NCBI RefSeq assembly: GCF_024355225.1
Contig: NZ_VCNH01000008.1
Location: 1,798,001 to 1,862,000 of the forward strand
Direction: 5' to 3'
Origin: Roseovarius sp. M141
Lineage (GTDB): Bacteria; Pseudomonadota; Alphaproteobacteria; Rhodobacterales; Rhodobacteraceae
Length of the DNA stretch: 64,000 bases
Position numbers and translations under genes: made by a program
Notes under the pieces: generated by a model
Seen by the model: the letters and a program-made list of their open reading frames with translations, nothing else
The model's database searches: none
Told to the model about the DNA's origin: nothing
Part shown: one piece after another, positions 1 through 64,000 of the stretch
Layout: the number at the start of each line of letters is the position of its first letter
How positions within the stretch are numbered: the stretch's first letter is position 1

Positions 1-447
1 GATGCAGCGCCAAGGATACTGCTCATTGTTGGTCACTTCGATGCGTTCATCGGTTCCGATGACGACCTCTGGCATCATCGGGGCCATCTCGGACGCCGCG
101 CGGCGTTCTTCGGGGGTGGCATAGGTGCCCCAATAGGCATCCAGCGCGGTCGCGGACGTGCTGGCCGCCCTGGGCATTGCCATGGCTTCGGGCTTGGGTT
201 GGCTGATCGCCTCGACCGCACCTTCGGCGGCGGCGGCCTCGCCCTTGCCCATTTCGCCGTAGGACGGCTCGAACGCCATGGTCGCGGAGGCGGTCACGCG
301 GCTGGACACCGGGCGCTGTGCCTCTTCGGCGCTTAGCGTCATATTCTCGCGTGCCTGCGCCTGCATGGTTTCTGCTTGGGCCTGCCCGCTTTCGATCAGC
401 GCGCTCAGCTCCTTGGCGGTTTTTCCTTTGGTCTTTGCTGCGGACAT
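1..447 (-). CDS. V8-like (glutamyl endopeptidase type) serine protease, N-terminal part only
   Basis: The first 149 codons of a protein that continues past the left edge of the window. The ATG at 447 follows a clear AAGGAG ribosome site. Residues 1-120 are low-complexity and rich in Ala, Glu and Gln, with no signal peptide. The visible end reads VVIGTDERIEV followed by YPWRC, which matches the start of the mature domain of V8-like trypsin-fold proteases: an Ile-Gly new N-terminus, then a Tyr-Pro-Trp segment. The catalytic triad lies outside the window, so activity cannot be judged. It is the last visible gene of the minus-strand operon that encodes the four related modular proteins, 15 bases after the 1065-residue one. 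The long N-terminal region could be a propeptide or a tether to a partner (inference). Confidence 0.7.
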   Translation of the reverse strand, partial: MSAAKTKGKTAKELSALIESGQAQAETMQAQARENMTLSAEEAQRPVSSRVTASATMAFEPSYGEMGKGEAAAAEGAVEAISQPKPEAMAMPRAASTSATALDAYWGTYATPEERRAASEMAPMMPEVVIGTDERIEVTNNEQYPWRCI

Positions 448-462
448 TTCAATATCTCCTTG

Positions 463-3400
463 TTAATTGGACAGATGCTCACCCAGGAAAATGATCGTCT
501 CTTCCGAGGTGACGGGGGCAAAGCGCTTGACCGAATGGTCAGTGCCTAGGGTTGTGATCTGGAAGGAATATGCCTGCCGGGTCCGGTCGAACCGGGCGAT
601 GCGCAGCCGTTGGGGCTGCAACAGCGCACCCTCAAAAGTCAGATCCTCTTCGCGCCGATAATCGTTTATCCGATCCTCGTAGATGACCTTGACGAACATC
701 TTCTGCAGCGCCGCGCCGTCGAAATTCGGAAAGAACTCGACGATCAGGGCGTCATCGAAGGGATCGTTGACAGTGACGGAGGGCACCCGTGTCGCCGTGC
801 TTTCCACCTCGCGCACCGATCCGTCGACCAGATGGTGGCGCAGCGTGTAGGAAAAGTCGCGCCGCTCGGGATCGTCCAGCCGCAGTTTCCAGCTCTGTTC
901 GGGCGAGTCCGGGCGCACCACGATCGTCCTGTCGCGCTGCCAGTCGCCGCCATCATAGCGCAGCTGCACCTCGGTATGGCGGATCATGCCTCGGTCCAGC
1001 TCTCCGGGCAGGACCTTGATGTCGACAAAGCCGAAATGGTTGAACGGGTTGATCAGAAGTGTGCGGTCCAACGTCGTCTCGGGCGGCATCGTGTAACTGA
1101 GTGCGCGACCGTCCCAGCCCGACATCGGGTCGAAATGGTATTGCAGCGTGATCCGGTAATCGAGGTCGTGCGCATCGTTCATGAAAAACGTATGGCTGTC
1201 GGATGTCGGCCCGCTCCGCAGAAACGACATATCGCGGCGTTTCAGGGTCGCGGGATCGTTGCGCGATCCGTATTCGATCTCCACATCCGTGGCCATCAGG
1301 CCCAGCTGAGCGTAGTCGACAGGGTTGTCGACCTTGATCTCGATCTTGCGGAAGAACGGGCTGTCGAGGTCGACGGTGATGAAATGCGGCGGGCCGGACA
1401 GATCCTTGGCCATCATGGCGATGGCACCCTGCGGGGCATGTTTGCGCTGAACCGCCTGCTGTCGGTTGTAGTGCAGCGTCAGCTTCTTGTCCTCGATCTG
1501 CTCAATCTTTTGCAGCTTGAAGGCCAGCTTGATGCCCATGTCGGGGATGTCGGTGGGAAAGGTGATGGCTGGTCCACCACCACCGGGGGTCGGTGCAGGA
1601 CCGCCGGGCGTGGGTCCACCGGGTGTGGGTCCACCGGGCGTGGGACCGCCGGGTGCAGGTCCACCGGGCGTAGGGCCGCCGGGCGTGGGACCGCCGGGGG
1701 TAGGGCCGCCGGGTGTGGGACCACCGGGGGTAGGTCCGCCGGGTGTCGGTCCACCGGGGGTCGTGCCGCCGCTGCGGACTACGGTTCCGGTGATCGTCGT
1801 GGCGGGGGCGGTGTCGCCCTGGCGTGATATCTCGGCGACTCGATCGCTGGCGTCACGCACGCGTCCGGCATCGCGGGCGCGGGTGAAGCCGTGGGCAACT
1901 GTCGCGCCGATACTGACGCGTGATCCGATGATGCCCTGAGCCACATCGACCCGGCGTTGTGACAGTTCCCGGTCGGCGGTTTCGCGAGCCGAGTCCCCTT
2001 CAAAGCTTGCGTGACCGTCGATCAGCACCTCGGCGGTGGATTGCGCGATCCAGCTGCGCAGGGCGTCCGCGCCGGTGGACCCGTCCGCAGCGCGGGTGCG
2101 CATGAATTGCACATCGGGGGGAAACGGCTGATTGTTCAGATAGTTGGTATAGGCGCGGCTCGGCGGTGCCACGTTCCAGCCACCCGCTGCGGGCTTGTCG
2201 ACATCGAACATCAACCGAAAAGTCTCCGTCTGCCCCACGGCTGCCGGATAGAGGGCCTGGAAGGCGATCGTTTCGCCCGGCCCCACGTCGAAGCGCACCG
2301 CGCCCAGCCCGTCAAGGGCGCGCGATTGGCCAGCAACCTCGACCGCATTGGGCCGCCCGCGTCCCGCAAATGTCAGGGTCACCTCGCGCCCGTCGCTCGC
2401 CTGCGCCATGCTCACATCGCGCCCTCCATGGGGTACGTCGATCGCTTTTGTCATCGTCGCCTGGGCAAGCGTTTCGGCAAGAACCTCGGACGTCGCAATC
2501 GCGTCCATGCCGGCGCCGGAAAACAACAGCATCGCTGATGCCGGGCTTTCGCCGCCGCCGGGGGCTGGTGTCGTGCCGCCGCCGGGTCCCGGCCCTCCCG
2601 GTGAGGGTGCGCTGCCGCCACCCGGAGCCGCAGGTTCGCCGGGCGTATCACCGGGTGCTGCAGGCCCGCCGGGTGTGTCACCGGGTGCTGCAGGTTCGCC
2701 TGGCGTGTCACCGGGCGCTGCTGGTTCGCCGGGCGTGCCACCGGGTGCCGCGGGTTCGCCGGGGGTCGTCGCCCCGCCCGGTGTGGTTGCGCCGCCCGGT
2801 GCCTGCGTACTGGGTCTGATCGGTGCCAGTGTCGGCTCGAACCATTGTTTCAGGAGATCGTTCTTGAAAAAATCCAGCGCCCAGTTTTCTTTGTCCGACT
2901 TGTCTTCGGCGGTTGAAAAATTGATCACCTTGATTTCGATGACGCCGTCCTGAATCAGCTTTTCAAAGGCAAGGTCAATGCCCGCCTCAAGGTAGACAGG
3001 CACACCGCCGATCACCGCCCCGGCCGTCAGGTCGATCCCCATGCTGAGATGGTCGAAGATGCGTTTGTAATTGGCCTTGATTTCCACGTCCAAGGCGGGG
3101 TTCAGCCCGGTATAGATGAAGCTGTAGATCACGCCGACCGGCGCGCCGCCCTGCTTGAACGCCTGATCCAGGATCACCGCGCCTTCCTGGCTGAGGGCAA
3201 GGCTGAAAAGCGCGTTGTTATCGCCGCTCATCGACGGAATTGTGGCGCCCAGTATCTTTTCGACCGCCCGGAACCCGCCCGGAGGGGCCGCGTCGGCGGT
3301 GGTGCCGCCTCCACCTTCGAGATCGAGCGCAACAATGCGCACCGAACCTTCGTCCAGCGGCACGGGCGACAAGATCGGCGGGCCGTCGGACACCTGCGCC

Positions 3401-3660
3401 AGCTTGGACAGGATCTTGCGCTTGGTTCGATTGTCGAGCTTCAGAACCGATTCCAGCGTCAGGAACCCGCCACCCTTCATGTCGCTGTCAGCCGATGCCG
3501 CGCGATAGGTGATCAGCGTGAACTGGGGCACATTGCCGGGGTCACGGTGCCCAAGCGTGGGCGCGGGTCCGGGCAGGTACCAGAACTGATCCGGGCGGAT
3601 GTGATCGCCAAAGACGGTGACGCCCTCGATAGTCTGAACCTTGGAGTCGAACTGGAGCAT
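463..3660 (-). CDS. Large modular protein: quartet-family N-domain, Gly/Pro linkers, OmpA-like domain, beta modules
   Basis: 1065 residues, not a family I can name. In order: an N-terminal domain (about 1-270) shared with the next two upstream genes, opening with an IEGVTVFGD-type strand and carrying SGDNNALFSL near residue 150; a Pro/Gly/Ala linker (about 285-375); a middle region whose second half looks like an OmpA C-terminal domain (GHASFEGD, then LSQRR and DRVAEI); a second linker of about a dozen TPGGP-type pentapeptides; and about three beta-rich modules of roughly 90 residues to the end. No signal peptide or membrane segment is seen. The start ATG follows GAGG. It lies in a minus-strand operon, 39 bases after the 767-residue paralogue and just before a V8-like protease. 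A structural or binding role is inference; the OmpA-like part suggests contact with peptidoglycan or a related matrix. Confidence 0.8.
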   Translation of the reverse strand: MLQFDSKVQTIEGVTVFGDHIRPDQFWYLPGPAPTLGHRDPGNVPQFTLITYRAASADSDMKGGGFLTLESVLKLDNRTKRKILSKLAQVSDGPPILSPVPLDEGSVRIVALDLEGGGGTTADAAPPGGFRAVEKILGATIPSMSGDNNALFSLALSQEGAVILDQAFKQGGAPVGVIYSFIYTGLNPALDVEIKANYKRIFDHLSMGIDLTAGAVIGGVPVYLEAGIDLAFEKLIQDGVIEIKVINFSTAEDKSDKENWALDFFKNDLLKQWFEPTLAPIRPSTQAPGGATTPGGATTPGEPAAPGGTPGEPAAPGDTPGEPAAPGDTPGGPAAPGDTPGEPAAPGGGSAPSPGGPGPGGGTTPAPGGGESPASAMLLFSGAGMDAIATSEVLAETLAQATMTKAIDVPHGGRDVSMAQASDGREVTLTFAGRGRPNAVEVAGQSRALDGLGAVRFDVGPGETIAFQALYPAAVGQTETFRLMFDVDKPAAGGWNVAPPSRAYTNYLNNQPFPPDVQFMRTRAADGSTGADALRSWIAQSTAEVLIDGHASFEGDSARETADRELSQRRVDVAQGIIGSRVSIGATVAHGFTRARDAGRVRDASDRVAEISRQGDTAPATTITGTVVRSGGTTPGGPTPGGPTPGGPTPGGPTPGGPTPGGPTPGGPAPGGPTPGGPTPGGPTPGGPAPTPGGGGPAITFPTDIPDMGIKLAFKLQKIEQIEDKKLTLHYNRQQAVQRKHAPQGAIAMMAKDLSGPPHFITVDLDSPFFRKIEIKVDNPVDYAQLGLMATDVEIEYGSRNDPATLKRRDMSFLRSGPTSDSHTFFMNDAHDLDYRITLQYHFDPMSGWDGRALSYTMPPETTLDRTLLINPFNHFGFVDIKVLPGELDRGMIRHTEVQLRYDGGDWQRDRTIVVRPDSPEQSWKLRLDDPERRDFSYTLRHHLVDGSVREVESTATRVPSVTVNDPFDDALIVEFFPNFDGAALQKMFVKVIYEDRINDYRREEDLTFEGALLQPQRLRIARFDRTRQAYSFQITTLGTDHSVKRFAPVTSEETIIFLGEHLSN
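1600..1768. repeat. 15-bp minisatellite encoding TPGGP/APGGP pentapeptides
   Basis: About a dozen tandem 15-bp units with wobble-position variation, in frame inside the 1065-residue gene. It encodes the second Gly/Pro linker, between the OmpA-like domain and the C-terminal beta modules. Such arrays can change length by slippage without breaking the frame. Confidence 0.85.
2632..2768. repeat. 30-bp minisatellite encoding the first Gly/Pro/Ala linker
   Basis: Imperfect tandem 30-bp units coding for a TPGEPAAPGD-type decapeptide, with related degenerate units on both sides. It lies in frame in the 1065-residue gene, between its N-terminal domain and the OmpA-like region. It differs in unit length and sequence from the array at 1600-1768, so the two arrays arose separately. 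Confidence 0.8.
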
Positions 3661-3699
3661 TTTATCCTCGTGATCTTGCGGGCGATGGTCTGGGGCGCG

Positions 3700-6003
3700 C
3701 TATGTCTGTGATGAAAGCCGCAGCCGCAGCGGGCTTTCGACGGTTTGCCCGGTCGGTCGTTGCCGACTCATGCCATTGGTCAGAAATTCGGTGACGGTCA
3801 GTTGATAGGTGCTCGCTTCGCTGCGGGCATAGTCGTATTCGAAAAATCCGCTTTGACCGGGTCCGTCGAAGGTAAAGGAGCTTTGGACGGACATGCCGAA
3901 ATCGGGATCCTCGAACGCCAGATCGGCCTGCACCCGCGCCACCCCCTTGGCGGCGAAATCCTCGTCCGGGGACAGAACCTGGATGACGCGGTGCGCCTTC
4001 ATGTCCAGCCGGATGAAGATGGTCGATTCCTGCGTATCGGACATCGGAATGTCGATCTGGCGATTGTCCGTCATCAGAATTTTGGCCGAATAGCGGATGA
4101 AACGCTTGTTCTCGTCCTTGAGGTTGACGACGAAGCTTTTGGGAATGCGGTCCGTGTCGCTGTTCATGAAGAATAGCGATTTCGTTTCGAACAGGTCGTT
4201 GGCGATATCCTGATAGCTGAGTTCCACGAACACCATCGACACCAGATCCCACGGCACCGCCGGCACCACGGTGACCGAGCGCGACTTCGGCACGGGATTG
4301 CGGATCGTCAGCAGTTCCTGATCCAGCGTCGTCCAGTCCTCGACCCGGTCACGGTTGTCGGCGGCGTGATATTCCCTGCGGATCTCATAGCTATCCAGAT
4401 CAACGTTCATCCGAAACCGTTTCCAGGTGAATTCGGGGTCTTCACTGGTCAGAAGGAAGCTGTCGTTCAGATCGATTTCATTGTCCGGGTCGCGGTAACG
4501 CAACTGGACGCCGACGCTTGGGTAGCGATCCCAAGGGAAGTTTGCCGCGCCCACGACGATGTCGTCGATGAAATACAGCTTCTCGTTTTGCGGCGCGACC
4601 TCGAATTCATCACGCAGGGTTTCGCGGCGCGGGGAGTCGATCCGGGCAGGGCGTTCGGCGGCGTCGACGCCGCGAAAGCTGACGGTGTAGTCATAGGCCA
4701 CCGGGCGTTTCATCACCCCGTTTTCCAGAACGCTGTTCCAGCTTTTGGTGGTGTTGGGCGCCTCTTTCGTCAGGCGCATGGTTTCCACACGGCTGCCGTA
4801 GTCCAGCGACACGTTCAGGGATTCGACCTGATCGGCGTCAAAATCCACCAGCGCATGGGCCGTGGCTGTTCGGCGCTTGAACCAATCGCTGTCCAGATCG
4901 ACCTCGGTCACGAAACGCGACATATCGACCTGCCCGTCGGCATCCCGCAGCAGCCGGAACAGCCCTTGCATGTGCGCCTGCGGATAGATCGAGCGCCGCA
5001 CGGAAATGCGTTCGTTCATCGTCATGTTGATCGACTTGCGGTCGATCCGGGTCATGTCGAATTTCTTGTAGCCAAAGGACGCCACCCCGGCCCAGCCGCC
5101 GGTCGCGATCAGCAGGCCCACCTGCGAGGCGGCCTTGGCCTCTTCGTCCCATCCGTCTTCTCCGGGATTCATCGGGTCGACGCTGGGTTCAAAGAAGGCT
5201 TGCGTGACCATATCCTTGAAATCGTTGATCGCATCTTCGCGGCGCCCGATCCAGCTTGCGTCCTCTTCGCCTTCGGGCAGGAAAGTGTCGACCTCGATAT
5301 TGATCGCGCGGTCTTCTATCAGCTTGTCGACCACAGACCCGATTTCGACCGAGGAGAACAGCACCGTCGCGGAAAAGCTTTCTTCGAAATGCGTCTGCAC
5401 CCGGTCCCAGTCGGCGCTGACCTTGATCTGAAAGGCGGGGCGCAATGCGAAGAAGTGCAGCGAATAGATGACACCCATCGGCATCATCTCGCCGCGCATC
5501 GACGCCTCGATCAATTGCACGCCATCGGCATCCAGCTCGACCGAGAAGATCGCGTTGTTGTCCCCGTAGAGCGCAGGCTTGGAGTGGTGGGCCATCTTCA
5601 CCACAAAGCGTTTTTCGGCCGTATCTGCATCCGCGTCGTCGGCGGGCGCGTCATCGCTGGCGGCACCGAGGATGATCAGCTTGACCTCGCCATCCTCGAA
5701 ACTGATCGGTGACATGATCGGGTTGTCGCGTAACTGATACATCCGCTTGAGTTCGCTGCGCACCTCCTCAAGGCGTTCGGGTTCTATCGCCAGATCGACG
5801 CTGAAGTTCAGGAATCCGCCAGCCCCCGCCGCCCCGCGATACTTCAGAAGTTGCAATTGCGGGATGTGCTGGCCCACGACCGGGTCAAAGACCGTGGTCA
5901 GCTCGGGCATCGCGGGCGCACAGTGAAACACGTCTTTGCGTTCGTGATCCACAAAGACGGTGATACCCTTGATGATGTGGAATGGCGGTTTTAAGAACAG
6001 CAT
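3700..6003 (-). CDS. Quartet-family modular beta-rich protein (767 aa)
   Basis: Second-largest member of the local family. The N-terminus has a hydrophobic strand ending IKGITVFVDH (about 10-20), a GGFLNFSV strand near 62-69 and the family motif YGDNNAIFSVEL near 146-157, followed by a GVIYSLHF segment. A short Ala/Gly-rich stretch near 305-330 separates this from at least four C-terminal modules of about 90 residues. Each module has a VxLxYxD-type strand, an acidic turn and a Tyr-rich strand. There are no Gly/Pro linkers, signal peptide or visible catalytic motif. The ATG start has GGAG about 11 bases upstream. It sits between two paralogues on the same strand, with gaps of 30 and 39 bases. 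Function unknown; a binding or scaffold role is inference. Confidence 0.8.
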   Translation of the reverse strand: MLFLKPPFHIIKGITVFVDHERKDVFHCAPAMPELTTVFDPVVGQHIPQLQLLKYRGAAGAGGFLNFSVDLAIEPERLEEVRSELKRMYQLRDNPIMSPISFEDGEVKLIILGAASDDAPADDADADTAEKRFVVKMAHHSKPALYGDNNAIFSVELDADGVQLIEASMRGEMMPMGVIYSLHFFALRPAFQIKVSADWDRVQTHFEESFSATVLFSSVEIGSVVDKLIEDRAINIEVDTFLPEGEEDASWIGRREDAINDFKDMVTQAFFEPSVDPMNPGEDGWDEEAKAASQVGLLIATGGWAGVASFGYKKFDMTRIDRKSINMTMNERISVRRSIYPQAHMQGLFRLLRDADGQVDMSRFVTEVDLDSDWFKRRTATAHALVDFDADQVESLNVSLDYGSRVETMRLTKEAPNTTKSWNSVLENGVMKRPVAYDYTVSFRGVDAAERPARIDSPRRETLRDEFEVAPQNEKLYFIDDIVVGAANFPWDRYPSVGVQLRYRDPDNEIDLNDSFLLTSEDPEFTWKRFRMNVDLDSYEIRREYHAADNRDRVEDWTTLDQELLTIRNPVPKSRSVTVVPAVPWDLVSMVFVELSYQDIANDLFETKSLFFMNSDTDRIPKSFVVNLKDENKRFIRYSAKILMTDNRQIDIPMSDTQESTIFIRLDMKAHRVIQVLSPDEDFAAKGVARVQADLAFEDPDFGMSVQSSFTFDGPGQSGFFEYDYARSEASTYQLTVTEFLTNGMSRQRPTGQTVESPLRLRLSSQT

Positions 6004-6033
6004 AAATTATTGCTCCGACTGAACGAGGGGCCA

Positions 6034-8232
6034 CTATTGGAACGGATCGAGGATCAGCGCCTGATCGGAGACCGTTTCCGGCCCAACCGTTTTTGTCGTC
6101 TGGTCTGTCATGAAAAACTGAACCGAATAGCTGTACTCAATCAGATCCTTGTCCTTCAGTTCGATCTTCCAGGTCTGGGACTCCGGTTTTGTCGGGCTGA
6201 ACACGTAGGATTTGCGTTCGTTCACATCGTTGTCGGGGTCTTGATAATGCAGCGACACCCGCGCGAGCCGCACCGACGCCCAGTCGATCAGGTCGGTGAT
6301 CACCATCACCTCAAGGAAGTCCTCGATCGGGGCCGGCACCAGAATGGTGTTGGTTTCGGCGACGGTCAGGGGGATATCCTCGCTGGTGCCATCCTTGTAG
6401 GCGACCGAAGCGCTGTAGCGGACAACGCCGCCGGTCTGCGAGATTGCCGGGAACGACCATTCAAAGAACGGGTTGCCCGCGTTCAGCGCCACGCTTTTGG
6501 TCAGGTGGTAGTCGTTCTCGTCATCGTCATAACGCAGGTCCATGAAGATGTTCTGGATCCGCGCGGCAAAGTCACCGACGCCGCGCACGCCAATGTCGAT
6601 GGTGGCGGCGAACACGTCATTTATGAACAGATTGGATGCGCGCGACTCCTGCGGGTCTCCCTGCACCTCGCTGCCGTTCTTCATGAAATATTTTACGTGG
6701 TATTTGTAGTTCTTCCGCATCGGTTCAAAGATGACTTCCTGAATCTTGTGCGTCGGATTGGCCTGGCTCAGTTGGAACTGATCCTCGATCCGGTCGACCC
6801 CGCGGTCCTCGTAGCTGAAGCTGACAAGCGCGCGGTCGATGTCGTCCCAGTTCAGATCGCCGCTGGATATATCGATATCCAGAATGCCGATATCATCGAC
6901 ACCGATGATCAGGTTGCCCTCGTCGGTGGTGATATCCTCGGACTGATATTTCCTGCTGTGGCCGGTGTAGTTGATCTGGATGGAATGGGTGTAGAACCAG
7001 TTGTCCGCCTCGACGAAAGCGCCCAATCTGCCGATCTTGTCGGGATCGCGCAGCACCACTTCGCCTTCGGGCTCGCCCGGGACCATGTTTGCCATGGGGC
7101 GGTTGTTGTACTTCAGCTTGACCTCGACCGAATGGATCGGGAGTTCTTTGAAATTGGCATTTGCGGAGACGTTCACACGAAGCTGGCGGAAGAACGGATC
7201 GTCCAGGTCAATCTCGCGGAAGTAGTCCCCCCATTTATAATTGTTGCCGTCGGCGTCCTTCAGCGTGGTGATGCCGGGCAGGGTGCCGTTGGGGTTGACC
7301 CGCCACTCTATCGCCTGGCGTTCCTTGTAGGTCAGCGTAAAGCTGGAAATCTTGGTCGACGTGATGTCGCGGGTTACGTGCTCAATCTTTTTCGGCTTTT
7401 TCCGTTGGTCATCGGGGACGGGCGCGATCGCTTCGATCATCCGCCGCTCGGCCCCGTCTTCCAGCGCGCGCATCGCCCAGTCACGGATTTCGCCGCGGAC
7501 CTTTTCGTCGGTAACCATACCCCAGTCGGCCCAGAAACGCATGGCCTCGGACGAGATTGCCCGTTCGCGTATCGTCTCGCGGTAGCTGTCATGTTTCCAG
7601 GCTGGCCAATGCTTGTTCACATCGATGGTTTGGTAAAATCTGTAGAATTCGGTCGCATGGAACGAGGCCTTGACCTTGACCAACGGCAGGGCTGCGGGCG
7701 TGACAAGCGAATACTCGACACCAAAGGTCGGTCCCTGACCTTTCATCGCCTGCTCAAAGAAGGTGATGCCCTCGGGGGTCAGCTCCACTCCGAACGTGGC
7801 GGAGTTGTCGCCATAGAGCGATGGCTTGCCCGAATTCTGGATCTTGTCGACAAATGTGCCGTCGGACCCCGCAATGATCAGGCTGCAGGTGCCGTCCGTA
7901 TAGGTGGGCGAGGCCAACTTGACCTTGGGGATCGGGTCGATGTTGCGCCGCCGCGCCTCGGCGTTGACCTGTGCCTGCAATGCATCCTTCAGCGGTTGCA
8001 CCTTGTCGTCTGGCAGCACGAAGGCCACGCTGAAGATCAGGAAGCCGCCGCCGACCTTGCCGTCTTCGCGGTCGATCGGCATCCGGTATTTGTAGATTCC
8101 CATATCCAGCTTGCCCTCGGGCGTCTTGCGGAACGAACAGCGCGACGGCAACGGGTAGTGGGTCTCGATCTTCTTGCTGTCGCCATAAACGGTGATGCCT
8201 TCAATGGTCTGGACCTTGTCGATCTGAAGCAT
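6034..8232 (-). CDS. Quartet-family modular beta-rich protein (732 aa)
   Basis: The clearest example of the family layout. The N-domain starts MLQIDKVQTIEGITVYGD, very close to the start of the 1065-residue protein (MLQFDSKVQTIEGVTVFGD). It has GGGFLIFSVA near 61-70 and YGDNSATFGVEL at 140-151. Residues from about 290 to the end form four or five repeated beta modules with patterns such as LKYNN, FSYEDRG, LRYDDDEND and LHYQDPDND, each followed about 30-40 residues later by a Tyr-x-Tyr strand. The acidic loops (DDDEND, DPDND) resemble calcium- or ligand-binding turns of beta-sandwich folds, which is inference. GAGG lies upstream of the ATG, and the preceding gene ends 3 bases away, so the genes are probably translated together. 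Confidence 0.8.
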   Translation of the reverse strand: MLQIDKVQTIEGITVYGDSKKIETHYPLPSRCSFRKTPEGKLDMGIYKYRMPIDREDGKVGGGFLIFSVAFVLPDDKVQPLKDALQAQVNAEARRRNIDPIPKVKLASPTYTDGTCSLIIAGSDGTFVDKIQNSGKPSLYGDNSATFGVELTPEGITFFEQAMKGQGPTFGVEYSLVTPAALPLVKVKASFHATEFYRFYQTIDVNKHWPAWKHDSYRETIRERAISSEAMRFWADWGMVTDEKVRGEIRDWAMRALEDGAERRMIEAIAPVPDDQRKKPKKIEHVTRDITSTKISSFTLTYKERQAIEWRVNPNGTLPGITTLKDADGNNYKWGDYFREIDLDDPFFRQLRVNVSANANFKELPIHSVEVKLKYNNRPMANMVPGEPEGEVVLRDPDKIGRLGAFVEADNWFYTHSIQINYTGHSRKYQSEDITTDEGNLIIGVDDIGILDIDISSGDLNWDDIDRALVSFSYEDRGVDRIEDQFQLSQANPTHKIQEVIFEPMRKNYKYHVKYFMKNGSEVQGDPQESRASNLFINDVFAATIDIGVRGVGDFAARIQNIFMDLRYDDDENDYHLTKSVALNAGNPFFEWSFPAISQTGGVVRYSASVAYKDGTSEDIPLTVAETNTILVPAPIEDFLEVMVITDLIDWASVRLARVSLHYQDPDNDVNERKSYVFSPTKPESQTWKIELKDKDLIEYSYSVQFFMTDQTTKTVGPETVSDQALILDPFQ

Positions 8233-8235
8233 GGG

Positions 8236-9801
8236 TCAATCCTCGGTTTGAATGTTGGGGGACAGCACGATTTGGGGGCTTGCGGCGGTGGCTTCGGGGT
8301 GCCGCTCGACCGCGCCGGACGCCAGGGTGGCGCGCCACTCGTAGGTCAGGCTTTGACCAAGAGGGGCGCCGCGCGCCACCAGCAGCCAGGTGACAGGCGC
8401 GAATGGCGGGCGGAAATGGAAGGTGCGAAGATCACGGGTGTCGCGGTCGTCGGGGTCATAGCGCACGGTGACGCGGGCGCGGTCGGCGCCGACATCCGCG
8501 AGCGGCGTGGGATCGATACTGACCGCGATAAGCCCGAGGTCTGCCGCCTCCAGGGTCAGCGTGTCGCCGCTGGCCGTCGCGGTTGCCTCATGCGTCGCCG
8601 CGCCGGTGACGTATTGGGTGACAAGCAGGATCGCGCCGTCTGCCGTGCCAAGCTCAAGTGTGGCTTCGGGTGCGGCCGGGGTCAGGTGGACACGCGTTTG
8701 CGGGTCATCGTCCCGGCTGGCGCTGACCAGCGCCACGACACCCGACAGATCGGCGCCCGGCATCTCTGGCAGGGACAGGCGGACGGCGGTGGCCGGTTCG
8801 GCGCCGTTCGGTGTGGTTGGCGGCTGGGGCAGGGGTGGGACGCCCGGATCCGGGATGACCAGCGGCGTATCGCCTGCCGGGAACCACCGCCCGATGTCGG
8901 TGCCCGCCGAAATGTTCAGATCGTCGTCAATGGTCAGGTCAATTTCCAGAGTCGTATTCTGCCCGCCAGATGCGATTGCAGGCACGGTGCCCAGCATACG
9001 GACGGCGGCATCAAGAAAGGCGGACCACAGGTCTGCATCACCGGGGTCGACCTGTTCCAGAACCACGCGGCGATCCGCCAGAGCCGCCTCCAGATCGGCA
9101 CGGGTTGCCAGACCGCTCAGCTCGCCCGTCAGGCGGGCCTGATGTTGGACGGGCCAATGCAGGCTTGCGTCGTAGCTGACGCCCAGATGGCCTGGCTGTC
9201 CGTTCATCGCGGCCGCCACCGAAGGCCGGTCTTGCGGCGTGACCGTCAGGCTGAACATCGCGCTGTAGGGCGGTGTGCCTGATGTGGCGCTGCGCGCCAA
9301 TTCACGCACGCCGCCAGAGGCGTCATGAAGCAACAGCCGAGCGGAATCTATGCTAACTGGCGCAAAACTCAACTTTACCAGATCCGGGTCATCGATCTGG
9401 TTTAACTGTGCCAACTCGACTCGCAAAGACGCAAGAGCTTCTTCGCTGGGCGACCACAATGCCGTGAGTTGTAAAAAGGCACTTTCGCCTGCTTCAATCA
9501 ACGCCACCTGCGCGCTGCCATCGGGATTTAAAAATAATCCACAGTTGAGCGGCAGGTAGTAATAATGTGCAGCCGCGTTCGGAACGGGGAGGCACAATAT
9601 ATTGCCAAATAAAAACCCACCCGCCACTTGGCTTGGGTCCAGTTTGGCGCCGTCTGCAAATACGGCGTTCTGCGCGGTGGCGTCCTTATGTTGTTGCGCC
9701 TGCGCTCTGCCCTTATCAGCCTTGCCGGTTTCCCCTGATCCGCGAAGCACATCGGCACCTTGTGCGAATCGACGGGGTTGTGCGAAATGCCTAACGTCCA
9801 T
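8236..9801 (-). CDS. Shortest, most divergent quartet-family protein (521 aa), first gene of the operon
   Basis: First gene of the minus-strand operon. It keeps a weak version of the family N-domain: a GGFLFG strand near 60, PPYSAMFSLTVTP where the others have the GDNxAxF motif, and a GVSYDASLHWP segment. It lacks the usual opening IxGITVF strand. A Pro-rich hinge near residue 320-335 is followed by two beta modules with a VTVRYDPDDRDTRD-type strand. No signal peptide or membrane segment is seen and the ribosome site is weak. The first 45 residues, rich in Gln, Ala and Arg, have no match in the paralogues. Base composition near the start is lower in GC than the rest of the operon. Function unknown. 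Confidence 0.75.
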   Translation of the reverse strand: MDVRHFAQPRRFAQGADVLRGSGETGKADKGRAQAQQHKDATAQNAVFADGAKLDPSQVAGGFLFGNILCLPVPNAAAHYYYLPLNCGLFLNPDGSAQVALIEAGESAFLQLTALWSPSEEALASLRVELAQLNQIDDPDLVKLSFAPVSIDSARLLLHDASGGVRELARSATSGTPPYSAMFSLTVTPQDRPSVAAAMNGQPGHLGVSYDASLHWPVQHQARLTGELSGLATRADLEAALADRRVVLEQVDPGDADLWSAFLDAAVRMLGTVPAIASGGQNTTLEIDLTIDDDLNISAGTDIGRWFPAGDTPLVIPDPGVPPLPQPPTTPNGAEPATAVRLSLPEMPGADLSGVVALVSASRDDDPQTRVHLTPAAPEATLELGTADGAILLVTQYVTGAATHEATATASGDTLTLEAADLGLIAVSIDPTPLADVGADRARVTVRYDPDDRDTRDLRTFHFRPPFAPVTWLLVARGAPLGQSLTYEWRATLASGAVERHPEATAASPQIVLSPNIQTED

Positions 9802-10213
9802 TGGTCAATCGCTCGCTTTCACATCTTAATAAAACCGCCCCCACGTTCAATTCGGGACGGAAATAACGCTTTTGACGCCACAAGACTTCTTTGGGCGGAA
9901 ACGCCCATTTATTAACTTTAGGATATGCAACAACGCCGACGTGAAATTCCTTCGCGTCGAAATATACGGGTCATTTGATGCAATAATTTGCGTAAACCGC
10001 GCTCAATTTTGCAACTCAGGGGATGAAACTCATTCAATTCTCCGTCGTCAAAGTCTTTTCAAATCGTCACAAAATGTGGCATACTAAAAACCATACACTC
10101 TCTTTAAGGTAGCACTACTGTTTCCTTTCTCCGAGTCATTTTTTTTGAATACTTCTATCGCACTAGCTGCGAAATTTTCCGACGAGTCTCATTAACAGGA
10201 GGTTGCGACGCCA
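9802..10213. other. AT-rich divergent intergenic region
   Basis: 412 bases between the quartet operon (minus) and the hydrolase operon (plus), clearly lower in GC than its surroundings, with many A/T runs between 9830 and 10200. It must hold the promoters of both operons, but I cannot assign a -35/-10 pair with confidence. An open frame starting with TTG at 9872 (71 codons) has no ribosome site and is probably chance. AGGAGG at 10197-10202 serves the gene at 10214. Confidence 0.6.
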
Positions 10214-10852
10214 ATGCCAGTCCAGGAAACGTTGGGAATAGAGGCGACGCTTGAGGCCGGGGAATTCTCGGGCGAGGGCGTCTCAATCGAGGATGAAATC
10301 GCCGCCGCGATCTTGCAGAGCGAGCGTAGCCAGGCCGAGTTTCTGGGCACGCTTGAAAGCGGGCAGATTCCATCAGATGGGACCGAGGCCGCAGAAACGA
10401 CCGCCAGCTACATGGGGCGCTTCACAGCCTTTGTCGCGGGCCTGAACCTGCGGCACTTTTCGGCGCAGGAGTTTCTGGTGCTCGGCGGGTCTAACGGGCC
10501 AGGCGGAAGGTGCGCGGGGCGCAACAGCTTGCCCCCGTCCGATCTGTGGCCGACGCTTGAGCCGACAGCGCGGTTCGTGGATGCCATTCGCGCCCGGCTG
10601 GGCAGTTCCGTGGTGATCCTGTCGGCCTACCGCGCCGAGTCCTACAATGGTTGTATCGGTGGCGCCAGTCGCAGCCAGCACAAGCGGTTCTGTGCGCTTG
10701 ACCTGACGCCGCGTGCCGCTTCGGTCAGCGCACTTTGGGAAACCGCCCGCAGTATCCGCGCGGCCAACGGCAGCTTTACTGGTGGCATCGGCAAATACCG
10801 CAGCTTTGTTCATATCGACACACGGGGCAACAATGCCGACTGGGTAGGCTGA
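10214..10852 (+). CDS. Peptidase M15-like (D-Ala-D-Ala carboxypeptidase fold) murein hydrolase
   Basis: 212 residues. The C-terminal half has the M15A zinc signature: SAYRAESYN near 137-145 (the SxYR motif of the fold), then SQHKRFCALD with His156 and Asp163 at the family spacing, and a final zinc ligand His200 in FVHIDTRG. The usual Gly between the first two ligands is Phe. Such enzymes cut D,D or L,D bonds in peptidoglycan stem peptides. The first 80 residues are acidic and do not look like a Sec or Tat signal, so export is not explained. The start follows AGGAGG. The next gene is an amidase 49 bases downstream, so the pair attacks two different bonds of the same polymer. The organism's own wall or a competitor's could be the target; the sequence does not tell. 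Confidence 0.75.
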   Translation: MPVQETLGIEATLEAGEFSGEGVSIEDEIAAAILQSERSQAEFLGTLESGQIPSDGTEAAETTASYMGRFTAFVAGLNLRHFSAQEFLVLGGSNGPGGRCAGRNSLPPSDLWPTLEPTARFVDAIRARLGSSVVILSAYRAESYNGCIGGASRSQHKRFCALDLTPRAASVSALWETARSIRAANGSFTGGIGKYRSFVHIDTRGNNADWVG

Positions 10853-10901
10853 AACATCCGTCCCCCAGATCCCGAAAGTGCGAAACTGAAGGAGACAGAC
10901 G

Positions 10902-12077
10902 ATGCCCCCCCCCTTTCTGAACCTGACCCCGGCACAATTCAGCGACGCGGTGAAGGCCTATGCCTGGAGCACGCCGAAAACAGAAATCCACGTACACCAC
11001 ACCTGGCGCCCCAACCATTCACAGTATCGCGGATTGCCGACGATTCAGGGCATGTATAATTATCACACCGGCACCAACCACTGGTCCGACATTGCCCAGC
11101 ACGTTTCAATCGGGCCGGATGGGTCGATCTGGACCGGACGCGCCTGGTCGCGCAGCCCGGCCAGCGCGTCGGGCTTCAACGGGTCGCATGTATTCATGTT
11201 TGAAACGATCGGCGATTTCGACACGAGCAAGGACCCGCTGACCAGGGACCAGCTGGATGCGGTTCTGCATGTCGTGGCCAGTCTGCAACGGCATTTTTCA
11301 CTGACAGACCCGGATTGCGTGAGATTCCACAACCAGATGTCGGGCAAGACCTGCCCCGGATCGTCCATCGACCGGGCCGCATTTCTGGAACAGGTCGCCG
11401 AAAAACGTGCTGCGCTTGAGGGGCCGATCAACGATCCGGGCATGCCCGGGTCCGGTACTGCGACAATGGACGAGGTGATGGCCGCCATCACCCATCAGGG
11501 AAACGAAGCGATTGGCGATGACGGCGATGCAGAGCTTTCTCATGACGGGGCGCTTGCCGCCTTCATGGAACGCGTCGCCACCAATCCGTTCCGGTCCGGG
11601 GCCACAACGGAAGCCTTGGGTGCGGATGCGGTGACAGGCGTCACAATGCTGACCGAAAGCGCCGCGGGCGATGACGAGCAAGCGCTTTTTGCCGAACTCG
11701 GTCGTCGCGCGATGATGATGGAGGCGGATGCAGCCACAGCAGGGCAGGTCGGTCTGGGCGATGCCCCGATCGAGGAGGTCTTCTTCAGCAGTTTTGCTGA
11801 TCTTGGACGCCGCATTTTTGAGAGGGTCGAGGGGCAGCTATACCATGTCATGTGCGGCACCGACGGCAAGGATGCGACGGACCGTGCCAAATTGCGCGAT
11901 GCTTTCGGGCTCGGGACTAATGCGGTCACGGCGGCCATCGTTACGGTGCTGACGGGCAGTTTCGGCCTGGCCCCGGCCATCGCGGCGGTCGCGGCGGCGC
12001 TTCTGATCCGGGTCGTGCTGAAACCCGCCTACGGCACGACCTGCGAGTTCTGGGCCGAGCGGCTGCCCCCCGCCTGA
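10902..12077 (+). CDS. N-acetylmuramoyl-L-alanine amidase (Amidase_2/PGRP fold) with hydrophobic C-terminus
   Basis: 391 residues. An Amidase_2 domain fills about 25-170: a zinc-ligand strand VHHTW (31-35), a GMYNYHTG segment near 50 and a HNQMSGKTCPG loop near residues 143-155, where family members place the remaining His and Cys ligands. The enzyme family cleaves the bond between muramic acid and L-alanine. After an acidic linker, residues about 340-380 form one long or two short hydrophobic helices (AVTAAIVTVL, then APAIAAVAAALLIRVVL) that could insert in a membrane. There is no N-terminal signal peptide. The ribosome site is GAAGGAGA, 8 bases before ATG. It stands between the M15-like peptidase and the zinc protease in one plus-strand operon. 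Holin-like or membrane-anchoring use of the C-terminus is inference. Confidence 0.8.
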   Translation: MPPPFLNLTPAQFSDAVKAYAWSTPKTEIHVHHTWRPNHSQYRGLPTIQGMYNYHTGTNHWSDIAQHVSIGPDGSIWTGRAWSRSPASASGFNGSHVFMFETIGDFDTSKDPLTRDQLDAVLHVVASLQRHFSLTDPDCVRFHNQMSGKTCPGSSIDRAAFLEQVAEKRAALEGPINDPGMPGSGTATMDEVMAAITHQGNEAIGDDGDAELSHDGALAAFMERVATNPFRSGATTEALGADAVTGVTMLTESAAGDDEQALFAELGRRAMMMEADAATAGQVGLGDAPIEEVFFSSFADLGRRIFERVEGQLYHVMCGTDGKDATDRAKLRDAFGLGTNAVTAAIVTVLTGSFGLAPAIAAVAAALLIRVVLKPAYGTTCEFWAERLPPA

Positions 12078-12129
12078 CCGGCACATACCCCTCGCCCATT
12101 CCGTGAAACCAGCAACCAAGGAGTTTGAC

Positions 12130-13203
12130 ATGCATCCCCTCGCACATCTGGAAGAGACGGATATCGTACTGGACGCGCTGCCGTCCGAAGTGGCCGCAAG
12201 TATCGAGGTGCGCGACAAATACATGAACGGCCTGTCGATGGGCGGCGGCATGGGCCTTGAATTTGTGGTGTCGGACGTGCAGCGGTGGCTTCCGGGGCAG
12301 GTGGTCCGGGTGGCGTTTCTGGACGGCGACGATGATCTGCACCGCGCAATCATGGAGGCGACGCAGGAAATCAGCGACGCCTGTAACCTGAAGCTCGATT
12401 TTGGCGAAACCGATTGCGGGTCCTTCCGGCGCTGGACCGAGCAGGACAACAGCTATGCTGCCGAAATCCGTGTCAGCTTTGACAAGGGCGGCTATTTTTC
12501 GCTGGTCGGTACGGACAGCATCGACGGCACGCTCGGCTCTCCGAATGGAGATGTTGGCGGGCGGCCCTATCAGGCAAGTCTGAACCTGGGCGGGTACGCG
12601 GTGAAGCGCCCGTCGACATGGCGCGGCACGACGCGGCATGAGTTTTTGCATGCGCTTGGCTTTCACCACGCGCATCAGAACATGCGCGGACCGTGCCAAG
12701 CGTCGTTTCGCTGGGATGATGACGACGGATACCAGCCAACCAAGAACGACCGGGGCGGGTTTATCGCCGATGCCGCCGGGCGGCGGCCGGGGATTTATAC
12801 CTATCTTGCGGGGTATCCGAATTTCTGGGACCGGATGAAGGTGGACCACAACCTGAAAACCGAGGAAGATCCCCATCTGGTCGCGGGGCCGTTTGATCCG
12901 CAGTCCGTGATGCTCTACCGGTTTCCGCCGGATTTCTACAAATCGGTGCCCAGCCCCTGCGCCCCGCAGGGTGACGGACAAGAGCTGTCAGATGGCGACA
13001 AGCGCGGGCTGCAACTGCTCTATCCCCAAACCGCGACAGAGGTCGCAGCCGTGGTGAGCAACCAGCAAGAGATATTTTCTGCGGTCGCGGGATTTGTTGC
13101 AAGCGAACCCGAGGCGGCGGGGCTTGAGACGGCGATCAGGCCCATGGGGCAGATCGGCGGGGTTGCCGATGTGCTGCGTCGCAAGTTGGATGCACTGAAA
13201 TAG
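12130..13203 (+). CDS. Astacin-like (M12/metzincin) zinc metalloprotease
   Basis: 357 residues. The zinc site reads HEFLHALGFHH at 170-180, a full HExxHxxGxxH metzincin motif (His170, Glu171, His174, His180), followed about 80 residues later by SVMLY, the Met-turn of astacins. The preceding GTDSIDGTLG and QASLNLGGY strands also fit an astacin-type catalytic domain. No signal peptide or propeptide is obvious. I chose the ATG at 12130 because AAGGAG lies 6 bases before it; an in-frame ATG at 12103 has no such site. The last 90 residues are helical and lack similarity to known accessory domains I recognise. It is the third gene of the hydrolase operon, 52 bases after the amidase. Substrate unknown. 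Confidence 0.85.
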   Translation: MHPLAHLEETDIVLDALPSEVAASIEVRDKYMNGLSMGGGMGLEFVVSDVQRWLPGQVVRVAFLDGDDDLHRAIMEATQEISDACNLKLDFGETDCGSFRRWTEQDNSYAAEIRVSFDKGGYFSLVGTDSIDGTLGSPNGDVGGRPYQASLNLGGYAVKRPSTWRGTTRHEFLHALGFHHAHQNMRGPCQASFRWDDDDGYQPTKNDRGGFIADAAGRRPGIYTYLAGYPNFWDRMKVDHNLKTEEDPHLVAGPFDPQSVMLYRFPPDFYKSVPSPCAPQGDGQELSDGDKRGLQLLYPQTATEVAAVVSNQQEIFSAVAGFVASEPEAAGLETAIRPMGQIGGVADVLRRKLDALK

Positions 13204-13257
13204 GTTCGCCATCCGGGGCGCTGGTTTTCGGCGCCTCGGTTCGGTTGCACGGGCGGT

Positions 13258-16200
13258 TTACGCCCGCGCCACGGTGTGCTGGTTGTCCGCGCCTTGACGC
13301 GGATCGCGCGCAAAGAACCACTCGCCGATCAGGTTGTGCATGCGCAACAAGGGCGCCACGCGCGCGTCATCCTGCGCCATCAAATCCAGTAAACCTGCCA
13401 GCAATCCGCATTGATCCGCCGTCTCGATGACGGTGCCGAATTCCTCCTCGCGGTAGGGGATCTTTCGGTCAGAGCGCAGATCCTGCGGCCAGTGCGTCCC
13501 CGGATCTTTGGTCAAATGCGCCACCATTTCGCCCACGCGTGCGGGAGATTGGTCACGCAGGAACGCGCCGGTGGGTTCATACAGTTCCGGTGACAATCCG
13601 CGCAGCATATCGGCAAAGAGTACGCGCGCCGGGTCTGACATTTTCATCAGCTCTTCTGGATAGATAGCGATGGGTTCGTTCAGCCGGTATATCTCTTGCA
13701 TGGCCCCAAGCGTCACCGGGGCCGCCCCATATAACGGGTTCAGCAGACGGCGCAGGTCGCCCGGCAGATCGGGTGGCTCACCGGGCGGCACGCCCGACGG
13801 GTCGGTCGGGCTGACGGCGAGGCAAAACGCGCGCGCGGATAGAACGAACGGCTCTTTTCGACGGGCGCCGGACATGGCCAGCACCTCCATGATCTGGCGC
13901 CCGGCAAGGCGGTTCGCGCGCACGGGCATGCGGTCGGGCGCATGCCAGCCGTCGGGGTTTTCCAAGGCACGGATCAGCGCGTCGGCGCAGGAGTCCGACG
14001 CGCCAGTTGAGGCGCCTTTTGCGGCTGCGTAGAGGTCCGGCATTGGTGGGGGCAGGTCAGACAGGTGCCCGTCATCCTCCCATCCGGTGCCCTCCAGTGC
14101 CCCCGCGAGCAGAATGCTCTGCCAAACGGCCGTGCCCCAGAAATCATCACCGTTCTCGACGGACAGCCCCTCTGAGCGGCGAGCGTCGAAATAGCGCGGC
14201 CCGAGGCTGGACGCCCGATCGAACTGCCCTAACAGGAAGCCGCGACCGATCTCTCTGGCCAGATGCTGTGGCGTCGCATCAGCGGCGATGCCGCTTGGCT
14301 CAGGAGTTGTGCCCGCCCCGGATACATCAGCGGCCTTTTTTCGCGGGGCGGTCTTGGCGCCGACCCTGCCCATTCCAACGCCTTGCACCTTCATTCTCTT
14401 GAAGGTCTGCGCCTCTGCATTTTCGCGCAGATTGGGCGGCAGCTGGTCCCATTCCGCCGCGCTCAGCGGCTCACCGCGCAGCGCCTTGACCCGCGCGACC
14501 CAGACGAGGGGCAACGTGTCTAGGTCTTCGCCCAGAATCGTATGCATCCGGTTGGCGTAATCCAGATCAAAGGATGGTTCCAGATCCGTGCCGAGCGCGC
14601 GGTAATAGGCCGCCTCGACCTGCCGGACCCCGGGCGGCATGACCCGCCACCAGACATGGGCCGCATCGCCGCGCGGCGGGCCGAATTCGAACAGATCCGC
14701 CGCCGCGACGCAAACCGCGCGGGCGTTGTTGCGCAACGTGGTCTTGCGCGCCGCCGTCGGGCCGCTGTCGCTGGGGCGGGGGCCGGCGAATAGGCCGGGC
14801 AGCATCAGCCGACGCAGATCGCTGCGGTGGCGGGCGGGAAAATCGCCCGGTTCCTCCTCGACCAGCCAGTATTCGTCGCGCAAGCGTGTCATCAGGTCCG
14901 CCGCGCGGTCCGACGTGATCGGCGCGCCAAAGCAGGGCACGGCAAGCACCAGCCGGATCATGTCCTTGTTCAGCTGCCGCAACACCAGCCCGGGATGGGC
15001 CAGCGCGCGCACATCCTCGTCCGAGATCCGTTGCAGGATACGTTCGTACAGATAGACTTGAGCGAACTCGGCCTTGAAGCGGGGATCATGTGCCAGATCC
15101 TCCAGCAGGCTGGTGGCACCGCCTTCGTGGCTTGCCGCGAACTTTGCCAGAACCCGCAGAGCCAGCGGATGCCCCCCCAGCGCATCGCTTGCGGTCTGGC
15201 GCTCTTGGACGGTGCGAAATACCCCCGCCTTGTCACAGTGTTCCAAGAGCCGCGCGCCCGACACGGCCCCCAGCCCGCCGATGTCGATACGGCGGGCCTC
15301 GTCCCCGAAGGCTTCGGTCAGGTCCGGCTCGGGCAGGGGGGCGGCGCGCCCGCTGACGATCGTGCGCAGATTTGTCAGCCCGTTGTCGCGCAGGCTGTTT
15401 TCAATGTCCATCAGCGTCCGGACCACGCCGCCGCCCTGCCGGTTCACCGCCTCGAAGCTGTCAAAGAACATGGCGATGTTCATCATGTGCAGGGGCTTGG
15501 CCGCTGGTTCCTGAAAGCGGGGAAAGATCGCCGACAGCATTCGGCCGAACTGCGAGGAATAGGTGCGTTCGCCGCCCGAAGTGTCGAGGGCGGGTAACTG
15601 GCGGCGCACGTCGCGCAGGAATTCGATCAGCGCCTCCTTTTTTTCCGCGGATAGTTTCTTGTTTGCCAGACCGACCGACAATTGGCGCAACACTTCGTGC
15701 ACCATCTGCACAGGCGATCCGCCGACCAGCTGGCGGCGGTCAAAATCGAGAAATATTATCATGGGCGCATCTGCGCGCCCTTCCCAGCCGTGGATCAGGC
15801 TGGCCACCAGCGCCGATTTCCCGATGCCCCCGGCCCCGGTCAACAGCAGCGGACGCGGGTCGTCCTCCAAGGCGCGCAGGTGCCGGGACAGGATGCGCTT
15901 GTAATGGCCGCGCCCGTACAGCTTGGTGGGCAGCACGATCTGGATGTCCTGACGGCGCTGCAAGGTCTTGATGCGCAGATCGGCTGCATTGCGGACCGAC
16001 TCGATCCATTTTGTGTCCAGCGCCGGAACCACTTCGGCAAATTGCGCAGCGTCGTAGGTGGCGCTTGCATGGGCCAGTTGGCGCGCCAGATAGGCATCGT
16101 CCGTTTCCTCGGCTCTGCGCTCGGGTACGGCGGGAATTTCCTTGCGCAGGATGGTGCGCAGAATTTGGCCCAGCACATCGCCCTTTTCCAGTGCCGGCGC

Positions 16201-16458
16201 CGCATTGAGGGTTTGCGCAATCATCGCCGCACTCAGGAATTCGCGCAGCGCCCGGCGGCGGCAATCGGGGGTGACCATCCAGCGATACCCCCCGGATTGC
16301 AGGTGTTCCGTCGATTGCAGCGACAGAACCCGAAGCGCCCCATCACGGTATTGGCGCGCGCCGGGGCCCAGATCGACGGAGTTCAGCATCGCCAGCGGAT
16401 CAAAACCGCCTGAAAGGCTTGCGTTGCGCAGGATCAGGGTGTTGAGCGTTGTATTCAT
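13258..16458 (-). CDS. STAND-like P-loop NTPase with N- and C-terminal helical regions (1066 aa)
   Basis: An ATP/GTPase of the signal-transduction (STAND) type. The Walker A motif GAGGIGKS lies at 208-215 after PLLLT; a Walker B-like strand IAMFFDSF lies near residue 335-343, and a GLGAVSGARLLEHC segment fits the helical domain that follows STAND cores. Residues 1-190 precede the NTPase and contain a probable interaction or effector-associated region. Residues about 560-1066 are mainly helical without repeats I can name; STAND proteins usually keep sensor or superstructure repeats there. The start overlaps the stop of the trypsin-NTPase gene by 4 bases, so the two are translationally coupled. 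By family behaviour it would act as a nucleotide-driven switch for the coupled proteases; that is inference. Confidence 0.75.
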   Translation of the reverse strand: MNTTLNTLILRNASLSGGFDPLAMLNSVDLGPGARQYRDGALRVLSLQSTEHLQSGGYRWMVTPDCRRRALREFLSAAMIAQTLNAAPALEKGDVLGQILRTILRKEIPAVPERRAEETDDAYLARQLAHASATYDAAQFAEVVPALDTKWIESVRNAADLRIKTLQRRQDIQIVLPTKLYGRGHYKRILSRHLRALEDDPRPLLLTGAGGIGKSALVASLIHGWEGRADAPMIIFLDFDRRQLVGGSPVQMVHEVLRQLSVGLANKKLSAEKKEALIEFLRDVRRQLPALDTSGGERTYSSQFGRMLSAIFPRFQEPAAKPLHMMNIAMFFDSFEAVNRQGGGVVRTLMDIENSLRDNGLTNLRTIVSGRAAPLPEPDLTEAFGDEARRIDIGGLGAVSGARLLEHCDKAGVFRTVQERQTASDALGGHPLALRVLAKFAASHEGGATSLLEDLAHDPRFKAEFAQVYLYERILQRISDEDVRALAHPGLVLRQLNKDMIRLVLAVPCFGAPITSDRAADLMTRLRDEYWLVEEEPGDFPARHRSDLRRLMLPGLFAGPRPSDSGPTAARKTTLRNNARAVCVAAADLFEFGPPRGDAAHVWWRVMPPGVRQVEAAYYRALGTDLEPSFDLDYANRMHTILGEDLDTLPLVWVARVKALRGEPLSAAEWDQLPPNLRENAEAQTFKRMKVQGVGMGRVGAKTAPRKKAADVSGAGTTPEPSGIAADATPQHLAREIGRGFLLGQFDRASSLGPRYFDARRSEGLSVENGDDFWGTAVWQSILLAGALEGTGWEDDGHLSDLPPPMPDLYAAAKGASTGASDSCADALIRALENPDGWHAPDRMPVRANRLAGRQIMEVLAMSGARRKEPFVLSARAFCLAVSPTDPSGVPPGEPPDLPGDLRRLLNPLYGAAPVTLGAMQEIYRLNEPIAIYPEELMKMSDPARVLFADMLRGLSPELYEPTGAFLRDQSPARVGEMVAHLTKDPGTHWPQDLRSDRKIPYREEEFGTVIETADQCGLLAGLLDLMAQDDARVAPLLRMHNLIGEWFFARDPRQGADNQHTVARA

Positions 16459-18581
16459 GGCCCGCCTCCGTCCACCGGGTCGCCCTGCGCGGCAGCGCCG
16501 AACAGCTCGTCCACCACATCCTGCATGTAGGTGGATATGAACTCGGCCACCTTCGGCATCGGGCTTTGGGTTCCGGCGTAGGATGCGACGGTCTTGCTGA
16601 GCAGGCTCAGCGTCTTTTCGTCCATCGCCACATCACGGCCGCCGCGTTCTTTCAGCCAGTCGGCGAAAAGCTGGCCGACGTCGGTCAGGTCGGTGGGGGC
16701 TATGGCGTTTTCGATCACATCCGCGGGATCCAGCCCGCCAATACTGATCGACGATCGCAGGCCAATCAGCACGATGCGCAGATTTGGCAGCAGCCCCACC
16801 TGAGAATAGAGCGTCGCCAGAAACTCTCGCCCCGAGGCATCCGAAAGCTCGTGCTTGTCCAGATCGTCGATCATCAGCCAAACCGTCTTGTTGCCCAGAC
16901 GGTCGCGGATCGCGGTGCCAAGGTAATTGACCAGCCGCGCGACATAGGCAGGGGTGGTGGTATCAGGTTCGCGGGGCAGACCGGCCAGAAGGTCAGGTGC
17001 AAATGACCCCAGAACCGCCTCGGTCTGGCGCAGCGCATCGACATGCAGTTCCGCCGCCTTAAAGACGATGTGGTGGTGATCGGGTGGGCGGAACAGGTTC
17101 TGGATCAACTCTATGGTAAAGCTTTTGCCGGGCTGGGTGACATCGGCCACGCTTTTGCTGACATGCACCCTCATCACCGGGCGGGTGCCTTCAAACAGTT
17201 CCTTCAGATCGCTAAACAGCGCCTTGCGGCCAAAAACCGGGCGCACCCCGTCCAGACAGCCGCGAAACGGCAGGATACCGGTGCTCTGGGAAATCGTCTC
17301 CAGCGTGCGCTTGGCCTGTAGATCCTGGGCGATAAAGCTAAGTGAGACGGCGCAGTTGATGACATTTGCGGGGGCGGTGGGGGTAGGCGTCTGGCCACCA
17401 TGGGGGTCATCGCCCAGCCCCAGATGGTGCAACCCGATCGGTGTCCCCTCGGCGCTCAGCGCCAGCCCGCCCGAAGATCCCCGAACGGTCGAGGCCGAGT
17501 GGAAGATCCGCGCCACGTTCTTCTTGCGGTAGTAGATCTGCCCCTCGGTCACCGTATGGCCCAGCGAAGAAGGATGGTGCAACACCCAGCAGCCAAGGCT
17601 CTGGCTGCTGTCGTTCAACTTGGTCAGATCGTACCAGCCGCGTTGCAGCCCCGGCGCCGTGGCCAGCCGGATCACGGCATAGTCCAGCGAGGTCTTCACA
17701 CTGTCGCGCCAGCCGTCGCGGGCAGTCTTGACGGTCCACCAATAGGGCACCGCAGCGTCCGGCTGGGTCGGGCCGTAGGGGCTGCTGGCCACGCACCACG
17801 TTTTGTCTGCGGGCGGAGAATGTGCCGACGCGTCATCGGTTTCCAGCCCGGTGGTGGGCGAATAGTCGAACCGCACCTCGATCTGGCTGGGATCGGACAG
17901 AACCGGTTGCGCCGCCATATCCTCGACGACGTGCCAGTTGGTCAGGACCGCCGACGGACCGATCAGGAACCCGGTGCCGGTGTGCTTGACGTTCTCGTTT
18001 TCATCGCGGGTGTAGATGATGCAGATACGTCGCCGGGCCAGCAGGAGGGCGGGCAGCAGATCGCCCGGATCGGTCCAGATCGTTTCGGGCGATGTCATCT
18101 TGTGAAAACCCGCCGCATGAAGCTGCGCGCGGGCGGGCTGCGCCGCAGCGGGTTGCGCTGGTGTTGGTTCAGGGCGGCGTCCCATGGACAGGCGGGACTT
18201 GTGGCCCAATGCATCTTGGGCAAGGCCCATGATCAGCGGACGCGCGGCGTCGGGGGGATGCCCGGCATACGCCTCATCGAACATGGACAGCCCTACGGCG
18301 GCGCCAAAACAGTCCAGTATCCGATCGCGGTCTGCCAGTGCCGCGAGCGCCAAGGCCAGTGCATCGCTGTCATTGGCGGGATCAAGCGTCGGCAGCGCAT
18401 GACGGACAGCCGCCCACGTCGTGACGACGGCGTGCAGAAAACCTGCGGGCGCGTCTGGTGGCGACGCTTCGGCCAGCCAGTTGTCATAGAACGCAGCGAA
18501 AGTCTGACGCGATACGGGAAGGCGCGCGGTCAGGCGTACAAGCATGCCCGTCAGCTCAACTTGTGTGGGGGCCTCCTCCAT
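16455..18581 (-). CDS. Trypsin-like serine protease fused to an NTPase-like domain
   Basis: 708 residues. Residues 1-125 form a helical domain that could be an effector-associated adaptor. A trypsin/V8-type protease follows: His217 in TNWHVV, Asp300 in SLDYAVI and Ser370 in RGSSGG make a complete triad. The C-terminal half (about 435-690) looks like a NACHT/STAND-type NTPase: a FGRKALFSDL entry segment, a GKSFTIE stretch at 485-491 that may be a shortened P-loop, and a Walker B-like VWLMIDDLD at 567-575. The usual GxxGxGK loop is not intact, so nucleotide hydrolysis is uncertain. No signal peptide, so probably cytoplasmic. It lies 7 bases after the double-protease gene and overlaps the STAND gene by 4 bases. 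Confidence 0.8.
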   Translation of the reverse strand: MEEAPTQVELTGMLVRLTARLPVSRQTFAAFYDNWLAEASPPDAPAGFLHAVVTTWAAVRHALPTLDPANDSDALALALAALADRDRILDCFGAAVGLSMFDEAYAGHPPDAARPLIMGLAQDALGHKSRLSMGRRPEPTPAQPAAAQPARAQLHAAGFHKMTSPETIWTDPGDLLPALLLARRRICIIYTRDENENVKHTGTGFLIGPSAVLTNWHVVEDMAAQPVLSDPSQIEVRFDYSPTTGLETDDASAHSPPADKTWCVASSPYGPTQPDAAVPYWWTVKTARDGWRDSVKTSLDYAVIRLATAPGLQRGWYDLTKLNDSSQSLGCWVLHHPSSLGHTVTEGQIYYRKKNVARIFHSASTVRGSSGGLALSAEGTPIGLHHLGLGDDPHGGQTPTPTAPANVINCAVSLSFIAQDLQAKRTLETISQSTGILPFRGCLDGVRPVFGRKALFSDLKELFEGTRPVMRVHVSKSVADVTQPGKSFTIELIQNLFRPPDHHHIVFKAAELHVDALRQTEAVLGSFAPDLLAGLPREPDTTTPAYVARLVNYLGTAIRDRLGNKTVWLMIDDLDKHELSDASGREFLATLYSQVGLLPNLRIVLIGLRSSISIGGLDPADVIENAIAPTDLTDVGQLFADWLKERGGRDVAMDEKTLSLLSKTVASYAGTQSPMPKVAEFISTYMQDVVDELFGAAAQGDPVDGGGP

Positions 18582-18588
18582 GGCACGC

Positions 18589-21363
18589 TTAAAACGCGTC
18601 GGTGTCGAACACGCCGTCCCCGACCGCCCGCACGGTATCTAGATCATGCGCCAGGTTCATCGTCAGCGTCGAGCCGCCAAAATGCAGCCCGCACAGCGCC
18701 ATGCCCCCGTGAAGCGAGATGATGGCAGACCCGGAATTGCCCGCGAATGTCGTGGCATCATGCGAAAACGCCCATCCAGCCGTGTCATTGGCGACCGACC
18801 CCGGGCGACTCATCATCATGCCCGGGCTGATGTATTTCACCCCGAATTCGTCCCCATACAGTTCTCCTACACGGTCCCAGAACTGGAGTGCCTGCTCGGC
18901 GTCGGTGGGCGCCTGTTGAAAGCCCGGTCGTGCGGGATAGCCGACCACCATCAGGTTTTCCAAACCCGCGTCGGTTGTTGTCGTGGTTACCCCCATCGGG
19001 GCAGGCAGATCCTGCTGCCCGTTGTTGGTTTCGACCCCGACAATGGCCATGTCCAGATTGGTCAGGACGACACGGCGGCCGATGCGGTTGCGTCCGGCGG
19101 TGATGACATGCGTAATCTCGAACCGCGTGGACTCATCGGTCGCATCGGGGTCGAAGATGATCGAGGCACGGCGGCGCAGGCTGAACGCTTGCTGACCGGG
19201 GGCGGCGGGCAGGGGATCGGCAAAGACATCCAGCACGTGGCGGTTCGTCATCACCCGCCCGTCGGCCAGCACAAAGCCTGTGCCCGCATGCACCCATCTG
19301 CCCATCGGATCGGTGACGTCGATCCGCCCGACCGCATCGACCTTTGGCCGCCATTTGTTGCGCGCGGGCATCAGATTTCCGGCCCAGGTACCGATATTGG
19401 GATTGGTCGCCAGATCGCCATCGTTGTCGGTGATGCGCAGCGCCGGACGCCCGGTCAGCCGTACCAGCGCCTCTAGGGCAAAACGCGCCTCGCCCATATC
19501 GTGCGGCATCGGGCGGTCGGGTTCGGCCACCTCAACCAATGCCCGTTCTATGCGCGACAAGGCTTCATCCTGAAGCCCGCTATCAACGCGGGTGGACCGC
19601 GCACGCGCGGTCTTCAGCACGCTTTCCGCGGTCGCCATGATGGTGTCGGTTCCCTCGGTACGGATGCGGGCAACGGCATCCTCGGTGGACAGCGCGGCGG
19701 CAGACTCGAGTCCGGCCCCGCGTGACGCGCCAAGGCGCTTCAGCGCATCCGACAAGGAGACGGGCGGCGTAGCGGGGGCCACGACCGCAGCCGGGGCCGG
19801 CAGATCACTCGGATCGCCCAGATCGATCAACTGCGCCAGACGCGGCGACGGCATCGGGCTGACCGCCGTTTCCAGCGCAGGACCTTGCGCAGGGTCGCGC
19901 CGGAGCGCGCGATCAAATGTCAGAAACTCTGCCTCTGACTGGTGGCGGGCGAAATCGGACCCGGTGCCGCGCATCTTCACTTCCGGCCCCGCCGTTTCGG
20001 TCCCGAGACTGTCGCGTCCGGGGATTTCGGCCAGCGACAGACCAAGCAGCGCCTGCGCATCGACGATGCCCGGTCCCATCTGCGAGACGTCCCAGCCGAT
20101 TGGGGTATGGCAACTGGCCTGAAGCGCTGCGTGGAAAAGATGCTGTACCACAGCATTGCCGCGCTTGAGCGCTTCGGCCCGCACCGCGTCTACGCCGAAG
20201 TGTTCCAGCCAAAGGGCCGCAATCCCCGCCGTCTGCGCCACGGCATACGAGGTGCCCTGACCGCGCGGATCGATGCGCGCCAGATCCTCGGGTGTGGGCG
20301 TCTGACCGGCCGGTCCGGCCAGCCTGCGTGCCACATGCACATTCTCGCCCGGCGCCGAAATATCGACCGCCGCACCCCGGCAGGAGCCTTTCCAGCGCTT
20401 CATATTGTTGTCGACCGCCGCCACCGCGATGATGTTTCGATCCCAGCCCGGATAAGTAACGACGCGCACGCAATTGCCCGCCGCCGCCAGCACGATCATG
20501 TTGGCGCGCACCGCCCGGACGACCGCACGGCGCAGAGCAGAGGTGGAAAACGGCCCGCCAAGGCTCATCGTTACCACATGGCACCCGGTGAGGCGGGCGT
20601 GATCTATGGCGCGGGCCACGGCCGTGCCGCCGCCCAGAACCACGCGGTCGACACACCGCACCGGCACGAGGGTCGCCCCCGGCGCGGTCCCGCTGATGAC
20701 ATGGCCCGGACGGCTGATGACTACGCTTGAGGTTGCCGTGCCATGCCCGGGTGAGCCCATCGACGTCAGCAGCGGATCGGTTGGATCGGGCGTGCCGGCA
20801 ATCATGTCAAACCCGCTGGCCTTATCCAGACCTTCGGATAGCTCATCATGTGCGGCCACACCGGTATCAGGCTGGCCTACGCGAATGCCCTGACCCGTGA
20901 CGCCGAACTGCGCCCAAGCCGCATCTACCTTCATCAGTTTGATCGCCCAGTTCGCCTCGGCAGGCGACGGCGCATCCGAGGAACAGAAAGCGTCGACTAT
21001 GGCGCCAACGCCTTCGACCCCGGGGGCTGTCGTTTCGTTATCGACGAAAGAGGGATCTATATCGGGCGTGCAGGAGACAAGCGCCATGGCGTCGACCAAT
21101 TGATCGGCCATCGTGAACAGATAATCAGAGGATTGTTCCCTGATGACACCGGGAAACTGAAGGATCAGCAAAGCGGGGTCTTCATCCGAATACGCAAACA
21201 GATCGAAACCCTCGCCGCCCAAAAGCGTAATCAGGCGCTGGCGCTCTGCGTCAATCTTCGGGATACCGGGATATTCCAGCGTAAAACGCAGTATTTCGCT
21301 TGGCAATGCTTCGCTGGCAGTGTGCGTGCCAACCTGCGCGGCGGCTTTGAGAAGTTCCAACAC
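18589..21363 (-). CDS. Double protease: subtilisin (S8) domain plus trypsin/V8-like (S1) domain
   Basis: 924 residues from the GTG at 21363, which has GGAG 9 bases upstream; a TTG at 21420 would add 19 residues but has no comparable site. Residues about 155-395 are an S8 protease with Asp166 (QPDTGV), His207 (PGHGTA), oxyanion Asn297 (AAAGN) and Ser372 (GTSYA). After a 280-residue mostly helical spacer, residues about 685-900 form a trypsin-like protease with His709 (TNRHV), Asp771 (NLDMAIV) and Ser877 (GNSGS). Both triads are complete. No signal peptide is present, which is unusual for subtilases and points to an intracellular role. It is the first gene of the three-gene protease/NTPase operon. 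A cascade in which one domain activates the other is a reasonable guess only. Confidence 0.88.
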   Translation of the reverse strand: MLELLKAAAQVGTHTASEALPSEILRFTLEYPGIPKIDAERQRLITLLGGEGFDLFAYSDEDPALLILQFPGVIREQSSDYLFTMADQLVDAMALVSCTPDIDPSFVDNETTAPGVEGVGAIVDAFCSSDAPSPAEANWAIKLMKVDAAWAQFGVTGQGIRVGQPDTGVAAHDELSEGLDKASGFDMIAGTPDPTDPLLTSMGSPGHGTATSSVVISRPGHVISGTAPGATLVPVRCVDRVVLGGGTAVARAIDHARLTGCHVVTMSLGGPFSTSALRRAVVRAVRANMIVLAAAGNCVRVVTYPGWDRNIIAVAAVDNNMKRWKGSCRGAAVDISAPGENVHVARRLAGPAGQTPTPEDLARIDPRGQGTSYAVAQTAGIAALWLEHFGVDAVRAEALKRGNAVVQHLFHAALQASCHTPIGWDVSQMGPGIVDAQALLGLSLAEIPGRDSLGTETAGPEVKMRGTGSDFARHQSEAEFLTFDRALRRDPAQGPALETAVSPMPSPRLAQLIDLGDPSDLPAPAAVVAPATPPVSLSDALKRLGASRGAGLESAAALSTEDAVARIRTEGTDTIMATAESVLKTARARSTRVDSGLQDEALSRIERALVEVAEPDRPMPHDMGEARFALEALVRLTGRPALRITDNDGDLATNPNIGTWAGNLMPARNKWRPKVDAVGRIDVTDPMGRWVHAGTGFVLADGRVMTNRHVLDVFADPLPAAPGQQAFSLRRRASIIFDPDATDESTRFEITHVITAGRNRIGRRVVLTNLDMAIVGVETNNGQQDLPAPMGVTTTTTDAGLENLMVVGYPARPGFQQAPTDAEQALQFWDRVGELYGDEFGVKYISPGMMMSRPGSVANDTAGWAFSHDATTFAGNSGSAIISLHGGMALCGLHFGGSTLTMNLAHDLDTVRAVGDGVFDTDAF

Positions 21364-21755
21364 AATCGACCACTCCAGAAATTTGAAATATTGAAGAAAG
21401 GTACTAAAAAGGGAACGCAAATACTAAAAGATGAGAAAAGCGTAGCATAATTTGTGCATTCGGCAAACCCGGCGCAGTTTGAAAACTTATCTCAGTCTGA
21501 AACGGCTATCCCGGCCTGCTATCGACCAAATTTGAAGCCAGAGCCTGAAGTGTTTCAAAGAAGCGCTGGGCGGCGCAAAACCAAAGGTGGGTCGCACTGC
21601 AATTGGGTCCGGCGCACTCGTTCCTCTGTGATGGATGTTTGCGGCCAGCTTTGCCAGCGACCTTAGCATCGTGCAACGGGTGACGGCTGAGAATTAGCCG
21701 GATTCGCGTTATTGGTGTAAGCTGGGGGTGGCCGCATTGGCCGTCAGAGGCTGAT
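21364..21755. other. Divergent intergenic region between protease operon and CARDB gene
   Basis: About 390 bases. The first 90 (21364-21450) are AT-rich, overlap a possible TTG-extended start of the double protease and probably hold its promoter. The remainder is of average composition and shows no gene I can support; an open frame on the minus strand across 21506-22102 lies antisense to the CARDB gene and is a shadow. Confidence 0.5.
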
Positions 21756-24083
21756 GTGGGATCCCGATCTGCAAATCGTAACATGGCCACAAGGCGCAAT
21801 CCGATGCCCGTCGACCGACTTAACATCCGCCAGTTTCTACCTGATCGTCGTGCGGTCCGGTGCGCGATCTGCGTCGGGTTGTTCATCTTATGGTTCCCCG
21901 TCTTCGGGCTGGCGCAGACATTGACCGTCGAGATGGCGCGCGGCCCGCTGGAAGACGGGCGGCTGCGCGAGGCGATCATGCTCTCGACTGACTGGATGCG
22001 GGCGGGCGAGCGCACCGGGCTCGACATTCGCGGCGTCACCCTTCGCCACGCAAACCAGCCAGAAACCACGCGAAAAACACAGCAGAATCTCAAAAAGGCC
22101 AAATCTCTTCTCAGTGAAAGAGGGGGCGCATCCGGGAGAATTCAGCTCATTGTGTTTTTTGACCCGCAGCGGACAGCAAGGCTGGCCCAGTTGGTGGCGG
22201 CGAACCTGCGGACGCTGGGGCTACAGCCGCGTCTGGTACCCCTACCCGAGGGTGCCCGCGCAAAGATGCAGCAGGTCATGCGGTCGCGCGCCGATATCTC
22301 TGATGCGGAGCCGGGATTCATCGTGCTTACATGGAACTCTGCCGAGATCCTCAAGCCTAATCCGCGCGGCCCCGAAATTGATCTGCCGGAGCGCCTGAAG
22401 CCCGATGATGCGGCTCCGGAACGGTTTCCGGATCTGGTCGTTTCGCAATTCCACGTGGATTACGATCCCGGCGCCAGAGTTCTGACGGTGACGGCGTTGG
22501 TGGAAAATATCGGGCGGGGCGCGGTCTCGGCGCGCTTTGCCGTGTCCTTTCCAGACAGCACCGGCGTGATCGCAGACCAGCTGGGGCGTCACATCGCGGG
22601 ACCATTGGCGCCCGGGGCACAGCAATGGGTGGAAACCCGGTTTCGCGTTGACGATTCGATTCTGGAGGGGCGGACAGTGCGATTGCGCGCGGTTGCGGAT
22701 GCCGGATCAACCATCCGGGAGTCCAATGAGCGCAACAATTACAGCATCGAACGAAGTGTGTTTCTGGAACGGTTGGCGCCGCCCATGCCCGATTTCGTCA
22801 TCGTGGCGCTTGACCCCGCCTATGACCGTCTGACGCGGCGCCTGTCTGTTCAGGTTTTCGTGCGCAATGTGGGCAAGTCACCATCCCGACCGTCGAAAGT
22901 ACGGATTGCGGAGACGCAAAAACATTTCGGATTTCCCGAAATCGCAATGCCCGCAATCGCGCCGGGCGGTAGCGCGGTCGGCGTGGCCGAGGTCATTGTA
23001 CCCGAAACCGCATTGGGCGAAGTTGCGATGCTGGTGGCTATGGCAAATGCGGACAGAAAACTGCGCGAAACTAGCTTCGACAACAACAGCTTTGGGCCGG
23101 TCCGCGTGGCGCTGAATGCGCCACCCGCGCCGCAGCGGCCGGATCTGCTGCTAAGCGGTTTGTTTGCCGAACATGACGCGGTGCAAGGCCATGTCAAGCT
23201 GCGGGTAGAGGTGATGAACGGCGGGCCGGTTCCCTCGGTGGCGACGCGCGTGCGGTTTACCGAGCTGCGCAACCAGATGCCCGATGTCGACATGACGTTG
23301 CAGGCATTGGCGCCCGGGCAGCGGGCTATCGTGTCTGCCGAGACGCCGCTGGCGCCGTCGCCCGAAGCCCGCGAGATGACGTTCGTGGCAAGGGGCGATG
23401 TCGATGGATATGTCGACGAGAGCCGCGAAGACAACAACGAAAGCCGCGTCGGACCGCTGCGCATTCCGGCGACTTCTTCTCTGTTGCCGGACCTTGAGGT
23501 TACCGCGCTTGCGGCAGGACAGGCCCGGATGGGCGCACCGCTGGCGGTAACGGCGCAGATCGTGAACGCGGGCGATTTCGGCAGCGCGGCAACCGAGGTT
23601 GTGTTGACCGTCGCCGGGACAGATCCGGTCGTGGCGCCGCTGCCGACCCTGCGCCCCGGTGAAATGTACAAACTGCGGCTCGAATTGCCCGTTCAGGCCG
23701 CGCTGTTTGGCAATACGGTTGAGGTTTCTCTGGAAGCCGACCCAGAGCGGCGGATCGGTGAATATACGGTTCAGAACAACCTGCGCCGAATGAACGTGGC
23801 GCTGCGTGTGCCGATTTTGCCTTGGGCTGGGCTGGCTGGGGCCGGGCTTGTGGCGTTGCTTGTGATCGGTCGCGTGATACTGCGTGGTGGCCCGCCTGAG
23901 CCGCAAGCAAAGATCCTTGCGCATCTTGTCCGTCTGCAACCCAGCGCCCATGCCGGACACCAACGCGCAGATCCCGAGCCGGGCAGTTCCGGGGTCGAGT
24001 TTGAAGTCTCGCTGCGCCCGATACGCGGGTCCAGAAGCGTGACGGTGACGCGCCTTGCAGACACGGGGGAACCAGAAACATGA
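21756..24083 (+). CDS. Membrane-anchored protein with four CARDB-like modules
   Basis: 775 residues from a GTG preceded by AGAGG; an ATG at 21804 is the other candidate. A long N-terminal signal sequence has its hydrophobic core at CVGLFILWFPVFGLA, with probable cleavage near AQ. After a region of about 170 residues come four CARDB-type beta-sandwich modules starting near 225, 344, 461 and 578. Each opens with PDLxV or a variant, and the first three close with an ESNERNN / ETSFDNN / ESREDNN turn, typical of the family. A single membrane helix (about 687-709, LAGAGLVALLVIG) leaves a cytoplasmic tail of about 65 residues. So the modules face the periplasm. It overlaps the next gene by 4 bases. 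CARDB modules often bind surface polymers or other proteins; a sensor or adhesin role here is inference. Confidence 0.8.
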   Translation: MGSRSANRNMATRRNPMPVDRLNIRQFLPDRRAVRCAICVGLFILWFPVFGLAQTLTVEMARGPLEDGRLREAIMLSTDWMRAGERTGLDIRGVTLRHANQPETTRKTQQNLKKAKSLLSERGGASGRIQLIVFFDPQRTARLAQLVAANLRTLGLQPRLVPLPEGARAKMQQVMRSRADISDAEPGFIVLTWNSAEILKPNPRGPEIDLPERLKPDDAAPERFPDLVVSQFHVDYDPGARVLTVTALVENIGRGAVSARFAVSFPDSTGVIADQLGRHIAGPLAPGAQQWVETRFRVDDSILEGRTVRLRAVADAGSTIRESNERNNYSIERSVFLERLAPPMPDFVIVALDPAYDRLTRRLSVQVFVRNVGKSPSRPSKVRIAETQKHFGFPEIAMPAIAPGGSAVGVAEVIVPETALGEVAMLVAMANADRKLRETSFDNNSFGPVRVALNAPPAPQRPDLLLSGLFAEHDAVQGHVKLRVEVMNGGPVPSVATRVRFTELRNQMPDVDMTLQALAPGQRAIVSAETPLAPSPEAREMTFVARGDVDGYVDESREDNNESRVGPLRIPATSSLLPDLEVTALAAGQARMGAPLAVTAQIVNAGDFGSAATEVVLTVAGTDPVVAPLPTLRPGEMYKLRLELPVQAALFGNTVEVSLEADPERRIGEYTVQNNLRRMNVALRVPILPWAGLAGAGLVALLVIGRVILRGGPPEPQAKILAHLVRLQPSAHAGHQRADPEPGSSGVEFEVSLRPIRGSRSVTVTRLADTGEPET

Positions 24084-24694
24084 CCGAGACCATGACACCC
24101 ATTCCGGCCACGGCAGAGACGCAGACCCTGGCCAAATTCTACGCCGCCGATAGTGCGGGGTTTTCCGCGCTCGAACCCGACCCTGCGTTGAAAAAGGCGC
24201 TCGAGGAGGACGCGGGCCGCATGGGATCGGGGTTGATCGAGGCGCTGACCTTCGCAGCCGCGCTGGCGGTCCTTTACGAGGCGCTGGACGTGGCGCTGTT
24301 GGACATCCTGAAATCGGGCTGGCAGACCATGGCCGAGTTGCAGGCCTATCGTGACCCGCAAAAACACCCGCCCGAAGAAAAGAGCTGGGTCAAGCTGGGA
24401 CGGCACAAGATCACGTCGGCCCACGAACCCAAGGTCGAGGTATTTTTCAACGGCAAACGTCTGGGCCAGCTGGACTTTGACGCCAAGCTGACCCTGAACG
24501 TAACCGACGCCAGGCTACAGGTGCAGGGGGGGCGTATCTGGGTGGTGACGGGCCCCGTATTTGAAGGCGAAGCATCCCTGTCTTACAAGGGGTTTGCACT
24601 GCTGAAGAAAAAGGCCGAGCGGTTCACATTCCCCAGCGGCGTCACTTTCGAAGACGGCGTCCCAATCATCCCTATGCCGGTCTCGGTGAGCTGA
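24080..24694 (+). CDS. Uncharacterised partner of the CARDB membrane protein (204 aa)
   Basis: Starts inside the stop of the CARDB gene (ATGA overlap), so it is almost certainly co-translated. Residues 1-100 are mainly helical, with an Ala/Leu-rich stretch near 50-75 (LTFAAALAVLYEAL, then DVALLDILKSGW) that could be amphipathic or membrane-associated. Residues 105-204 are predicted beta-rich (KVEVFFNGKRLGQL, LTLNVTDARLQV, GRIWVVTGPVF). No signal peptide or catalytic motif. I do not recognise the family. The coupling suggests that it contacts the cytoplasmic tail of the CARDB protein (inference). Confidence 0.7.
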   Translation: MTETMTPIPATAETQTLAKFYAADSAGFSALEPDPALKKALEEDAGRMGSGLIEALTFAAALAVLYEALDVALLDILKSGWQTMAELQAYRDPQKHPPEEKSWVKLGRHKITSAHEPKVEVFFNGKRLGQLDFDAKLTLNVTDARLQVQGGRIWVVTGPVFEGEASLSYKGFALLKKKAERFTFPSGVTFEDGVPIIPMPVSVS

Positions 24695-24791
24695 GTGGGC
24701 CTGATGACGCGAAGCCGGTAGCGCCACCCCGGCACCTATGCCACGAACGTAAGGCATTGGCATGTGTCGGCCTTTGGCTGCACGGCGCAGT

Positions 24792-25703
24792 TCAGATCCG
24801 ATCAACGACAAAGTCCGGGACGATCGCAGAGCGCCTGATGGCGTCTGCCACATCCAGACCCGCCAGCGATCCGTGCGCGGTGACGAGGGCGGTCGCGAAA
24901 CCAGCCTGATTGCCACCCAGAACATCGGTGTGCAGGGTGTCGCCGACCATGAGCACGCGCCCGGCGGCGGGAGGGTGGTGGAACCGCGACAGGGCGAGAT
25001 CGAATATGTCGGGAAAGGGTTTGCCAAGGAAAATCGGCTTGATCCCTGTCGCGTCGGCGAGGCGGTGCGCAAACCAGCCCGGCTCTTGCGACAATCCGGT
25101 TTCACGCGGCGCAACCAGATCAGGGTTGCCGACAAATACAGGTCGAGGTCGGCGGCGCACGGACGCCTCAAGAAGAGTTTGGCGCGCCTCGGACCAGCCA
25201 TCCGAGCCGATCAGTAAAAAGCCCTCGCAAAGATCGTAATCCCCCGGATCGTCCGTCAGGGTGACGGTGTCGAGCGCCGCGATCTCGCCGGGGTCGGTGT
25301 GCGGGTTCAGCATGACACCCCAACGGCGCCGGGGTTCGCGTTTCAGCCGATGCAAAAGGGCCTCGCGGCTGGTCACGACTTCGCCGGGGCTGAAGTCGAA
25401 ACCAAGCGTGGCATAGCGGGCCATCATCCGGCTTTTGGGATAGGCGGCAGAATTCGAGACGACGGCGACAGCCTTGCCTGAGCGGCGAAGTGCGGTGATG
25501 GTTTCGGCGGCGCCGGGAATGGCGGTTTCGCCGACGTTCAGCACGCCGTAGGCGTCAAACAGGATCAGATCGAAGGGCGCGACGATATCCGCGAAATCGG
25601 CGGCGAGCGCCCGCCCACCACCAGTCCCCGCAGGCAGGCGATGGTGCAGCGCCAGATACGCCTCGAACGCCTCGGCGGGGTCGACTCCGTCTATCCATTT
25701 CAC
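24792..25703 (-). CDS. HAD-superfamily class IIA phosphatase in the phn operon
   Basis: 303 residues. HAD motif I is FDAYGVLN (nucleophile Asp in DAYG), motif II is VVSNSA, and the C-terminal motif VLMVGDTLHTDVLGGNQAG supplies the acidic metal ligands. The layout, with a large cap between motifs II and III, is that of the NagD/4-nitrophenylphosphatase-like class IIA. It overlaps the second phnE permease gene by 4 bases and is the last gene of the phnD-C-E-E operon. The position suggests that it removes phosphate from, or otherwise processes, the compound imported by the transporter; the real substrate cannot be read from sequence. Confidence 0.85.
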   Translation of the reverse strand: MKWIDGVDPAEAFEAYLALHHRLPAGTGGGRALAADFADIVAPFDLILFDAYGVLNVGETAIPGAAETITALRRSGKAVAVVSNSAAYPKSRMMARYATLGFDFSPGEVVTSREALLHRLKREPRRRWGVMLNPHTDPGEIAALDTVTLTDDPGDYDLCEGFLLIGSDGWSEARQTLLEASVRRRPRPVFVGNPDLVAPRETGLSQEPGWFAHRLADATGIKPIFLGKPFPDIFDLALSRFHHPPAAGRVLMVGDTLHTDVLGGNQAGFATALVTAHGSLAGLDVADAIRRSAIVPDFVVDRI

Positions 25704-26509
25704 AGGATACGGCGCCTCAGAAAGGCCGACACGACCTCGCCCAGTATCACCAGCACGATGATGGCCAGCAGGATGGTAGCAACCTCGGGCCAGTTGAAGG
25801 TGTCAATGGCGCCTTGCAGGATGATCCCGATGCCGCCAGCGCCGACAAGGCCAAGCACGGTGGATTCGCGCAGGTTTATGTCCCAGCGCAGGATCGCGAC
25901 GGCCCAGAAGGTCGGCATGACCTGGGGGATGATGGCGTAGACGATGACCTTGAATCGCGATGCGCCGGTGGCTTCCAGTGCCTCGACGGGGCGCTTGTCG
26001 ATCTCCTCGATCGCTTCGCCCAGCAGCTTGCCGATAAAGCCGACCGAGCGGAACATGATCGCGACGATGCCCGCCACGACGCCTGGGCCGAAGATGGCGA
26101 CGAAGAGCAGCGCCCAGATGATCGTGTTCACCGACCGCGACGTCACGAGGATCAGCCGCCCCAGCCACAGCGTTGCGCGATTGGGCGTGGTGTTCTGCGC
26201 GGCAATATAGGCCACCGGCAGCGACAGCAGCACGGCAAAGGCGGTGGCGAAGGTGGCGATGTTCACCGTGTCCCACAGAACCTTGAGGATCGTGGCGAGG
26301 TTTGTGGGATCCGGCGGGTACATCCGCCCGAAAAGGTCGCCGATCTGCTCGGGCGCGCCCCAGACCCAGGCCCAGACCACCCGGATCGAAGACAGCGCCC
26401 AGACGATGGCCAGCGCGCAACCCACAAGGATGCCCCAGCGCGTCAGCTTCTGTTTCGGCGTGAACCGGGTCCAGTCGTCGCGGCCGAACTGTTCGCGGAT
26501 AGAGGTCAT
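25700..26509 (-). CDS. phnE: Phosphonate-type ABC transporter permease, second copy
   Basis: 269 residues with about six membrane helices. The cytoplasmic coupling loop (EAIEEIDKRPVEALEATGAS) has the EAA-type pattern by which the permease contacts the PhnC ATPase. It is closely similar in layout to the neighbouring permease at 26506-27300, so the pair probably forms a heterodimeric channel. A cytoplasmic N-terminal extension of about 30 residues precedes the first helix. Overlaps by 4 bases with both neighbours, showing tight translational coupling across the operon. Phosphonate, phosphite and phosphate esters are all possible cargo. Confidence 0.88.
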   Translation of the reverse strand: MTSIREQFGRDDWTRFTPKQKLTRWGILVGCALAIVWALSSIRVVWAWVWGAPEQIGDLFGRMYPPDPTNLATILKVLWDTVNIATFATAFAVLLSLPVAYIAAQNTTPNRATLWLGRLILVTSRSVNTIIWALLFVAIFGPGVVAGIVAIMFRSVGFIGKLLGEAIEEIDKRPVEALEATGASRFKVIVYAIIPQVMPTFWAVAILRWDINLRESTVLGLVGAGGIGIILQGAIDTFNWPEVATILLAIIVLVILGEVVSAFLRRRIL

Positions 26510-27300
26510 TGGATACGCTTCCGGATGATGCCGCTGACCGCCTCGGAGAGCAGGATCACAGCCACGATGACGATGGTGATGGCGAGCGCGAAATCATAGT
26601 CGTAGCGCCCGAACGCGTTGGCGAGCGTCGCGCCGATCCCACCGGCCCCGACGATGCCGACCACGGCAGAGGCGCGCAGGTTCGAATCCAGCTGATAGAT
26701 GGTCAGCCCGATCTGACGCGGCATGATCTGCGGGAAGATCGCGTAGAACAGCGTTGACAAATAGGGCGCACCGGCGGCGCGCAGCGCCTCGACCTGGCCA
26801 AAGTCGATCTCCTCGATCCGCTCGGCCAACATCTTGGCGACGAACCCTATGGAATAGATGATGAGCGTCAGCACTCCGGCGAAGGGGCCAAAGCCCACCG
26901 CCTTGACGAAGACGATCGCGACGATCACCGGGTGAAAGCTGCGCGCGACGATGATGATCGCGCGGCCAAGGTAAAAGACGGGCAGGGGCACGATATTGCG
27001 CGCGGCCATGAAGGCGATGGGGATCGACAGGACAACCCCGCCCGCCGTCGCCAGAATGGCGATCTTGAGACTTTCGAGGAAGCCGTCGATCAGTAGCCCG
27101 CTGCGCTCGAAGCTGGGCGGGAAGGCACCGCCAAAGATGCGCCCGGCGCGCTCGATCCCGGCGGCGACGCGGTTCCAGTCGATGGGCATGGTCAGGCCGA
27201 CCCATCCGAAATAGGCGATCACGCCAAGGTAGACCGTCCAACGCAGCACGGGATTGGCGATGAAGGGCGGTTTCGACCATGTGTCGCGTGGCGTGCTCAT
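26506..27300 (-). CDS. phnE: Phosphonate-type ABC transporter permease, first copy
   Basis: 264 residues, about six membrane helices, EAA-type loop (AERIEEIDFGQVEALRAAGA) in the expected position. Forms the inner-membrane channel with the permease encoded immediately downstream. The start overlaps the stop of phnC by 4 bases, and its end overlaps the second permease by 4 bases. The motif GIVGAGGIGATLANAFGRYDY near the C-terminus is typical of PhnE. Confidence 0.9.
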   Translation of the reverse strand: MSTPRDTWSKPPFIANPVLRWTVYLGVIAYFGWVGLTMPIDWNRVAAGIERAGRIFGGAFPPSFERSGLLIDGFLESLKIAILATAGGVVLSIPIAFMAARNIVPLPVFYLGRAIIIVARSFHPVIVAIVFVKAVGFGPFAGVLTLIIYSIGFVAKMLAERIEEIDFGQVEALRAAGAPYLSTLFYAIFPQIMPRQIGLTIYQLDSNLRASAVVGIVGAGGIGATLANAFGRYDYDFALAITIVIVAVILLSEAVSGIIRKRIQ

Positions 27301-28073
27301 GGCGTGGCACCCACGTCTTCGCTGCGGTCGGCATGTGGGCTGCCGGCATAGATCTGGTCCATTTCGCCCTGATCCAGCTTTGCGGGCTTGTCGTCGAATA
27401 TGATGCGGCCATAGCGCATGCCGACGATGCGATCAGTGTATTCCTTGGCCTCGGTCACGTTATGGATGTTGATCAACACCGGCAGCTTCAGCTCTGCGGC
27501 GAGGTCGCGCAGCAGGCCCATGATCTGCTCCGAGGTTTTCGGATCGAGCGACGCAGTAGGCTCGTCCGCCAGCAGGATCTCGGGGTCTTGCATCAGCGCG
27601 CGCACGACGCCGACGCGCTGACGCTCGCCGCCCGACAACTGATCTGCGCGGGTGTTGGCGTAATGGGCAATGCCGACGCGTTCCATCAGCTCGAACGCGC
27701 GACGGATGTCGGCCTTGGGATAGCGCCGCGTGACCGCCGCCCATGTCGAGATATAGCCCAGCCGCCCGGATTGGACATTCTCCATCACCGTCAGGCGGTC
27801 GACGAGGTTGAAGCCCTGAAAGACCATGCCGATCTTGCGCCGCGCCGCCCGCAGGTTCTTGCCCCGCAAGGTGGTCAGTTCGGTCCCGTTCAGGTTGATC
27901 GAGCCCGATGTCGGTTCGACCAATCGGTTGATGCAGCGTAAAAGCGTGCTTTTGCCCGCCCCGGACGATCCGATGATCGACACGACGCTTTCGCCCTCGA
28001 TGGTCAGGTCGAGGTTCTTCAGGACCGGGTCGCCAGTGCCGTAGCGTTTGACGAGGTCAGTGATCTTCAGCAT
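27297..28073 (-). CDS. phnC: Phosphonate-type ABC transporter ATP-binding protein
   Basis: 258 residues. Walker A GSSGAGKS at 35-42, signature LSGGERQRVGV, Walker B ILLADEPTASLD and a switch His in LINIHNVTEA are all intact, so it should hydrolyse ATP. Length and motif spacing are those of PhnC. It stands 54 bases after phnD and overlaps the first permease by 4 bases. It powers import by the two permeases. Confidence 0.93.
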   Translation of the reverse strand: MLKITDLVKRYGTGDPVLKNLDLTIEGESVVSIIGSSGAGKSTLLRCINRLVEPTSGSINLNGTELTTLRGKNLRAARRKIGMVFQGFNLVDRLTVMENVQSGRLGYISTWAAVTRRYPKADIRRAFELMERVGIAHYANTRADQLSGGERQRVGVVRALMQDPEILLADEPTASLDPKTSEQIMGLLRDLAAELKLPVLINIHNVTEAKEYTDRIVGMRYGRIIFDDKPAKLDQGEMDQIYAGSPHADRSEDVGATP

Positions 28074-28127
28074 GAAACCGCTTTCTTTGTGGGGCCGGCC
28101 GGATCGGTCGGCCCCGGCATGGCAACA

Positions 28128-29111
28128 TCATTCAGCGGCAAGGCCCTGCGGCGTGTATTCAACGCCGTTCGCCTTCTGGATCTGGCGGATGACGGCCCAC
28201 TGATCCTTGTAGGTGATCGGGATGAACTTGCTGACGCCGGTGAATTCCTCACCCAGCGCGGTGCCTGCGAAATCAAAGCTGAAGAAGGCTTCCTTGATCT
28301 TGTCCTTCACCTCGGGCGCAAGGTCATGCGCCAGGCCGTAGGACGTTGTCGGGAACGGGTCGCTTTCCCAGACGATACGCACGTCCGCGGGGTCGTACAG
28401 CCCGCGCTCGGCCATGCGGTCCACCACTTCGGATGCCACCGGGGCGGCGTCATAGTCGCCCGCGACCACGCCCAGCATCGACTGATCGTGGCTGCCCGAA
28501 TAGCTGACCTCGTAATCGTCATCGGGGACGACGCCCAGGTCCGGGAACAGTGCGCGCGGTGCCAGATTGCCCGAGTTCGAGGTTGGCGAGGTATGCGCGA
28601 TGCGCTTGCCGGCAAGGTCGGCCATCTCCTGAATGTCGCTGTCGGCCTGCGTGTAGACCTGCAACTTGTAGCCGAACTGACCATCATCGCTGCCCATGAT
28701 TGCAAACGGCTCCACCCCGGCAAGGTTCACGGCATAAGGCGTTGGCCCGGTAGAGAAACCCGCGATATGTAGGCGGCCGGAGCGCATCGCCTCGACCTCG
28801 GCCGAGTTGGACTGCACGGCAAAGAACTGCACGTCCTTGCCGGTCACCTCTTCGAGATGCTCGATGAAGGGGGTCCAGATGTCCTCGTAGATCGCCGGAT
28901 CCTCGACCGGAGTATAGGCAAAGACCAGCGTCGACGGGTCCTGCAGCTTGCTGGCGTCCGTCGGCGCATCGGCGACAAGGTCGCCATCGGCGTCGCAATA
29001 GATCGTATCCAGCGCGCCGCGGTTCGCGCAGTCCTCCTGCGCGTAGCCGCTGCTGGCCGTTAGGGCGAAGGCGGTCAAAAGCCCGGCGCCGAAAAGGTTA
29101 TCCTTGAACAT
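28128..29111 (-). CDS. phnD: Phosphonate/phosphite ABC transporter periplasmic binding protein
   Basis: 327 residues with a Sec signal peptide (hydrophobic core LLTAFALTAS, cleavage near GYA-Q). The mature protein shows the PhnD/TAXI-like pattern: FAYTPVEDPAIY near the start, an SNSAEVEAMRSG helix, HTSPTSNSG and YSGSHDQSMLGV around the ligand pocket. First gene of the operon, so the promoter lies in 29112-29246; I could not find a convincing Pho box there. Two extra Cys residues near the mature N-terminus may form a disulphide. Specificity within phosphonate, phosphite or methylphosphonate is not decided. Confidence 0.9.
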   Translation of the reverse strand: MFKDNLFGAGLLTAFALTASSGYAQEDCANRGALDTIYCDADGDLVADAPTDASKLQDPSTLVFAYTPVEDPAIYEDIWTPFIEHLEEVTGKDVQFFAVQSNSAEVEAMRSGRLHIAGFSTGPTPYAVNLAGVEPFAIMGSDDGQFGYKLQVYTQADSDIQEMADLAGKRIAHTSPTSNSGNLAPRALFPDLGVVPDDDYEVSYSGSHDQSMLGVVAGDYDAAPVASEVVDRMAERGLYDPADVRIVWESDPFPTTSYGLAHDLAPEVKDKIKEAFFSFDFAGTALGEEFTGVSKFIPITYKDQWAVIRQIQKANGVEYTPQGLAAE

Positions 29112-29246
29112 GGTAGTCCTCCCTGATGTGTCCCGCTATTGGATTGCGTGGATCTTCGGCACGATACGACCACCAATATCTGTGATATGCAACATTTCCG
29201 ACGAAATGCCTGCCGAGATAGAGATGGTGGATCTATGGCACCCTAG

Positions 29247-29969
29247 TCATTTAGACGCGAGATACGAAACCGGCAAAGATCCGAGATACATGATGTTCGC
29301 AACAATCAGCGTCGGCCAAGGATAGGACACCAGACTGACCACCAGCACCACGGCGCCGACAACGGCAAAGGGCAGGTGGGCCCGTTTTATGGATGCATGT
29401 TTTATCGAGTAGGTCGGAATTGTACTGACGGCCAGCAATCCGACGCCGATGATATAAATAGTCCGTGCGACGGGCAGATCGGTATCTCCCCAGCCATTCA
29501 GGTGCAAGAATACCGGCATGAGGGCAAGGCAGGCCAGGGCAGGTGCGGGCACCCCGACGAAGAAGCCATCCTTCTTCAATGTCACATCCGGGCGCTGAAT
29601 GGACAGGTTGAACCGCGCCAGCCGAAGGGCGCAGCACACCGCCAGTACCAACGTTGCAAGCCACCCCAGATTGGCATGCTCGGTGCCGATATAGAGCGTG
29701 TTAAATAGCAAAATTCCCGGCGCGATGCCGAAATTGAAGAAATCGGCCAGGCTGTCCAATTCGGCGCCGAACGGGCTGGCGCTATCCAGAAAGCGTGCCA
29801 GTTTGCCATCTGCCGCATCCAGAAATACCGCCAGAAGGATGAAATAGAGGCTCGCTTCCAAACGTCCTTCGAGGCTCATCCGGACGGACGTCAACCCCGC
29901 ACAGATCGCAAATACGGTGACGATGCTGGGGACGAGGTGGCGTATCTTGATCCGCTGCGCGCCGGTCAT
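29247..29969 (-). CDS. pssA: CDP-diacylglycerol-serine O-phosphatidyltransferase
   Basis: 240 residues, multi-pass membrane enzyme that makes phosphatidylserine from CDP-diacylglycerol and serine. The CDP-alcohol phosphatidyltransferase motif D-x2-DG-x2-AR-x8-G-x3-D-x3-D is complete (from DAADGKLAR to SLAD, about 52-77). About seven hydrophobic segments follow the usual type II PssA layout. Its start overlaps the end of psd by 4 bases; the two enzymes carry out consecutive steps to phosphatidylethanolamine. Confidence 0.93.
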
Positions 29970-30658
29970 TGTGCAATTCCAGTGCGCACGGCGCCGGGTG
30001 TGGCGAGATCCGCCAGAATAGTCTCGCCCGCGACGGCCGTCTGCCCGACGGCAACCAAGGGCGAAACACCTTCGGGTAGATAGACATCCAGACGACTGCC
30101 GAACCGGATCAGGCCGAACCGATGGCCGATATCAATGCTGTCGTCCACTTTGACAAAGCAGACGATGCGTCTGGCAACAAGGCCCGCGATCTGCACAACG
30201 CCGATGCGCGCGCCTGACTTTGTTTCGATCATCAGGGAATTGCGCTCGTTCAGCTCACTTGCCTTGTCGAACGAGGCGTTCAGGAACTGGCCTTTGTGAT
30301 AGGTGATGTTGCGAACGACACCGGCGATCGGCGCGCGGTTCACATGGCAGTTAAAGACGTTCATGAACACCGACACGCGCGTCACGGGCGTGTCCCCCAG
30401 CCCGAGATCCCCGGACGGGACGACGTCCTGAATCAGTGACACGATGCCGTCGGCGGGCGACAGGACCAGACCCTCTTGCTGGGGGATCACACGCACCGGA
30501 TCGCGAAAGAAATAGTAACACCACACCGTTGCGCCACAGCCCAGCCAGAACAGCGGCGTCCAGACAAAGGCAAGGGCGATGGTGATTGCAGCGAAGATCG
30601 CCACGAACTTACGGCCCTCCTTGTGCATTGGGACGGCGACGATCTTGACCATATTCAT
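29966..30658 (-). CDS. psd: Phosphatidylserine decarboxylase (short PSD-A type)
   Basis: 230 residues. The autocleavage site lies in LIRFGSRLD, where the Ser after Gly becomes the pyruvoyl group of the small subunit; cleavage would leave a C-terminal chain of about 40 residues. An N-terminal hydrophobic pair of segments anchors the large subunit, and [15 protein letters not shown] is the conserved catalytic-region motif. The enzyme makes phosphatidylethanolamine from the product of pssA, with which it overlaps by 4 bases. It begins 10 bases after the upstream dgkA-like gene. Confidence 0.93.
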
Positions 30659-30668
30659 GAGCGTACTT

Positions 30669-31019
30669 TCAGAAAATTTCGAAGTGTCGGAGAAGAACCG
30701 TTCCGATGAGCAGGCTATTTGCGGTCAGCGTACACATCGGTTTCAAATCCCCCGATTCCTTGGCGCCTTGTGCAAACACCTGCCAATTGAGCGACAGATG
30801 ATCGGTGATGCACGTGATGGCGGTATTCAACGTCTCGGCGGCGACAAGGGCCAGGGACAGGATCATGAAAGCGATGAACTGCGCCCCGGTTGCGCCGCCG
30901 CCGGAGAGTAGGGCAAAACACAGCCGGAATGCCAGAACGATATGGCCAAAGGCAACCACTTTCCACCGGCCTGTACGCCCCCGGAAGGGATAGGCGGGTC
31001 TTGAGAGATGGGCGCACAT
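30669..31019 (-). CDS. DgkA-family small membrane protein lacking catalytic acidic residues
   Basis: 116 residues with three hydrophobic segments and the DgkA core AETLNTAI. Aligned on E. coli DgkA by this core and by the lysine 25 residues later (AKE here, AKD in E. coli), Glu69 and Asn72 are kept. E. coli Glu76 is replaced by Thr69, Asp95 by Glu88, and the residue at Glu28 by Val. Glu28 and Glu76 hold the active-site metal, so this protein may not phosphorylate diacylglycerol. It leads the psd-pssA operon, 10 bases upstream. A pure structural role in phospholipid synthesis or an altered kinase are both possible. Alignment was made by eye. Confidence 0.7.
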
Positions 31020-31183
31020 GCGACATCCGCCTTTGCGGGTGAACCGACCTTGGCATAGGCCAGCGGAAGTGGAAAATGCCGTGCCTGCTTAGGCTCAGGT
31101 AAGATGCATTTCGCATGGTTGATGTCGCACCATTTTTGCACATCAGAGCGTAACGCTGTCTAAGCTGTTGCTATAAATGAAAA

Positions 31184-31267
31184 TGGTGGGCGACCCAGGA
31201 ATCGAACCTGGCGTGCGTCTCCGCGAGGGAGTTACAGTCCCCTGCCACACCTTGCGGCCTGTCGCCC
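31184..31267 (-). tRNA. tRNA-Tyr (anticodon GTA)
   Basis: Minus strand. Acceptor strands GGGCGAC and GTCGCCC pair fully; discriminator A and encoded CCA follow. The anticodon loop reads CTGTAAC (GTA, Tyr), the T-arm CCAGG-TTCGATT-CCTGG is perfect, and a long variable arm (CGCGGAGACGC) marks it as class II, as expected for bacterial tRNA-Tyr. Confidence 0.96.
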
Positions 31268-31422
31268 ACTTTGCCGGGCAAATTGCCGCCCTGCGTGGGC
31301 CGCTGATTACTAGGGCACCCGGCAAGCGTCAACCGCAAAAATCGCGTCCCGAAATCGGCTTGCGCGCGGGCGGCGGGCGGCGCATCTTGCGCAGCTTAGG
31401 ACACCGGGGGGGGCGACGCGCC

Positions 31423-32205
31423 ATGAAGAAACCGAAATGGGTGGTCGGAAAAGAACAGGCCAAGAAGGTCGCAGCAGCCGAAACGGTCTGGCTGTTCGGC
31501 CTGCATGCCGTGCGCGACGCGCTGCTGAACCCTGCCCGCGAAAAGCTGCGCCTGATCGTGACGCTCAACGCGCAGAACAAATTGGCCGATGCCATCGCCG
31601 CCTCTGGCATGACGCCCGAAGAGGCCGATCCGCGCAAATTCACCGCGCCGCTCGATCCGGGATCGGTGCATCAGGGCGCCGCATTGGAGGTCAAACCGCT
31701 CGATTGGGGCGATCTGGAAACGCTGGCGCTGGGCGATGGGGCGCGTCCGCCGCGGGTTATCCTGCTGGACCGGGTGACCGATCCGCATAACGTGGGCGCG
31801 ATCCTGCGGTCTGCCGAGGTGTTCGGCGCCTGCGCCGTCATCGCCCCGCGCCATCATTCGGCGCCCGAGACCGGCGCACTGGCGAAAACCGCCAGCGGCG
31901 CGCTGGAGCGGCAACCCTACAAACAGGTGCGCAACCTGTCCGACGCGATCAGGCAATTGCAAAAGATGGGCTATCTGGTGCTGGGCCTCGACGGCGAGGC
32001 GGACCAGACGATCGAGCAGGCAGTGGACGGGCGCAAGAATCGCCCTGTCGCGCTGGTTTTGGGGGCCGAGGGGCCGGGCCTGCGCCAGAAAACGCGTGAA
32101 ACCTGCGACATGTTGGTGAAAATTGCATATTTCGGGCCGTTCGGATCGCTCAACGTCTCAAATGCGGCGGCAGTCGCCCTATATGCCTCTCAGGCGCCGG
32201 ACTGA
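31423..32205 (+). CDS. rlmB: 23S rRNA (guanosine-2'-O-)-methyltransferase, TrmH/SpoU family
   Basis: 260 residues from the ATG at 31423; the open frame extends further upstream but there overlaps tRNA-Tyr. SPOUT-class motifs are present: DPHNVGAILRSAEVFGA (motif 1 with the catalytic Arg), ALVLGAEGPGLRQKT (motif 2) and GSLNVSNAAAVALY (motif 3, SAM-binding trefoil knot). An N-terminal RNA-binding domain (VWLFGLHAVRDALLNP) is as in RlmB, which methylates G2251 of 23S rRNA. Other TrmH family members could share these motifs, but the N-terminal domain and length favour RlmB. Confidence 0.88.
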   Translation: MKKPKWVVGKEQAKKVAAAETVWLFGLHAVRDALLNPAREKLRLIVTLNAQNKLADAIAASGMTPEEADPRKFTAPLDPGSVHQGAALEVKPLDWGDLETLALGDGARPPRVILLDRVTDPHNVGAILRSAEVFGACAVIAPRHHSAPETGALAKTASGALERQPYKQVRNLSDAIRQLQKMGYLVLGLDGEADQTIEQAVDGRKNRPVALVLGAEGPGLRQKTRETCDMLVKIAYFGPFGSLNVSNAAAVALYASQAPD

Positions 32206-32229
32206 CCGGCGCACGAACGAAGGGGCCTG

Positions 32230-32580
32230 ATGCACAAGATTGCTACATGCTGCTATTGCGGAACGCGCGCGGCGTTGGTGCTGCGCGGCGAGGGGCGGCA
32301 CGAGCTGTCCTGCGCGGCCTGCGGCGCCCCTCTGCACGAGATGAAGGCGATCCCCCAGCCGCGTGGTGACAGTGCAGTGCGCAAACCCTCGGGCGGGCAG
32401 GGCGCCCGCCGCCGCACCGCGCCCAAGCCGATGCCGACCAAGCCAAAGGCGCAGGCCCGCCGCGCCGCGCCGGAGTATGATGAGTCCCGCCGCGCGCCGC
32501 GCCGCCGCAAACCCGGCAGGCGCCTGCTGAGCAAGGCGCTGGAGGAAATCTGGGACGTGGTCGAGGATATTTTCGACTGA
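32230..32580 (+). CDS. Small zinc-ribbon-like protein with basic tail (116 aa)
   Basis: An N-terminal CCYCGT / SCAACG pair of Cys-x2-Cys knuckles separated by about 20 residues makes a probable zinc ribbon. Residues 45-95 are a basic Ala/Pro/Arg-rich tail, and the C-terminus is acidic (LEEIWDVVEDIFD). It lies 24 bases after rlmB on the same strand. The layout suggests nucleic acid or ribosome binding, which is inference. Family not known to me. Confidence 0.75.
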   Translation: MHKIATCCYCGTRAALVLRGEGRHELSCAACGAPLHEMKAIPQPRGDSAVRKPSGGQGARRRTAPKPMPTKPKAQARRAAPEYDESRRAPRRRKPGRRLLSKALEEIWDVVEDIFD

Positions 32581-32674
32581 ACGCGCGCGCAGCGGCCACC
32601 TGGCCGCGCTCACAATGCGATCACAGGTCTATTACCGCCCTTTTAAACTGCTGAATGGTCCCTAGATTGAGGTA

Positions 32675-32766
32675 CAGAGGCGCCGATGCGGAACTTCGGC
32701 GCTTCATTTTACTGTCCCTCGTTCCGTGACTGGCGCCCAAGGACCCAAGCCTTGGGCGCTTTTTTC
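32675..32766 (+). ncRNA. Possible small RNA ending in a strong terminator
   Basis: The 254-base gap between the zinc-ribbon gene and the CoA-binding gene holds two hairpins: GCGCCGA/TCGGCGC at 32680-32702 followed by a T-rich tail, and the terminator at 32733-32765. The space between 32640 and 32766 would suit a transcript of about 100 bases, but it may simply be the double terminator of the rlmB operon. I do not recognise an RNA family. Confidence 0.35.
32733..32765 (+). terminator. Rho-independent terminator
   Basis: Perfect 10-bp stem (GCGCCCAAGG with CCTTGGGCGC), 7-base loop and a run of six T. It ends the transcript from the left, either the rlmB unit or a small RNA. Confidence 0.88.
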
Positions 32767-32834
32767 TGTCTGTTTTTCAATGCCAGCTACAAGTTCGCTT
32801 GCGCGCGGGTGGAAATCGCAGGATGGTCGCGCCC

Positions 32835-33251
32835 ATGATATCAGATACCCAGATCAAAGACATCCTCACCCGGACCAGTCGGATCGCACTGGTTGGCGCG
32901 TCGGCCAATCCTTCGCGGCCCAGCCACGGAGTGATGAATTTTCTGCTGCGTGCGGGTTATGACGTTGTTCCGGTCAACCCCGGCCTTGCCGGGCAGACCT
33001 TGCTGGGCCAACCCGTTGTAAGCAGCCTGAGCGATATTGAGGGCGATATCGACATGATCGACATCTTTCGCCAGTCAGAGCACGTCCCGGCCATCGTGGA
33101 CGAGGCGCTGGCGCTGTTTCCCCGGCTGGGAACGATCTGGATGCAGATCGGCGTGCAGCATGAGGGCGCGGCCGAAACGGCCCGCGCGCGCGGTGTCGAT
33201 GTCGTGATGAGCCGCTGCCCCAAGATCGAATATCAGCGCCTTATGGCCTGA
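32835..33251 (+). CDS. CoA-binding domain protein (YccU-like)
   Basis: 138 residues from the ATG at 32835. The Rossmann-like CoA-binding domain shows IALVGASANPSRPSHGVM (nucleotide loop), YDVVPVNPGLAGQTLLG and DMIDIFRQSEHVP, followed by a Cys-containing CPKIEYQRL end. Members of this family bind CoA or CoA-thioesters; the exact role is not established. Single gene between a terminator and a convergent pseudogene. Confidence 0.85.
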   Translation: MISDTQIKDILTRTSRIALVGASANPSRPSHGVMNFLLRAGYDVVPVNPGLAGQTLLGQPVVSSLSDIEGDIDMIDIFRQSEHVPAIVDEALALFPRLGTIWMQIGVQHEGAAETARARGVDVVMSRCPKIEYQRLMA

Positions 33252-33253
33252 CC

Positions 33254-33545
33254 TCAGCCCGCGAGAAAATCGGCGGCGATACGCATTTCGCGCATGGGGC
33301 GCACATGGGCGATGCAGGCGGCATAGGTGGGATGGGCCTTGAACGCGGCCAGCGCAGCCTCGTTCGCGAATTCGGCATAGACCACCAGATCGGGCGCCTC
33401 GGCGCTGATCGCATCGGTTTGCAGGTTGCGGCCCACCTCGAAGTGTTCGGAATGGGGGATGGTGGCCAACATCATCAGGCCCTCGCGGACCATGTCGACC
33501 GATTGGCCTTCGGCGGGCCGAGAAGAAAACGATGTGACGGATCAT
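33254..33545 (-). pseudogene. Dabb-family (stress-responsive A/B barrel) gene with a frameshift
   Basis: The ATG at 33545 opens MIRHIVFFSAR, the classic start of Dabb proteins, but that frame does not continue into the domain. The rest of the domain (PAEGQSVDMVREGLMML through VVYAEFANEAALAAF) is read in another frame, joining near 33515-33521 in a run of G and C. One base must be added or lost to restore a protein of about 97 residues. Either the gene is newly broken or the base is a sequencing error. The frame from 33493 alone (79 codons) would lack the first beta strand. Convergent with the CoA-binding gene. Confidence 0.75.
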
Positions 33546-33580
33546 GCCTGCCCTCTTGTTCGTGTAGCCTATTGGCCAGA

Positions 33581-33895
33581 TTAGTTGCCGGTGCGTTTCG
33601 CTTTTTCCGCAAGGCCGGACTGGCCTTGCCTGCGCGCCAGTTCGGCCATCACGTCCGAGAAAGCCACGCCGCGCGATTGGAGCATCACCAGCAGGTGAAA
33701 CAGAACATCCGCCGCCTCACCGGTCAGCGCGTCACGATCGCCCTTGACCGCCTCGATGATAGCCTCGACCGCTTCTTCGCCGAACTTTTCCGCGCATTTT
33801 TCGGGGCCTTTCGCCAGCAGCTTGGCGGTCCAGCTGCTTTCCGGGTCTGCCCCGGCGCGCGCCGCGATGGTGGCGGCCAGATCGTCCAAGGTCAT
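33581..33895 (-). CDS. hisE: Phosphoribosyl-ATP diphosphatase
   Basis: 104 residues, MazG-like all-alpha fold. The metal-binding core [14 protein letters not shown] and [14 protein letters not shown] is complete. It removes pyrophosphate from phosphoribosyl-ATP in step two of histidine synthesis. The start lies 4 bases inside the end of hisF, and it is the last his gene of this cluster. The separate hisI gene is not in the window. Confidence 0.92.
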
Positions 33896-34656
33896 CGCCC
33901 CATCCTCATCGGTATACCGGCGGCCTGCATATGCGCCTTGGCCTCGCCAATGGTGAACTCGCCAAAGTGAAAGATCGACGCGGCCAGCACTGCGCTGGCG
34001 CCGCCCATCGTCACGCCCTCGACCAGATGATCCAGCGTACCGACCCCGCCCGAGGCGATCACCGGCACATCGACCGCGTCCGAAATCGCGCGCGTCAGGG
34101 GTAGGTTGAACCCCGCGCGCGTGCCGTCGCGGTCCATCGAGGTCAGCAGGATCTCGCCCGCGCCATTGGCTGCCACCAATCGTGCGAACTCCACGGCGTC
34201 GATGCCGGTCTCCTTGCGCCCGCCATGGGTAAAAATCTCCCACTTGCCGGGGCTTACGGTCTTGGCGTCGATGGCCACGACGATGCACTGGCTGCCGAAT
34301 TGATCGGACGCTTCGCGCACCACCTCTGGGCTGGCGACAGCGGCGGAGTTGAAGCTGACCTTGTCCGCGCCTGCGAGCAGCAAGGCGCGGACATCGCTCG
34401 GCGTTCGCACGCCGCCTCCCACGGTCAGCGGGATATAGCACTGCTCGGCGGTGCGGCGCACGACGTCGAACATGGTGCCGCGATTCTCATGCGTGGCGTG
34501 AATATCGAGAAAGCACAGCTCGTCCGCGCCGGCGGCATCATAGGCGCGCGCAGCATCCACAGGATCGCCCGCATCACGCAGATCGACAAAGTTGACGCCC
34601 TTGACCACGCGGCCATCGGCCACGTCAAGGCAGGGGATGATACGGGTTTTCAGCAT
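33892..34656 (-). CDS. hisF: Imidazole glycerol phosphate synthase, cyclase subunit
   Basis: 254 residues, (beta/alpha)8 barrel. Starts [20 protein letters not shown], with the catalytic Asp in CLD; the second catalytic Asp is in [13 protein letters not shown]. Works with HisH, which supplies ammonia, to form IGP and AICAR. It overlaps hisE by 4 bases and is separated from hisA by a DUF302 gene on the opposite strand. Confidence 0.95.
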
Positions 34657-34764
34657 GTCGTCGCCGTGCCTCTGTGCTATGCAAGGGAACGTTTAGGTCC
34701 ATTTGCCGCCCGGGGCCAGTAGCCAGCACGTGTAATTGACCAAAAACCCAGCAGGAGATTTCCA

Positions 34765-35229
34765 ATGAGACCATTTTTCACAGCCGTTGCGCTGAGCGCC
34801 ATTACCGTCCTGACCGCCCCGGCATGGGCCGGGTCCGATGATCTGATCCGCGTCAAGGCAGCCGGTGATGTCCCCGCCACGATGGATGCGCTGGAGCAGG
34901 CGGTAGAGGGGGCGGGCGCCACCGTCTTTGCGCGCGTCGATCATGCGGCGGGCGCCGAAGCGGCCGGGATGGAACTGGCCCCGGCGCAGCTGTTGATATT
35001 TGGCAATCCCAAGCTGGGAACGCCTGCGATGCAGGACGATGCATTGGCGGGGTTGTATCTGCCCTTGAAGGTGCTGGTCTACCGCGATGGCGATGGGCAG
35101 GTCTGGCTGACCTATGACGACCCGGCGCAAAGTCTGGGTGATCTGGACGGTATCGCACCGGATGCAGGCTACATCGCCAAGATGACGGGCGCGCTGGCCA
35201 AGCTAACCGGCAAAGCGTCGGGGATGTAA
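34765..35229 (+). CDS. Exported DUF302-family protein
   Basis: 154 residues. Signal peptide with core TAVALSAITVLTA and cleavage near AWA-G. The mature part carries the DUF302 pattern: a helix with AAGDVPATMDALEQAV, an ARVDHAAGAEAAG strand-turn and LLIFGNPKLGTPAM. The start follows AGGAGA. It is on the plus strand inside the his cluster, its end one base from the end of the convergent hisA. DUF302 proteins are poorly understood; a role in periplasmic stress or metal handling is only suggested by other members. Confidence 0.85.
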   Translation: MRPFFTAVALSAITVLTAPAWAGSDDLIRVKAAGDVPATMDALEQAVEGAGATVFARVDHAAGAEAAGMELAPAQLLIFGNPKLGTPAMQDDALAGLYLPLKVLVYRDGDGQVWLTYDDPAQSLGDLDGIAPDAGYIAKMTGALAKLTGKASGM

Positions 35230-35230
35230 A

Positions 35231-35950
35231 TCAGGCAAGGGCCGTCAACGCCTGACCCAGATCAAGCGCCCCGTCATAAAGCGCGCGCCCCGAGATGGCG
35301 CCGTTCAGAGGGGCGCCGCAATCGCGCAGCGCGATCAGATCGACCAGCGAACTGACGCCGCCCGACGCGATTACCGGGATGCTGACGGCATTCGCCAAGG
35401 CCGCAGTCGCCGCGATATTCGGCCCCTGCATGGCGCCGTCACGGTCGATGTCGGTGTAGATGATGGCGGCAACGCCCGCGTCCTCGAAGCTGCGGGCGAG
35501 GTCGGTCACCATCACTTCGGTTTCCTGTGCCCAGCCCTTGGTCGCGACGCGGCCTGCGCGCGCGTCAATGCCGACGGCAACCTGTCCGGGGAACGCCTTG
35601 GCCGCCTCGCGCACCAGCGCGGGGTTTTCCACCGCCACAGTGCCGAGGATGACACGCTGTAGCCCCTTGGACAGCCAGCCCTCGATCGTGGCCATGTTCC
35701 GGATGCCGCCGCCCAGCTGCGCGGGAACCTTGCAGCGTTTCAGGATTTCTTCGACCGGGCCCGCATTGACCGGCGTGCCGGCAAAGGCGCCGTTCAGATC
35801 CACCAGATGCAGCCATTCACAGCCCGCGGCGACGAACGCCTCGGCCTGCGCCGCCGGGTCGTCATTGAACACGGTCGCAGCGGTCATTTCGCCGCGCAGA
35901 AGGCGCACGGCCTGTCCATCCTTGAGGTCGATGGCTGGGTAGAGGATCAT
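35231..35950 (-). CDS. hisA: ProFAR isomerase
   Basis: 239 residues from the ATG at 35950; the frame extends upstream without a ribosome site. (Beta/alpha)8 barrel starting [17 protein letters not shown], catalytic Asp in AIDLK and a second catalytic Asp in [10 protein letters not shown]. Paralogous to hisF. Catalyses the Amadori rearrangement that makes PRFAR. Lies 28 bases after hisH. Confidence 0.95.
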
Positions 35951-35978
35951 GGCGTAACCTATTGGGAAAAAGGCCGGA

Positions 35979-36617
35979 TCAGGGCGTCCAGCGCAAAAAG
36001 TTTGCAATCATCGCCAGACCTGTCGCCTGGCTTTTTTCGGGGTGGAACTGCGCACCGATCAGATTGTCGCGCCCCACTACGGCGGTGACGCTCTCGCCAT
36101 AATCGGCATGGGCCAGAAGATGAGCGGGATCATTCACATGGAATTGATAGGAGTGGACAAAATAGGCGTGCTGGCCGGTCTCGATCCCGTCGAAAACGGG
36201 ATGTGGTTGGTCCAGAATCAGATCGTTCCAGCCCATATGCGGCACTTTCAGGCTGGCATCTTCGGGCCGGATAGGCCCGACCGTGCCGCCGATCCAGTCA
36301 AAGCCTTCCGTCTCGCCGTGCTCCAGACCGCGCGTGGCCAGCATCTGCATGCCGATGCAAATGCCCATGAAGGGGCGGGCCTTGTCGATCACGGCCTCGC
36401 GCATCGCCTCGAACAGGCCGCGATGATCGAATAGCTGGGCGCGGCAGGCGGCAAACGCGCCATCGCCGGGCAGCACGATCCGGTCGGCGCCGCGCACGGT
36501 GTCGGGGTCGGACGTGACGATCACCTCGCCCGCGTCGCCCTCGCGTGCCATGCGCTGAAATGCCTTTTCGGCAGAGTGCAGGTTGCCGCTTTCATAATCA
36601 ACGATGACGGTGCGCAT
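35979..36617 (-). CDS. hisH: Imidazole glycerol phosphate synthase, glutaminase subunit
   Basis: 212 residues from the ATG at 36617. Class I glutamine amidotransferase: nucleophile Cys in GICIGMQML, His and Glu of the triad in AQFHPEKSQ, oxyanion region in LPGDGAF. Feeds ammonia to HisF. It is 4 bases after hisB and 28 before hisA. Confidence 0.94.
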
Positions 36618-36621
36618 GGGG

Positions 36622-37209
36622 TTACAGCATTCCCTTGGTGGACGGAATCGCATCGGCCTTGCGCGGGTCCGTCTCGACCGCGTCGCGCAGGGCGCGCGCG
36701 ACGGCCTTGAACGCGGCCTCAGCCATGTGGTGGCTGTTGATCCCGTGCAGGGCATCCAAGTGCAGCGTCATGCCGGAATGGGTTGAGAACGCTTGAAAAA
36801 ACTCACGTACCAGTTCGGTATCGAACGTTCCGATCTTGGCCGTTGGCAGGTCCATGTTCCACACAAGGAACGGTCGCCCGGACAGGTCCAGCGCGGCGCG
36901 CATCAGCGCGTCGTCCATCGGCAACAGGCAGGCGCCATAGCGGCGGATACCACGTTTGTCGCCGAGGGCCTGAGCCAAGGCCTGACCCAGCGCGATGCCC
37001 ACATCCTCGACCGTATGATGATCGTCGATATGCAGATCGCCGGTGCAGCGCACAGTCATGTCGATCAGCGCGTGGCGCGCCAACTGGTCCAGCATATGAT
37101 CGAAAAATCCCACGCCGGTCTGGTTGTCATAGCTGCCGCTGCCGTCCAGCGCGATGGTCACGCTGATATCCGTCTCGGCGGTCTGGCGGGTGATGGTGGC
37201 GCTGCGCAT
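36622..37209 (-). CDS. hisB: Imidazoleglycerol-phosphate dehydratase
   Basis: 195 residues, monofunctional type. Two metal-binding motifs, DDHHTVEDV near 63-71 and [10 protein letters not shown] near 164-173, are intact, as is [13 protein letters not shown]. First gene of this his cluster; its promoter must lie in 37210-37301, a short gap before the restriction gene. Confidence 0.95.
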
Positions 37210-37301
37210 GTCGCTCTCTCGCTGTCAGGTTTGCCGCGGTTATAGGCAGAACGCGCCGCGCCGCCAAGGGCGCATGGGTGATTTAGCAACAGGCACACCG
37301 G

Positions 37302-38204
37302 TCAGGTCGCGGTCCAATCCAGCGCAAGCCCATGCGCCGTTGCCATCTGGGCCTGTGCCTGCGATCTGGGCCGGTAGGAAATGAACTGGCTGGCCGTGCA
37401 GGGCCGCAAGCCAAGCCCGGCGATCAGCGCCGCGTCATACTGGCCCGACAGCAGCAATATCCCCTCGCGCGCCAACTGATCGCGCGTGCCGCTGCCGCCA
37501 TCGGCGCGAATGCGGCGCATGAAATCGCGCTGCTGCGCGACCGCCTCGACGACGTCGCGGCTGATGGGGCGGCCCTGAACCTCGCGAAACAGCGCAGCCA
37601 TACGCCGGTTGCCCGATCCGGCGGCAAAAATACGCGCGACGGCATCGGGCGGCACGGTCTGCCAGAAATTGCGCGGGTAGGGCTGCTGCGCCAAGAGCCA
37701 CAGGATGTCGGAAAAACCGGCGGCGGATACCGTGCGCTTGGCATCCTTGTTCTGCCCCTCGGTCAGGTAGTCGCGGCGCGCGACGATCAGGCCCAGATGG
37801 CAGATTGCGCGCGCCTCGTCGGCGGCCATAAGGATGCAGGGATGCCCGATGGCCTCGGTCGGGATCATCCAGTTGCCGCCCATGGTGTGTTTGATATCCA
37901 CGTCATGGCCGAGGATCACCGTGTCCAGCCGCCCCTTGGACAGCGAGAGCAGCGTACGCAGCTCAATCTCGACGCGGGTGCCGATATAGGTCTTTTCGGT
38001 TTTCTCCAGATCGTCATAGCTGCGCCGCCCGGTCTTGGGCGTCATGATGACGTCGTCGACGCAGTTGCGCAGGAGGCTGCCAATGGCGTCTGCTAGCGTG
38101 GCCGCGCCGCCCGCGCGCGCAGTGATGTCGCCTGCGATGGCGCTGAGAAGCGCATGATCGGGATGGCCGGGGGTGACGCGGCTATCGGGAATGACCTGTT
38201 TCAT
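37302..38204 (-). CDS. NaeI-like type II restriction endonuclease
   Basis: 300 residues against 317 for NaeI. The catalytic core has Asp94, Asp103 and Lys105 in RLDTVILGHDVDIKHT, the same spacing as Asp86, Asp95 and Lys97 of NaeI, with Glu79 or Glu81 upstream as the fourth acidic residue. The C-terminal part (about 170-300) would be the second DNA-binding (Topo) domain, with a helix-turn-helix-like RPISRDVVEAVAQQRDFMRR. NaeI cuts GCCGGC and needs two sites. The gene follows a cytosine methyltransferase by 30 bases on the same strand, as in a complete type II restriction-modification pair. Confidence 0.8.
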   Translation of the reverse strand: MKQVIPDSRVTPGHPDHALLSAIAGDITARAGGAATLADAIGSLLRNCVDDVIMTPKTGRRSYDDLEKTEKTYIGTRVEIELRTLLSLSKGRLDTVILGHDVDIKHTMGGNWMIPTEAIGHPCILMAADEARAICHLGLIVARRDYLTEGQNKDAKRTVSAAGFSDILWLLAQQPYPRNFWQTVPPDAVARIFAAGSGNRRMAALFREVQGRPISRDVVEAVAQQRDFMRRIRADGGSGTRDQLAREGILLLSGQYDAALIAGLGLRPCTASQFISYRPRSQAQAQMATAHGLALDWTAT

Positions 38205-38234
38205 CTGCCATGCCCCCTCGGGCTGTTTGCGCGC

Positions 38235-39194
38235 TCAGCCTGCAACAGAGTGCAGCACCCGCTTGCGCAATGCGGCGGCGATTCGTGCCGACACAGCCTG
38301 CGCGACGGGCGGCGGGAAGGCGTTGCCAACCTGCCGGTAGGCATTCGTCTTGGCCCCGGTAAAGTGCCAGTCGTCCGGGAACCCCTGAATGCGCGCCACC
38401 ATCGGCACGGTCAGCCGCGGCATGCCGTTATGCCCGTGCCCGGGTGCCTCGGGCGCGATTGTGCGCCCCTCGACGCCCAGCGTCGCCCAAGCAGCGCGCG
38501 CGCGTGTCGGCCCCAGATCTGGCCCGCCATGTTTTTTCGACCCGCCGACGATGGTCGGCGCGATCTCGTCGGCCTTTTCGGCCCAGTCATCGGCCCCCTG
38601 CCAGCCGCCAGCAGCCATCAGGTCGCGCAGCGTTTCGCCTACTGTGGGCGGGTTGTGGGGGTTCGGCTCGGGCCAGCCGAACAAATCGGCGCGCGCCTTT
38701 TGAACCGCCACGATGACCACGCGTGGGCGCAACTGGGGTACGCCGTAGTCGGATGCATTCAGAAGGCGCCAGTCAGTCTCGTAGCCCAGTTTGCCCAACT
38801 GCGTTTTCAGCTGCTCGCGGTAGTCGTGGAAAACGGCATCCAGGAAGCCGCGCACATTCTCGATCATGACCGCACGCGGACGGGCGGCGTCGACGATATC
38901 GAGCGCGTCGTTGAACAGGTTCCGCTCGTCCTGTTCGCCCAATTGCTTACCGGCGACCGAAAAGGGCGGGCAGGGCAGGCCGCCCGCCAGCAGGTCCATG
39001 CCGCTGAAGTCTGCCGCGCGCTCCTTGAAGAGGCGCATGTCCTCTTCCAGTACGTTCCATTCGGGGCGGTTATGGCGCAGCGTGTTGCAGCAATGCTTGT
39101 CAATCTCGACCAGCGCGGTATGGGTGAATCCGGCTCTTTCCAACCCCAGGGCCTGACCGCCGGCGCCTGCGCAAAGTTCTACGGATGTCAGCAT
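38235..39194 (-). CDS. DNA (cytosine-5-)-methyltransferase of the restriction-modification pair
   Basis: 319 residues. SAM-binding motif I ELCAGAGGQALGLERAG (about 6-22), catalytic motif IV GGLPCPPFS with Cys75, motif VI ENVRGFLD and motif VIII-X RPRVVIVAVQ through YRQVGNAFPPPVA are in order, with a target-recognition region of about 90 residues between VIII and IX. It would protect host DNA from the NaeI-like enzyme encoded next to it. Recognition of GCCGGC is inferred from the partner only. Confidence 0.88.
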   Translation of the reverse strand: MLTSVELCAGAGGQALGLERAGFTHTALVEIDKHCCNTLRHNRPEWNVLEEDMRLFKERAADFSGMDLLAGGLPCPPFSVAGKQLGEQDERNLFNDALDIVDAARPRAVMIENVRGFLDAVFHDYREQLKTQLGKLGYETDWRLLNASDYGVPQLRPRVVIVAVQKARADLFGWPEPNPHNPPTVGETLRDLMAAGGWQGADDWAEKADEIAPTIVGGSKKHGGPDLGPTRARAAWATLGVEGRTIAPEAPGHGHNGMPRLTVPMVARIQGFPDDWHFTGAKTNAYRQVGNAFPPPVAQAVSARIAAALRKRVLHSVAG

Positions 39195-39381
39195 CTGGTC
39201 GGTCCTTTTCGCACATACAACAATGTGTGGTGGCCAAGATCAACACGCAAGCGTCGCAGGCTAATTCGTTCCTCCTTCGTTCTTAGTGATCTGTTGGCTT
39301 CGTGGCAAGGCCAAGCGCGCAGAACCGGCAGCACGATCAGCAGAATGGCCCCCCGAAGGGGCAATGTGACCATGGGGGAAC

Positions 39382-39460
39382 TTGGAGCGGGTGTGGCGAT
39401 TCGAACATCCCTACGCCTCACGAACTGGAAGACCTTCGCACAGCAGAGCCCGAATCCTAG
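39382..39460 (-). pseudogene. Decayed tRNA copy downstream of tRNA-Gly
   Basis: The first 25 bases (39382-39406) match the 3' end of the intact tRNA-Gly at 39587-39611 with two differences, including CCA, acceptor and T-loop. The T-stem no longer pairs and no acceptor 5' strand or anticodon arm can be found further along. A TTCG-loop hairpin at about 39346-39363 lies where a tRNA terminator would be, as it does for the intact gene, so this looks like a degraded tandem tRNA unit. Confidence 0.5.
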
Positions 39461-39532
39461 TAGGAGCGCCCTACCGGGGAATGGTTTTGAGCTACCCCAA
39501 GGCTGAATCACCGCACAACTTGCACGAAAATA

Positions 39533-39555
39533 GAAAAGGCCGCCCGAAGGCGACC
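39533..39555 (-). terminator. Terminator of tRNA-Gly
   Basis: Minus strand: GGTCGCC, TTCG tetraloop, GGCGGCC, then TTTTC. Located 33 bases beyond the tRNA-Gly CCA end. Confidence 0.8.
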
Positions 39556-39587
39556 TCTGCTAAGCTGTTGGGTTTTCAGCCTTTAAT

Positions 39588-39661
39588 TGGAGCGGGCGAG
39601 GCGATTCGAACGCCCGACCCTAACCTTGGCAAGGTTATGCTCTACCCCTGAGCTACGCCCG
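39588..39661 (-). tRNA. tRNA-Gly (anticodon GCC)
   Basis: Minus strand. Acceptor GGGCGTA-type start GCGGGCG pairs with CGCCCGC; discriminator T and encoded CCA follow. Anticodon loop within AACCTTGCCAAGGTT gives GCC (Gly). T-arm GGGCG-TTCGAAT-CGCCT pairs. 74 bases with CCA. Confidence 0.96.
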
Positions 39662-40047
39662 CACCGATTGAGGCGGATGTACAAATTCCGGCGGGGGGCT
39701 GCAAGGGCAAATTACCGGAATTTGTGAAAATAATGGATTGGCGCTGATTTCGCTGCGTCTGCGCGCTTGGATGGGGCCGGAGCCTTCGGCGAGGATATTT
39801 GAAGCAAGAAGAAAATGCGCGCGTGTCCGGGCTTTCATCGTTCCGAAATACTCTGGGGGTTTGGGGGTGAAACCCCCGGTTCATTCTGACATTGAAGATT
39901 CTGGATAATTGGCTTCAGAACCCTAAGCCCCCTCCGCGGGGGGCGAGATCTGCGGCTTCTCTCTGGGAATGGGTAGGGGGGCGGTCAGCCCCCCCTATAG
40001 CGTCATGCATAACGGCGGGCCGTAGCGGGCCGCGCCTGTGGCCGGAG
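39662..40047. other. Non-coding gap between tRNA-Gly and pyc, with a G/C hairpin
   Basis: 386 bases with no supported gene. It contains the upstream region of tRNA-Gly and, at 39974-39997, a hairpin of six G and six C around GGTCA, which may end pyc transcription although no T run follows it on the minus strand. Several shorter G/C-rich inverted repeats occur around 39930-39950. Confidence 0.5.
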
Positions 40048-43000
40048 TTACTCCAGCTCGATTAGCAGGTCCTTGGCGTCAATCTGACCGCCGGGCGTGA
40101 CATGCACGGCTTTCACCACTGCGTCGCGTTCGGCATAGATTCCGGTCTCCATTTTCATTGCCTCAATGGTCAGCAACAGATCGTCTGCCTTCACCTCGGC
40201 CCCGACCACGGCGGCGACGCTGGCGACGACGCCGGGCATCGGCGCGCCGATATGGCAGGGGTTTCCGGGCTCGGCCTTGGGGCGGGCAGCGGTTTGCGAG
40301 GTGACCAGACGGTTTGGCACGCGAATGACGCGTGGCTGGCCGTTCAGTTCGAAAAAGACGCGCACTTCGCCATCTTCGCCTGTTTCGCCGACCGCCTGAA
40401 GACGGATTTCCAGCGTCTTGCCCGGATCGATCTCGGCGGTGATCTCTTCCCCGGGCTTCATGCCGTAAAAGAACGTGCGGGTCGGCAGCGCGCGTACCGG
40501 GCCATAGAGGCGGTGGCGCCCCATGTAATCCAGGAACACCTTGGGATACATCAGGTATCCGTTCAGATCCTCATCATCGACGGCCCGGCCCTCCATTGCT
40601 GCGCTCAGCTCGGCTCGGGTCTCTTCCAGATCGATGGGAGGCAGGTGTGCACCGGGGCGGTCGGTGCCCGGCGTCTCACCCTTCAGCGCCTTGGCGGTCA
40701 GGGCCGCGGGGAAGCCACCGGGAGGCTGGCCAAGATTGCCGCGCAGCATGTCGATCACCGAGTCGGGGAAGGACAGATCATGTGCCGGATCTTCGACCTC
40801 GGCGCGTGTCAGACCCTGGGATACCATCATCAGGGCCATGTCGCCGACCACCTTGGACGATGGCGTGACCTTCACAATATCGCCGAACATCTGATTCACG
40901 TCGGCATAGGTCTGCGCGACCTCGGGCCAGCGATCCTCCAGACCCAGCGAGCGGGCCTGTTCCCTAAGGTTGGTGAACTGCCCGCCGGGCATTTCGTGCA
41001 GGTAGACCTCGGACGAGGGGGCCTGCATCGACGATTCGAAGGGGGCGTAATGCGCGCGGACACTGTCCCAATAGTCGGAAATCTCGCGCACGGCGCCGAT
41101 GTCGATGCCGGTGTCGCGGTCGGTATGCGACAGCGCCTCGACGATCGAGCCGAGCGTGGCCTGAGACGTGTTGCCCGACAGCGCATCCATCGCGCAATCG
41201 ACCGCGTCGACGCCCGCATCGGCAGCGGCCAGAATTGTGGCGCAGGCGATGCCGGCTGTGTCGTGGGTGTGGAAGTGGATCGGCAGACCGACCTCTTCCT
41301 TGAGCGCGCGGATCAGGACGCGGGCGGCGGCGGGTTTCAGCAATCCGGCCATATCCTTAAGGCCCAGAACATGCGCGCCTGCGGCTTCCATCTCGCGGGC
41401 CATACCGACATAGTATTTCAGGTCATATTTCGCGCGATCGGGGTTCAGGATGTCGCCGGTGTAGCAGATCGTGCCTTCGCAGATCTTGTTCGATTCGATC
41501 ACGGCATCCATTGCGACGCGCATGTTTTCGACCCAGTTGAGCGAATCGAACACGCGGAACACATCGACGCCTGTCTTGGCGGCCTGGCGCACGAATTCCT
41601 GCACCACGTTGTCGGGGTAGTTGGTATAGCCCACGCCGTTTGAGGCACGCAGCAGCATCTGGGACATCACGTTGGGCATCGCCACGCGCAGGTCGCGCAA
41701 GCGCTGCCACGGGCATTCCTGCAAGAACCGGTAGGCCACGTCGAAGGTCGCGCCGCCCCAGCATTCGACCGAGAACAGCTGCGGCAGATGCGCGGCATAG
41801 GCCGGCGCCACGCGGATCATGTCGCGGCTGCGCATGCGCGTGGCAAGCAAGGATTGGTGCCCGTCGCGCATCGTCGTGTCGGTGATCAGCAACTGCTTTT
41901 GCTTTTTCATCCAGTCGGCGACGGCCTGCGGACCCTTTTGCTCCAACAGGTTGCGCGTGCCCATCTGCGGCTCGCCGCGGGGCACGGGGGGGCGGGGATC
42001 CTTGAGGTCCGTGCGCGGGCGCGGGCGGTCCTTGGTTTCGGGGTGCCCGTTGACGGTGATGTCCGCGATATAGGTCAACACCTTGGTGCCGCGGTCGCGT
42101 CGGCTGGAGAAGGTGAACAGCTCGGGCGTCTCGTCGATGAACTTGGTGGTGTAGGTATTGTTCAGGAATGTCGGGTGCTTCAGCAGGTTCTCGACAAAGG
42201 CGATGTTGGTGCTGACGCCGCGAATACGGAATTCGCGCAGGGCGCGGTCCATCCGCGCGATTGCGGCCTCGGGGGTTTGCGCGTGGGCCGTCACCTTGAC
42301 CAGCAGGCTGTCGTAGAACCGCGTGATCACGCCGCCGGAATAGGCGGTGCCGCCGTCCAGCCGGATGCCCATGCCTGTCGCCTCGCGGAAGGCGGTGATG
42401 CGGCCATAATCGGGGATGAAGTTGTTCTGCGGGTCCTCGGTGGTGATCCGTGTCTGCAGGGCGTGGCCGTGCAGTTGGATGTCCTCCTGCCGCTCTTTGC
42501 GCGTTGCCTCGGTCAGGGTCTTGCCTTCGGCAATCTTGATCTGGGCCTGCACGATGTCGATGCCGGTGACCTCTTCGGTCACGGTATGTTCGACCTGCAC
42601 GCGCGGGTTTACCTCGATGAAGTGGAATTTCTGCGTGTCCATATCCATCAGGAATTCGACGGTGCCGGCGCATTCGTAATTCACATGCTTGCAGATCTTG
42701 TAACCCAGTTCGCAAACCTCGGCGCGCTGGGCGTCTGTCAGATAGGGCGCGGGGGCACGTTCCACCACCTTCTGGTTGCGGCGCTGGACACTGCAATCGC
42801 GCTCGAACAGGTGATACATGTTGCCATGCTTGTCGCCGAGGATCTGCACCTCGACGTGGCGGGCGCGCAGGATCATCTTTTCGAGATAGCCCTCGCCGTT
42901 GCCAAAGGCCGACTCGGCCTCGCGGCGGCCCTCCAGCACCTTTTCCTCCAGCTCGCCGGGGCCGATGATCGGGCGCATGCCGCGCCCGCCGCCGCCCCAC

Positions 43001-43488
43001 GACGCCTTGAGCATCAGCGGATACCCCACTGCCTCGGCCTCGGCGCGGATGACGTCCATGTCTGTGCCCAGCACCTCGGTCGCGGGGATGACGGGGACGC
43101 CGGCCTCGATGGCGACGCGGCGCGCGCTGGCCTTGTCGCCCAGTTGGCGCATGGTCTTGGCCTGAGGGCCGATGAAGGTGATGCCGTTAGCCACGCAGGC
43201 GTCGACGAAATCGGGATTTTCGGACAGCAGGCCATAGCCGGGATGGATCGCATCGGCGCCCGATTCGCGCGCGACTCGGATGATCTCGTCGATGCTGAGA
43301 TAAGCGGCGACGGGGCCCAGCCCTTCGCCGATGCGGTACGCCTCGTCCGCCTTGAAACGGTGCAGGCCCAGCTTGTCCTCTTCGGCAAAGACCGCGACTG
43401 TGCGTTTGCCCATTTCGTTGGCGGCGCGCATGATGCGGATGGCAATCTCGCCACGGTTGGCGATCAGGATTTTCTTGAATTCGGTCAT
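40048..43488 (-). CDS. pyc: Pyruvate carboxylase
   Basis: 1146 residues, single-chain. Biotin carboxylase domain (about 1-450) with the ATP-grasp loop KASWGGGGRGM and EVNPRVQVEHTVTEE; carboxyltransferase domain (about 530-830) starting LITDTTMRDGHQSLLATRMR, with the metal site HFHTHDT; biotin carrier at the end with EAMKMETG, biotinylated Lys1112. Converts pyruvate, ATP and bicarbonate to oxaloacetate. The CT domain starting DTTMRDGHQS separates it from acetyl- and propionyl-CoA carboxylases. Single-gene unit. Confidence 0.96.
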   Translation of the reverse strand: MTEFKKILIANRGEIAIRIMRAANEMGKRTVAVFAEEDKLGLHRFKADEAYRIGEGLGPVAAYLSIDEIIRVARESGADAIHPGYGLLSENPDFVDACVANGITFIGPQAKTMRQLGDKASARRVAIEAGVPVIPATEVLGTDMDVIRAEAEAVGYPLMLKASWGGGGRGMRPIIGPGELEEKVLEGRREAESAFGNGEGYLEKMILRARHVEVQILGDKHGNMYHLFERDCSVQRRNQKVVERAPAPYLTDAQRAEVCELGYKICKHVNYECAGTVEFLMDMDTQKFHFIEVNPRVQVEHTVTEEVTGIDIVQAQIKIAEGKTLTEATRKERQEDIQLHGHALQTRITTEDPQNNFIPDYGRITAFREATGMGIRLDGGTAYSGGVITRFYDSLLVKVTAHAQTPEAAIARMDRALREFRIRGVSTNIAFVENLLKHPTFLNNTYTTKFIDETPELFTFSSRRDRGTKVLTYIADITVNGHPETKDRPRPRTDLKDPRPPVPRGEPQMGTRNLLEQKGPQAVADWMKKQKQLLITDTTMRDGHQSLLATRMRSRDMIRVAPAYAAHLPQLFSVECWGGATFDVAYRFLQECPWQRLRDLRVAMPNVMSQMLLRASNGVGYTNYPDNVVQEFVRQAAKTGVDVFRVFDSLNWVENMRVAMDAVIESNKICEGTICYTGDILNPDRAKYDLKYYVGMAREMEAAGAHVLGLKDMAGLLKPAAARVLIRALKEEVGLPIHFHTHDTAGIACATILAAADAGVDAVDCAMDALSGNTSQATLGSIVEALSHTDRDTGIDIGAVREISDYWDSVRAHYAPFESSMQAPSSEVYLHEMPGGQFTNLREQARSLGLEDRWPEVAQTYADVNQMFGDIVKVTPSSKVVGDMALMMVSQGLTRAEVEDPAHDLSFPDSVIDMLRGNLGQPPGGFPAALTAKALKGETPGTDRPGAHLPPIDLEETRAELSAAMEGRAVDDEDLNGYLMYPKVFLDYMGRHRLYGPVRALPTRTFFYGMKPGEEITAEIDPGKTLEIRLQAVGETGEDGEVRVFFELNGQPRVIRVPNRLVTSQTAARPKAEPGNPCHIGAPMPGVVASVAAVVGAEVKADDLLLTIEAMKMETGIYAERDAVVKAVHVTPGGQIDAKDLLIELE

Positions 43489-43726
43489 GGCGCGGTGTCC
43501 CTGTTACTGATGTGGCTTGCTGTGCCGCCGTGCCGCGCAGAGTGCGAATTGCCGCAACGCAGCGCAACTTTTTTCTGACTTTGTAAGAGTCCCCGCGTCA
43601 TTGCGCAACGATTGCGCCGCTTCGCCCACCCCTTTGCGACATTTCCTACCCGTCGGGGGCGCCTTGAAACGATGGGCATGTTCTGATTCGGCGTGCGACC
43701 GTCTCGGGCTGGGGTATCGGGGAGAG

Positions 43727-44698
43727 ATGAAAGAGCAGGGCACCGACATATCGAGGCTCGACATTCCGGGCGGCATCGGCAAGTTGGGCGGCATGCAGGC
43801 GCAAGTGAACACACGGCCCGGCTGGGGCATTTTCTGGATGGTCGTTACCGGCATTCTGTTTGTCGGAGTGACGGCGCTGGTCAAGACGATCGGCACGCGC
43901 CTGCCTGCGCCGCAGGCGGCGTTCCTGCGCTATGCGCTGGGCCTGATCCTGCTGGTCCCGGCGCTGCCCATTATCCTGCGCACGCCGATCAGTCGGCGCT
44001 TATGGGTGGTTTTCGGGGCGCGCGGAGCGGTGCACACGGTGGGGGTGGCGCTGTGGTTCTTTGCCATGGCGCGCATTCCGCTGGCCGATGTGACGGCGAT
44101 GAATTTCCTGTCGCCGATCTACGTCACCATCGGCGCCGCGCTGTTTCTGGGGGAACGGCTGGCGCTGCGCCGACTGTTGGCCGTGCTGATCGCGCTGGGT
44201 GGCGCGCTGATCATCCTGCGCCCCGGTCTGCGCGAGGTCGGGCCCGGCCATCTGGCGATGGTGCTGACGGCGATCTGTTTCGGGGCATCGTATCTGTTGG
44301 CAAAGATGGCGTCGAGCGAGGTGTCGCCCGTGGCCGTGGTTGGCATGATGTCGATAACGGTCGCCATCGGGCTGGCGCCGCTGGCCGCGCTGGACTGGGT
44401 TACGCCGACCTGGCTGGAGTTGATCACACTGTTCGGGGTCGCGGTTCTGGCGACAGGGGGGCATTACACCATGACGCTGGCCTTTCGCGCGGCGCCGCTG
44501 GCGGTGACGCAGCCGATGACGTTCCTGCAACTGGTATGGGCAGTGCTGCTGGGCGCGCTGGTCTTTGGCGAAGGGGTCGACCCCTACGTTGTGCTGGGCG
44601 GCATGGTCATCGTCGCGTCGGTCAGTTTCATCACCTGGCGCGAGGCGATTCTGAAGCGCCGCGCCATCACCCCGACAAGCGTCGCGACCAAGTGTTAG
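43727..44698 (+). CDS. DMT-superfamily (EamA) transporter
   Basis: 323 residues from the ATG at 43727, which has GGGGAGAG before it. About ten membrane helices in two EamA repeats (about 30-165 and 180-315), the usual fold of small-metabolite exporters. Motifs ALWFFAMARIPLADVTAMNFLSP and AFRAAPLAVTQPMTFLQLVWA match the two repeats. Substrate cannot be assigned. It is divergent from pyc and followed by a convergent binding-protein gene. Confidence 0.88.
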   Translation: MKEQGTDISRLDIPGGIGKLGGMQAQVNTRPGWGIFWMVVTGILFVGVTALVKTIGTRLPAPQAAFLRYALGLILLVPALPIILRTPISRRLWVVFGARGAVHTVGVALWFFAMARIPLADVTAMNFLSPIYVTIGAALFLGERLALRRLLAVLIALGGALIILRPGLREVGPGHLAMVLTAICFGASYLLAKMASSEVSPVAVVGMMSITVAIGLAPLAALDWVTPTWLELITLFGVAVLATGGHYTMTLAFRAAPLAVTQPMTFLQLVWAVLLGALVFGEGVDPYVVLGGMVIVASVSFITWREAILKRRAITPTSVATKC

Positions 44699-44803
44699 GC
44701 GCGCGCATCGGCCTCCCTAGGCCTTGGATCTGCGCGGTGCCGTCAGTTTCATTTCTGGCGTCCTCAACTGGTTGATCGAGCACTGTCGGCGCAAGCCTGC
44801 GCA

Positions 44804-44836
44804 TGAAAAAACTGCCGGGACCATCGCCCCGGCAGC
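44804..44836 (-). terminator. Terminator of the family-5 binding protein gene
   Basis: On the minus strand CTGCCGGG, an 8-base loop, CCCGGCAG and then TTTTTT. Placed 58 bases after the stop codon at 44894. Confidence 0.88.
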
Positions 44837-44893
44837 ATTCATATCGTCACGGCGCGGCCCCGAGGGCCGTGCGCGGTGTTCAGGGCGCAGTGT

Positions 44894-46453
44894 TCAGATG
44901 AACCACCACCGCTCGGCCCAGCGTTCGCCGTCCATGTCCCAGTTGGACGCGGCCTTTTCGGGCATCCCGATCTCCTTGGTCGTGGCATAGACGTAGTTGG
45001 CGAACATCGGGATGACGATCGACCCTTGGGTGCTGACGATCTCTTGCAGCTCGAAATACTGCTGCTGGCGCTTGTCCTGATCCAGCTCGGCGCGGGCCTG
45101 TTTCAGCAATGCGTCGAACTTCTCGTTGCACCAGAAACCGTCGTTCCATTCGGCCCCGCAGGTGAAGGAGATCGAAAACGCCTGATCCTGCACCGGTCGG
45201 CCACCCCAATAGACCGCCGTGAACGGTTTTTTCATCCAGACGTCGGACCAATAGCCATCGTTCGCCTCGCGCACGACCTTGATGTTGATGCCCGCATCCT
45301 TGGCCGAGTTCTGGTATAGCGTTGCGGCATCGACCGCACCGGCAAAGGCGGCATCGGAGGCCGACAACTCAACGTCGACCGACTCCAGGCCTGCTTCCTT
45401 GAGGTAGAACTTGGCCTTGTCCGGATCGTAGGTCTTCTGTTCCATCTCGGTGTTATAGAATTGCTGGTTCTGGCCAATCGGAATGTCGTTGCCGACCGAG
45501 CCGTAGCCGAACAGGATCTTCTCAACCAGTTCCTCGCGATTTACCGCGTATTTCATCGCAAGGCGCACGTTGTTGTCGCTAAAGGGTGCCTGACGCGAAT
45601 CCATGGCAAAGGTGAAGTGCTGCGTGCCCGCGATCGAGCTGACGACGAGGTTGGGATTGCGCGACAGCAGGCCGATGGTCTTGAGGTCCAGCTTGTCGAC
45701 GGTATCGACGTCGCCCGAGACCAGCGCCGTGGTGCGCGCGTTCTGGTCTGTGAGGACCAGCATTTCGATGCTGTCGAACCACGCGACATCGTCGCGCCAG
45801 TGGTTTTCGTTGCGCTCCAGCACCGTCGAGACGCCCGGCTTGAACGACTTGATCTTGTAGCTGCCGCAGCCATCGCCGGACTTCCAGTCGATGCCGTCAT
45901 CGGTGGCGGGCAGGATGGCCAGATGGTAATCGCTGACGATGAACGGGAAGTCGGCATCGCCGCCATCCAGCGTAAAGACGACGGTGTCGTCGCCCTCGAT
46001 GGTGATATCCTGAATCGCGGCAATGATCGGACCGGCGGCCGAGGTCGTGCCTTCGGCGCGGTGGAAATTGATCGACGCGACGACGTCCTGAACCGTTAGC
46101 TCCTTGCCCGAATGGAAGGTCACGCCCTTGCGGATCTTGAACCGCCAGGTCTTGGCATCCTCGGATGCCTCCCAGCTTTCGGCGATTTCGGGGCCGATTG
46201 ATCCGTCGGCCAGCACCTCGGTCAGGTGGCCGTCCTTGGCGAAGGTCAGAGCGATGGTATAGCCGTTTTCCCATGTGCCGGGGTTCAGCGTATCAGTGGT
46301 CTGGCCGTGGCCCTTACCGATGCGCAGGTTACCGCCGCGCTTGGGCGTGGCGGCCATGGCGCCGCCCAACGGCAGGGACGCCGCGATGGCACCGGCGGCG
46401 GTGGTTTTCAGGAATCCGCGGCGATCAAGGCGACCATTGGTAATTAGCGACAT
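44894..46453 (-). CDS. Tat-exported ABC transporter substrate-binding protein, family 5
   Basis: 519 residues from the ATG at 46453, which follows AAAGGAAAC. The N-terminus has a twin-arginine signal, DRRGFLK, then a hydrophobic stretch ending at GGAMAATPKRGG. The mature protein shows the SBP-family-5 pattern: GTLRIG-like RGGNLRIGKG, KTWRFKIRKGVTFHSGKELTVQDV, a FTFAMD segment and a YDPDKAKFYLKEAG motif. Such proteins carry peptides or other organic solutes to an ABC importer. No permease or ATPase gene is near, so it may work with one encoded elsewhere. It is divergent from choline sulfatase, 317 bases away. Confidence 0.88.
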   Translation of the reverse strand: MSLITNGRLDRRGFLKTTAAGAIAASLPLGGAMAATPKRGGNLRIGKGHGQTTDTLNPGTWENGYTIALTFAKDGHLTEVLADGSIGPEIAESWEASEDAKTWRFKIRKGVTFHSGKELTVQDVVASINFHRAEGTTSAAGPIIAAIQDITIEGDDTVVFTLDGGDADFPFIVSDYHLAILPATDDGIDWKSGDGCGSYKIKSFKPGVSTVLERNENHWRDDVAWFDSIEMLVLTDQNARTTALVSGDVDTVDKLDLKTIGLLSRNPNLVVSSIAGTQHFTFAMDSRQAPFSDNNVRLAMKYAVNREELVEKILFGYGSVGNDIPIGQNQQFYNTEMEQKTYDPDKAKFYLKEAGLESVDVELSASDAAFAGAVDAATLYQNSAKDAGINIKVVREANDGYWSDVWMKKPFTAVYWGGRPVQDQAFSISFTCGAEWNDGFWCNEKFDALLKQARAELDQDKRQQQYFELQEIVSTQGSIVIPMFANYVYATTKEIGMPEKAASNWDMDGERWAERWWFI

Positions 46454-46770
46454 ATGTGTGTTTCCTTTTATAGTTTCTGTCATCGGCGTGTTGCCCCGCC
46501 CGCGATCTGTTGGCGCGCGGGCCTGTCCCGGTTTGACGGCCCCGGACTTGCGGGGCGGACAGATCAGCGCCGCGATTTGCGCTCCATCGTGCAGCGGTAC
46601 CGGCCCCGCGGCCCTGTCCATACGGCTGGGATCTATCCGCGAAGCGTATGATGAGGTCCCGCCAAGTTGCAACATCTATATCTGTTGGCCTCGCGCCGCC
46701 CGATTGACCCGTCCATGGTTTTTGCCATAGCCATTGCGCATCCGCCGTATTCCCAAAGGAGTCTTTCGCA
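46454..46770. other. Divergent promoter region of the binding protein and choline sulfatase
   Basis: 317 bases between two divergent starts. The choline sulfatase side holds a TTGACC at 46704-46709 followed 17 bases later by ATAGCC, a weak candidate promoter, and AAAGGAG before the ATG at 46771. No clear regulator box could be assigned. Confidence 0.35.
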
Positions 46771-48285
46771 ATGAGCCGCCCCAATATCCTGATATTCATG
46801 GTCGACCAGTTGAACGGTACCTTTTTTCCCGATGGTCCCGCCGACTGGCTGCATGCGCCGAATCTCAAGCGTCTGGCGGCGCGCTCGACCCGCTTTGCCA
46901 ATTGCTACACCGCCAGCCCGCTATGCGCGCCGGGGCGGGCCAGCTTCATGTCGGGACTGTTGCCGTCGCGCAGCCGGGTTTATGACAACGCCGCCGAATT
47001 CGCCGCCGACATCCCGACATATGCCCACCACCTGCGCCGGGCGGGCTATCAGACATGCCTGTCGGGTAAGATGCATTTTGTCGGCCCCGACCAGATGCAC
47101 GGGTTCGAAGAGCGGCTCACGACCGATATCTACCCCGCCGATTTCGGCTGGACGCCTGACTATCGCAAACCGGGCGAGAGGATCGAGTGGTGGTATCACA
47201 ACATGGGGTCCGTCACTGGCGCGGGGGTTGCCGAGATCTCCAATCAGATGGAATACGATGACGAGGTGGCGTATAATTCGACGCGCAAGGTCTATGATCT
47301 GGGGCGCGGTCAGGACACGCGGCCATGGTGCCTGACCGTCAGCTTTACCCATCCGCATGATCCCTATGTGGCGCGCAAGAAATACTGGGATCTGTATGAG
47401 GATTGCGAGCATCTTCTGCCGGATGTCCCGGCGATGGATTACGCCCATCACGATCCGCATTCGCAGCGCATCTTTGATGCCAATGACTGGCGCAGCTACG
47501 ACATAACCGAGGATCATATCCGCCGCGCCCGCCGCGCCTATTTCGCCAATATCAGCTATCTGGACGACAAGATCGGCGAGGTGCTGGAGGCGCTGGACGG
47601 CACGCGCCAGACCGAGGACACGATCATCCTGTTCGTCTCCGATCACGGTGACATGCTGGGCGAGCGGGGAATGTGGTTCAAGATGTCGTTCTACGAGGGA
47701 TCATCCCGCGTCCCGATGATGATCGCCGCGCCGGGAATGGCGCCGGGGCGGGTGGATGCGCCCGTCAGCAATATCGACGTCTGTCCGACGCTGTGCGATC
47801 TGGCTGGCGTGTCCATGGACGAGGTCGCGCCGTGGGTGGAGGGGCAAAGCCTTGTGCCGCTGGGGCAGGGCGCAGATCGCGAGGCGCCGGTGGCGATGGA
47901 ATACGCCGCTGAAGGCTCCTATGCGCCGCTGGTGTCGCTGCGCCAAGACCGCTGGAAATTCAACCGCTGCGCGCTGGACCCCGATCAACTGTTCGATTTG
48001 GAGGCCGATCCGCATGAGTTGAATGACTTGGCTGCCGATCCGGCCCATGCGGAAACCCTGAAGCAATTCAGCGACATGGCTGGTGCGCACTGGGATCTGG
48101 GCGCGTTCGATGCGCAGGTCCGCGAAAGCCAGGCCCGCCGCTGGGTGGTGTACGAGGCGCTGCGTCAGGGCGGGTATTACCCGTGGGACTACCAGCCGCT
48201 GAAAAAGGCGTCCGAGCGGTACATGCGCAACCACATGGATTTGAACGAGGTCGAGGAAAACGCCCGTTTCCCGCGCGGAGAGTGA
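46771..48285 (+). CDS. betC: Choline sulfatase
   Basis: 504 residues, type I sulfatase. The formylglycine signature CAPGR lies near 51-55 (Cys converted to formylglycine), the N-terminal metal ligands are in ILIFMVDQ, and SDHGDMLGERGMW supplies the rest. The C-terminal region WDYQPLKKASERYMRNHMDL and the NARFPRG end are the choline-sulfatase-specific tail. It releases choline and sulfate from choline-O-sulfate, usually feeding glycine betaine synthesis. No signal peptide, so it acts in the cytoplasm on imported substrate. No betA, betB or betI gene is in the window. Confidence 0.92.
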   Translation: MSRPNILIFMVDQLNGTFFPDGPADWLHAPNLKRLAARSTRFANCYTASPLCAPGRASFMSGLLPSRSRVYDNAAEFAADIPTYAHHLRRAGYQTCLSGKMHFVGPDQMHGFEERLTTDIYPADFGWTPDYRKPGERIEWWYHNMGSVTGAGVAEISNQMEYDDEVAYNSTRKVYDLGRGQDTRPWCLTVSFTHPHDPYVARKKYWDLYEDCEHLLPDVPAMDYAHHDPHSQRIFDANDWRSYDITEDHIRRARRAYFANISYLDDKIGEVLEALDGTRQTEDTIILFVSDHGDMLGERGMWFKMSFYEGSSRVPMMIAAPGMAPGRVDAPVSNIDVCPTLCDLAGVSMDEVAPWVEGQSLVPLGQGADREAPVAMEYAAEGSYAPLVSLRQDRWKFNRCALDPDQLFDLEADPHELNDLAADPAHAETLKQFSDMAGAHWDLGAFDAQVRESQARRWVVYEALRQGGYYPWDYQPLKKASERYMRNHMDLNEVEENARFPRGE

Positions 48286-48365
48286 CGCGGTTTGATCCGG
48301 GTCAATGCGCGATGTGCGCGGGCAGGCAAGGGTAGACCCAACACGCAAACAAGAAAGGCAAATAC

Positions 48366-48608
48366 ATGACCCATGTCCCCCATCAACTGGCTGAGGAATT
48401 CCCCGACAAGGCCGATGATATCTCCAGGTTAGAGCAGACGGACGCCCATTTCGCCCGGCTGACCAAGGAATATGACGAGGTGAACCGCATCGTTCATAGG
48501 GCCGAAACCAACGTCGCCCCGATGGAGGATCTGGCCGAAGGTGAGATGCGCAAGAAGCGCGGCGCGCTCAAGGACGAGATTTATCAGATGTTGACGAAAG
48601 CGTCTTAA
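48366..48608 (+). CDS. YdcH-like DUF465 protein
   Basis: 80 residues, almost all helical, with a central coiled-coil pattern (FARLTKEYDEVNRIVHRAE) and a basic RKKRGALKDEIYQML end, typical of the DUF465 family. Function of the family is unknown. Its last bases overlap the end of the convergent scfR by 4. Confidence 0.85.
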   Translation: MTHVPHQLAEEFPDKADDISRLEQTDAHFARLTKEYDEVNRIVHRAETNVAPMEDLAEGEMRKKRGALKDEIYQMLTKAS

Positions 48609-49993
48609 CCTACCTCGTAGGGTAGCACGCCGCGCGCATCCGGGCGGATCGTCAGGCGCCGCTCTAGCGGGGGGATGGACCGCTGATGGCAGTCCGTCCG
48701 CTCGCAGATGCGGCAGGAGATGCCGATCGGCTCGAACGCGCCCGCGCTGCTCAGGTCCAGCGTGTCCGCATAGACCAGTGCGGGCGCGTGTTTCACCTCG
48801 CATCCCAGCGCGATGGCAAAACGGCGGACCGGCGCGCCGAAATGGCCGCCCGGTTTGGACACGTCGCGCGCAAGGTTGATATAGCGCACGCCGTCGGGTG
48901 TTTCGGCCAGTTGGCGCAGGAAACGGCCCGGTGTCTCGAACGCGCGGTGGACGTTCCACAGGGGGCAGGCCCCGCCGTAGCGCGCGAACTGCATCCGCGT
49001 GGCCGAATGACGCTTGGTGATGGTGCCGGCCTGATCGACGCGCACGAAGAAGAACGGGATGCCCTTGGCGCCGGGGCGTTGCAGGGTCGACAGGCGGTGG
49101 CACACCTGCTCGATCGACGCGCCAAAGCGATGGGCGAGGATTTCCAGATCGTGGCGGCATTCGCGCGCCGCTTGCAGGAATGTCGTGTAAGGCATCAGCG
49201 CCGCGCCGGCATAGTAATTGGCCAGCCCGATTTTTGCGATACCGCGCGCCTCGCCCGATTGGAACCGGGCCAGATCCAGCGTCGCCTCCAGCAGCTTGTC
49301 CTGCGTCAGCAGCGCCAGTTGCAACAGCATCTGGAAGCTGCGCGTTTCCGGCGCCGCACGCGCACTGAGGTAGAGAATACCGCTCCCCCGGTCGAGCCGC
49401 CGCAGCGGTCCGTCATCGGTGTTGACCACGGTGATGCCGATCTTTGCCAGCGCCTCGACCGCGCGGGTCTGGGCGGTGCCATCCGTGCCGCCAAACCGCT
49501 CGGCGGCGCGATCGACCGCGTCGATGTAATTGTCGCAATAATGGAAGAAATCACGCACTTCGGTCCATGGGCTTTGCTGCGTCTGCGCATCGTCGCGGCC
49601 CAGCGCCTCGTCCAGTGAGGCCAACCGCTCGTGCGTCTGGCGATAGGCGCTGTGCAGCTCCAGAAAGGCGCGCGCGAGGGCAGGCGCACTGGAGGCGACC
49701 AGCCGCAATTCGGCCATGTCCGGCGTTGCGGCAAAGATCGGATCGGCCAGCGCCTCGCGCATGTCCGATACCATGCGCTCGGCCTCGCCCGAGCCCAGCT
49801 CGGTCACGTCGAATCCGAATTCCTGCGCCAGAGCCAGCACGACGGTGGTGCTGACGGGGCGGTTGTTGTTTTCCATCTGGTTCAGATAGGGCAGGGACAC
49901 GCCCAGCCGGGCGGCAAAATCCTTTTGCGTCAGGCCGATGCGCTGGCGCGTCTCGCGCAGCTTGGCCCCGGCATAGAGTTTGCGTGCGCGCAT
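48605..49993 (-). CDS. scfR: Short-chain fatty acid transcriptional regulator (ScfR/RamB type)
   Basis: 462 residues. An XRE helix-turn-helix at about 12-60 (RIGLTQKDFAARLGVSLPYLNQMENNNRP), a middle IrrE/ImmA-like region and a C-terminal Cys cluster CRICERTDC near 430. This layout (HTH plus DUF2083) is that of ScfRs, which control propionyl-CoA and related acyl-CoA metabolism. A palindrome at 50033-50047 lies before its own start, and others lie before pccB, so autoregulation and control of the propionate genes are likely (inference). Effector binding by short-chain acyl-CoA is known for relatives. Confidence 0.88.
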   Translation of the reverse strand: MRARKLYAGAKLRETRQRIGLTQKDFAARLGVSLPYLNQMENNNRPVSTTVVLALAQEFGFDVTELGSGEAERMVSDMREALADPIFAATPDMAELRLVASSAPALARAFLELHSAYRQTHERLASLDEALGRDDAQTQQSPWTEVRDFFHYCDNYIDAVDRAAERFGGTDGTAQTRAVEALAKIGITVVNTDDGPLRRLDRGSGILYLSARAAPETRSFQMLLQLALLTQDKLLEATLDLARFQSGEARGIAKIGLANYYAGAALMPYTTFLQAARECRHDLEILAHRFGASIEQVCHRLSTLQRPGAKGIPFFFVRVDQAGTITKRHSATRMQFARYGGACPLWNVHRAFETPGRFLRQLAETPDGVRYINLARDVSKPGGHFGAPVRRFAIALGCEVKHAPALVYADTLDLSSAGAFEPIGISCRICERTDCHQRSIPPLERRLTIRPDARGVLPYEVG

Positions 49994-50032
49994 GGCGGCC
50001 TCGCTTTGCAGGTTAGCTTTGCCATCACCTTA

Positions 50033-50047
50033 GGTTTGCAAACTTGC
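50033..50047. promoter_or_regulatory. Candidate ScfR operator before scfR
   Basis: GGTTTGCAAACTTGC contains the palindrome GTTTGCAAAC, 40-54 bases upstream of the scfR start. It matches the TTTGCAAA-type site known for RamB-family regulators and recurs before pccB. A weaker half-site CTTTGCA lies at 50004-50010. Confidence 0.6.
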
Positions 50048-50060
50048 GCGCGCAAGCGTC

Positions 50061-51278
50061 TCAGGACAGGCCCAGCCGCGCCTCGCGCCGCATCACCAGC
50101 AGGATGGTCACGATTGCCCCCAGGGACACCACCATCATGATCCACAACAGGGGAAAGGCGCCCGATTCCGGCGTCAGCCACACGCCCGCCAGCGCCGACA
50201 GAACCGCGCCGCCGCCGATCATCAGCGCACCCGACAGGCCGCTGGCCGTGCCGGCCAGACTGGGGCGCACCGACAGCGCGCCGGCGGTGGCGTTGGGGAT
50301 GGTCATGCCATTGCCCAGGCCCATCAGCGTCATCAGGCCAAAGAAGCTGGCCGCGCTGCCCAGCCCTGCGTAGAAGATGCCCAGATTGATCGCGATCCCT
50401 ACGGCGGTGATCAGAGTGCCCCAATAGACCATCCTGTTCACCCCCACCTCGACCGAAAACCGGCCCGAGATGAAATTGCCTGCGAAATACCCCAGCGCCG
50501 GCGCGCCGAAGTAGAAGCCAACCTGCGCAGGCTCCAGCCCAAAGACATGATCGCCCACGTAAGGCGCGCCGCCCAGATAGGCAAAGAAGGCCCCCGACGA
50601 CAGCGCCGCGGCCATAGCGTAGCCCCAGAACCGCAGGCTGCGGCAGAGCGTCGGATACTCGCGAAACTGCTGCGCAAGGGTCAGCCCGGATTTCCCGGCC
50701 GTCTCGCCCAGATCGGCCCAGCCGATCCACAGGATGATCGCGCCGACAACAAGCAGTGCCCAGAAATTCGACTGCCAGCCAAATGCCTGATCCAGCATCC
50801 CGCCAAAGACCGGGCCGACCATCGGCACCACTGCCATGCCCATAGTGACATAGCCGATCATGCTGGCCGCCTGATTTTCCGGGACCATATCGCGCACGAT
50901 TGCCCGGCTCAGGACCATGGCCGATACGATGGCCGCCTGCATCATGCGAAAAAACAGGAACATCCCGACCGATTCTGACAGGGCGCAGCCGATGGTCGCC
51001 AGCAGGAACACCGCGAGCCCCCACAGGATGACAGGCCGACGCCCCAGTTTGTCCGAAATCGGGCCGATCAGGATCTGAAGCACCGCGTTGACCGCCAGAT
51101 AGAGCGCGACAGACAGTTGCATCAGACGGTAAGGCGCGTCGAAATACTCTGCCATGCCGGGCAGCGACGGCAGAAAGATGTTCATCGCCAGCGCCGACAC
51201 GCCCGCCATCAGAATAAGCGTGGCGATATGCGGCGGTGTGCTGCGGTCCAGAAATTTGGCGGGGGTCCGGGTGGTCAT
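50061..51278 (-). CDS. Bcr/CflA-type multidrug exporter (MFS)
   Basis: 405 residues from the ATG at 51278; about 12 membrane helices. Drug:H+ antiporter motif A (PISDKLGRRPV) lies in loop 2-3, and the first-half pattern LILMAGVSALAMNIFLPSLPGMA is typical of Bcr/CflA. The second half (ALSVRPSLAGTASGLSGALM) is also family-like. It lies between scfR and pccB; its minus-strand promoter region (51279-51451) is shared with pccB, so ScfR sites there could affect both. Confidence 0.88.
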   Translation of the reverse strand: MTTRTPAKFLDRSTPPHIATLILMAGVSALAMNIFLPSLPGMAEYFDAPYRLMQLSVALYLAVNAVLQILIGPISDKLGRRPVILWGLAVFLLATIGCALSESVGMFLFFRMMQAAIVSAMVLSRAIVRDMVPENQAASMIGYVTMGMAVVPMVGPVFGGMLDQAFGWQSNFWALLVVGAIILWIGWADLGETAGKSGLTLAQQFREYPTLCRSLRFWGYAMAAALSSGAFFAYLGGAPYVGDHVFGLEPAQVGFYFGAPALGYFAGNFISGRFSVEVGVNRMVYWGTLITAVGIAINLGIFYAGLGSAASFFGLMTLMGLGNGMTIPNATAGALSVRPSLAGTASGLSGALMIGGGAVLSALAGVWLTPESGAFPLLWIMMVVSLGAIVTILLVMRREARLGLS

Positions 51279-51332
51279 GGTCCAAGGGCTAGGCCCGCCA
51301 TTTGCCAAAGTCCATCTGGCCGCAGGCATATA

Positions 51333-51344
51333 TGCAAGTTTGCA
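51333..51344. promoter_or_regulatory. Candidate ScfR operator before pccB, distal site
   Basis: TGCAAGTTTGCA, a near-palindrome of the RamB/ScfR type, 108-119 bases before the pccB start and about 60 bases before the divergent exporter gene. Confidence 0.55.
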
Positions 51345-51362
51345 GTATTGACGGCGGCGCTA

Positions 51363-51384
51363 TGCAAATGTTTGCAAATTTGCT
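51363..51384. promoter_or_regulatory. Candidate ScfR operator before pccB, proximal double site
   Basis: TGCAAATGTTTGCAAATTTGCT holds overlapping TTTGCAAA and TTGC half-sites. It lies 68-89 bases before the pccB start, where a repressor or activator would contact the promoter. Confidence 0.6.
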
Positions 51385-51451
51385 GAAATTCGCTGTTGCG
51401 GCGCGCCAGTTCGGGTATAGCCTGCCGAAAACCTCAAAGGGGAGGCCCGCG

Positions 51452-52984
51452 ATGAAAGATAACCTGCAGGAACTCGAAGATCGCCGCAGCGAAGCCCGCA
51501 AGGGCGGGGGCTCTGCCCGTGTGGCCGCCCAGCATGAAAAGGGCAAGCTGACCGCACGCGAGCGGGTCGAACTGCTGCTTGATGAGGGCAGCTTTGAAGA
51601 GTTCGATATGTTCGTCACCCACCGGAGCATCGATTTCGGGATGGAGCGGGATCGCCCCTACGGTGACGGTGTCGTTACCGGTTGGGGGACCATCAACGGG
51701 CGGTTGGTCTATGTGTTCAGTCAGGATTTCACCGTCCTTGGCGGTTCGGTTTCGGAGACGCACGCGAAAAAAATCTGCAAGATCATGGATATGGCCGTGC
51801 AGAACGGCGCACCCGTCATCGGCATCAACGATTCGGGTGGGGCGCGTATTCAGGAAGGCGTCGACAGCCTGGCGGGCTATGGCGAGGTGTTTCAGCGCAA
51901 CATCACGGCCTCGGGTGTGGTGCCGCAGATCAGCGTGATCATGGGGCCCTGCGCCGGCGGCGCGGTGTATTCACCTGCGATGACCGACTTCATCTTCATG
52001 GTCAAAGATTCCAGCTACATGTTCGTGACCGGCCCCGACGTGGTGAAAACCGTCACGAATGAGCAGGTGACCGCCGAGGAACTGGGTGGCGCGACGACGC
52101 ACACACGCAAATCCTCGGTTGCAGACGCCGCGTTCGAAAATGATGTCGAGGCGCTGGCCGAAGTGCGCCGACTGGTCGATTTTCTGCCTTCCTCCAATCG
52201 TGAAAAGCCGCCGGTGCGCCCGTTTTTCGACACACCGGGACGGAGCGAGCCGTCGCTGGACACCTTGGTGCCCGACAATCCCAACATGCCCTATGACATG
52301 AAGGAGTTGATCACCAAGCTGGCGGACGAAGGTGACTTTTACGAAATTCAGGCGGAATTCGCCAAGAACATGATCACCGGTTTCATCCGGTTGGAAGGGC
52401 AGACCGTCGGCGTCGTGGCCAATCAGCCGATGGTGCTGGCCGGGTGTCTGGATATCGACAGCTCGCGCAAGGCGGCGCGGTTCGTGCGGTTCTGCGATTG
52501 TTTCGAGATCCCGCTGCTGACGCTGGTGGATGTTCCCGGCTTCTTGCCGGGCGTGACACAAGAATATAACGGCGTGATCAAGCACGGCGCCAAACTGTTG
52601 TTCGCCTATGGCGAGGCAACTGTGCCCAAGGTCACGGTCATCACGCGCAAGGCCTACGGCGGCGCCTATGTGGTGATGTCGTCCAAGCATCTGGGCGCTG
52701 ATTTCAACTATGCTTGGCCCACCTCCGAGATTGCCGTGATGGGCGCCAAGGGCGCGACCGAGATCATCCACCGCGCCGACCGGGGCAACGCCGAGAAGCT
52801 GGCTTTGCACGCCAAGGATTACGAGGACCGGTTTGCCAGCCCGTTTGTCGCGGCCGAGCGTGGATTTGTCGATGAGGTCATCATGCCTCACTCCACACGC
52901 ATGCGTGTCGCGCGGGCGTTTGCATCCCTGCGAGGGAAAAAGACGCAGTTGCCTTGGAAAAAGCACGACAACATCCCTCTGTAA
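51452..52984 (+). CDS. pccB: Propionyl-CoA carboxylase, beta (carboxyltransferase) subunit
   Basis: 510 residues from the ATG at 51452, preceded by AGGGGAGG. The carboxyltransferase has two crotonase-like halves: [17 protein letters not shown] and [17 protein letters not shown] in the first, [20 protein letters not shown] and [12 protein letters not shown] in the second, as in PccB. It transfers CO2 from biotin to propionyl-CoA, giving methylmalonyl-CoA, together with the alpha subunit encoded 2.3 kb further on. Confidence 0.95.
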
Positions 52985-53115
52985 TGCCCTAACGGGGCCG
53001 CGCCTGCGGGCAGGAGCCAGACCAGTGATACCTTGCGCAACCGTAGACGCCGCCGCGGCGCCATTGGGAACCTCCCCGATGGCGGCTGCGTTTGTCTGCG
53101 CAAAGGAGGGGGGCA

Positions 53116-53379
53116 ATGGTCAACTCGAACGATCCCAGCATCAAGAAGGCGGATACCTACGAGGCGCTGCGCGATCAGGGCGCGTCCAAGGAAAAGGCGG
53201 CGCGGATCGCCAATGCGCAGGCAAGAGACGACATGCACCCGTCGAAAAAAGGTGGCAAGGCGCCCCCTTACGAGGACTGGAGCAAGAAGGAACTGTATGC
53301 CCGCGCGCAGGAAATCGGCGTCGACGGGCGGTCGGACATGCGCAAGGATCAGCTTGTCAAAGCGCTGCGCAATCATTGA
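53116..53379 (+). CDS. Small protein with a Rho-N/SAP-like helix pair (87 aa)
   Basis: Preceded by AAAGGAGG. Residues 50-87 (WSKKELYARAQEIGVDGRSDMRKDQLVKALR) form the helix-extended loop-helix of Rho N-terminal or SAP domains, which often bind nucleic acid. Residues 1-45 are charged, with an AARIANAQARDDM helix. It lies between pccB and a small exported protein, whose start overlaps it. Role in the propionate module unknown. Confidence 0.8.
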   Translation: MVNSNDPSIKKADTYEALRDQGASKEKAARIANAQARDDMHPSKKGGKAPPYEDWSKKELYARAQEIGVDGRSDMRKDQLVKALRNH

Positions 53380-53765
53380 GCGGGGCGGCGAGGCGGGGTC
53401 TCTGCGCTGGGCTTGCCGTTTTTTGTATTGGGGCACCTGCCGCCGCCGCCGTGCAGTTGCCGTCGGGCGGGCAGGTGCACCTGCATGAAACCATCACCGA
53501 GGGTAATGGTTCCGTCACGCGCCTGCGCTACGTCACCGATGGGTTCGCACCCGATGACATGATGCCGGATACCGCGTTGGAAGATCTGACATTCCTGTGT
53601 CGTAGCAAGGCGTTACCGAATCTGACCGCGCCGGTGGAGGGGCAAACGGTCATCATATCGCTGGCGGACCGCGTTGCGCCGTTCGGTGTGATGGACGGCA
53701 GTGTCGCACAGATTTTCGAGGTCTTCACTATCCGCGACTCCATCTGCATCTGGGAGGCATTCTGA
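53376..53765 (+). CDS. Exported DUF6497-like protein with a coupled TTG start
   Basis: 129 residues. The TTG at 53376 overlaps the stop of the preceding gene (TTGA), giving a signal peptide with core LCAGLAVFCIGAPAAAA and a mature N-terminus near VQLP. The only in-frame alternatives lie within the upstream genes or lose the signal. The mature part has an HETITEGNGSVTRLRYVT and a LEDLTFLCRS segment, as in small exported proteins of Rhodobacteraceae. Function unknown. Confidence 0.65.
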   Translation: MSGAARRGLCAGLAVFCIGAPAAAAVQLPSGGQVHLHETITEGNGSVTRLRYVTDGFAPDDMMPDTALEDLTFLCRSKALPNLTAPVEGQTVIISLADRVAPFGVMDGSVAQIFEVFTIRDSICIWEAF

Positions 53766-53976
53766 TGTATCCACAATATCTTGCGCGCCAAATCTCATCT
53801 TCACGGTCTTGTGAGGCTTTGCGGCCACAATGGCGCCGGATTCGCGTATCAGCGTATCGCTTTGGCGAAAACTACACTATTCTGCAAGATGATTGCACCC
53901 AAGCAATCCATACCTCGAAGTATGGGTGGGGGACACAGCGCCCTATTCCGCCCTCAAAAAGTGACAGGAGAATTCA

Positions 53977-54111
53977 ATGTCGAACGTTATCAAAGGTCTT
54001 ATGGCTTTCGGTCTTCTTGCAGCAGTTGCAGCATGCCAGCAGGCGCCCGAGGACGAGTATGTCGTCGTCGAGCCGGTCACAGCCGAGCCCGTCTCGAGCG
54101 GCAAGTACTAA
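53977..54111 (+). CDS. Very small lipoprotein (44 aa)
   Basis: ATG at 53977 after GACAGGAG. Starts MSNVIKGLMAFGLLAAVAAC, with lipobox LAAVAAC at the lipid-attached Cys (residue 20), followed by an acidic, Val-rich tail ending SSGKY. Too short for most gene finders. It probably sits at the outer or inner membrane. Followed by a strong hairpin. Confidence 0.7.
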   Translation: MSNVIKGLMAFGLLAAVAACQQAPEDEYVVVEPVTAEPVSSGKY

Positions 54112-54134
54112 TCCGACCTTTCGGATTCTGACAG

Positions 54135-54160
54135 CGGGGCAGGCTGCAAGGCCTGCCCCG
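54135..54160 (+). terminator. Hairpin after the small lipoprotein, probable terminator
   Basis: Perfect 10-bp stem (CGGGGCAGGC with GCCTGCCCCG) and a TGCAAG loop, 24 bases after the stop codon. No T run follows, so it may work with Rho or act as an mRNA-stabilising 3' end. Confidence 0.5.
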
Positions 54161-54195
54161 GTTCCGCAGTCGCGCCCCCTGTCGGAGGGCGCAGC

Positions 54196-54555
54196 ATGAT
54201 CAAGCATCGCGGATTCCCCGGCAGATTGCCGAGTACCGATTTTCAATTCACCATTCGCCGCGCCAATCCCAAGGGCGCGACGCCGCTGACCCGGCGGGAG
54301 CGTTTCGCTGACCGGCGTCCGCCTGATCGGCGGGCCGACATTGCGTTTGTCGCGGCCTTGTGGGCGAATTTCGGCGATCAGCCGTTCGAGCGCGGCAACC
54401 TAGATGCTGGCCGCCTGTCGTGGCTATTGGGGCGCGAGGTGCTTACGGTCAGCGATCCGTTCGATCCCACGGACTACGAAGCGCTGCTGGTGCTGGATGT
54501 CGATGCGGCGCGGCGCGCCTTTCCGACGGCCTTTGACGGGGCAGATGACGTATGA
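54196..54555 (+). CDS. Hypothetical basic protein (119 aa)
   Basis: Unrecognised. The first 45 residues are basic (RRANPKGATPLTRRERFADRR); the rest is a compact alpha/beta-like segment with FVAALWANFGDQPFERG, RLSWLLGREVL and LLVLDVDAARRAF. No signal or membrane segment. GGAG before ATG supports translation. Neighbours are lipoprotein genes of the propionate module, with no clear functional link. Confidence 0.6.
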   Translation: MIKHRGFPGRLPSTDFQFTIRRANPKGATPLTRRERFADRRPPDRRADIAFVAALWANFGDQPFERGNLDAGRLSWLLGREVLTVSDPFDPTDYEALLVLDVDAARRAFPTAFDGADDV

Positions 54556-54952
54556 CACTGGCCGTAGGTCATATGGCCCCGGCCCGGGTGGTTCGCGTCG
54601 CAGGCGCGAATTCGCCAATCGCCGCGCCAATTGCGCGGAATACAGCCGATAATTGTATTGGCCGGATAATGCGCTTGGCCCGACCTTCGGTCGATGGCAG
54701 CGTGGAAACAGTAGTGGCGGGCCTTCCCCAAGGGTCCGGGGCACCTTGTCCAAACCGTTACCCTTCCCCTTATGAGCGGCGTTGCGCTGTAAACCGCACG
54801 CCGCTCCTTTTTTGTTCAACATCAGATGCCTGCAAGCATAGGCGGGACCCCGCGCAGTGGCGGGTCATACGGGTTTGTTCCTTTGACGTTCAGGCTGTTT
54901 TGACCTCTAATTGCAGGGCAAGATCCGCTCCGGAAATAAGAGGCAGTTCCCC
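54556..54952. other. Non-coding gap before the second lipoprotein, with a terminator
   Basis: 397 bases without a supported gene. A strong terminator sits at 54774-54813: stem GAGCGGCGT/ACGCCGCTC around a 15-base loop, then TTTTTT. Upstream of it (54560-54770) are several short inverted repeats that could be part of an RNA, but no family is recognised. The stretch 54815-54952 should carry the promoter of the lipoprotein gene. Confidence 0.55.
54774..54813 (+). terminator. Rho-independent terminator
   Basis: 9-bp GC-rich stem, 15-base loop and six T on the plus strand. Ends transcription from the 54196-54555 gene or from a small RNA. Confidence 0.8.
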
Positions 54953-55174
54953 ATGCGTAGAGCATTCAAAAAACAATCCAAGGCTGTATTTGCGATTCTG
55001 GCCCTGTCCGCACTCGCCGCATGCGGCGACACGCTGGGCAAGCAGGCCCTTATCGGCGGCGGCGCCGGATTGGGCACAGCGGCCGTGCTGGACGGCAACC
55101 TCGCTGCCGGCGCGTTGGTCGGTGCGGCAGGCAACGTCGCGTACTGCCAGTCCTTCCCGGAACGCTGCAAGTAA
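54953..55174 (+). CDS. Small glycine-rich lipoprotein (73 aa)
   Basis: ATG at 54953 after AAGAGG. Signal with core AVFAILALSALA and lipobox LAAC (Cys near residue 24). The mature part is Gly/Ala-rich (GGGAGLGTAAVLDGNLAAGALVG), resembling glycine-zipper membrane proteins, then ends YCQSFPERCK with two Cys. Located 127 bases before pccA. Confidence 0.75.
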   Translation: MRRAFKKQSKAVFAILALSALAACGDTLGKQALIGGGAGLGTAAVLDGNLAAGALVGAAGNVAYCQSFPERCK

Positions 55175-55301
55175 CACGCGCCGCCTACCTGGCGTCCGAA
55201 TCATTCATCATGGGACCATCCGTGCCGACCGGCGCGGGTGGTCTCTGCCGTTTTCGGCCCCGGCGCTGCGGCGCGGGGCATGCATTTAAAGGGGACACGC
55301 C

Positions 55302-57302
55302 ATGTTCAAGAAGATCCTGATTGCCAACCGGGGCGAGATCGCCTGCCGCGTCATCAAGACCGCGCGCCAGATGGGTATCCAGACCGTCGCCATCTATTCT
55401 GACGCTGACCGTAATGCGCTGCATGTCCGCATGGCAGATGAGGCGGTGCATATCGGCCCACCCCCTGCCAACGAGTCCTATATCGTCATTGACAAGGTGA
55501 TGGACGCCATCCGCCAGACTGGCGCCGAGGCGGTGCATCCCGGCTATGGTTTCCTGTCGGAGAATGCGAAATTCGCCGAGGCGCTGGAGGCCGAAGGTGT
55601 CGTCTTTGTCGGACCGCCCAAAAAGGCGATCGAGGCCATGGGAGACAAGATTACCTCCAAGAAACTGGCGCAGGAGGCCGGCGTGTCGACAGTGCCCGGT
55701 TACATGGGCCTGATCAAAGATGCCGAGGACGCGGTCAAGATTTCGAACCAGGTCGGCTATCCGGTGATGATCAAGGCCAGCGCCGGGGGCGGTGGCAAGG
55801 GGATGCGCATCGCCTGGAATGATGATGAGGCGCGCGAGGGTTTCCAAAGCTCAAAGAACGAGGCGGCCAGCAGCTTTGGCGACGACCGGATTTTCATCGA
55901 AAAATTCGTCACGCAGCCGCGCCATATCGAAATTCAGGTTCTGTGCGACGCGCATGGCAATGGCATCTATCTGGGCGAGCGGGAATGTTCGATCCAGCGC
56001 CGCAATCAGAAGGTCATCGAAGAGGCGCCCAGCCCGTTTCTGGACGAGGAAACCCGCAAGGCAATGGGCGAGCAGGCCGTCGCGCTGGCGCAGGCTGTAG
56101 ACTATACCAGTGCCGGGACGGTGGAATTCATCGTCGATGGCGACCGGAATTTCTACTTCCTTGAGATGAACACGCGCCTTCAGGTGGAACATCCGGTGAC
56201 CGAGCTGATCACCGGCGTCGATCTGGTCGAACAGATGATCCGTGTTGCGAATGGCGAGCCGCTGACGATCAAGCAAAGCGACGTCAAGCTGAACGGCTGG
56301 GCGATGGAATGCCGTCTGTATGCCGAAGATCCCTATCGCAATTTCCTGCCCTCCATCGGGCGCCTGACCCGGTATCGCCCGCCAGAGGAGGTGAGCGTCG
56401 CTGGTGCCATCGTGCGCAATGACACCGGCGTCTATGAGGGCGGCGAGATCAGCATGTATTACGACCCCATGATTGCCAAGCTGTGTACCTGGGGCCCCGA
56501 CCGGGCCGCGTCGATCGAGGGGATGCGCGTCGCGCTCGACAGTTTCGAGGTCGAGGGGATCGGGCATAACCTGCCATTCCTGTCGGCGGTCATGGACCAC
56601 CCCAAGTTTGCTTCCGGCGACATCACCACTGCCTTTATCGCCGAGGAGTATCCCGACGGCTTTGAGGGGGCAGAACTGGACGAGGCGTCGCTGCGCCGCA
56701 TCGCGGCCTCCTGCGCAGCCATGCACCGCGTCGCCGAGATACGGCGCACGCGCATTTCGGGCCGAATGGACAACCACGAGCGCAAGGTTGGCGACGATTG
56801 GAACGTTGCAGTCAAGGGCAGCAGCTATGACGTCATCATCGCCGCCCGGCGCGGCGGTGCGACCGTTACCTTTGCCGATGGTGGCAGTGTCGATGTCGCG
56901 TCCGACTGGACGCCGGGCGATCATCTGGCCCGGCTGGACGTGGATGGCGCGCCGCTGGTTCTGAAGGTCGGCAAGGTTTCGGGCGGGTTTCGCATCCGCA
57001 GCCGGGGGGCGGATTTAAAGGTGCATGTGCGCACGCCGCGCCAGGCCGAGTTGGCTGCGCGCATGCCCGAAAAACTGCCGCCCGACACATCGAAACTGCT
57101 GCTGTGCCCGATGCCCGGCCTGATCGTGAAGGTCAACGTCGAGGTTGGCGAAGAGGTGCAGGAGGGTCAGGCGCTGTGCACTGTCGAGGCGATGAAGATG
57201 GAGAATATCCTGCGCGCCGAAAAGCGGGCTGTTGTCAGCGCCATCAACGCGGGGCCGGGCGACAGTCTGGCCGTCGACGAAGTGATCATGGAATTCGAGT
57301 GA
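55302..57302 (+). CDS. pccA: Propionyl-CoA carboxylase, alpha (biotin carboxylase) subunit
   Basis: 666 residues. Biotin carboxylase domain about 1-450 with KASAGGGGKGMRIAW (ATP-grasp loop) and EMNTRLQVEHPVTE; a linker BT domain about 470-590, typical of PccA; biotin carrier domain at the end with CTVEAMKMENIL, biotinylated Lys near 632. Together with PccB it carboxylates propionyl-CoA. ACC and MCC alpha subunits share these domains; the PccB-like partner and mcm neighbour favour propionyl-CoA. Confidence 0.94.
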   Translation: MFKKILIANRGEIACRVIKTARQMGIQTVAIYSDADRNALHVRMADEAVHIGPPPANESYIVIDKVMDAIRQTGAEAVHPGYGFLSENAKFAEALEAEGVVFVGPPKKAIEAMGDKITSKKLAQEAGVSTVPGYMGLIKDAEDAVKISNQVGYPVMIKASAGGGGKGMRIAWNDDEAREGFQSSKNEAASSFGDDRIFIEKFVTQPRHIEIQVLCDAHGNGIYLGERECSIQRRNQKVIEEAPSPFLDEETRKAMGEQAVALAQAVDYTSAGTVEFIVDGDRNFYFLEMNTRLQVEHPVTELITGVDLVEQMIRVANGEPLTIKQSDVKLNGWAMECRLYAEDPYRNFLPSIGRLTRYRPPEEVSVAGAIVRNDTGVYEGGEISMYYDPMIAKLCTWGPDRAASIEGMRVALDSFEVEGIGHNLPFLSAVMDHPKFASGDITTAFIAEEYPDGFEGAELDEASLRRIAASCAAMHRVAEIRRTRISGRMDNHERKVGDDWNVAVKGSSYDVIIAARRGGATVTFADGGSVDVASDWTPGDHLARLDVDGAPLVLKVGKVSGGFRIRSRGADLKVHVRTPRQAELAARMPEKLPPDTSKLLLCPMPGLIVKVNVEVGEEVQEGQALCTVEAMKMENILRAEKRAVVSAINAGPGDSLAVDEVIMEFE

Positions 57303-57306
57303 TCCG

Positions 57307-57858
57307 GTGATTTGCCCGCGTTCCAGCCCTGCGGACGCCGCCCCGCACCGCCAGCGCGCCGTCTGGCGTCTCGGCGTGCTATGCGCCGGGGCGCTGGCGC
57401 TGGCAGGGTGCAATCGAACGAACGAGGCCGACCTGCGGGCCTTGTTGGCCGGGTGGCTCCCCCTGGGCGAGACGATGTCGTTTGCGGCCACGGGCAGTTG
57501 CGCGGCGGGGCTTTTTCAGGTGGTCGACTCGCGCATCGCATCGCGTATGCGCATCGCCAACAGCGTACGTGAGGCGGCGATGATACTGAAATCACATGAT
57601 CAGGTCGCAATCGTCGCATCCCGACTGACCCCCGATGCCGCGCTGCTGGAACTGATCGAGATCGAGCGCCCCACCGGCATGCAGATGCGTCTCGCTGGTC
57701 TTGAGGGGCGGGCTTGCATGGACCCCGCCGCCGAGGCGGCCTTTGCCGCCGCGCTGGTCAATCCGGCGGCGGTGGTGCTGATGGATCGCGGCACAGGCGT
57801 GCTGGCTCTGATGGATGTCGAGGACGGGCTGTTGATCGCTGCGATGGGGGCGGAGTGA
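57307..57858 (+). CDS. Probable lipoprotein (183 aa) with GTG start
   Basis: The GTG at 57307 lies 4 bases after pccA. A signal with core GVLCAGALALAGC ends at the lipobox Cys (near residue 35). The mature part is alpha/beta with SFAATGSCAAGLFQV and an AVVLMDRGTGVLALMD strand pair. I cannot name the family. A Cys pair (SCAAG and RACMD) may form a disulphide. Probably co-transcribed with pccA. Confidence 0.7.
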   Translation: MICPRSSPADAAPHRQRAVWRLGVLCAGALALAGCNRTNEADLRALLAGWLPLGETMSFAATGSCAAGLFQVVDSRIASRMRIANSVREAAMILKSHDQVAIVASRLTPDAALLELIEIERPTGMQMRLAGLEGRACMDPAAEAAFAAALVNPAAVVLMDRGTGVLALMDVEDGLLIAAMGAE

Positions 57859-57871
57859 TGCGCGCCGCGTG

Positions 57872-58357
57872 CTATGATGGGCCGCTGGTCTTGTCGGCGC
57901 CGGGGCCATCGCGGCGTTCCCGGATCTCTTGCTGGCGCATCGGCAGCTTGTCGATGGTTCGGCTGATTTCGCGCACGTCCCACGGCAGTGGTTTGCGCAG
58001 GTATATGGTGCCGTCCTTGACGATCAACACCAGCATGAAGCCGCGCGGATGCAGCCGGTCGCGCAGCGGGCCGCGCGCCTCCGGGTCCGTATCGGTCAGC
58101 ACGACGACATCGCGCGCGGCCAATTCATCGCTGCGCGCTGTCAGCATTTCCATCTGCTGCACGAAACGCGGATCGTTCGGGCTGTCGGCAAAAACGACCA
58201 ATGGCCGGTTTGTCCATAGAAATTGCTTTAGATCGACGTCTGATGCGTCGACGAAGACGGATGGCACTGCCGCGTCCCCAGCGCCGGCAGCAGCCTCTTG
58301 CGCCACGAGCGGAAAACCGAAAAGGCAAGTGAAAACAAAGATGAGAATAGGTTTCAT
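57872..58357 (-). CDS. Exported DUF4174-like protein (thioredoxin-fold type)
   Basis: 161 residues. Signal peptide with core ILIFVFTCLFGFPL and cleavage near VAQ. The rest follows the DUF4174 pattern: LKQFLWTNRPLVVFADSPNDP, RDVVVLTDTDPEARGPLRDRL and GFMLVLIVKDGTIYLRKP, which fits a thioredoxin-like fold without the CxxC pair. Convergent with the lipoprotein gene, ends 13 bases apart. Possibly a periplasmic redox or binding protein. Confidence 0.8.
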   Translation of the reverse strand: MKPILIFVFTCLFGFPLVAQEAAAGAGDAAVPSVFVDASDVDLKQFLWTNRPLVVFADSPNDPRFVQQMEMLTARSDELAARDVVVLTDTDPEARGPLRDRLHPRGFMLVLIVKDGTIYLRKPLPWDVREISRTIDKLPMRQQEIRERRDGPGADKTSGPS

Positions 58358-58618
58358 AGGCGCTCCTGTTACAGAAGATATAGTTATATCGGGCGCGATT
58401 GCGATGCAAAAAGAGCGGTGCGGGCAGCTATATCAGATACTGCACGCGCGGGCGACGTCGCTGGCACGCTTAATCGCATCGTCAACACTGTGGGCTAGGG
58501 CCGTGTGCGACCCCCCGCAGCGACTCGCGCTGCCGTACCGGCAACACACATAGAGGAACCGGGCGCAGATCAGGCGGTACAACACCGCAGATCTTGGCCC
58601 AGACAAGAGGACAAAGAT

Positions 58619-60751
<2,133 letters not shown>

Positions 60752-60754
60752 GTC

Positions 60755-60872
60755 TTGATTTCAGGATGATAGGGCGCCGGGTGAAAGTCCGGCGTCAATT
60801 TTCTACGCAACTGCCCGTTCTTGGCATTTCGCTTCGCAAAACGCCTGTCGCTACTGTGCGTGAGGGAAGATT
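60755..60872 (+). promoter_or_regulatory. Cobalamin-riboswitch-like sequence 3' of the mutase
   Basis: Reads GATGATAGGGCGCCGGGTGAAAGTCCGGCG, then CGCAACTGCCC, then GCTACTG near 60850-60856, then GGGAAG at 60864-60869. These match in order the TAGGG...GGTGAAAATCC core, the CCGCAACTG segment, the B12 box GCCACTG (one mismatch here) and the closing GGGAAG of cobalamin riboswitches. The 5' P0-P2 part is short or missing. It starts only a few bases after the mutase stop and no plus-strand gene follows for about 290 bases, so it may be a remnant or a 3' UTR element. Confidence 0.5.
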
Positions 60873-60904
60873 GTGGGGTGCCACTTTGTTGTGCAAGGTG
60901 ACTT

Positions 60905-60980
60905 TGGTGGCGTGAGGTGGATTTGAACCACCGACCTAACGATTATGAGTCGTTTGCTCTAACCCCTGAGCTACCACGCC
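60905..60980 (-). tRNA. tRNA with anticodon CAT (Met, or Ile2 after lysidine modification)
   Basis: Minus strand. Acceptor GGCGTGG pairs with TCACGCC (one G-T), discriminator A and CCA are encoded. Anticodon stem-loop CGACTCATAATCG gives CAT. The T-arm GGTGG-TTCAAAT-CCACC is perfect. The anticodon stem resembles tRNA-Ile2 as much as elongator tRNA-Met; it is not the initiator, because GGG pairs are absent at the anticodon stem base. Confidence 0.93.
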
Positions 60981-61163
60981 ATGGGCGCGTGGCTATGGCA
61001 GCAGCGCGTGCCCGTCAAGACGGAAAACGGCACAGGCCCGCCGGAAAATGACATTCGTGGCGGCGCGGGTGATCTAACGCCGCGCTGCCTGTCAAAAATT
61101 GCAACCAGCGCGGCGTCTGGGTATGCCATGGGCATTGCGATATGGCCGGAAAGGGACAGGGAC

Positions 61164-61775
61164 ATGTTGGAACTTGATCATATCGCGGTTGCCGCGACCA
61201 CGCTGGAGAAGGGGGCGGACTGGGTGCATCGCGCCTTGGGCGTGGCGCCCGGACCGGGCGGGCAGCATGCGCATTTCGGCACTCATAACCGATTGCTGGG
61301 GCTGGAGGATGGGCTGTATCTGGAGGTGATCGCGATCGACCCGGACGCGCCGCCGCTTGGCCATGCGCGCTGGTTCGATCTGGATCGGTTCAGTGGCGCG
61401 CCGCGCATTGGCAACTGGATCTGCCGCACCGACGATCTGGAGGGCGCGCAGGCCGCGCTGCCGGGCATCGGCGCTCAGGTGCCGCTGGAACGGGGCGATC
61501 TGCGATGGCGTATGGCGGTGCCGGAAAATGGGCAACTGCCGTTTGACGACTGCCACCCCGCGGTGATCCAGTGGGATTGCGCGCGCCACCCGGCGGCGTC
61601 TCTGCCTGCCACGGGCATCGCGCTGCGGCGGTTGATTGTCTGCCATCCGCATGCGGACGCGCTGCGCGCGGGTTTGGCGGGACAACTGGCTGAAGACAGG
61701 GTGGCGTTCGAGGTGGGACCGGTCGGATTACGGGCCGAATTCGACACGCCCGAGGGGCAGCGCATTCTGGGATAG
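61164..61775 (+). CDS. VOC-superfamily protein (glyoxalase-like)
   Basis: 203 residues from ATG at 61164 after AAGGGACAGGGA. Starts with LDHIAVAATTLEKGADWV, a VOC-fold strand-helix with a metal-ligand His near 6, and has a THNRLLGLEDGLYLEVIAID strand giving the Glu ligand. The layout follows the Glyoxalase_3 type of VOC protein. Substrate unknown. Confidence 0.75.
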   Translation: MLELDHIAVAATTLEKGADWVHRALGVAPGPGGQHAHFGTHNRLLGLEDGLYLEVIAIDPDAPPLGHARWFDLDRFSGAPRIGNWICRTDDLEGAQAALPGIGAQVPLERGDLRWRMAVPENGQLPFDDCHPAVIQWDCARHPAASLPATGIALRRLIVCHPHADALRAGLAGQLAEDRVAFEVGPVGLRAEFDTPEGQRILG

Positions 61776-61851
61776 AACTGCGCGTAGGATTTTGTGATAA
61801 TCTGGGCCGGATCGCGCTGACACTGGTGCTGAAACGCTCTAGGGTTGCGCC

Positions 61852-62535
61852 ATGTCTCTCTGGACCCGCATAACCGAGGCCGTGTCGGCCCTTGCCAATG
61901 GCGAGGGTCTCAGCGCCGTGTTCGACCGCTTGCGCACCCCGCCCGAGCGTAGCGTGGCGTTCGCCATCGCAGTGATCGCGCTGGGCGCGAAGATGGCCAA
62001 GGCCGATGGGCAGGTCACGCGCGGCGAGGTCGCGGCGTTCCGCGAAGTGTTTCAGATCGCGCAAGAGGACGAGGCAGGCGCCGCGCGCGTGTTCAATCTG
62101 GCGCGCCAAGACGTGGCCGGATTCGAGGAGTACGCCGCCCGGATCAAGGCGATGTTCGGCGATGACACTGACGCGCTGTGCGATCTGATGGAGGGGCTGT
62201 TTCACATCGCCATGGCCGATGGGCGGTATCACCCGGCCGAGAACATCTTTCTTGAGCGTGTGGCCGAGATTTTCGGCCTGAAATCCAGTGAGTTTCAGCG
62301 CATGCGCTGCCGTTTTGTGCCGGGCGCTGCACCGGACCCTTATCAGGTGTTGGGCGCGTCGCCGGATGACAGTCTGGCCGAGGTGCGAAAGCGGTATCGC
62401 GCGCTGGTGCGCGAGACACATCCCGACCGCATGATGGCCCGCGGTGTGCCGGTCGAGGCGATGCGCCTTGCGGAAAAGCGGATGATCGACATCAACCGCG
62501 CGTGGGAGCAAGTCGAAGCCGCGCATCGCGGATGA
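61852..62535 (+). CDS. TerB and DnaJ domain protein (DjlA-like)
   Basis: 227 residues. A TerB-like helical domain (about 40-150, with ADGQVTRGEVAAF and MADGRYHPAENIFLERV) precedes a J domain (about 163-225) with DPYQVLGASPDDSLAEVRKRYR and the HPD motif in ETHPDRMM. Unlike E. coli DjlA, no N-terminal membrane helix is seen, so it is probably cytoplasmic. It would recruit Hsp70 DnaK. The next gene starts inside its stop (ATGA). Confidence 0.85.
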   Translation: MSLWTRITEAVSALANGEGLSAVFDRLRTPPERSVAFAIAVIALGAKMAKADGQVTRGEVAAFREVFQIAQEDEAGAARVFNLARQDVAGFEEYAARIKAMFGDDTDALCDLMEGLFHIAMADGRYHPAENIFLERVAEIFGLKSSEFQRMRCRFVPGAAPDPYQVLGASPDDSLAEVRKRYRALVRETHPDRMMARGVPVEAMRLAEKRMIDINRAWEQVEAAHRG

Positions 62536-63557
62536 GGCTGGCGACCTGGAATATCGAATGGTTCAACAGCCTGTTTGCCGATGACGGCGCGCTGCTGGAT
62601 GATGGTGGCTGGGCGTCGCGCCATAACGTGACGCGCGGCGATCAACTGGCGGCGGTGGGCGGGGTGATGCGCGCGCTGGACGCGGATGCGCTGATGATCA
62701 TCGAGGCGCCCGATCACAGCGCCCGACGCAGCACCGTGACCGCACTGGAGCGATTTGCGGATGTGATGGGCCTGCGTACGCGGCGTGCACTGGTGGGATT
62801 CACCAACGATACCCAGCAGGAGATCGCGCTGCTCTACGATCCGGACGTCGTTCAGGCGGTGCACGACCCGCAGGGCGACGCGACGGGCAAACGCGGCAGC
62901 AGTGATGCGCCGCGTTTCGACGGGGTATTCCGAATCGATCTGGATATTGACGCGGTCGAGGATCTGGTGCGTTTTTCCAAGCCGCCGCTGGAGGTACGGC
63001 TGACAACGCGCTCGGGCTTCGTACTGCGCCTGATCGGTGTGCATCTGAAATCCAAGGCGCCGCATGGCGCCAACACACCTGCGGATGTCATGCGCATCGC
63101 CATTGCCAACCGGCGCAAGCAACTGGCGCAGGCGGTCTGGTTGCGTGCGCGCATATTGGCGCATCTGGAGGCGGGCGAGCCCCTGATCGTGCTGGGCGAT
63201 CTCAACGATGGCCCGGGCCTGGATGAATATGAGGGGCTGTTTGGCCGCTCTTCGGTCGAGGTGGTACTGGGCGAGGGCGAGGCGCTGCGCCTGTTTGATC
63301 CACACGCGCGCAGTGCGCTGGGGCAAAAGATCGGGGCGGTTCACAGCACGTCGCGGTTCTATCTGGGCCATGAGGGGCGGTATCTGCAGGCGCTGTTGGA
63401 TTATATCATGGTCTCGCCCGATCTGCTGGCGCGTGGTCCGGCGTGGCGGATCTGGCATCCGTTCGATGATCCGGCCTGTTACGGCGACGATGCGTTGCGC
63501 GGAGCGCTGCTGACGGCGTCGGACCATTTCCCGGTAACGCTGGATATCGACGCATAG
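62532..63557 (+). CDS. Endonuclease/exonuclease/phosphatase (EEP) family protein
   Basis: 341 residues from the ATG overlapping the DjlA-like stop. EEP motifs: LATWNIEWFN (metal-binding Asn), DALMIIEAPDH (metal-binding Glu position), LIGVHLKSKAP, VLGDLNDGP (catalytic Asp, Asn) and SDHFPVTLD (catalytic Asp, His). Such enzymes cleave DNA, RNA or phosphate esters. No signal peptide. Substrate not assigned. Confidence 0.85.
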   Translation: MRLATWNIEWFNSLFADDGALLDDGGWASRHNVTRGDQLAAVGGVMRALDADALMIIEAPDHSARRSTVTALERFADVMGLRTRRALVGFTNDTQQEIALLYDPDVVQAVHDPQGDATGKRGSSDAPRFDGVFRIDLDIDAVEDLVRFSKPPLEVRLTTRSGFVLRLIGVHLKSKAPHGANTPADVMRIAIANRRKQLAQAVWLRARILAHLEAGEPLIVLGDLNDGPGLDEYEGLFGRSSVEVVLGEGEALRLFDPHARSALGQKIGAVHSTSRFYLGHEGRYLQALLDYIMVSPDLLARGPAWRIWHPFDDPACYGDDALRGALLTASDHFPVTLDIDA

Positions 63558-63594
63558 GCTTAAATTCGGCGAAATTCGTGCTATATTGAGCCTC

Positions 63595-63969
63595 ATGAGA
63601 CAGATCCTGATCACCGCCGCCGCAGCCCTGATGTTGGCAACGCCCGCCGTTCATGCCGAGGAGGATGCCCCCTCGCAGGATGGTCCTTCGCTGATCGAGC
63701 AGGGCGCGCGCTTGTTCTTTGAGGGGTTGATGCAAGAGACACGCCCGGCGATGGAAGGCATGAAGGAGATGGCCGATCGGCTGGGTCCGCAATTGCGCCA
63801 CTTCGCGCAGGAAATGGGTCCGGCGCTGGCCGATATCCTGAAGGATGTCGAGGATCTGAGTGTCTATGAGGCGCCGGAAAAATTGCCCAATGGAGACATC
63901 ATCATCCGGCGTAAACCGGTTGAGGACAGCGCACCGGAGCTGCCGCCGCAGGACGAGATCGAGATCTGA
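63595..63969 (+). CDS. Small exported protein (124 aa)
   Basis: ATG at 63595 gives a signal peptide with core ILITAAAALMLATPA and cleavage near VHA-EE; an in-frame TTG 9 bases upstream is an alternative. The mature part is acidic and helical (LIEQGARLFFEGLMQETRPAMEGM, then LRHFAQEMGPALADIL) and ends in a Pro/Glu-rich tail. Probably periplasmic. Family not known to me. A G/C-rich inverted repeat starts at about 63982 and is cut by the window end. Confidence 0.7.
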   Translation: MRQILITAAAALMLATPAVHAEEDAPSQDGPSLIEQGARLFFEGLMQETRPAMEGMKEMADRLGPQLRHFAQEMGPALADILKDVEDLSVYEAPEKLPNGDIIIRRKPVEDSAPELPPQDEIEI

Positions 63970-64000
63970 GGTGGACAGGCTCTAGGGCGCTATGGCGCCT

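What the first reader, a model, noticed from the sequence alone, without database searches (positions are those of the whole stretch)
1..24694. A 24.7-kb island that may be one undescribed multi-protease/NTPase system
Ten of the twelve genes belong to families seldom found together: V8-like protease, subtilisin-trypsin fusion, trypsin-NTPase fusion, STAND NTPase, M15-like peptidase, amidase, astacin-like protease, CARDB membrane protein and a local family of large beta-rich proteins. Operons are tightly coupled, face each other in divergent pairs and share domain types. STAND NTPases linked to trypsin-like proteases are a known feature of bacterial conflict and signalling systems (established for those families). 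That the beta-rich quartet and murein hydrolases belong to the same system is inference.
Basis: partly seen in the sequence, partly recalled or inferred. Interest (0 to 1): 0.9.

Follow-up and report, generated by a model that had tools for sequence, protein, structure and literature searches.

The report
Composite island with undescribed multi-Ig operon
The stretch is not one machine but several gene sets side by side; one of them is an apparently undescribed group of large repeat proteins plus a prenyl-transferring enzyme, found in very different microbes and sometimes beside proteases and cell-wall-cutting enzymes.

Summary
The genes are there; the "one four-operon system" is not. The island is larger (about 31 kb, running 6.3 kb left of the window) and composite.

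(1) Core: the "quartet" belongs to a set of six related proteins (N-domain plus, in the modelled g3, Ig-like domains) with a DMATS-type prenyltransferase relative. It recurs in 47 loci titled as several phyla, 30 of 47 in the order u3-u4-(g5)-g4-g3-g2. No family passes a Pfam cut-off for the six. In 15 of 47 loci a protease- or effector-like neighbour was identified. An eCIS marker occurs in 22 of 48 carrier genomes, against 18 of 369 Pseudomonadota.

(2) The subtilisin-trypsin / trypsin-NTPase / STAND trio is a separate module, near "System 3" of Kaur et al. 2020. It occurs without the core in five fetched loci, but is present in three of four Rhodobacterales core carriers, abutting the core on a Paracoccus plasmid.

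(3) The M15/amidase/astacin set and CARDB pair show no conserved link to either.

Most likely: a STAND-gated protease switch recruited in Rhodobacterales to control an effector-carrying assembly. Modularity is shown; mechanism is inferred.

The parts
1..447 (-). 5' part of u1, V8/trypsin-like serine protease (351 aa; continues left of the window, L001:14392-15447). The same operon goes on outside the window with u2 (DMATS-type prenyltransferase relative, L001:13058-14038), u3 (829 aa, L001:10520-13009) and u4 (599 aa, L001:8698-10497)
   Evidence: u1 relatives in Paracoccus (4.7e-42), L023 and L062; u2-family profile vs PDB DMATS 2.1e-9
463..3660 (-). g2, core protein: N-domain, Pro/Gly-rich linkers with an insert between them, beta repeats
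   Evidence: no Pfam family at E<=0.1; homologous to g3, g4; insert OmpA E=0.11, below cut-off
3700..6003 (-). g3, core protein: N-domain and, in the model, Ig/FnIII-like domains from 375 to 755
   Evidence: AlphaFold model mean pLDDT 82.9, pTM 0.45; Foldseek/VIA Ig-type strings; 38 relatives aligned
6034..8232 (-). g4, core protein, paralogue of g2/g3
8236..9801 (-). g5, core protein, shorter relative
   Evidence: profile-profile 97.6-98.0% to g2/g3/g4
10214..10852 (+). g6, M15-type peptidase, no signal-like N-terminus
   Evidence: Pfam PF08291 2.1e-16; hydropathy
10902..12077 (+). g7, N-acetylmuramoyl-L-alanine amidase (Amidase_2) with a hydrophobic C-terminal stretch, no signal-like N-terminus
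   Evidence: Pfam PF01510 4.2e-12; PADLOC PDC-M35B 8.9e-6 at 295-385; hydropathy 2.62 at 359
12103..13203 (+). g8, astacin-like metalloprotease with HExxHxxGxxH, no clear signal-like N-terminus
   Evidence: Pfam astacin 0.0062, below cut-off; sequence; hydropathy
13258..16458 (-). g9, STAND/NACHT-type P-loop NTPase
   Evidence: AAA_16 1.8e-6, NACHT 0.0054, both below cut-off; GxGGxGKS invariant in the 7 aligned sequences
16455..18581 (-). g10, trypsin-like protease with an NTPase-like C-terminal half
   Evidence: Trypsin_2 4e-11; AAA_22 over cut-off in one relative, below in others; Paracoccus Par1 1.7e-11
18589..21420 (-). g11, subtilisin (S8) + trypsin-like fusion
   Evidence: Pfam S8 6.4e-25, Trypsin_2 3.9e-10; PADLOC 'nacht' 1.9e-26, 'subtilase' 1.2e-9
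21756..24083 (+). g12, protein with four CARDB stretches and hydrophobic segments, private to this genome in the family sample
   Evidence: CARDB 2.3e-35; hydropathy; 1 of 198 family genomes
24080..24694 (+). g13, small protein of unknown family, coupled to g12
   Evidence: no Pfam hit at E<=0.01, no NCBIfam hit at E<=0.1

Best explanation
The island is a composite. Module A (u4, u3, u2, u1, g2-g5) is a patchily distributed, probably horizontally spread operon. It encodes six related proteins without an evident export signal, built from a shared N-domain and (in the modelled g3) a string of Ig-like domains, plus a DMATS-type prenyltransferase relative. I propose that they assemble into a large prenyl-modified complex that holds or displays enzymatic cargo encoded next to it (here the V8-like u1, possibly also g6-g8) and deploys it against another cell or on lysis of its own. 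Module B (g11-g10-g9) is a free-standing protease-STAND trio that senses a stress or invader and starts a protease cascade. In Rhodobacterales B came to lie near A, and its proteases most likely cut or activate the assembly or its cargo. Modules C (g6-g8) and D (g12-g13) are local additions, C resembling cargo. Shown: gene content, homology, conserved order of A, occurrence of B without A, and their joint presence in three Rhodobacterales (same locus in the window and in Paracoccus, same bin in G624). Inferred: assembly, prenylation target, cargo role, sensing, cleavage by B.
For: Order u3-u4-(g5)-g4-g3-g2 in 30 of 47 loci; g3 relatives 30-52% identical to the window's; core proteins mutually related; Ig-type string in the g3 model. 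u2-family profile matches DMATS prenyltransferases over nearly its length (6zrx 2.1e-9); E85, K161, Y163, E208, Y210 in 22 of 22 and kept in the window's u2. A partner with DxDD in 12 of 12 follows u2 in 10 of 47 loci. In 15 of 47 loci a protease- or effector-like neighbour was identified; also HBL-like (Azospirillum) and PLD/tyrosinase/V8 (Paracoccus). eCIS marker in 22 of 48 carriers vs 18 of 369 Pseudomonadota; all 5 carriers among 169 Lysobacter-family genomes are among the 21 with the marker (p=1.9e-5). B without A in Ruegeria, Rhizobium, Polaromonas, G031, G007; with A in Paracoccus and G624.
Against: No experiment; no fold known for the N-domain (never modelled alone: queue busy). A and B are apart in nearly all carriers: strong STAND-profile matches in 2 of 47 carrier genomes, G624 and G588, and in G588 no g10/g11 relative was seen in the 18 kb fetched. 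In 32 of 47 loci no such neighbour was identified; the scans were hand-picked (10 of 279 flank ORFs) and no background for neighbour type was run. eCIS co-occurrence could reflect shared ecology or taxonomy: without Lysobacter and the own genome it is 3 of 14 vs 17 of 368 (p=0.03), and 3 of 11 alphaproteobacterial carriers have the marker. Physical eCIS linkage was seen once (L026). The g3 tree groups mostly by phylum, so transfer is not proven. The prenyltransferase could serve a small molecule.
Confidence: 0.35

Rival explanations
1. Chance neighbourhood: a defence-island-like site collected an independent protease-STAND trio, the multi-Ig operon and wall hydrolases; there is no functional link between them.
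For: Trio and core each occur without the other in most genomes seen; g6-g13 relatives are absent from the flanks of the 47 core loci; g12 in 1 of 198, g8 in 0 of 10.
Against: The trio abuts the core on the same strand, 129 bp apart, in Paracoccus; G624 carries both; 2 of 3 other Rhodobacterales carriers vs 4 of 197 family genomes, Fisher p=0.002 (tiny numbers chosen after seeing them; bins can be wrong).
Confidence: 0.33
2. Module A is a biosynthetic cluster: the DMATS relative and the DxDD protein make a prenylated, cyclised compound or peptide; the large proteins are scaffold or carriers.
For: Prenyltransferase match and conserved residues; DxDD in 12 of 12 partners, weak match to drimenol synthase E=0.014.
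Against: Six large repeat proteins per enzyme is unlike a small-molecule cluster (recalled); the DxDD partner was not found in the window's operon and in 10 of 47 loci; the neighbours that were identified are proteases and effector-like enzymes.
Confidence: 0.22
3. One reading: all four operons are one obligate system.
For: Shared trypsin domains (g10-g11 1.9e-4, g10-u1 0.016), tight packing, joint presence of A and B in three Rhodobacterales.
Against: No core locus of 47 has g6-g13 relatives in its flanks; g12 in 1 of 198; g8 in none of 10 genomes tested, 9 of them core carriers (the query is known to match).
Confidence: 0.05

Closest known systems
System 3 of Kaur, Burroughs, Iyer & Aravind 2020 (eLife 9:e52696, PMC7159879): multiple peptidase domains coupled to NucA-like endonuclease
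   Same: Trypsin-like proteases in several copies, S8 + trypsin in one polypeptide, a STAND NTPase, EAD1 in relatives (Paracoccus), mostly alphaproteobacteria, wall-degrading partners mentioned (section 32 read whole; other passages)
   Different: No NucA family among the Pfam hits of the island's genes; one relative (Polaromonas) has an annotated DNA/RNA non-specific endonuclease directly after the trio. Trypsin is fused to a second NTPase-like protein (g10), not to the STAND gene; Death-like domain not tested
DMATS-type aromatic prenyltransferases (PDB 6zrx, 6zry, 6os3)
   Same: Profile match over nearly the full length, conserved Glu and Lys-x-Tyr
   Different: Encoded inside an operon of multi-Ig proteins; substrate unknown
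Extracellular contractile injection systems (eCIS; Geller et al. 2021, PMC8213781, passages read)
   Same: Patchy occurrence, toxin- and protease-like neighbours, co-occurrence of the Pvc16_N marker; one contig with Pvc16_N and a tail sheath beside the core (L026)
   Different: No sheath, tube or baseplate family among the Pfam hits of the core proteins; physical linkage seen once
Alpha-2-macroglobulin/complement-like and pilin/adhesin Ig-type strings (Foldseek/VIA)
   Same: String of beta-sandwich domains in g3 375-755

Membership tests
System 3 (peptidase-NucA conflict systems) | trypsin-like peptidase(s) | tested here: met
   g10, g11, u1
System 3 (peptidase-NucA conflict systems) | NucA/Endonuclease NS core domain | tested here: not met
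   No endonuclease family among the Pfam hits of the 16 island genes g2-g13 and u1-u4; annotated beside the trio in Polaromonas. Hence not filed as a member, only as a near variant; the rest of the genome was not searched for NucA
System 3 (peptidase-NucA conflict systems) | optional S8 domain in the same polypeptide as trypsin | tested here: met
   g11; two relatives
System 3 (peptidase-NucA conflict systems) | optional EAD1 fusion | tested here: inconclusive
   Not found by Pfam in g10 and six relatives; present in Paracoccus Par1 and Par2
STAND/NACHT NTPase (g9) | P-loop GxGGxGKS and NACHT/AAA_16 profile | tested here: inconclusive
   P-loop residues invariant in 7 sequences; AAA_16 and NACHT below Pfam cut-off in g9, AAA_16 over cut-off in Paracoccus Par3
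DMATS-type prenyltransferase (u2) | near full-length profile match | tested here: met
   2.1e-9 vs 6zrx, profile positions 9-316 of 321; NCBIfam DMATS in the window's u2 alone only 0.011, below cut-off
DMATS-type prenyltransferase (u2) | catalytic Glu and diphosphate-binding Lys/Tyr (recalled as defining) | tested here: met
   E85, K161, Y163 in 22 of 22 and in the window's u2
DMATS-type prenyltransferase (u2) | ABBA barrel fold | not tested
   structure job not accepted
Class II terpene cyclase (partner of u2, not found in the window's operon) | DxDD motif and cyclase fold | tested here: inconclusive
   DxDD 12 of 12; PDB match E=0.014 over 56 positions only
eCIS | sheath, tube, baseplate, Pvc15/16 genes in the cluster | tested here: not met
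   No such family among the Pfam hits of the core proteins; marker lies 1.43 Mb away in the own genome
Known anti-phage defence system (PADLOC) | complete set of system genes | tested here: inconclusive
   10 island proteins scanned (not g5, g6, g12, g13, u3, u4); g11 matches 'nacht' and 'subtilase' models; system composition not checked
Phage or virus module | relatives in phage/viral collections | tested here: not met
   g3: no match in 50,697 phage records at E<=0.01; viral-contig scan with A5 patterns: 76 stretches matched, none a relative; PHROGs, 7 core proteins, best E 0.082

The most novel reading that the evidence does not exclude
Module A is a new class of cell-to-cell or altruistic effector carrier: six related multi-Ig proteins form a particle that is prenylated (and in some lineages cyclised) by its own enzymes and loaded with exchangeable enzymes. 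It spreads by transfer between distant bacteria, perhaps archaea (one Methanosarcinales bin), and in Rhodobacterales it is triggered by a STAND-gated protease cascade.
Probability: 0.18. Interest if true: 0.92.

Novelty: categorically new. Interest (0 to 1): 0.66.

Why it matters
The label 'categorically new' is meant for module A only: a conserved operon present in isolates titled Pseudomonadota, Actinomycetota and Bacteroidota, with relatives of three of its genes on a cyanobacterial plasmid. No Pfam, NCBIfam or PHROGs family passes for the six large core proteins (PADLOC was run on three of them), and no paper on it was found in the searches made. If it is an effector carrier, it would be a toxin-delivery or programmed-death device not derived from phage tails. 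The protease-STAND trio near it gives a testable case of an inflammasome-like switch with a candidate downstream target. The trio itself is a new variant of a known kind, and the island as one system is not supported.

Tried and rejected
Rejected: the four-operon single system (see rivals); a phage origin of the core; GC-marked foreign origin. Tried without result: NCBIfam on ten and PADLOC on ten island proteins, with no good match for the core proteins included, and PHROGs; PDB sequence profiles for g3, u4 and the N-domain (nothing under E=0.1); EAD1 in g10 and six relatives; OmpA-like insert in g2 (E=0.11 in the window's segment, not listed in the eight relatives scanned, left as a lead); relatives of g7's C-terminal stretch (1 plasmid record). 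Literature searches aimed at the core or its gene combination gave nothing relevant: 1 paper, unrelated; none; 16 papers, 8 listed, fungal or unrelated; none; PubMed Central open licences only, titles and abstract starts seen. The N-domain of g3 has no fold statement: VIA tested mainly 375-755, and neither a separate model nor the viral fold library could be run. Not done: background frequency of protease/effector genes beside random operons; distribution of g6, g7, g13 and u1 in whole genomes; empty-site comparison; NucA in the rest of the genome; Pfam on the other 269 of 279 flank ORFs (10 scanned; two further ORFs outside that list).

Genome counts use the 45 genomes of L023-L067 plus G236 and G460 (plus G000). 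G031 was but is not a core carrier. The second Paracoccus record (SMMA_5) gives almost the same matches and was not counted. G140 and G191 (g9 matches) were not fetched. Of 18 plasmid records with g9 relatives, three were fetched besides the Paracoccus one.
Full report
What is there. The window lies in G000:C8:1798001-1862000. On the right the border is a HAD hydrolase and a phosphonate-type ABC transporter. So the island is about 31 kb, C8:1791698-1822694. Its base composition within the window is like the rest.

Spread of module A. In Rhodobacteraceae it is rare: 1 of 198 family genomes (own) by g4, 3 of 385 class genomes by profile. A scan of the species-genome collection with patterns from g3/g2 gave 47 loci. 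Six-frame HMM detection gives, of 47: g2 45, g3 44, g4 42, u3 38, u4 35, u2 29, g5 28, the DxDD partner 10, u1 2; 30 of 47 show u3-u4-(g5)-g4-g3-g2 in that order. g2/g3 presence is partly by construction, and short contigs lower the other counts. A tree of 41 g3 proteins groups mostly by phylum (8 changes for 7 groups, least possible 6, shuffled mean 17.5). The window sits beside a Rhodobacteraceae bin (93/99), then records titled Actinobacteria and Cyanobacteria (92/97, 91/89), which hints at transfer without proving it. Several records are bins whose titles may be wrong (L068 is titled Kuenenia, yet its contig seems to be that of G460, placed in Alphaproteobacteria). Named isolates include Larkinella, Lysobacter, Hydrogenophaga, Streptomyces and Thermomonospora, and a Calothrix plasmid carries relatives of g4, u2 and the DxDD partner. 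The window, L023, L062 and L067 share a variant order with u3 and/or u4 after g2.

Enzymes of module A. A profile of 22 u2-family proteins matches DMATS-type prenyltransferases in the PDB (2.1e-9, nearly full length); residues recalled as catalytic are invariant and kept in the window's u2. A partner behind u2 in 10 of 47 loci, not found in the window's operon, carries DxDD in 12 of 12 sequences, the motif recalled for class II terpene cyclases; PDB support is weak (0.014).

Neighbours of module A. Caspase-like genes follow g2 in 7 of 47 loci (cluster; one member tested, Peptidase_C14 1.5e-21). Others: CHAP + peptidoglycan-binding (L049, with a relative in L050), GH19 + peptidoglycan-binding (L040, opposite strand, 1.3 kb off), Tle1-like (L039, 1.8 kb off), S8 (L043), Peptidase_C70 (on the L026 contig, 3.3 kb before u3), V8-like u1 (L023, L062). 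Together that is 15 of 47; in the other 32 none was identified. These are hand-picked scans (10 of 279 flank ORFs), and no background was measured. On plasmids: phospholipase D-like, tyrosinase and V8-like (Paracoccus), HBL-like (Azospirillum). On the L026 contig, Pvc16_N (1.1e-30) starts about 1.9 kb downstream of the core, and a tail sheath (1.4e-19) follows; the further genes there look like tube and baseplate genes by eye only.

eCIS co-occurrence. Pvc16_N passes its cut-off in 22 of 48 carrier genomes, own genome included, against 18 of 369 Pseudomonadota, own included; the two samples differ in taxonomy. For carriers titled or placed as Pseudomonadota: 9 of 21 vs 17 of 368, p=1e-6; with Lysobacter counted once, 5 of 16, p=0.001; without Lysobacter and the own genome, 3 of 14, p=0.03. 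In the Lysobacter family, 5 of 169 have the core, 21 of 169 the marker, and all 5 are among the 21 (p=1.9e-5); these five are probably close kin. Ecology or genome size may explain part of this.

Module B, the protease-STAND trio. g11-g10-g9 occur together, in the same order, without core genes in the stretches fetched from Ruegeria pomeroyi, Rhizobium phaseoli, Polaromonas, G031 and G007; G031 and G007 have no g4 relative genome-wide. g9 relatives occur in 5 of 198 family genomes, own included, and in 18 plasmid records. The best known match is System 3 of Kaur et al. 2020 (section 32 read whole): trypsin, S8, EAD1, STAND, NucA. The window's set lacks NucA, so I do not file it as a member. 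A STAND profile over 47 carrier genomes gave two strong matches (G624 2.3e-175, G588 1.7e-38) and eight weak ones (4e-9 or worse), mostly around the P-loop region.

The A-B link. In the window the two modules lie in one island, separated by g6-g8. On Paracoccus pNSM5TCa, EAD1-trypsin, EAD1-NTPase and STAND genes run straight into four core paralogues, and the run ends with tyrosinase and a u1 relative (4.7e-42). In G624 the trio (its S8 gene short in my gene call) lies on a 7.3-kb contig beside a tyrosinase related to the Paracoccus one (6.5e-50), while the core lies on another contig of the same bin. The fourth carrier titled Rhodobacterales, L043/G600, gave no STAND match. So the association is lineage-limited and rests on three cases.

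Modules C and D. g8 is found in 3 of 198 family genomes; the one elsewhere that matches as a whole gene (G018, 4e-30) has no other island relative in 20 kb. It is in none of 10 further genomes, 9 of them carriers. g12 is in 1 of 198. No g6-g13 relatives were found in the 47 core loci. g6, g7, g8 and u1 lack clear signal-like N-termini, which fits cargo or lysis enzymes but proves neither. The catalytic motifs I looked for by eye in g8, g10, g11 and u1 (recalled patterns) are intact.

How it may work. Shown: modularity, conserved core order, prenyltransferase match, A and B together in three Rhodobacterales. Inferred: the core proteins assemble; u2 modifies one of them; neighbouring enzymes are cargo; the trio's proteases activate or release them after STAND sensing. 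I give this chain 0.35, with accretion without a functional link nearly as likely. Interest is carried by module A, which none of the libraries or papers searched here was found to describe.

Noticed in passing
G000:C8:370351-370971: The own genome carries a Pvc16_N (eCIS cap) gene about 1.43 Mb from the window; its surroundings were not examined.
   Followed up: no
L022:2369-4672 (G460:C35): In G460 one frame matches g4 and g2 about equally (3e-98 and 6e-96) and no separate g3 or g2 was found, suggesting recombination between paralogues.
   Followed up: no
window 463-3660: g2 carries long Pro/Gly-rich repeats on both sides of an insert that looks OmpA-like to the eye (Pfam E=0.11, below cut-off); two of eight relatives scanned have collagen-like linkers, one of them over cut-off.
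   Followed up: partly
window 11742-12074: The C-terminal hydrophobic stretch of the amidase g7 matches a PADLOC candidate family (PDC-M35B, 8.9e-6); one plasmid relative in Paracoccus versutus.
   Followed up: partly
L081:4400-8311: In Polaromonas pPNAP01 the trio is followed directly by an annotated DNA/RNA non-specific endonuclease gene, a link to System 3.
   Followed up: partly
L012:12233-14622: Two related genes upstream of an Azospirillum core paralogue, one matching Bacillus_HBL (2.2e-12).
   Followed up: no
L103:12244-14685: On the L026 contig a further ORF, directly after the Peptidase_C70 gene, looks u3-like by eye.
   Followed up: no
L068: Contig titled Candidatus Kuenenia has the length of G460:C35, a genome placed in Alphaproteobacteria; the bin title is probably wrong.
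   Followed up: no
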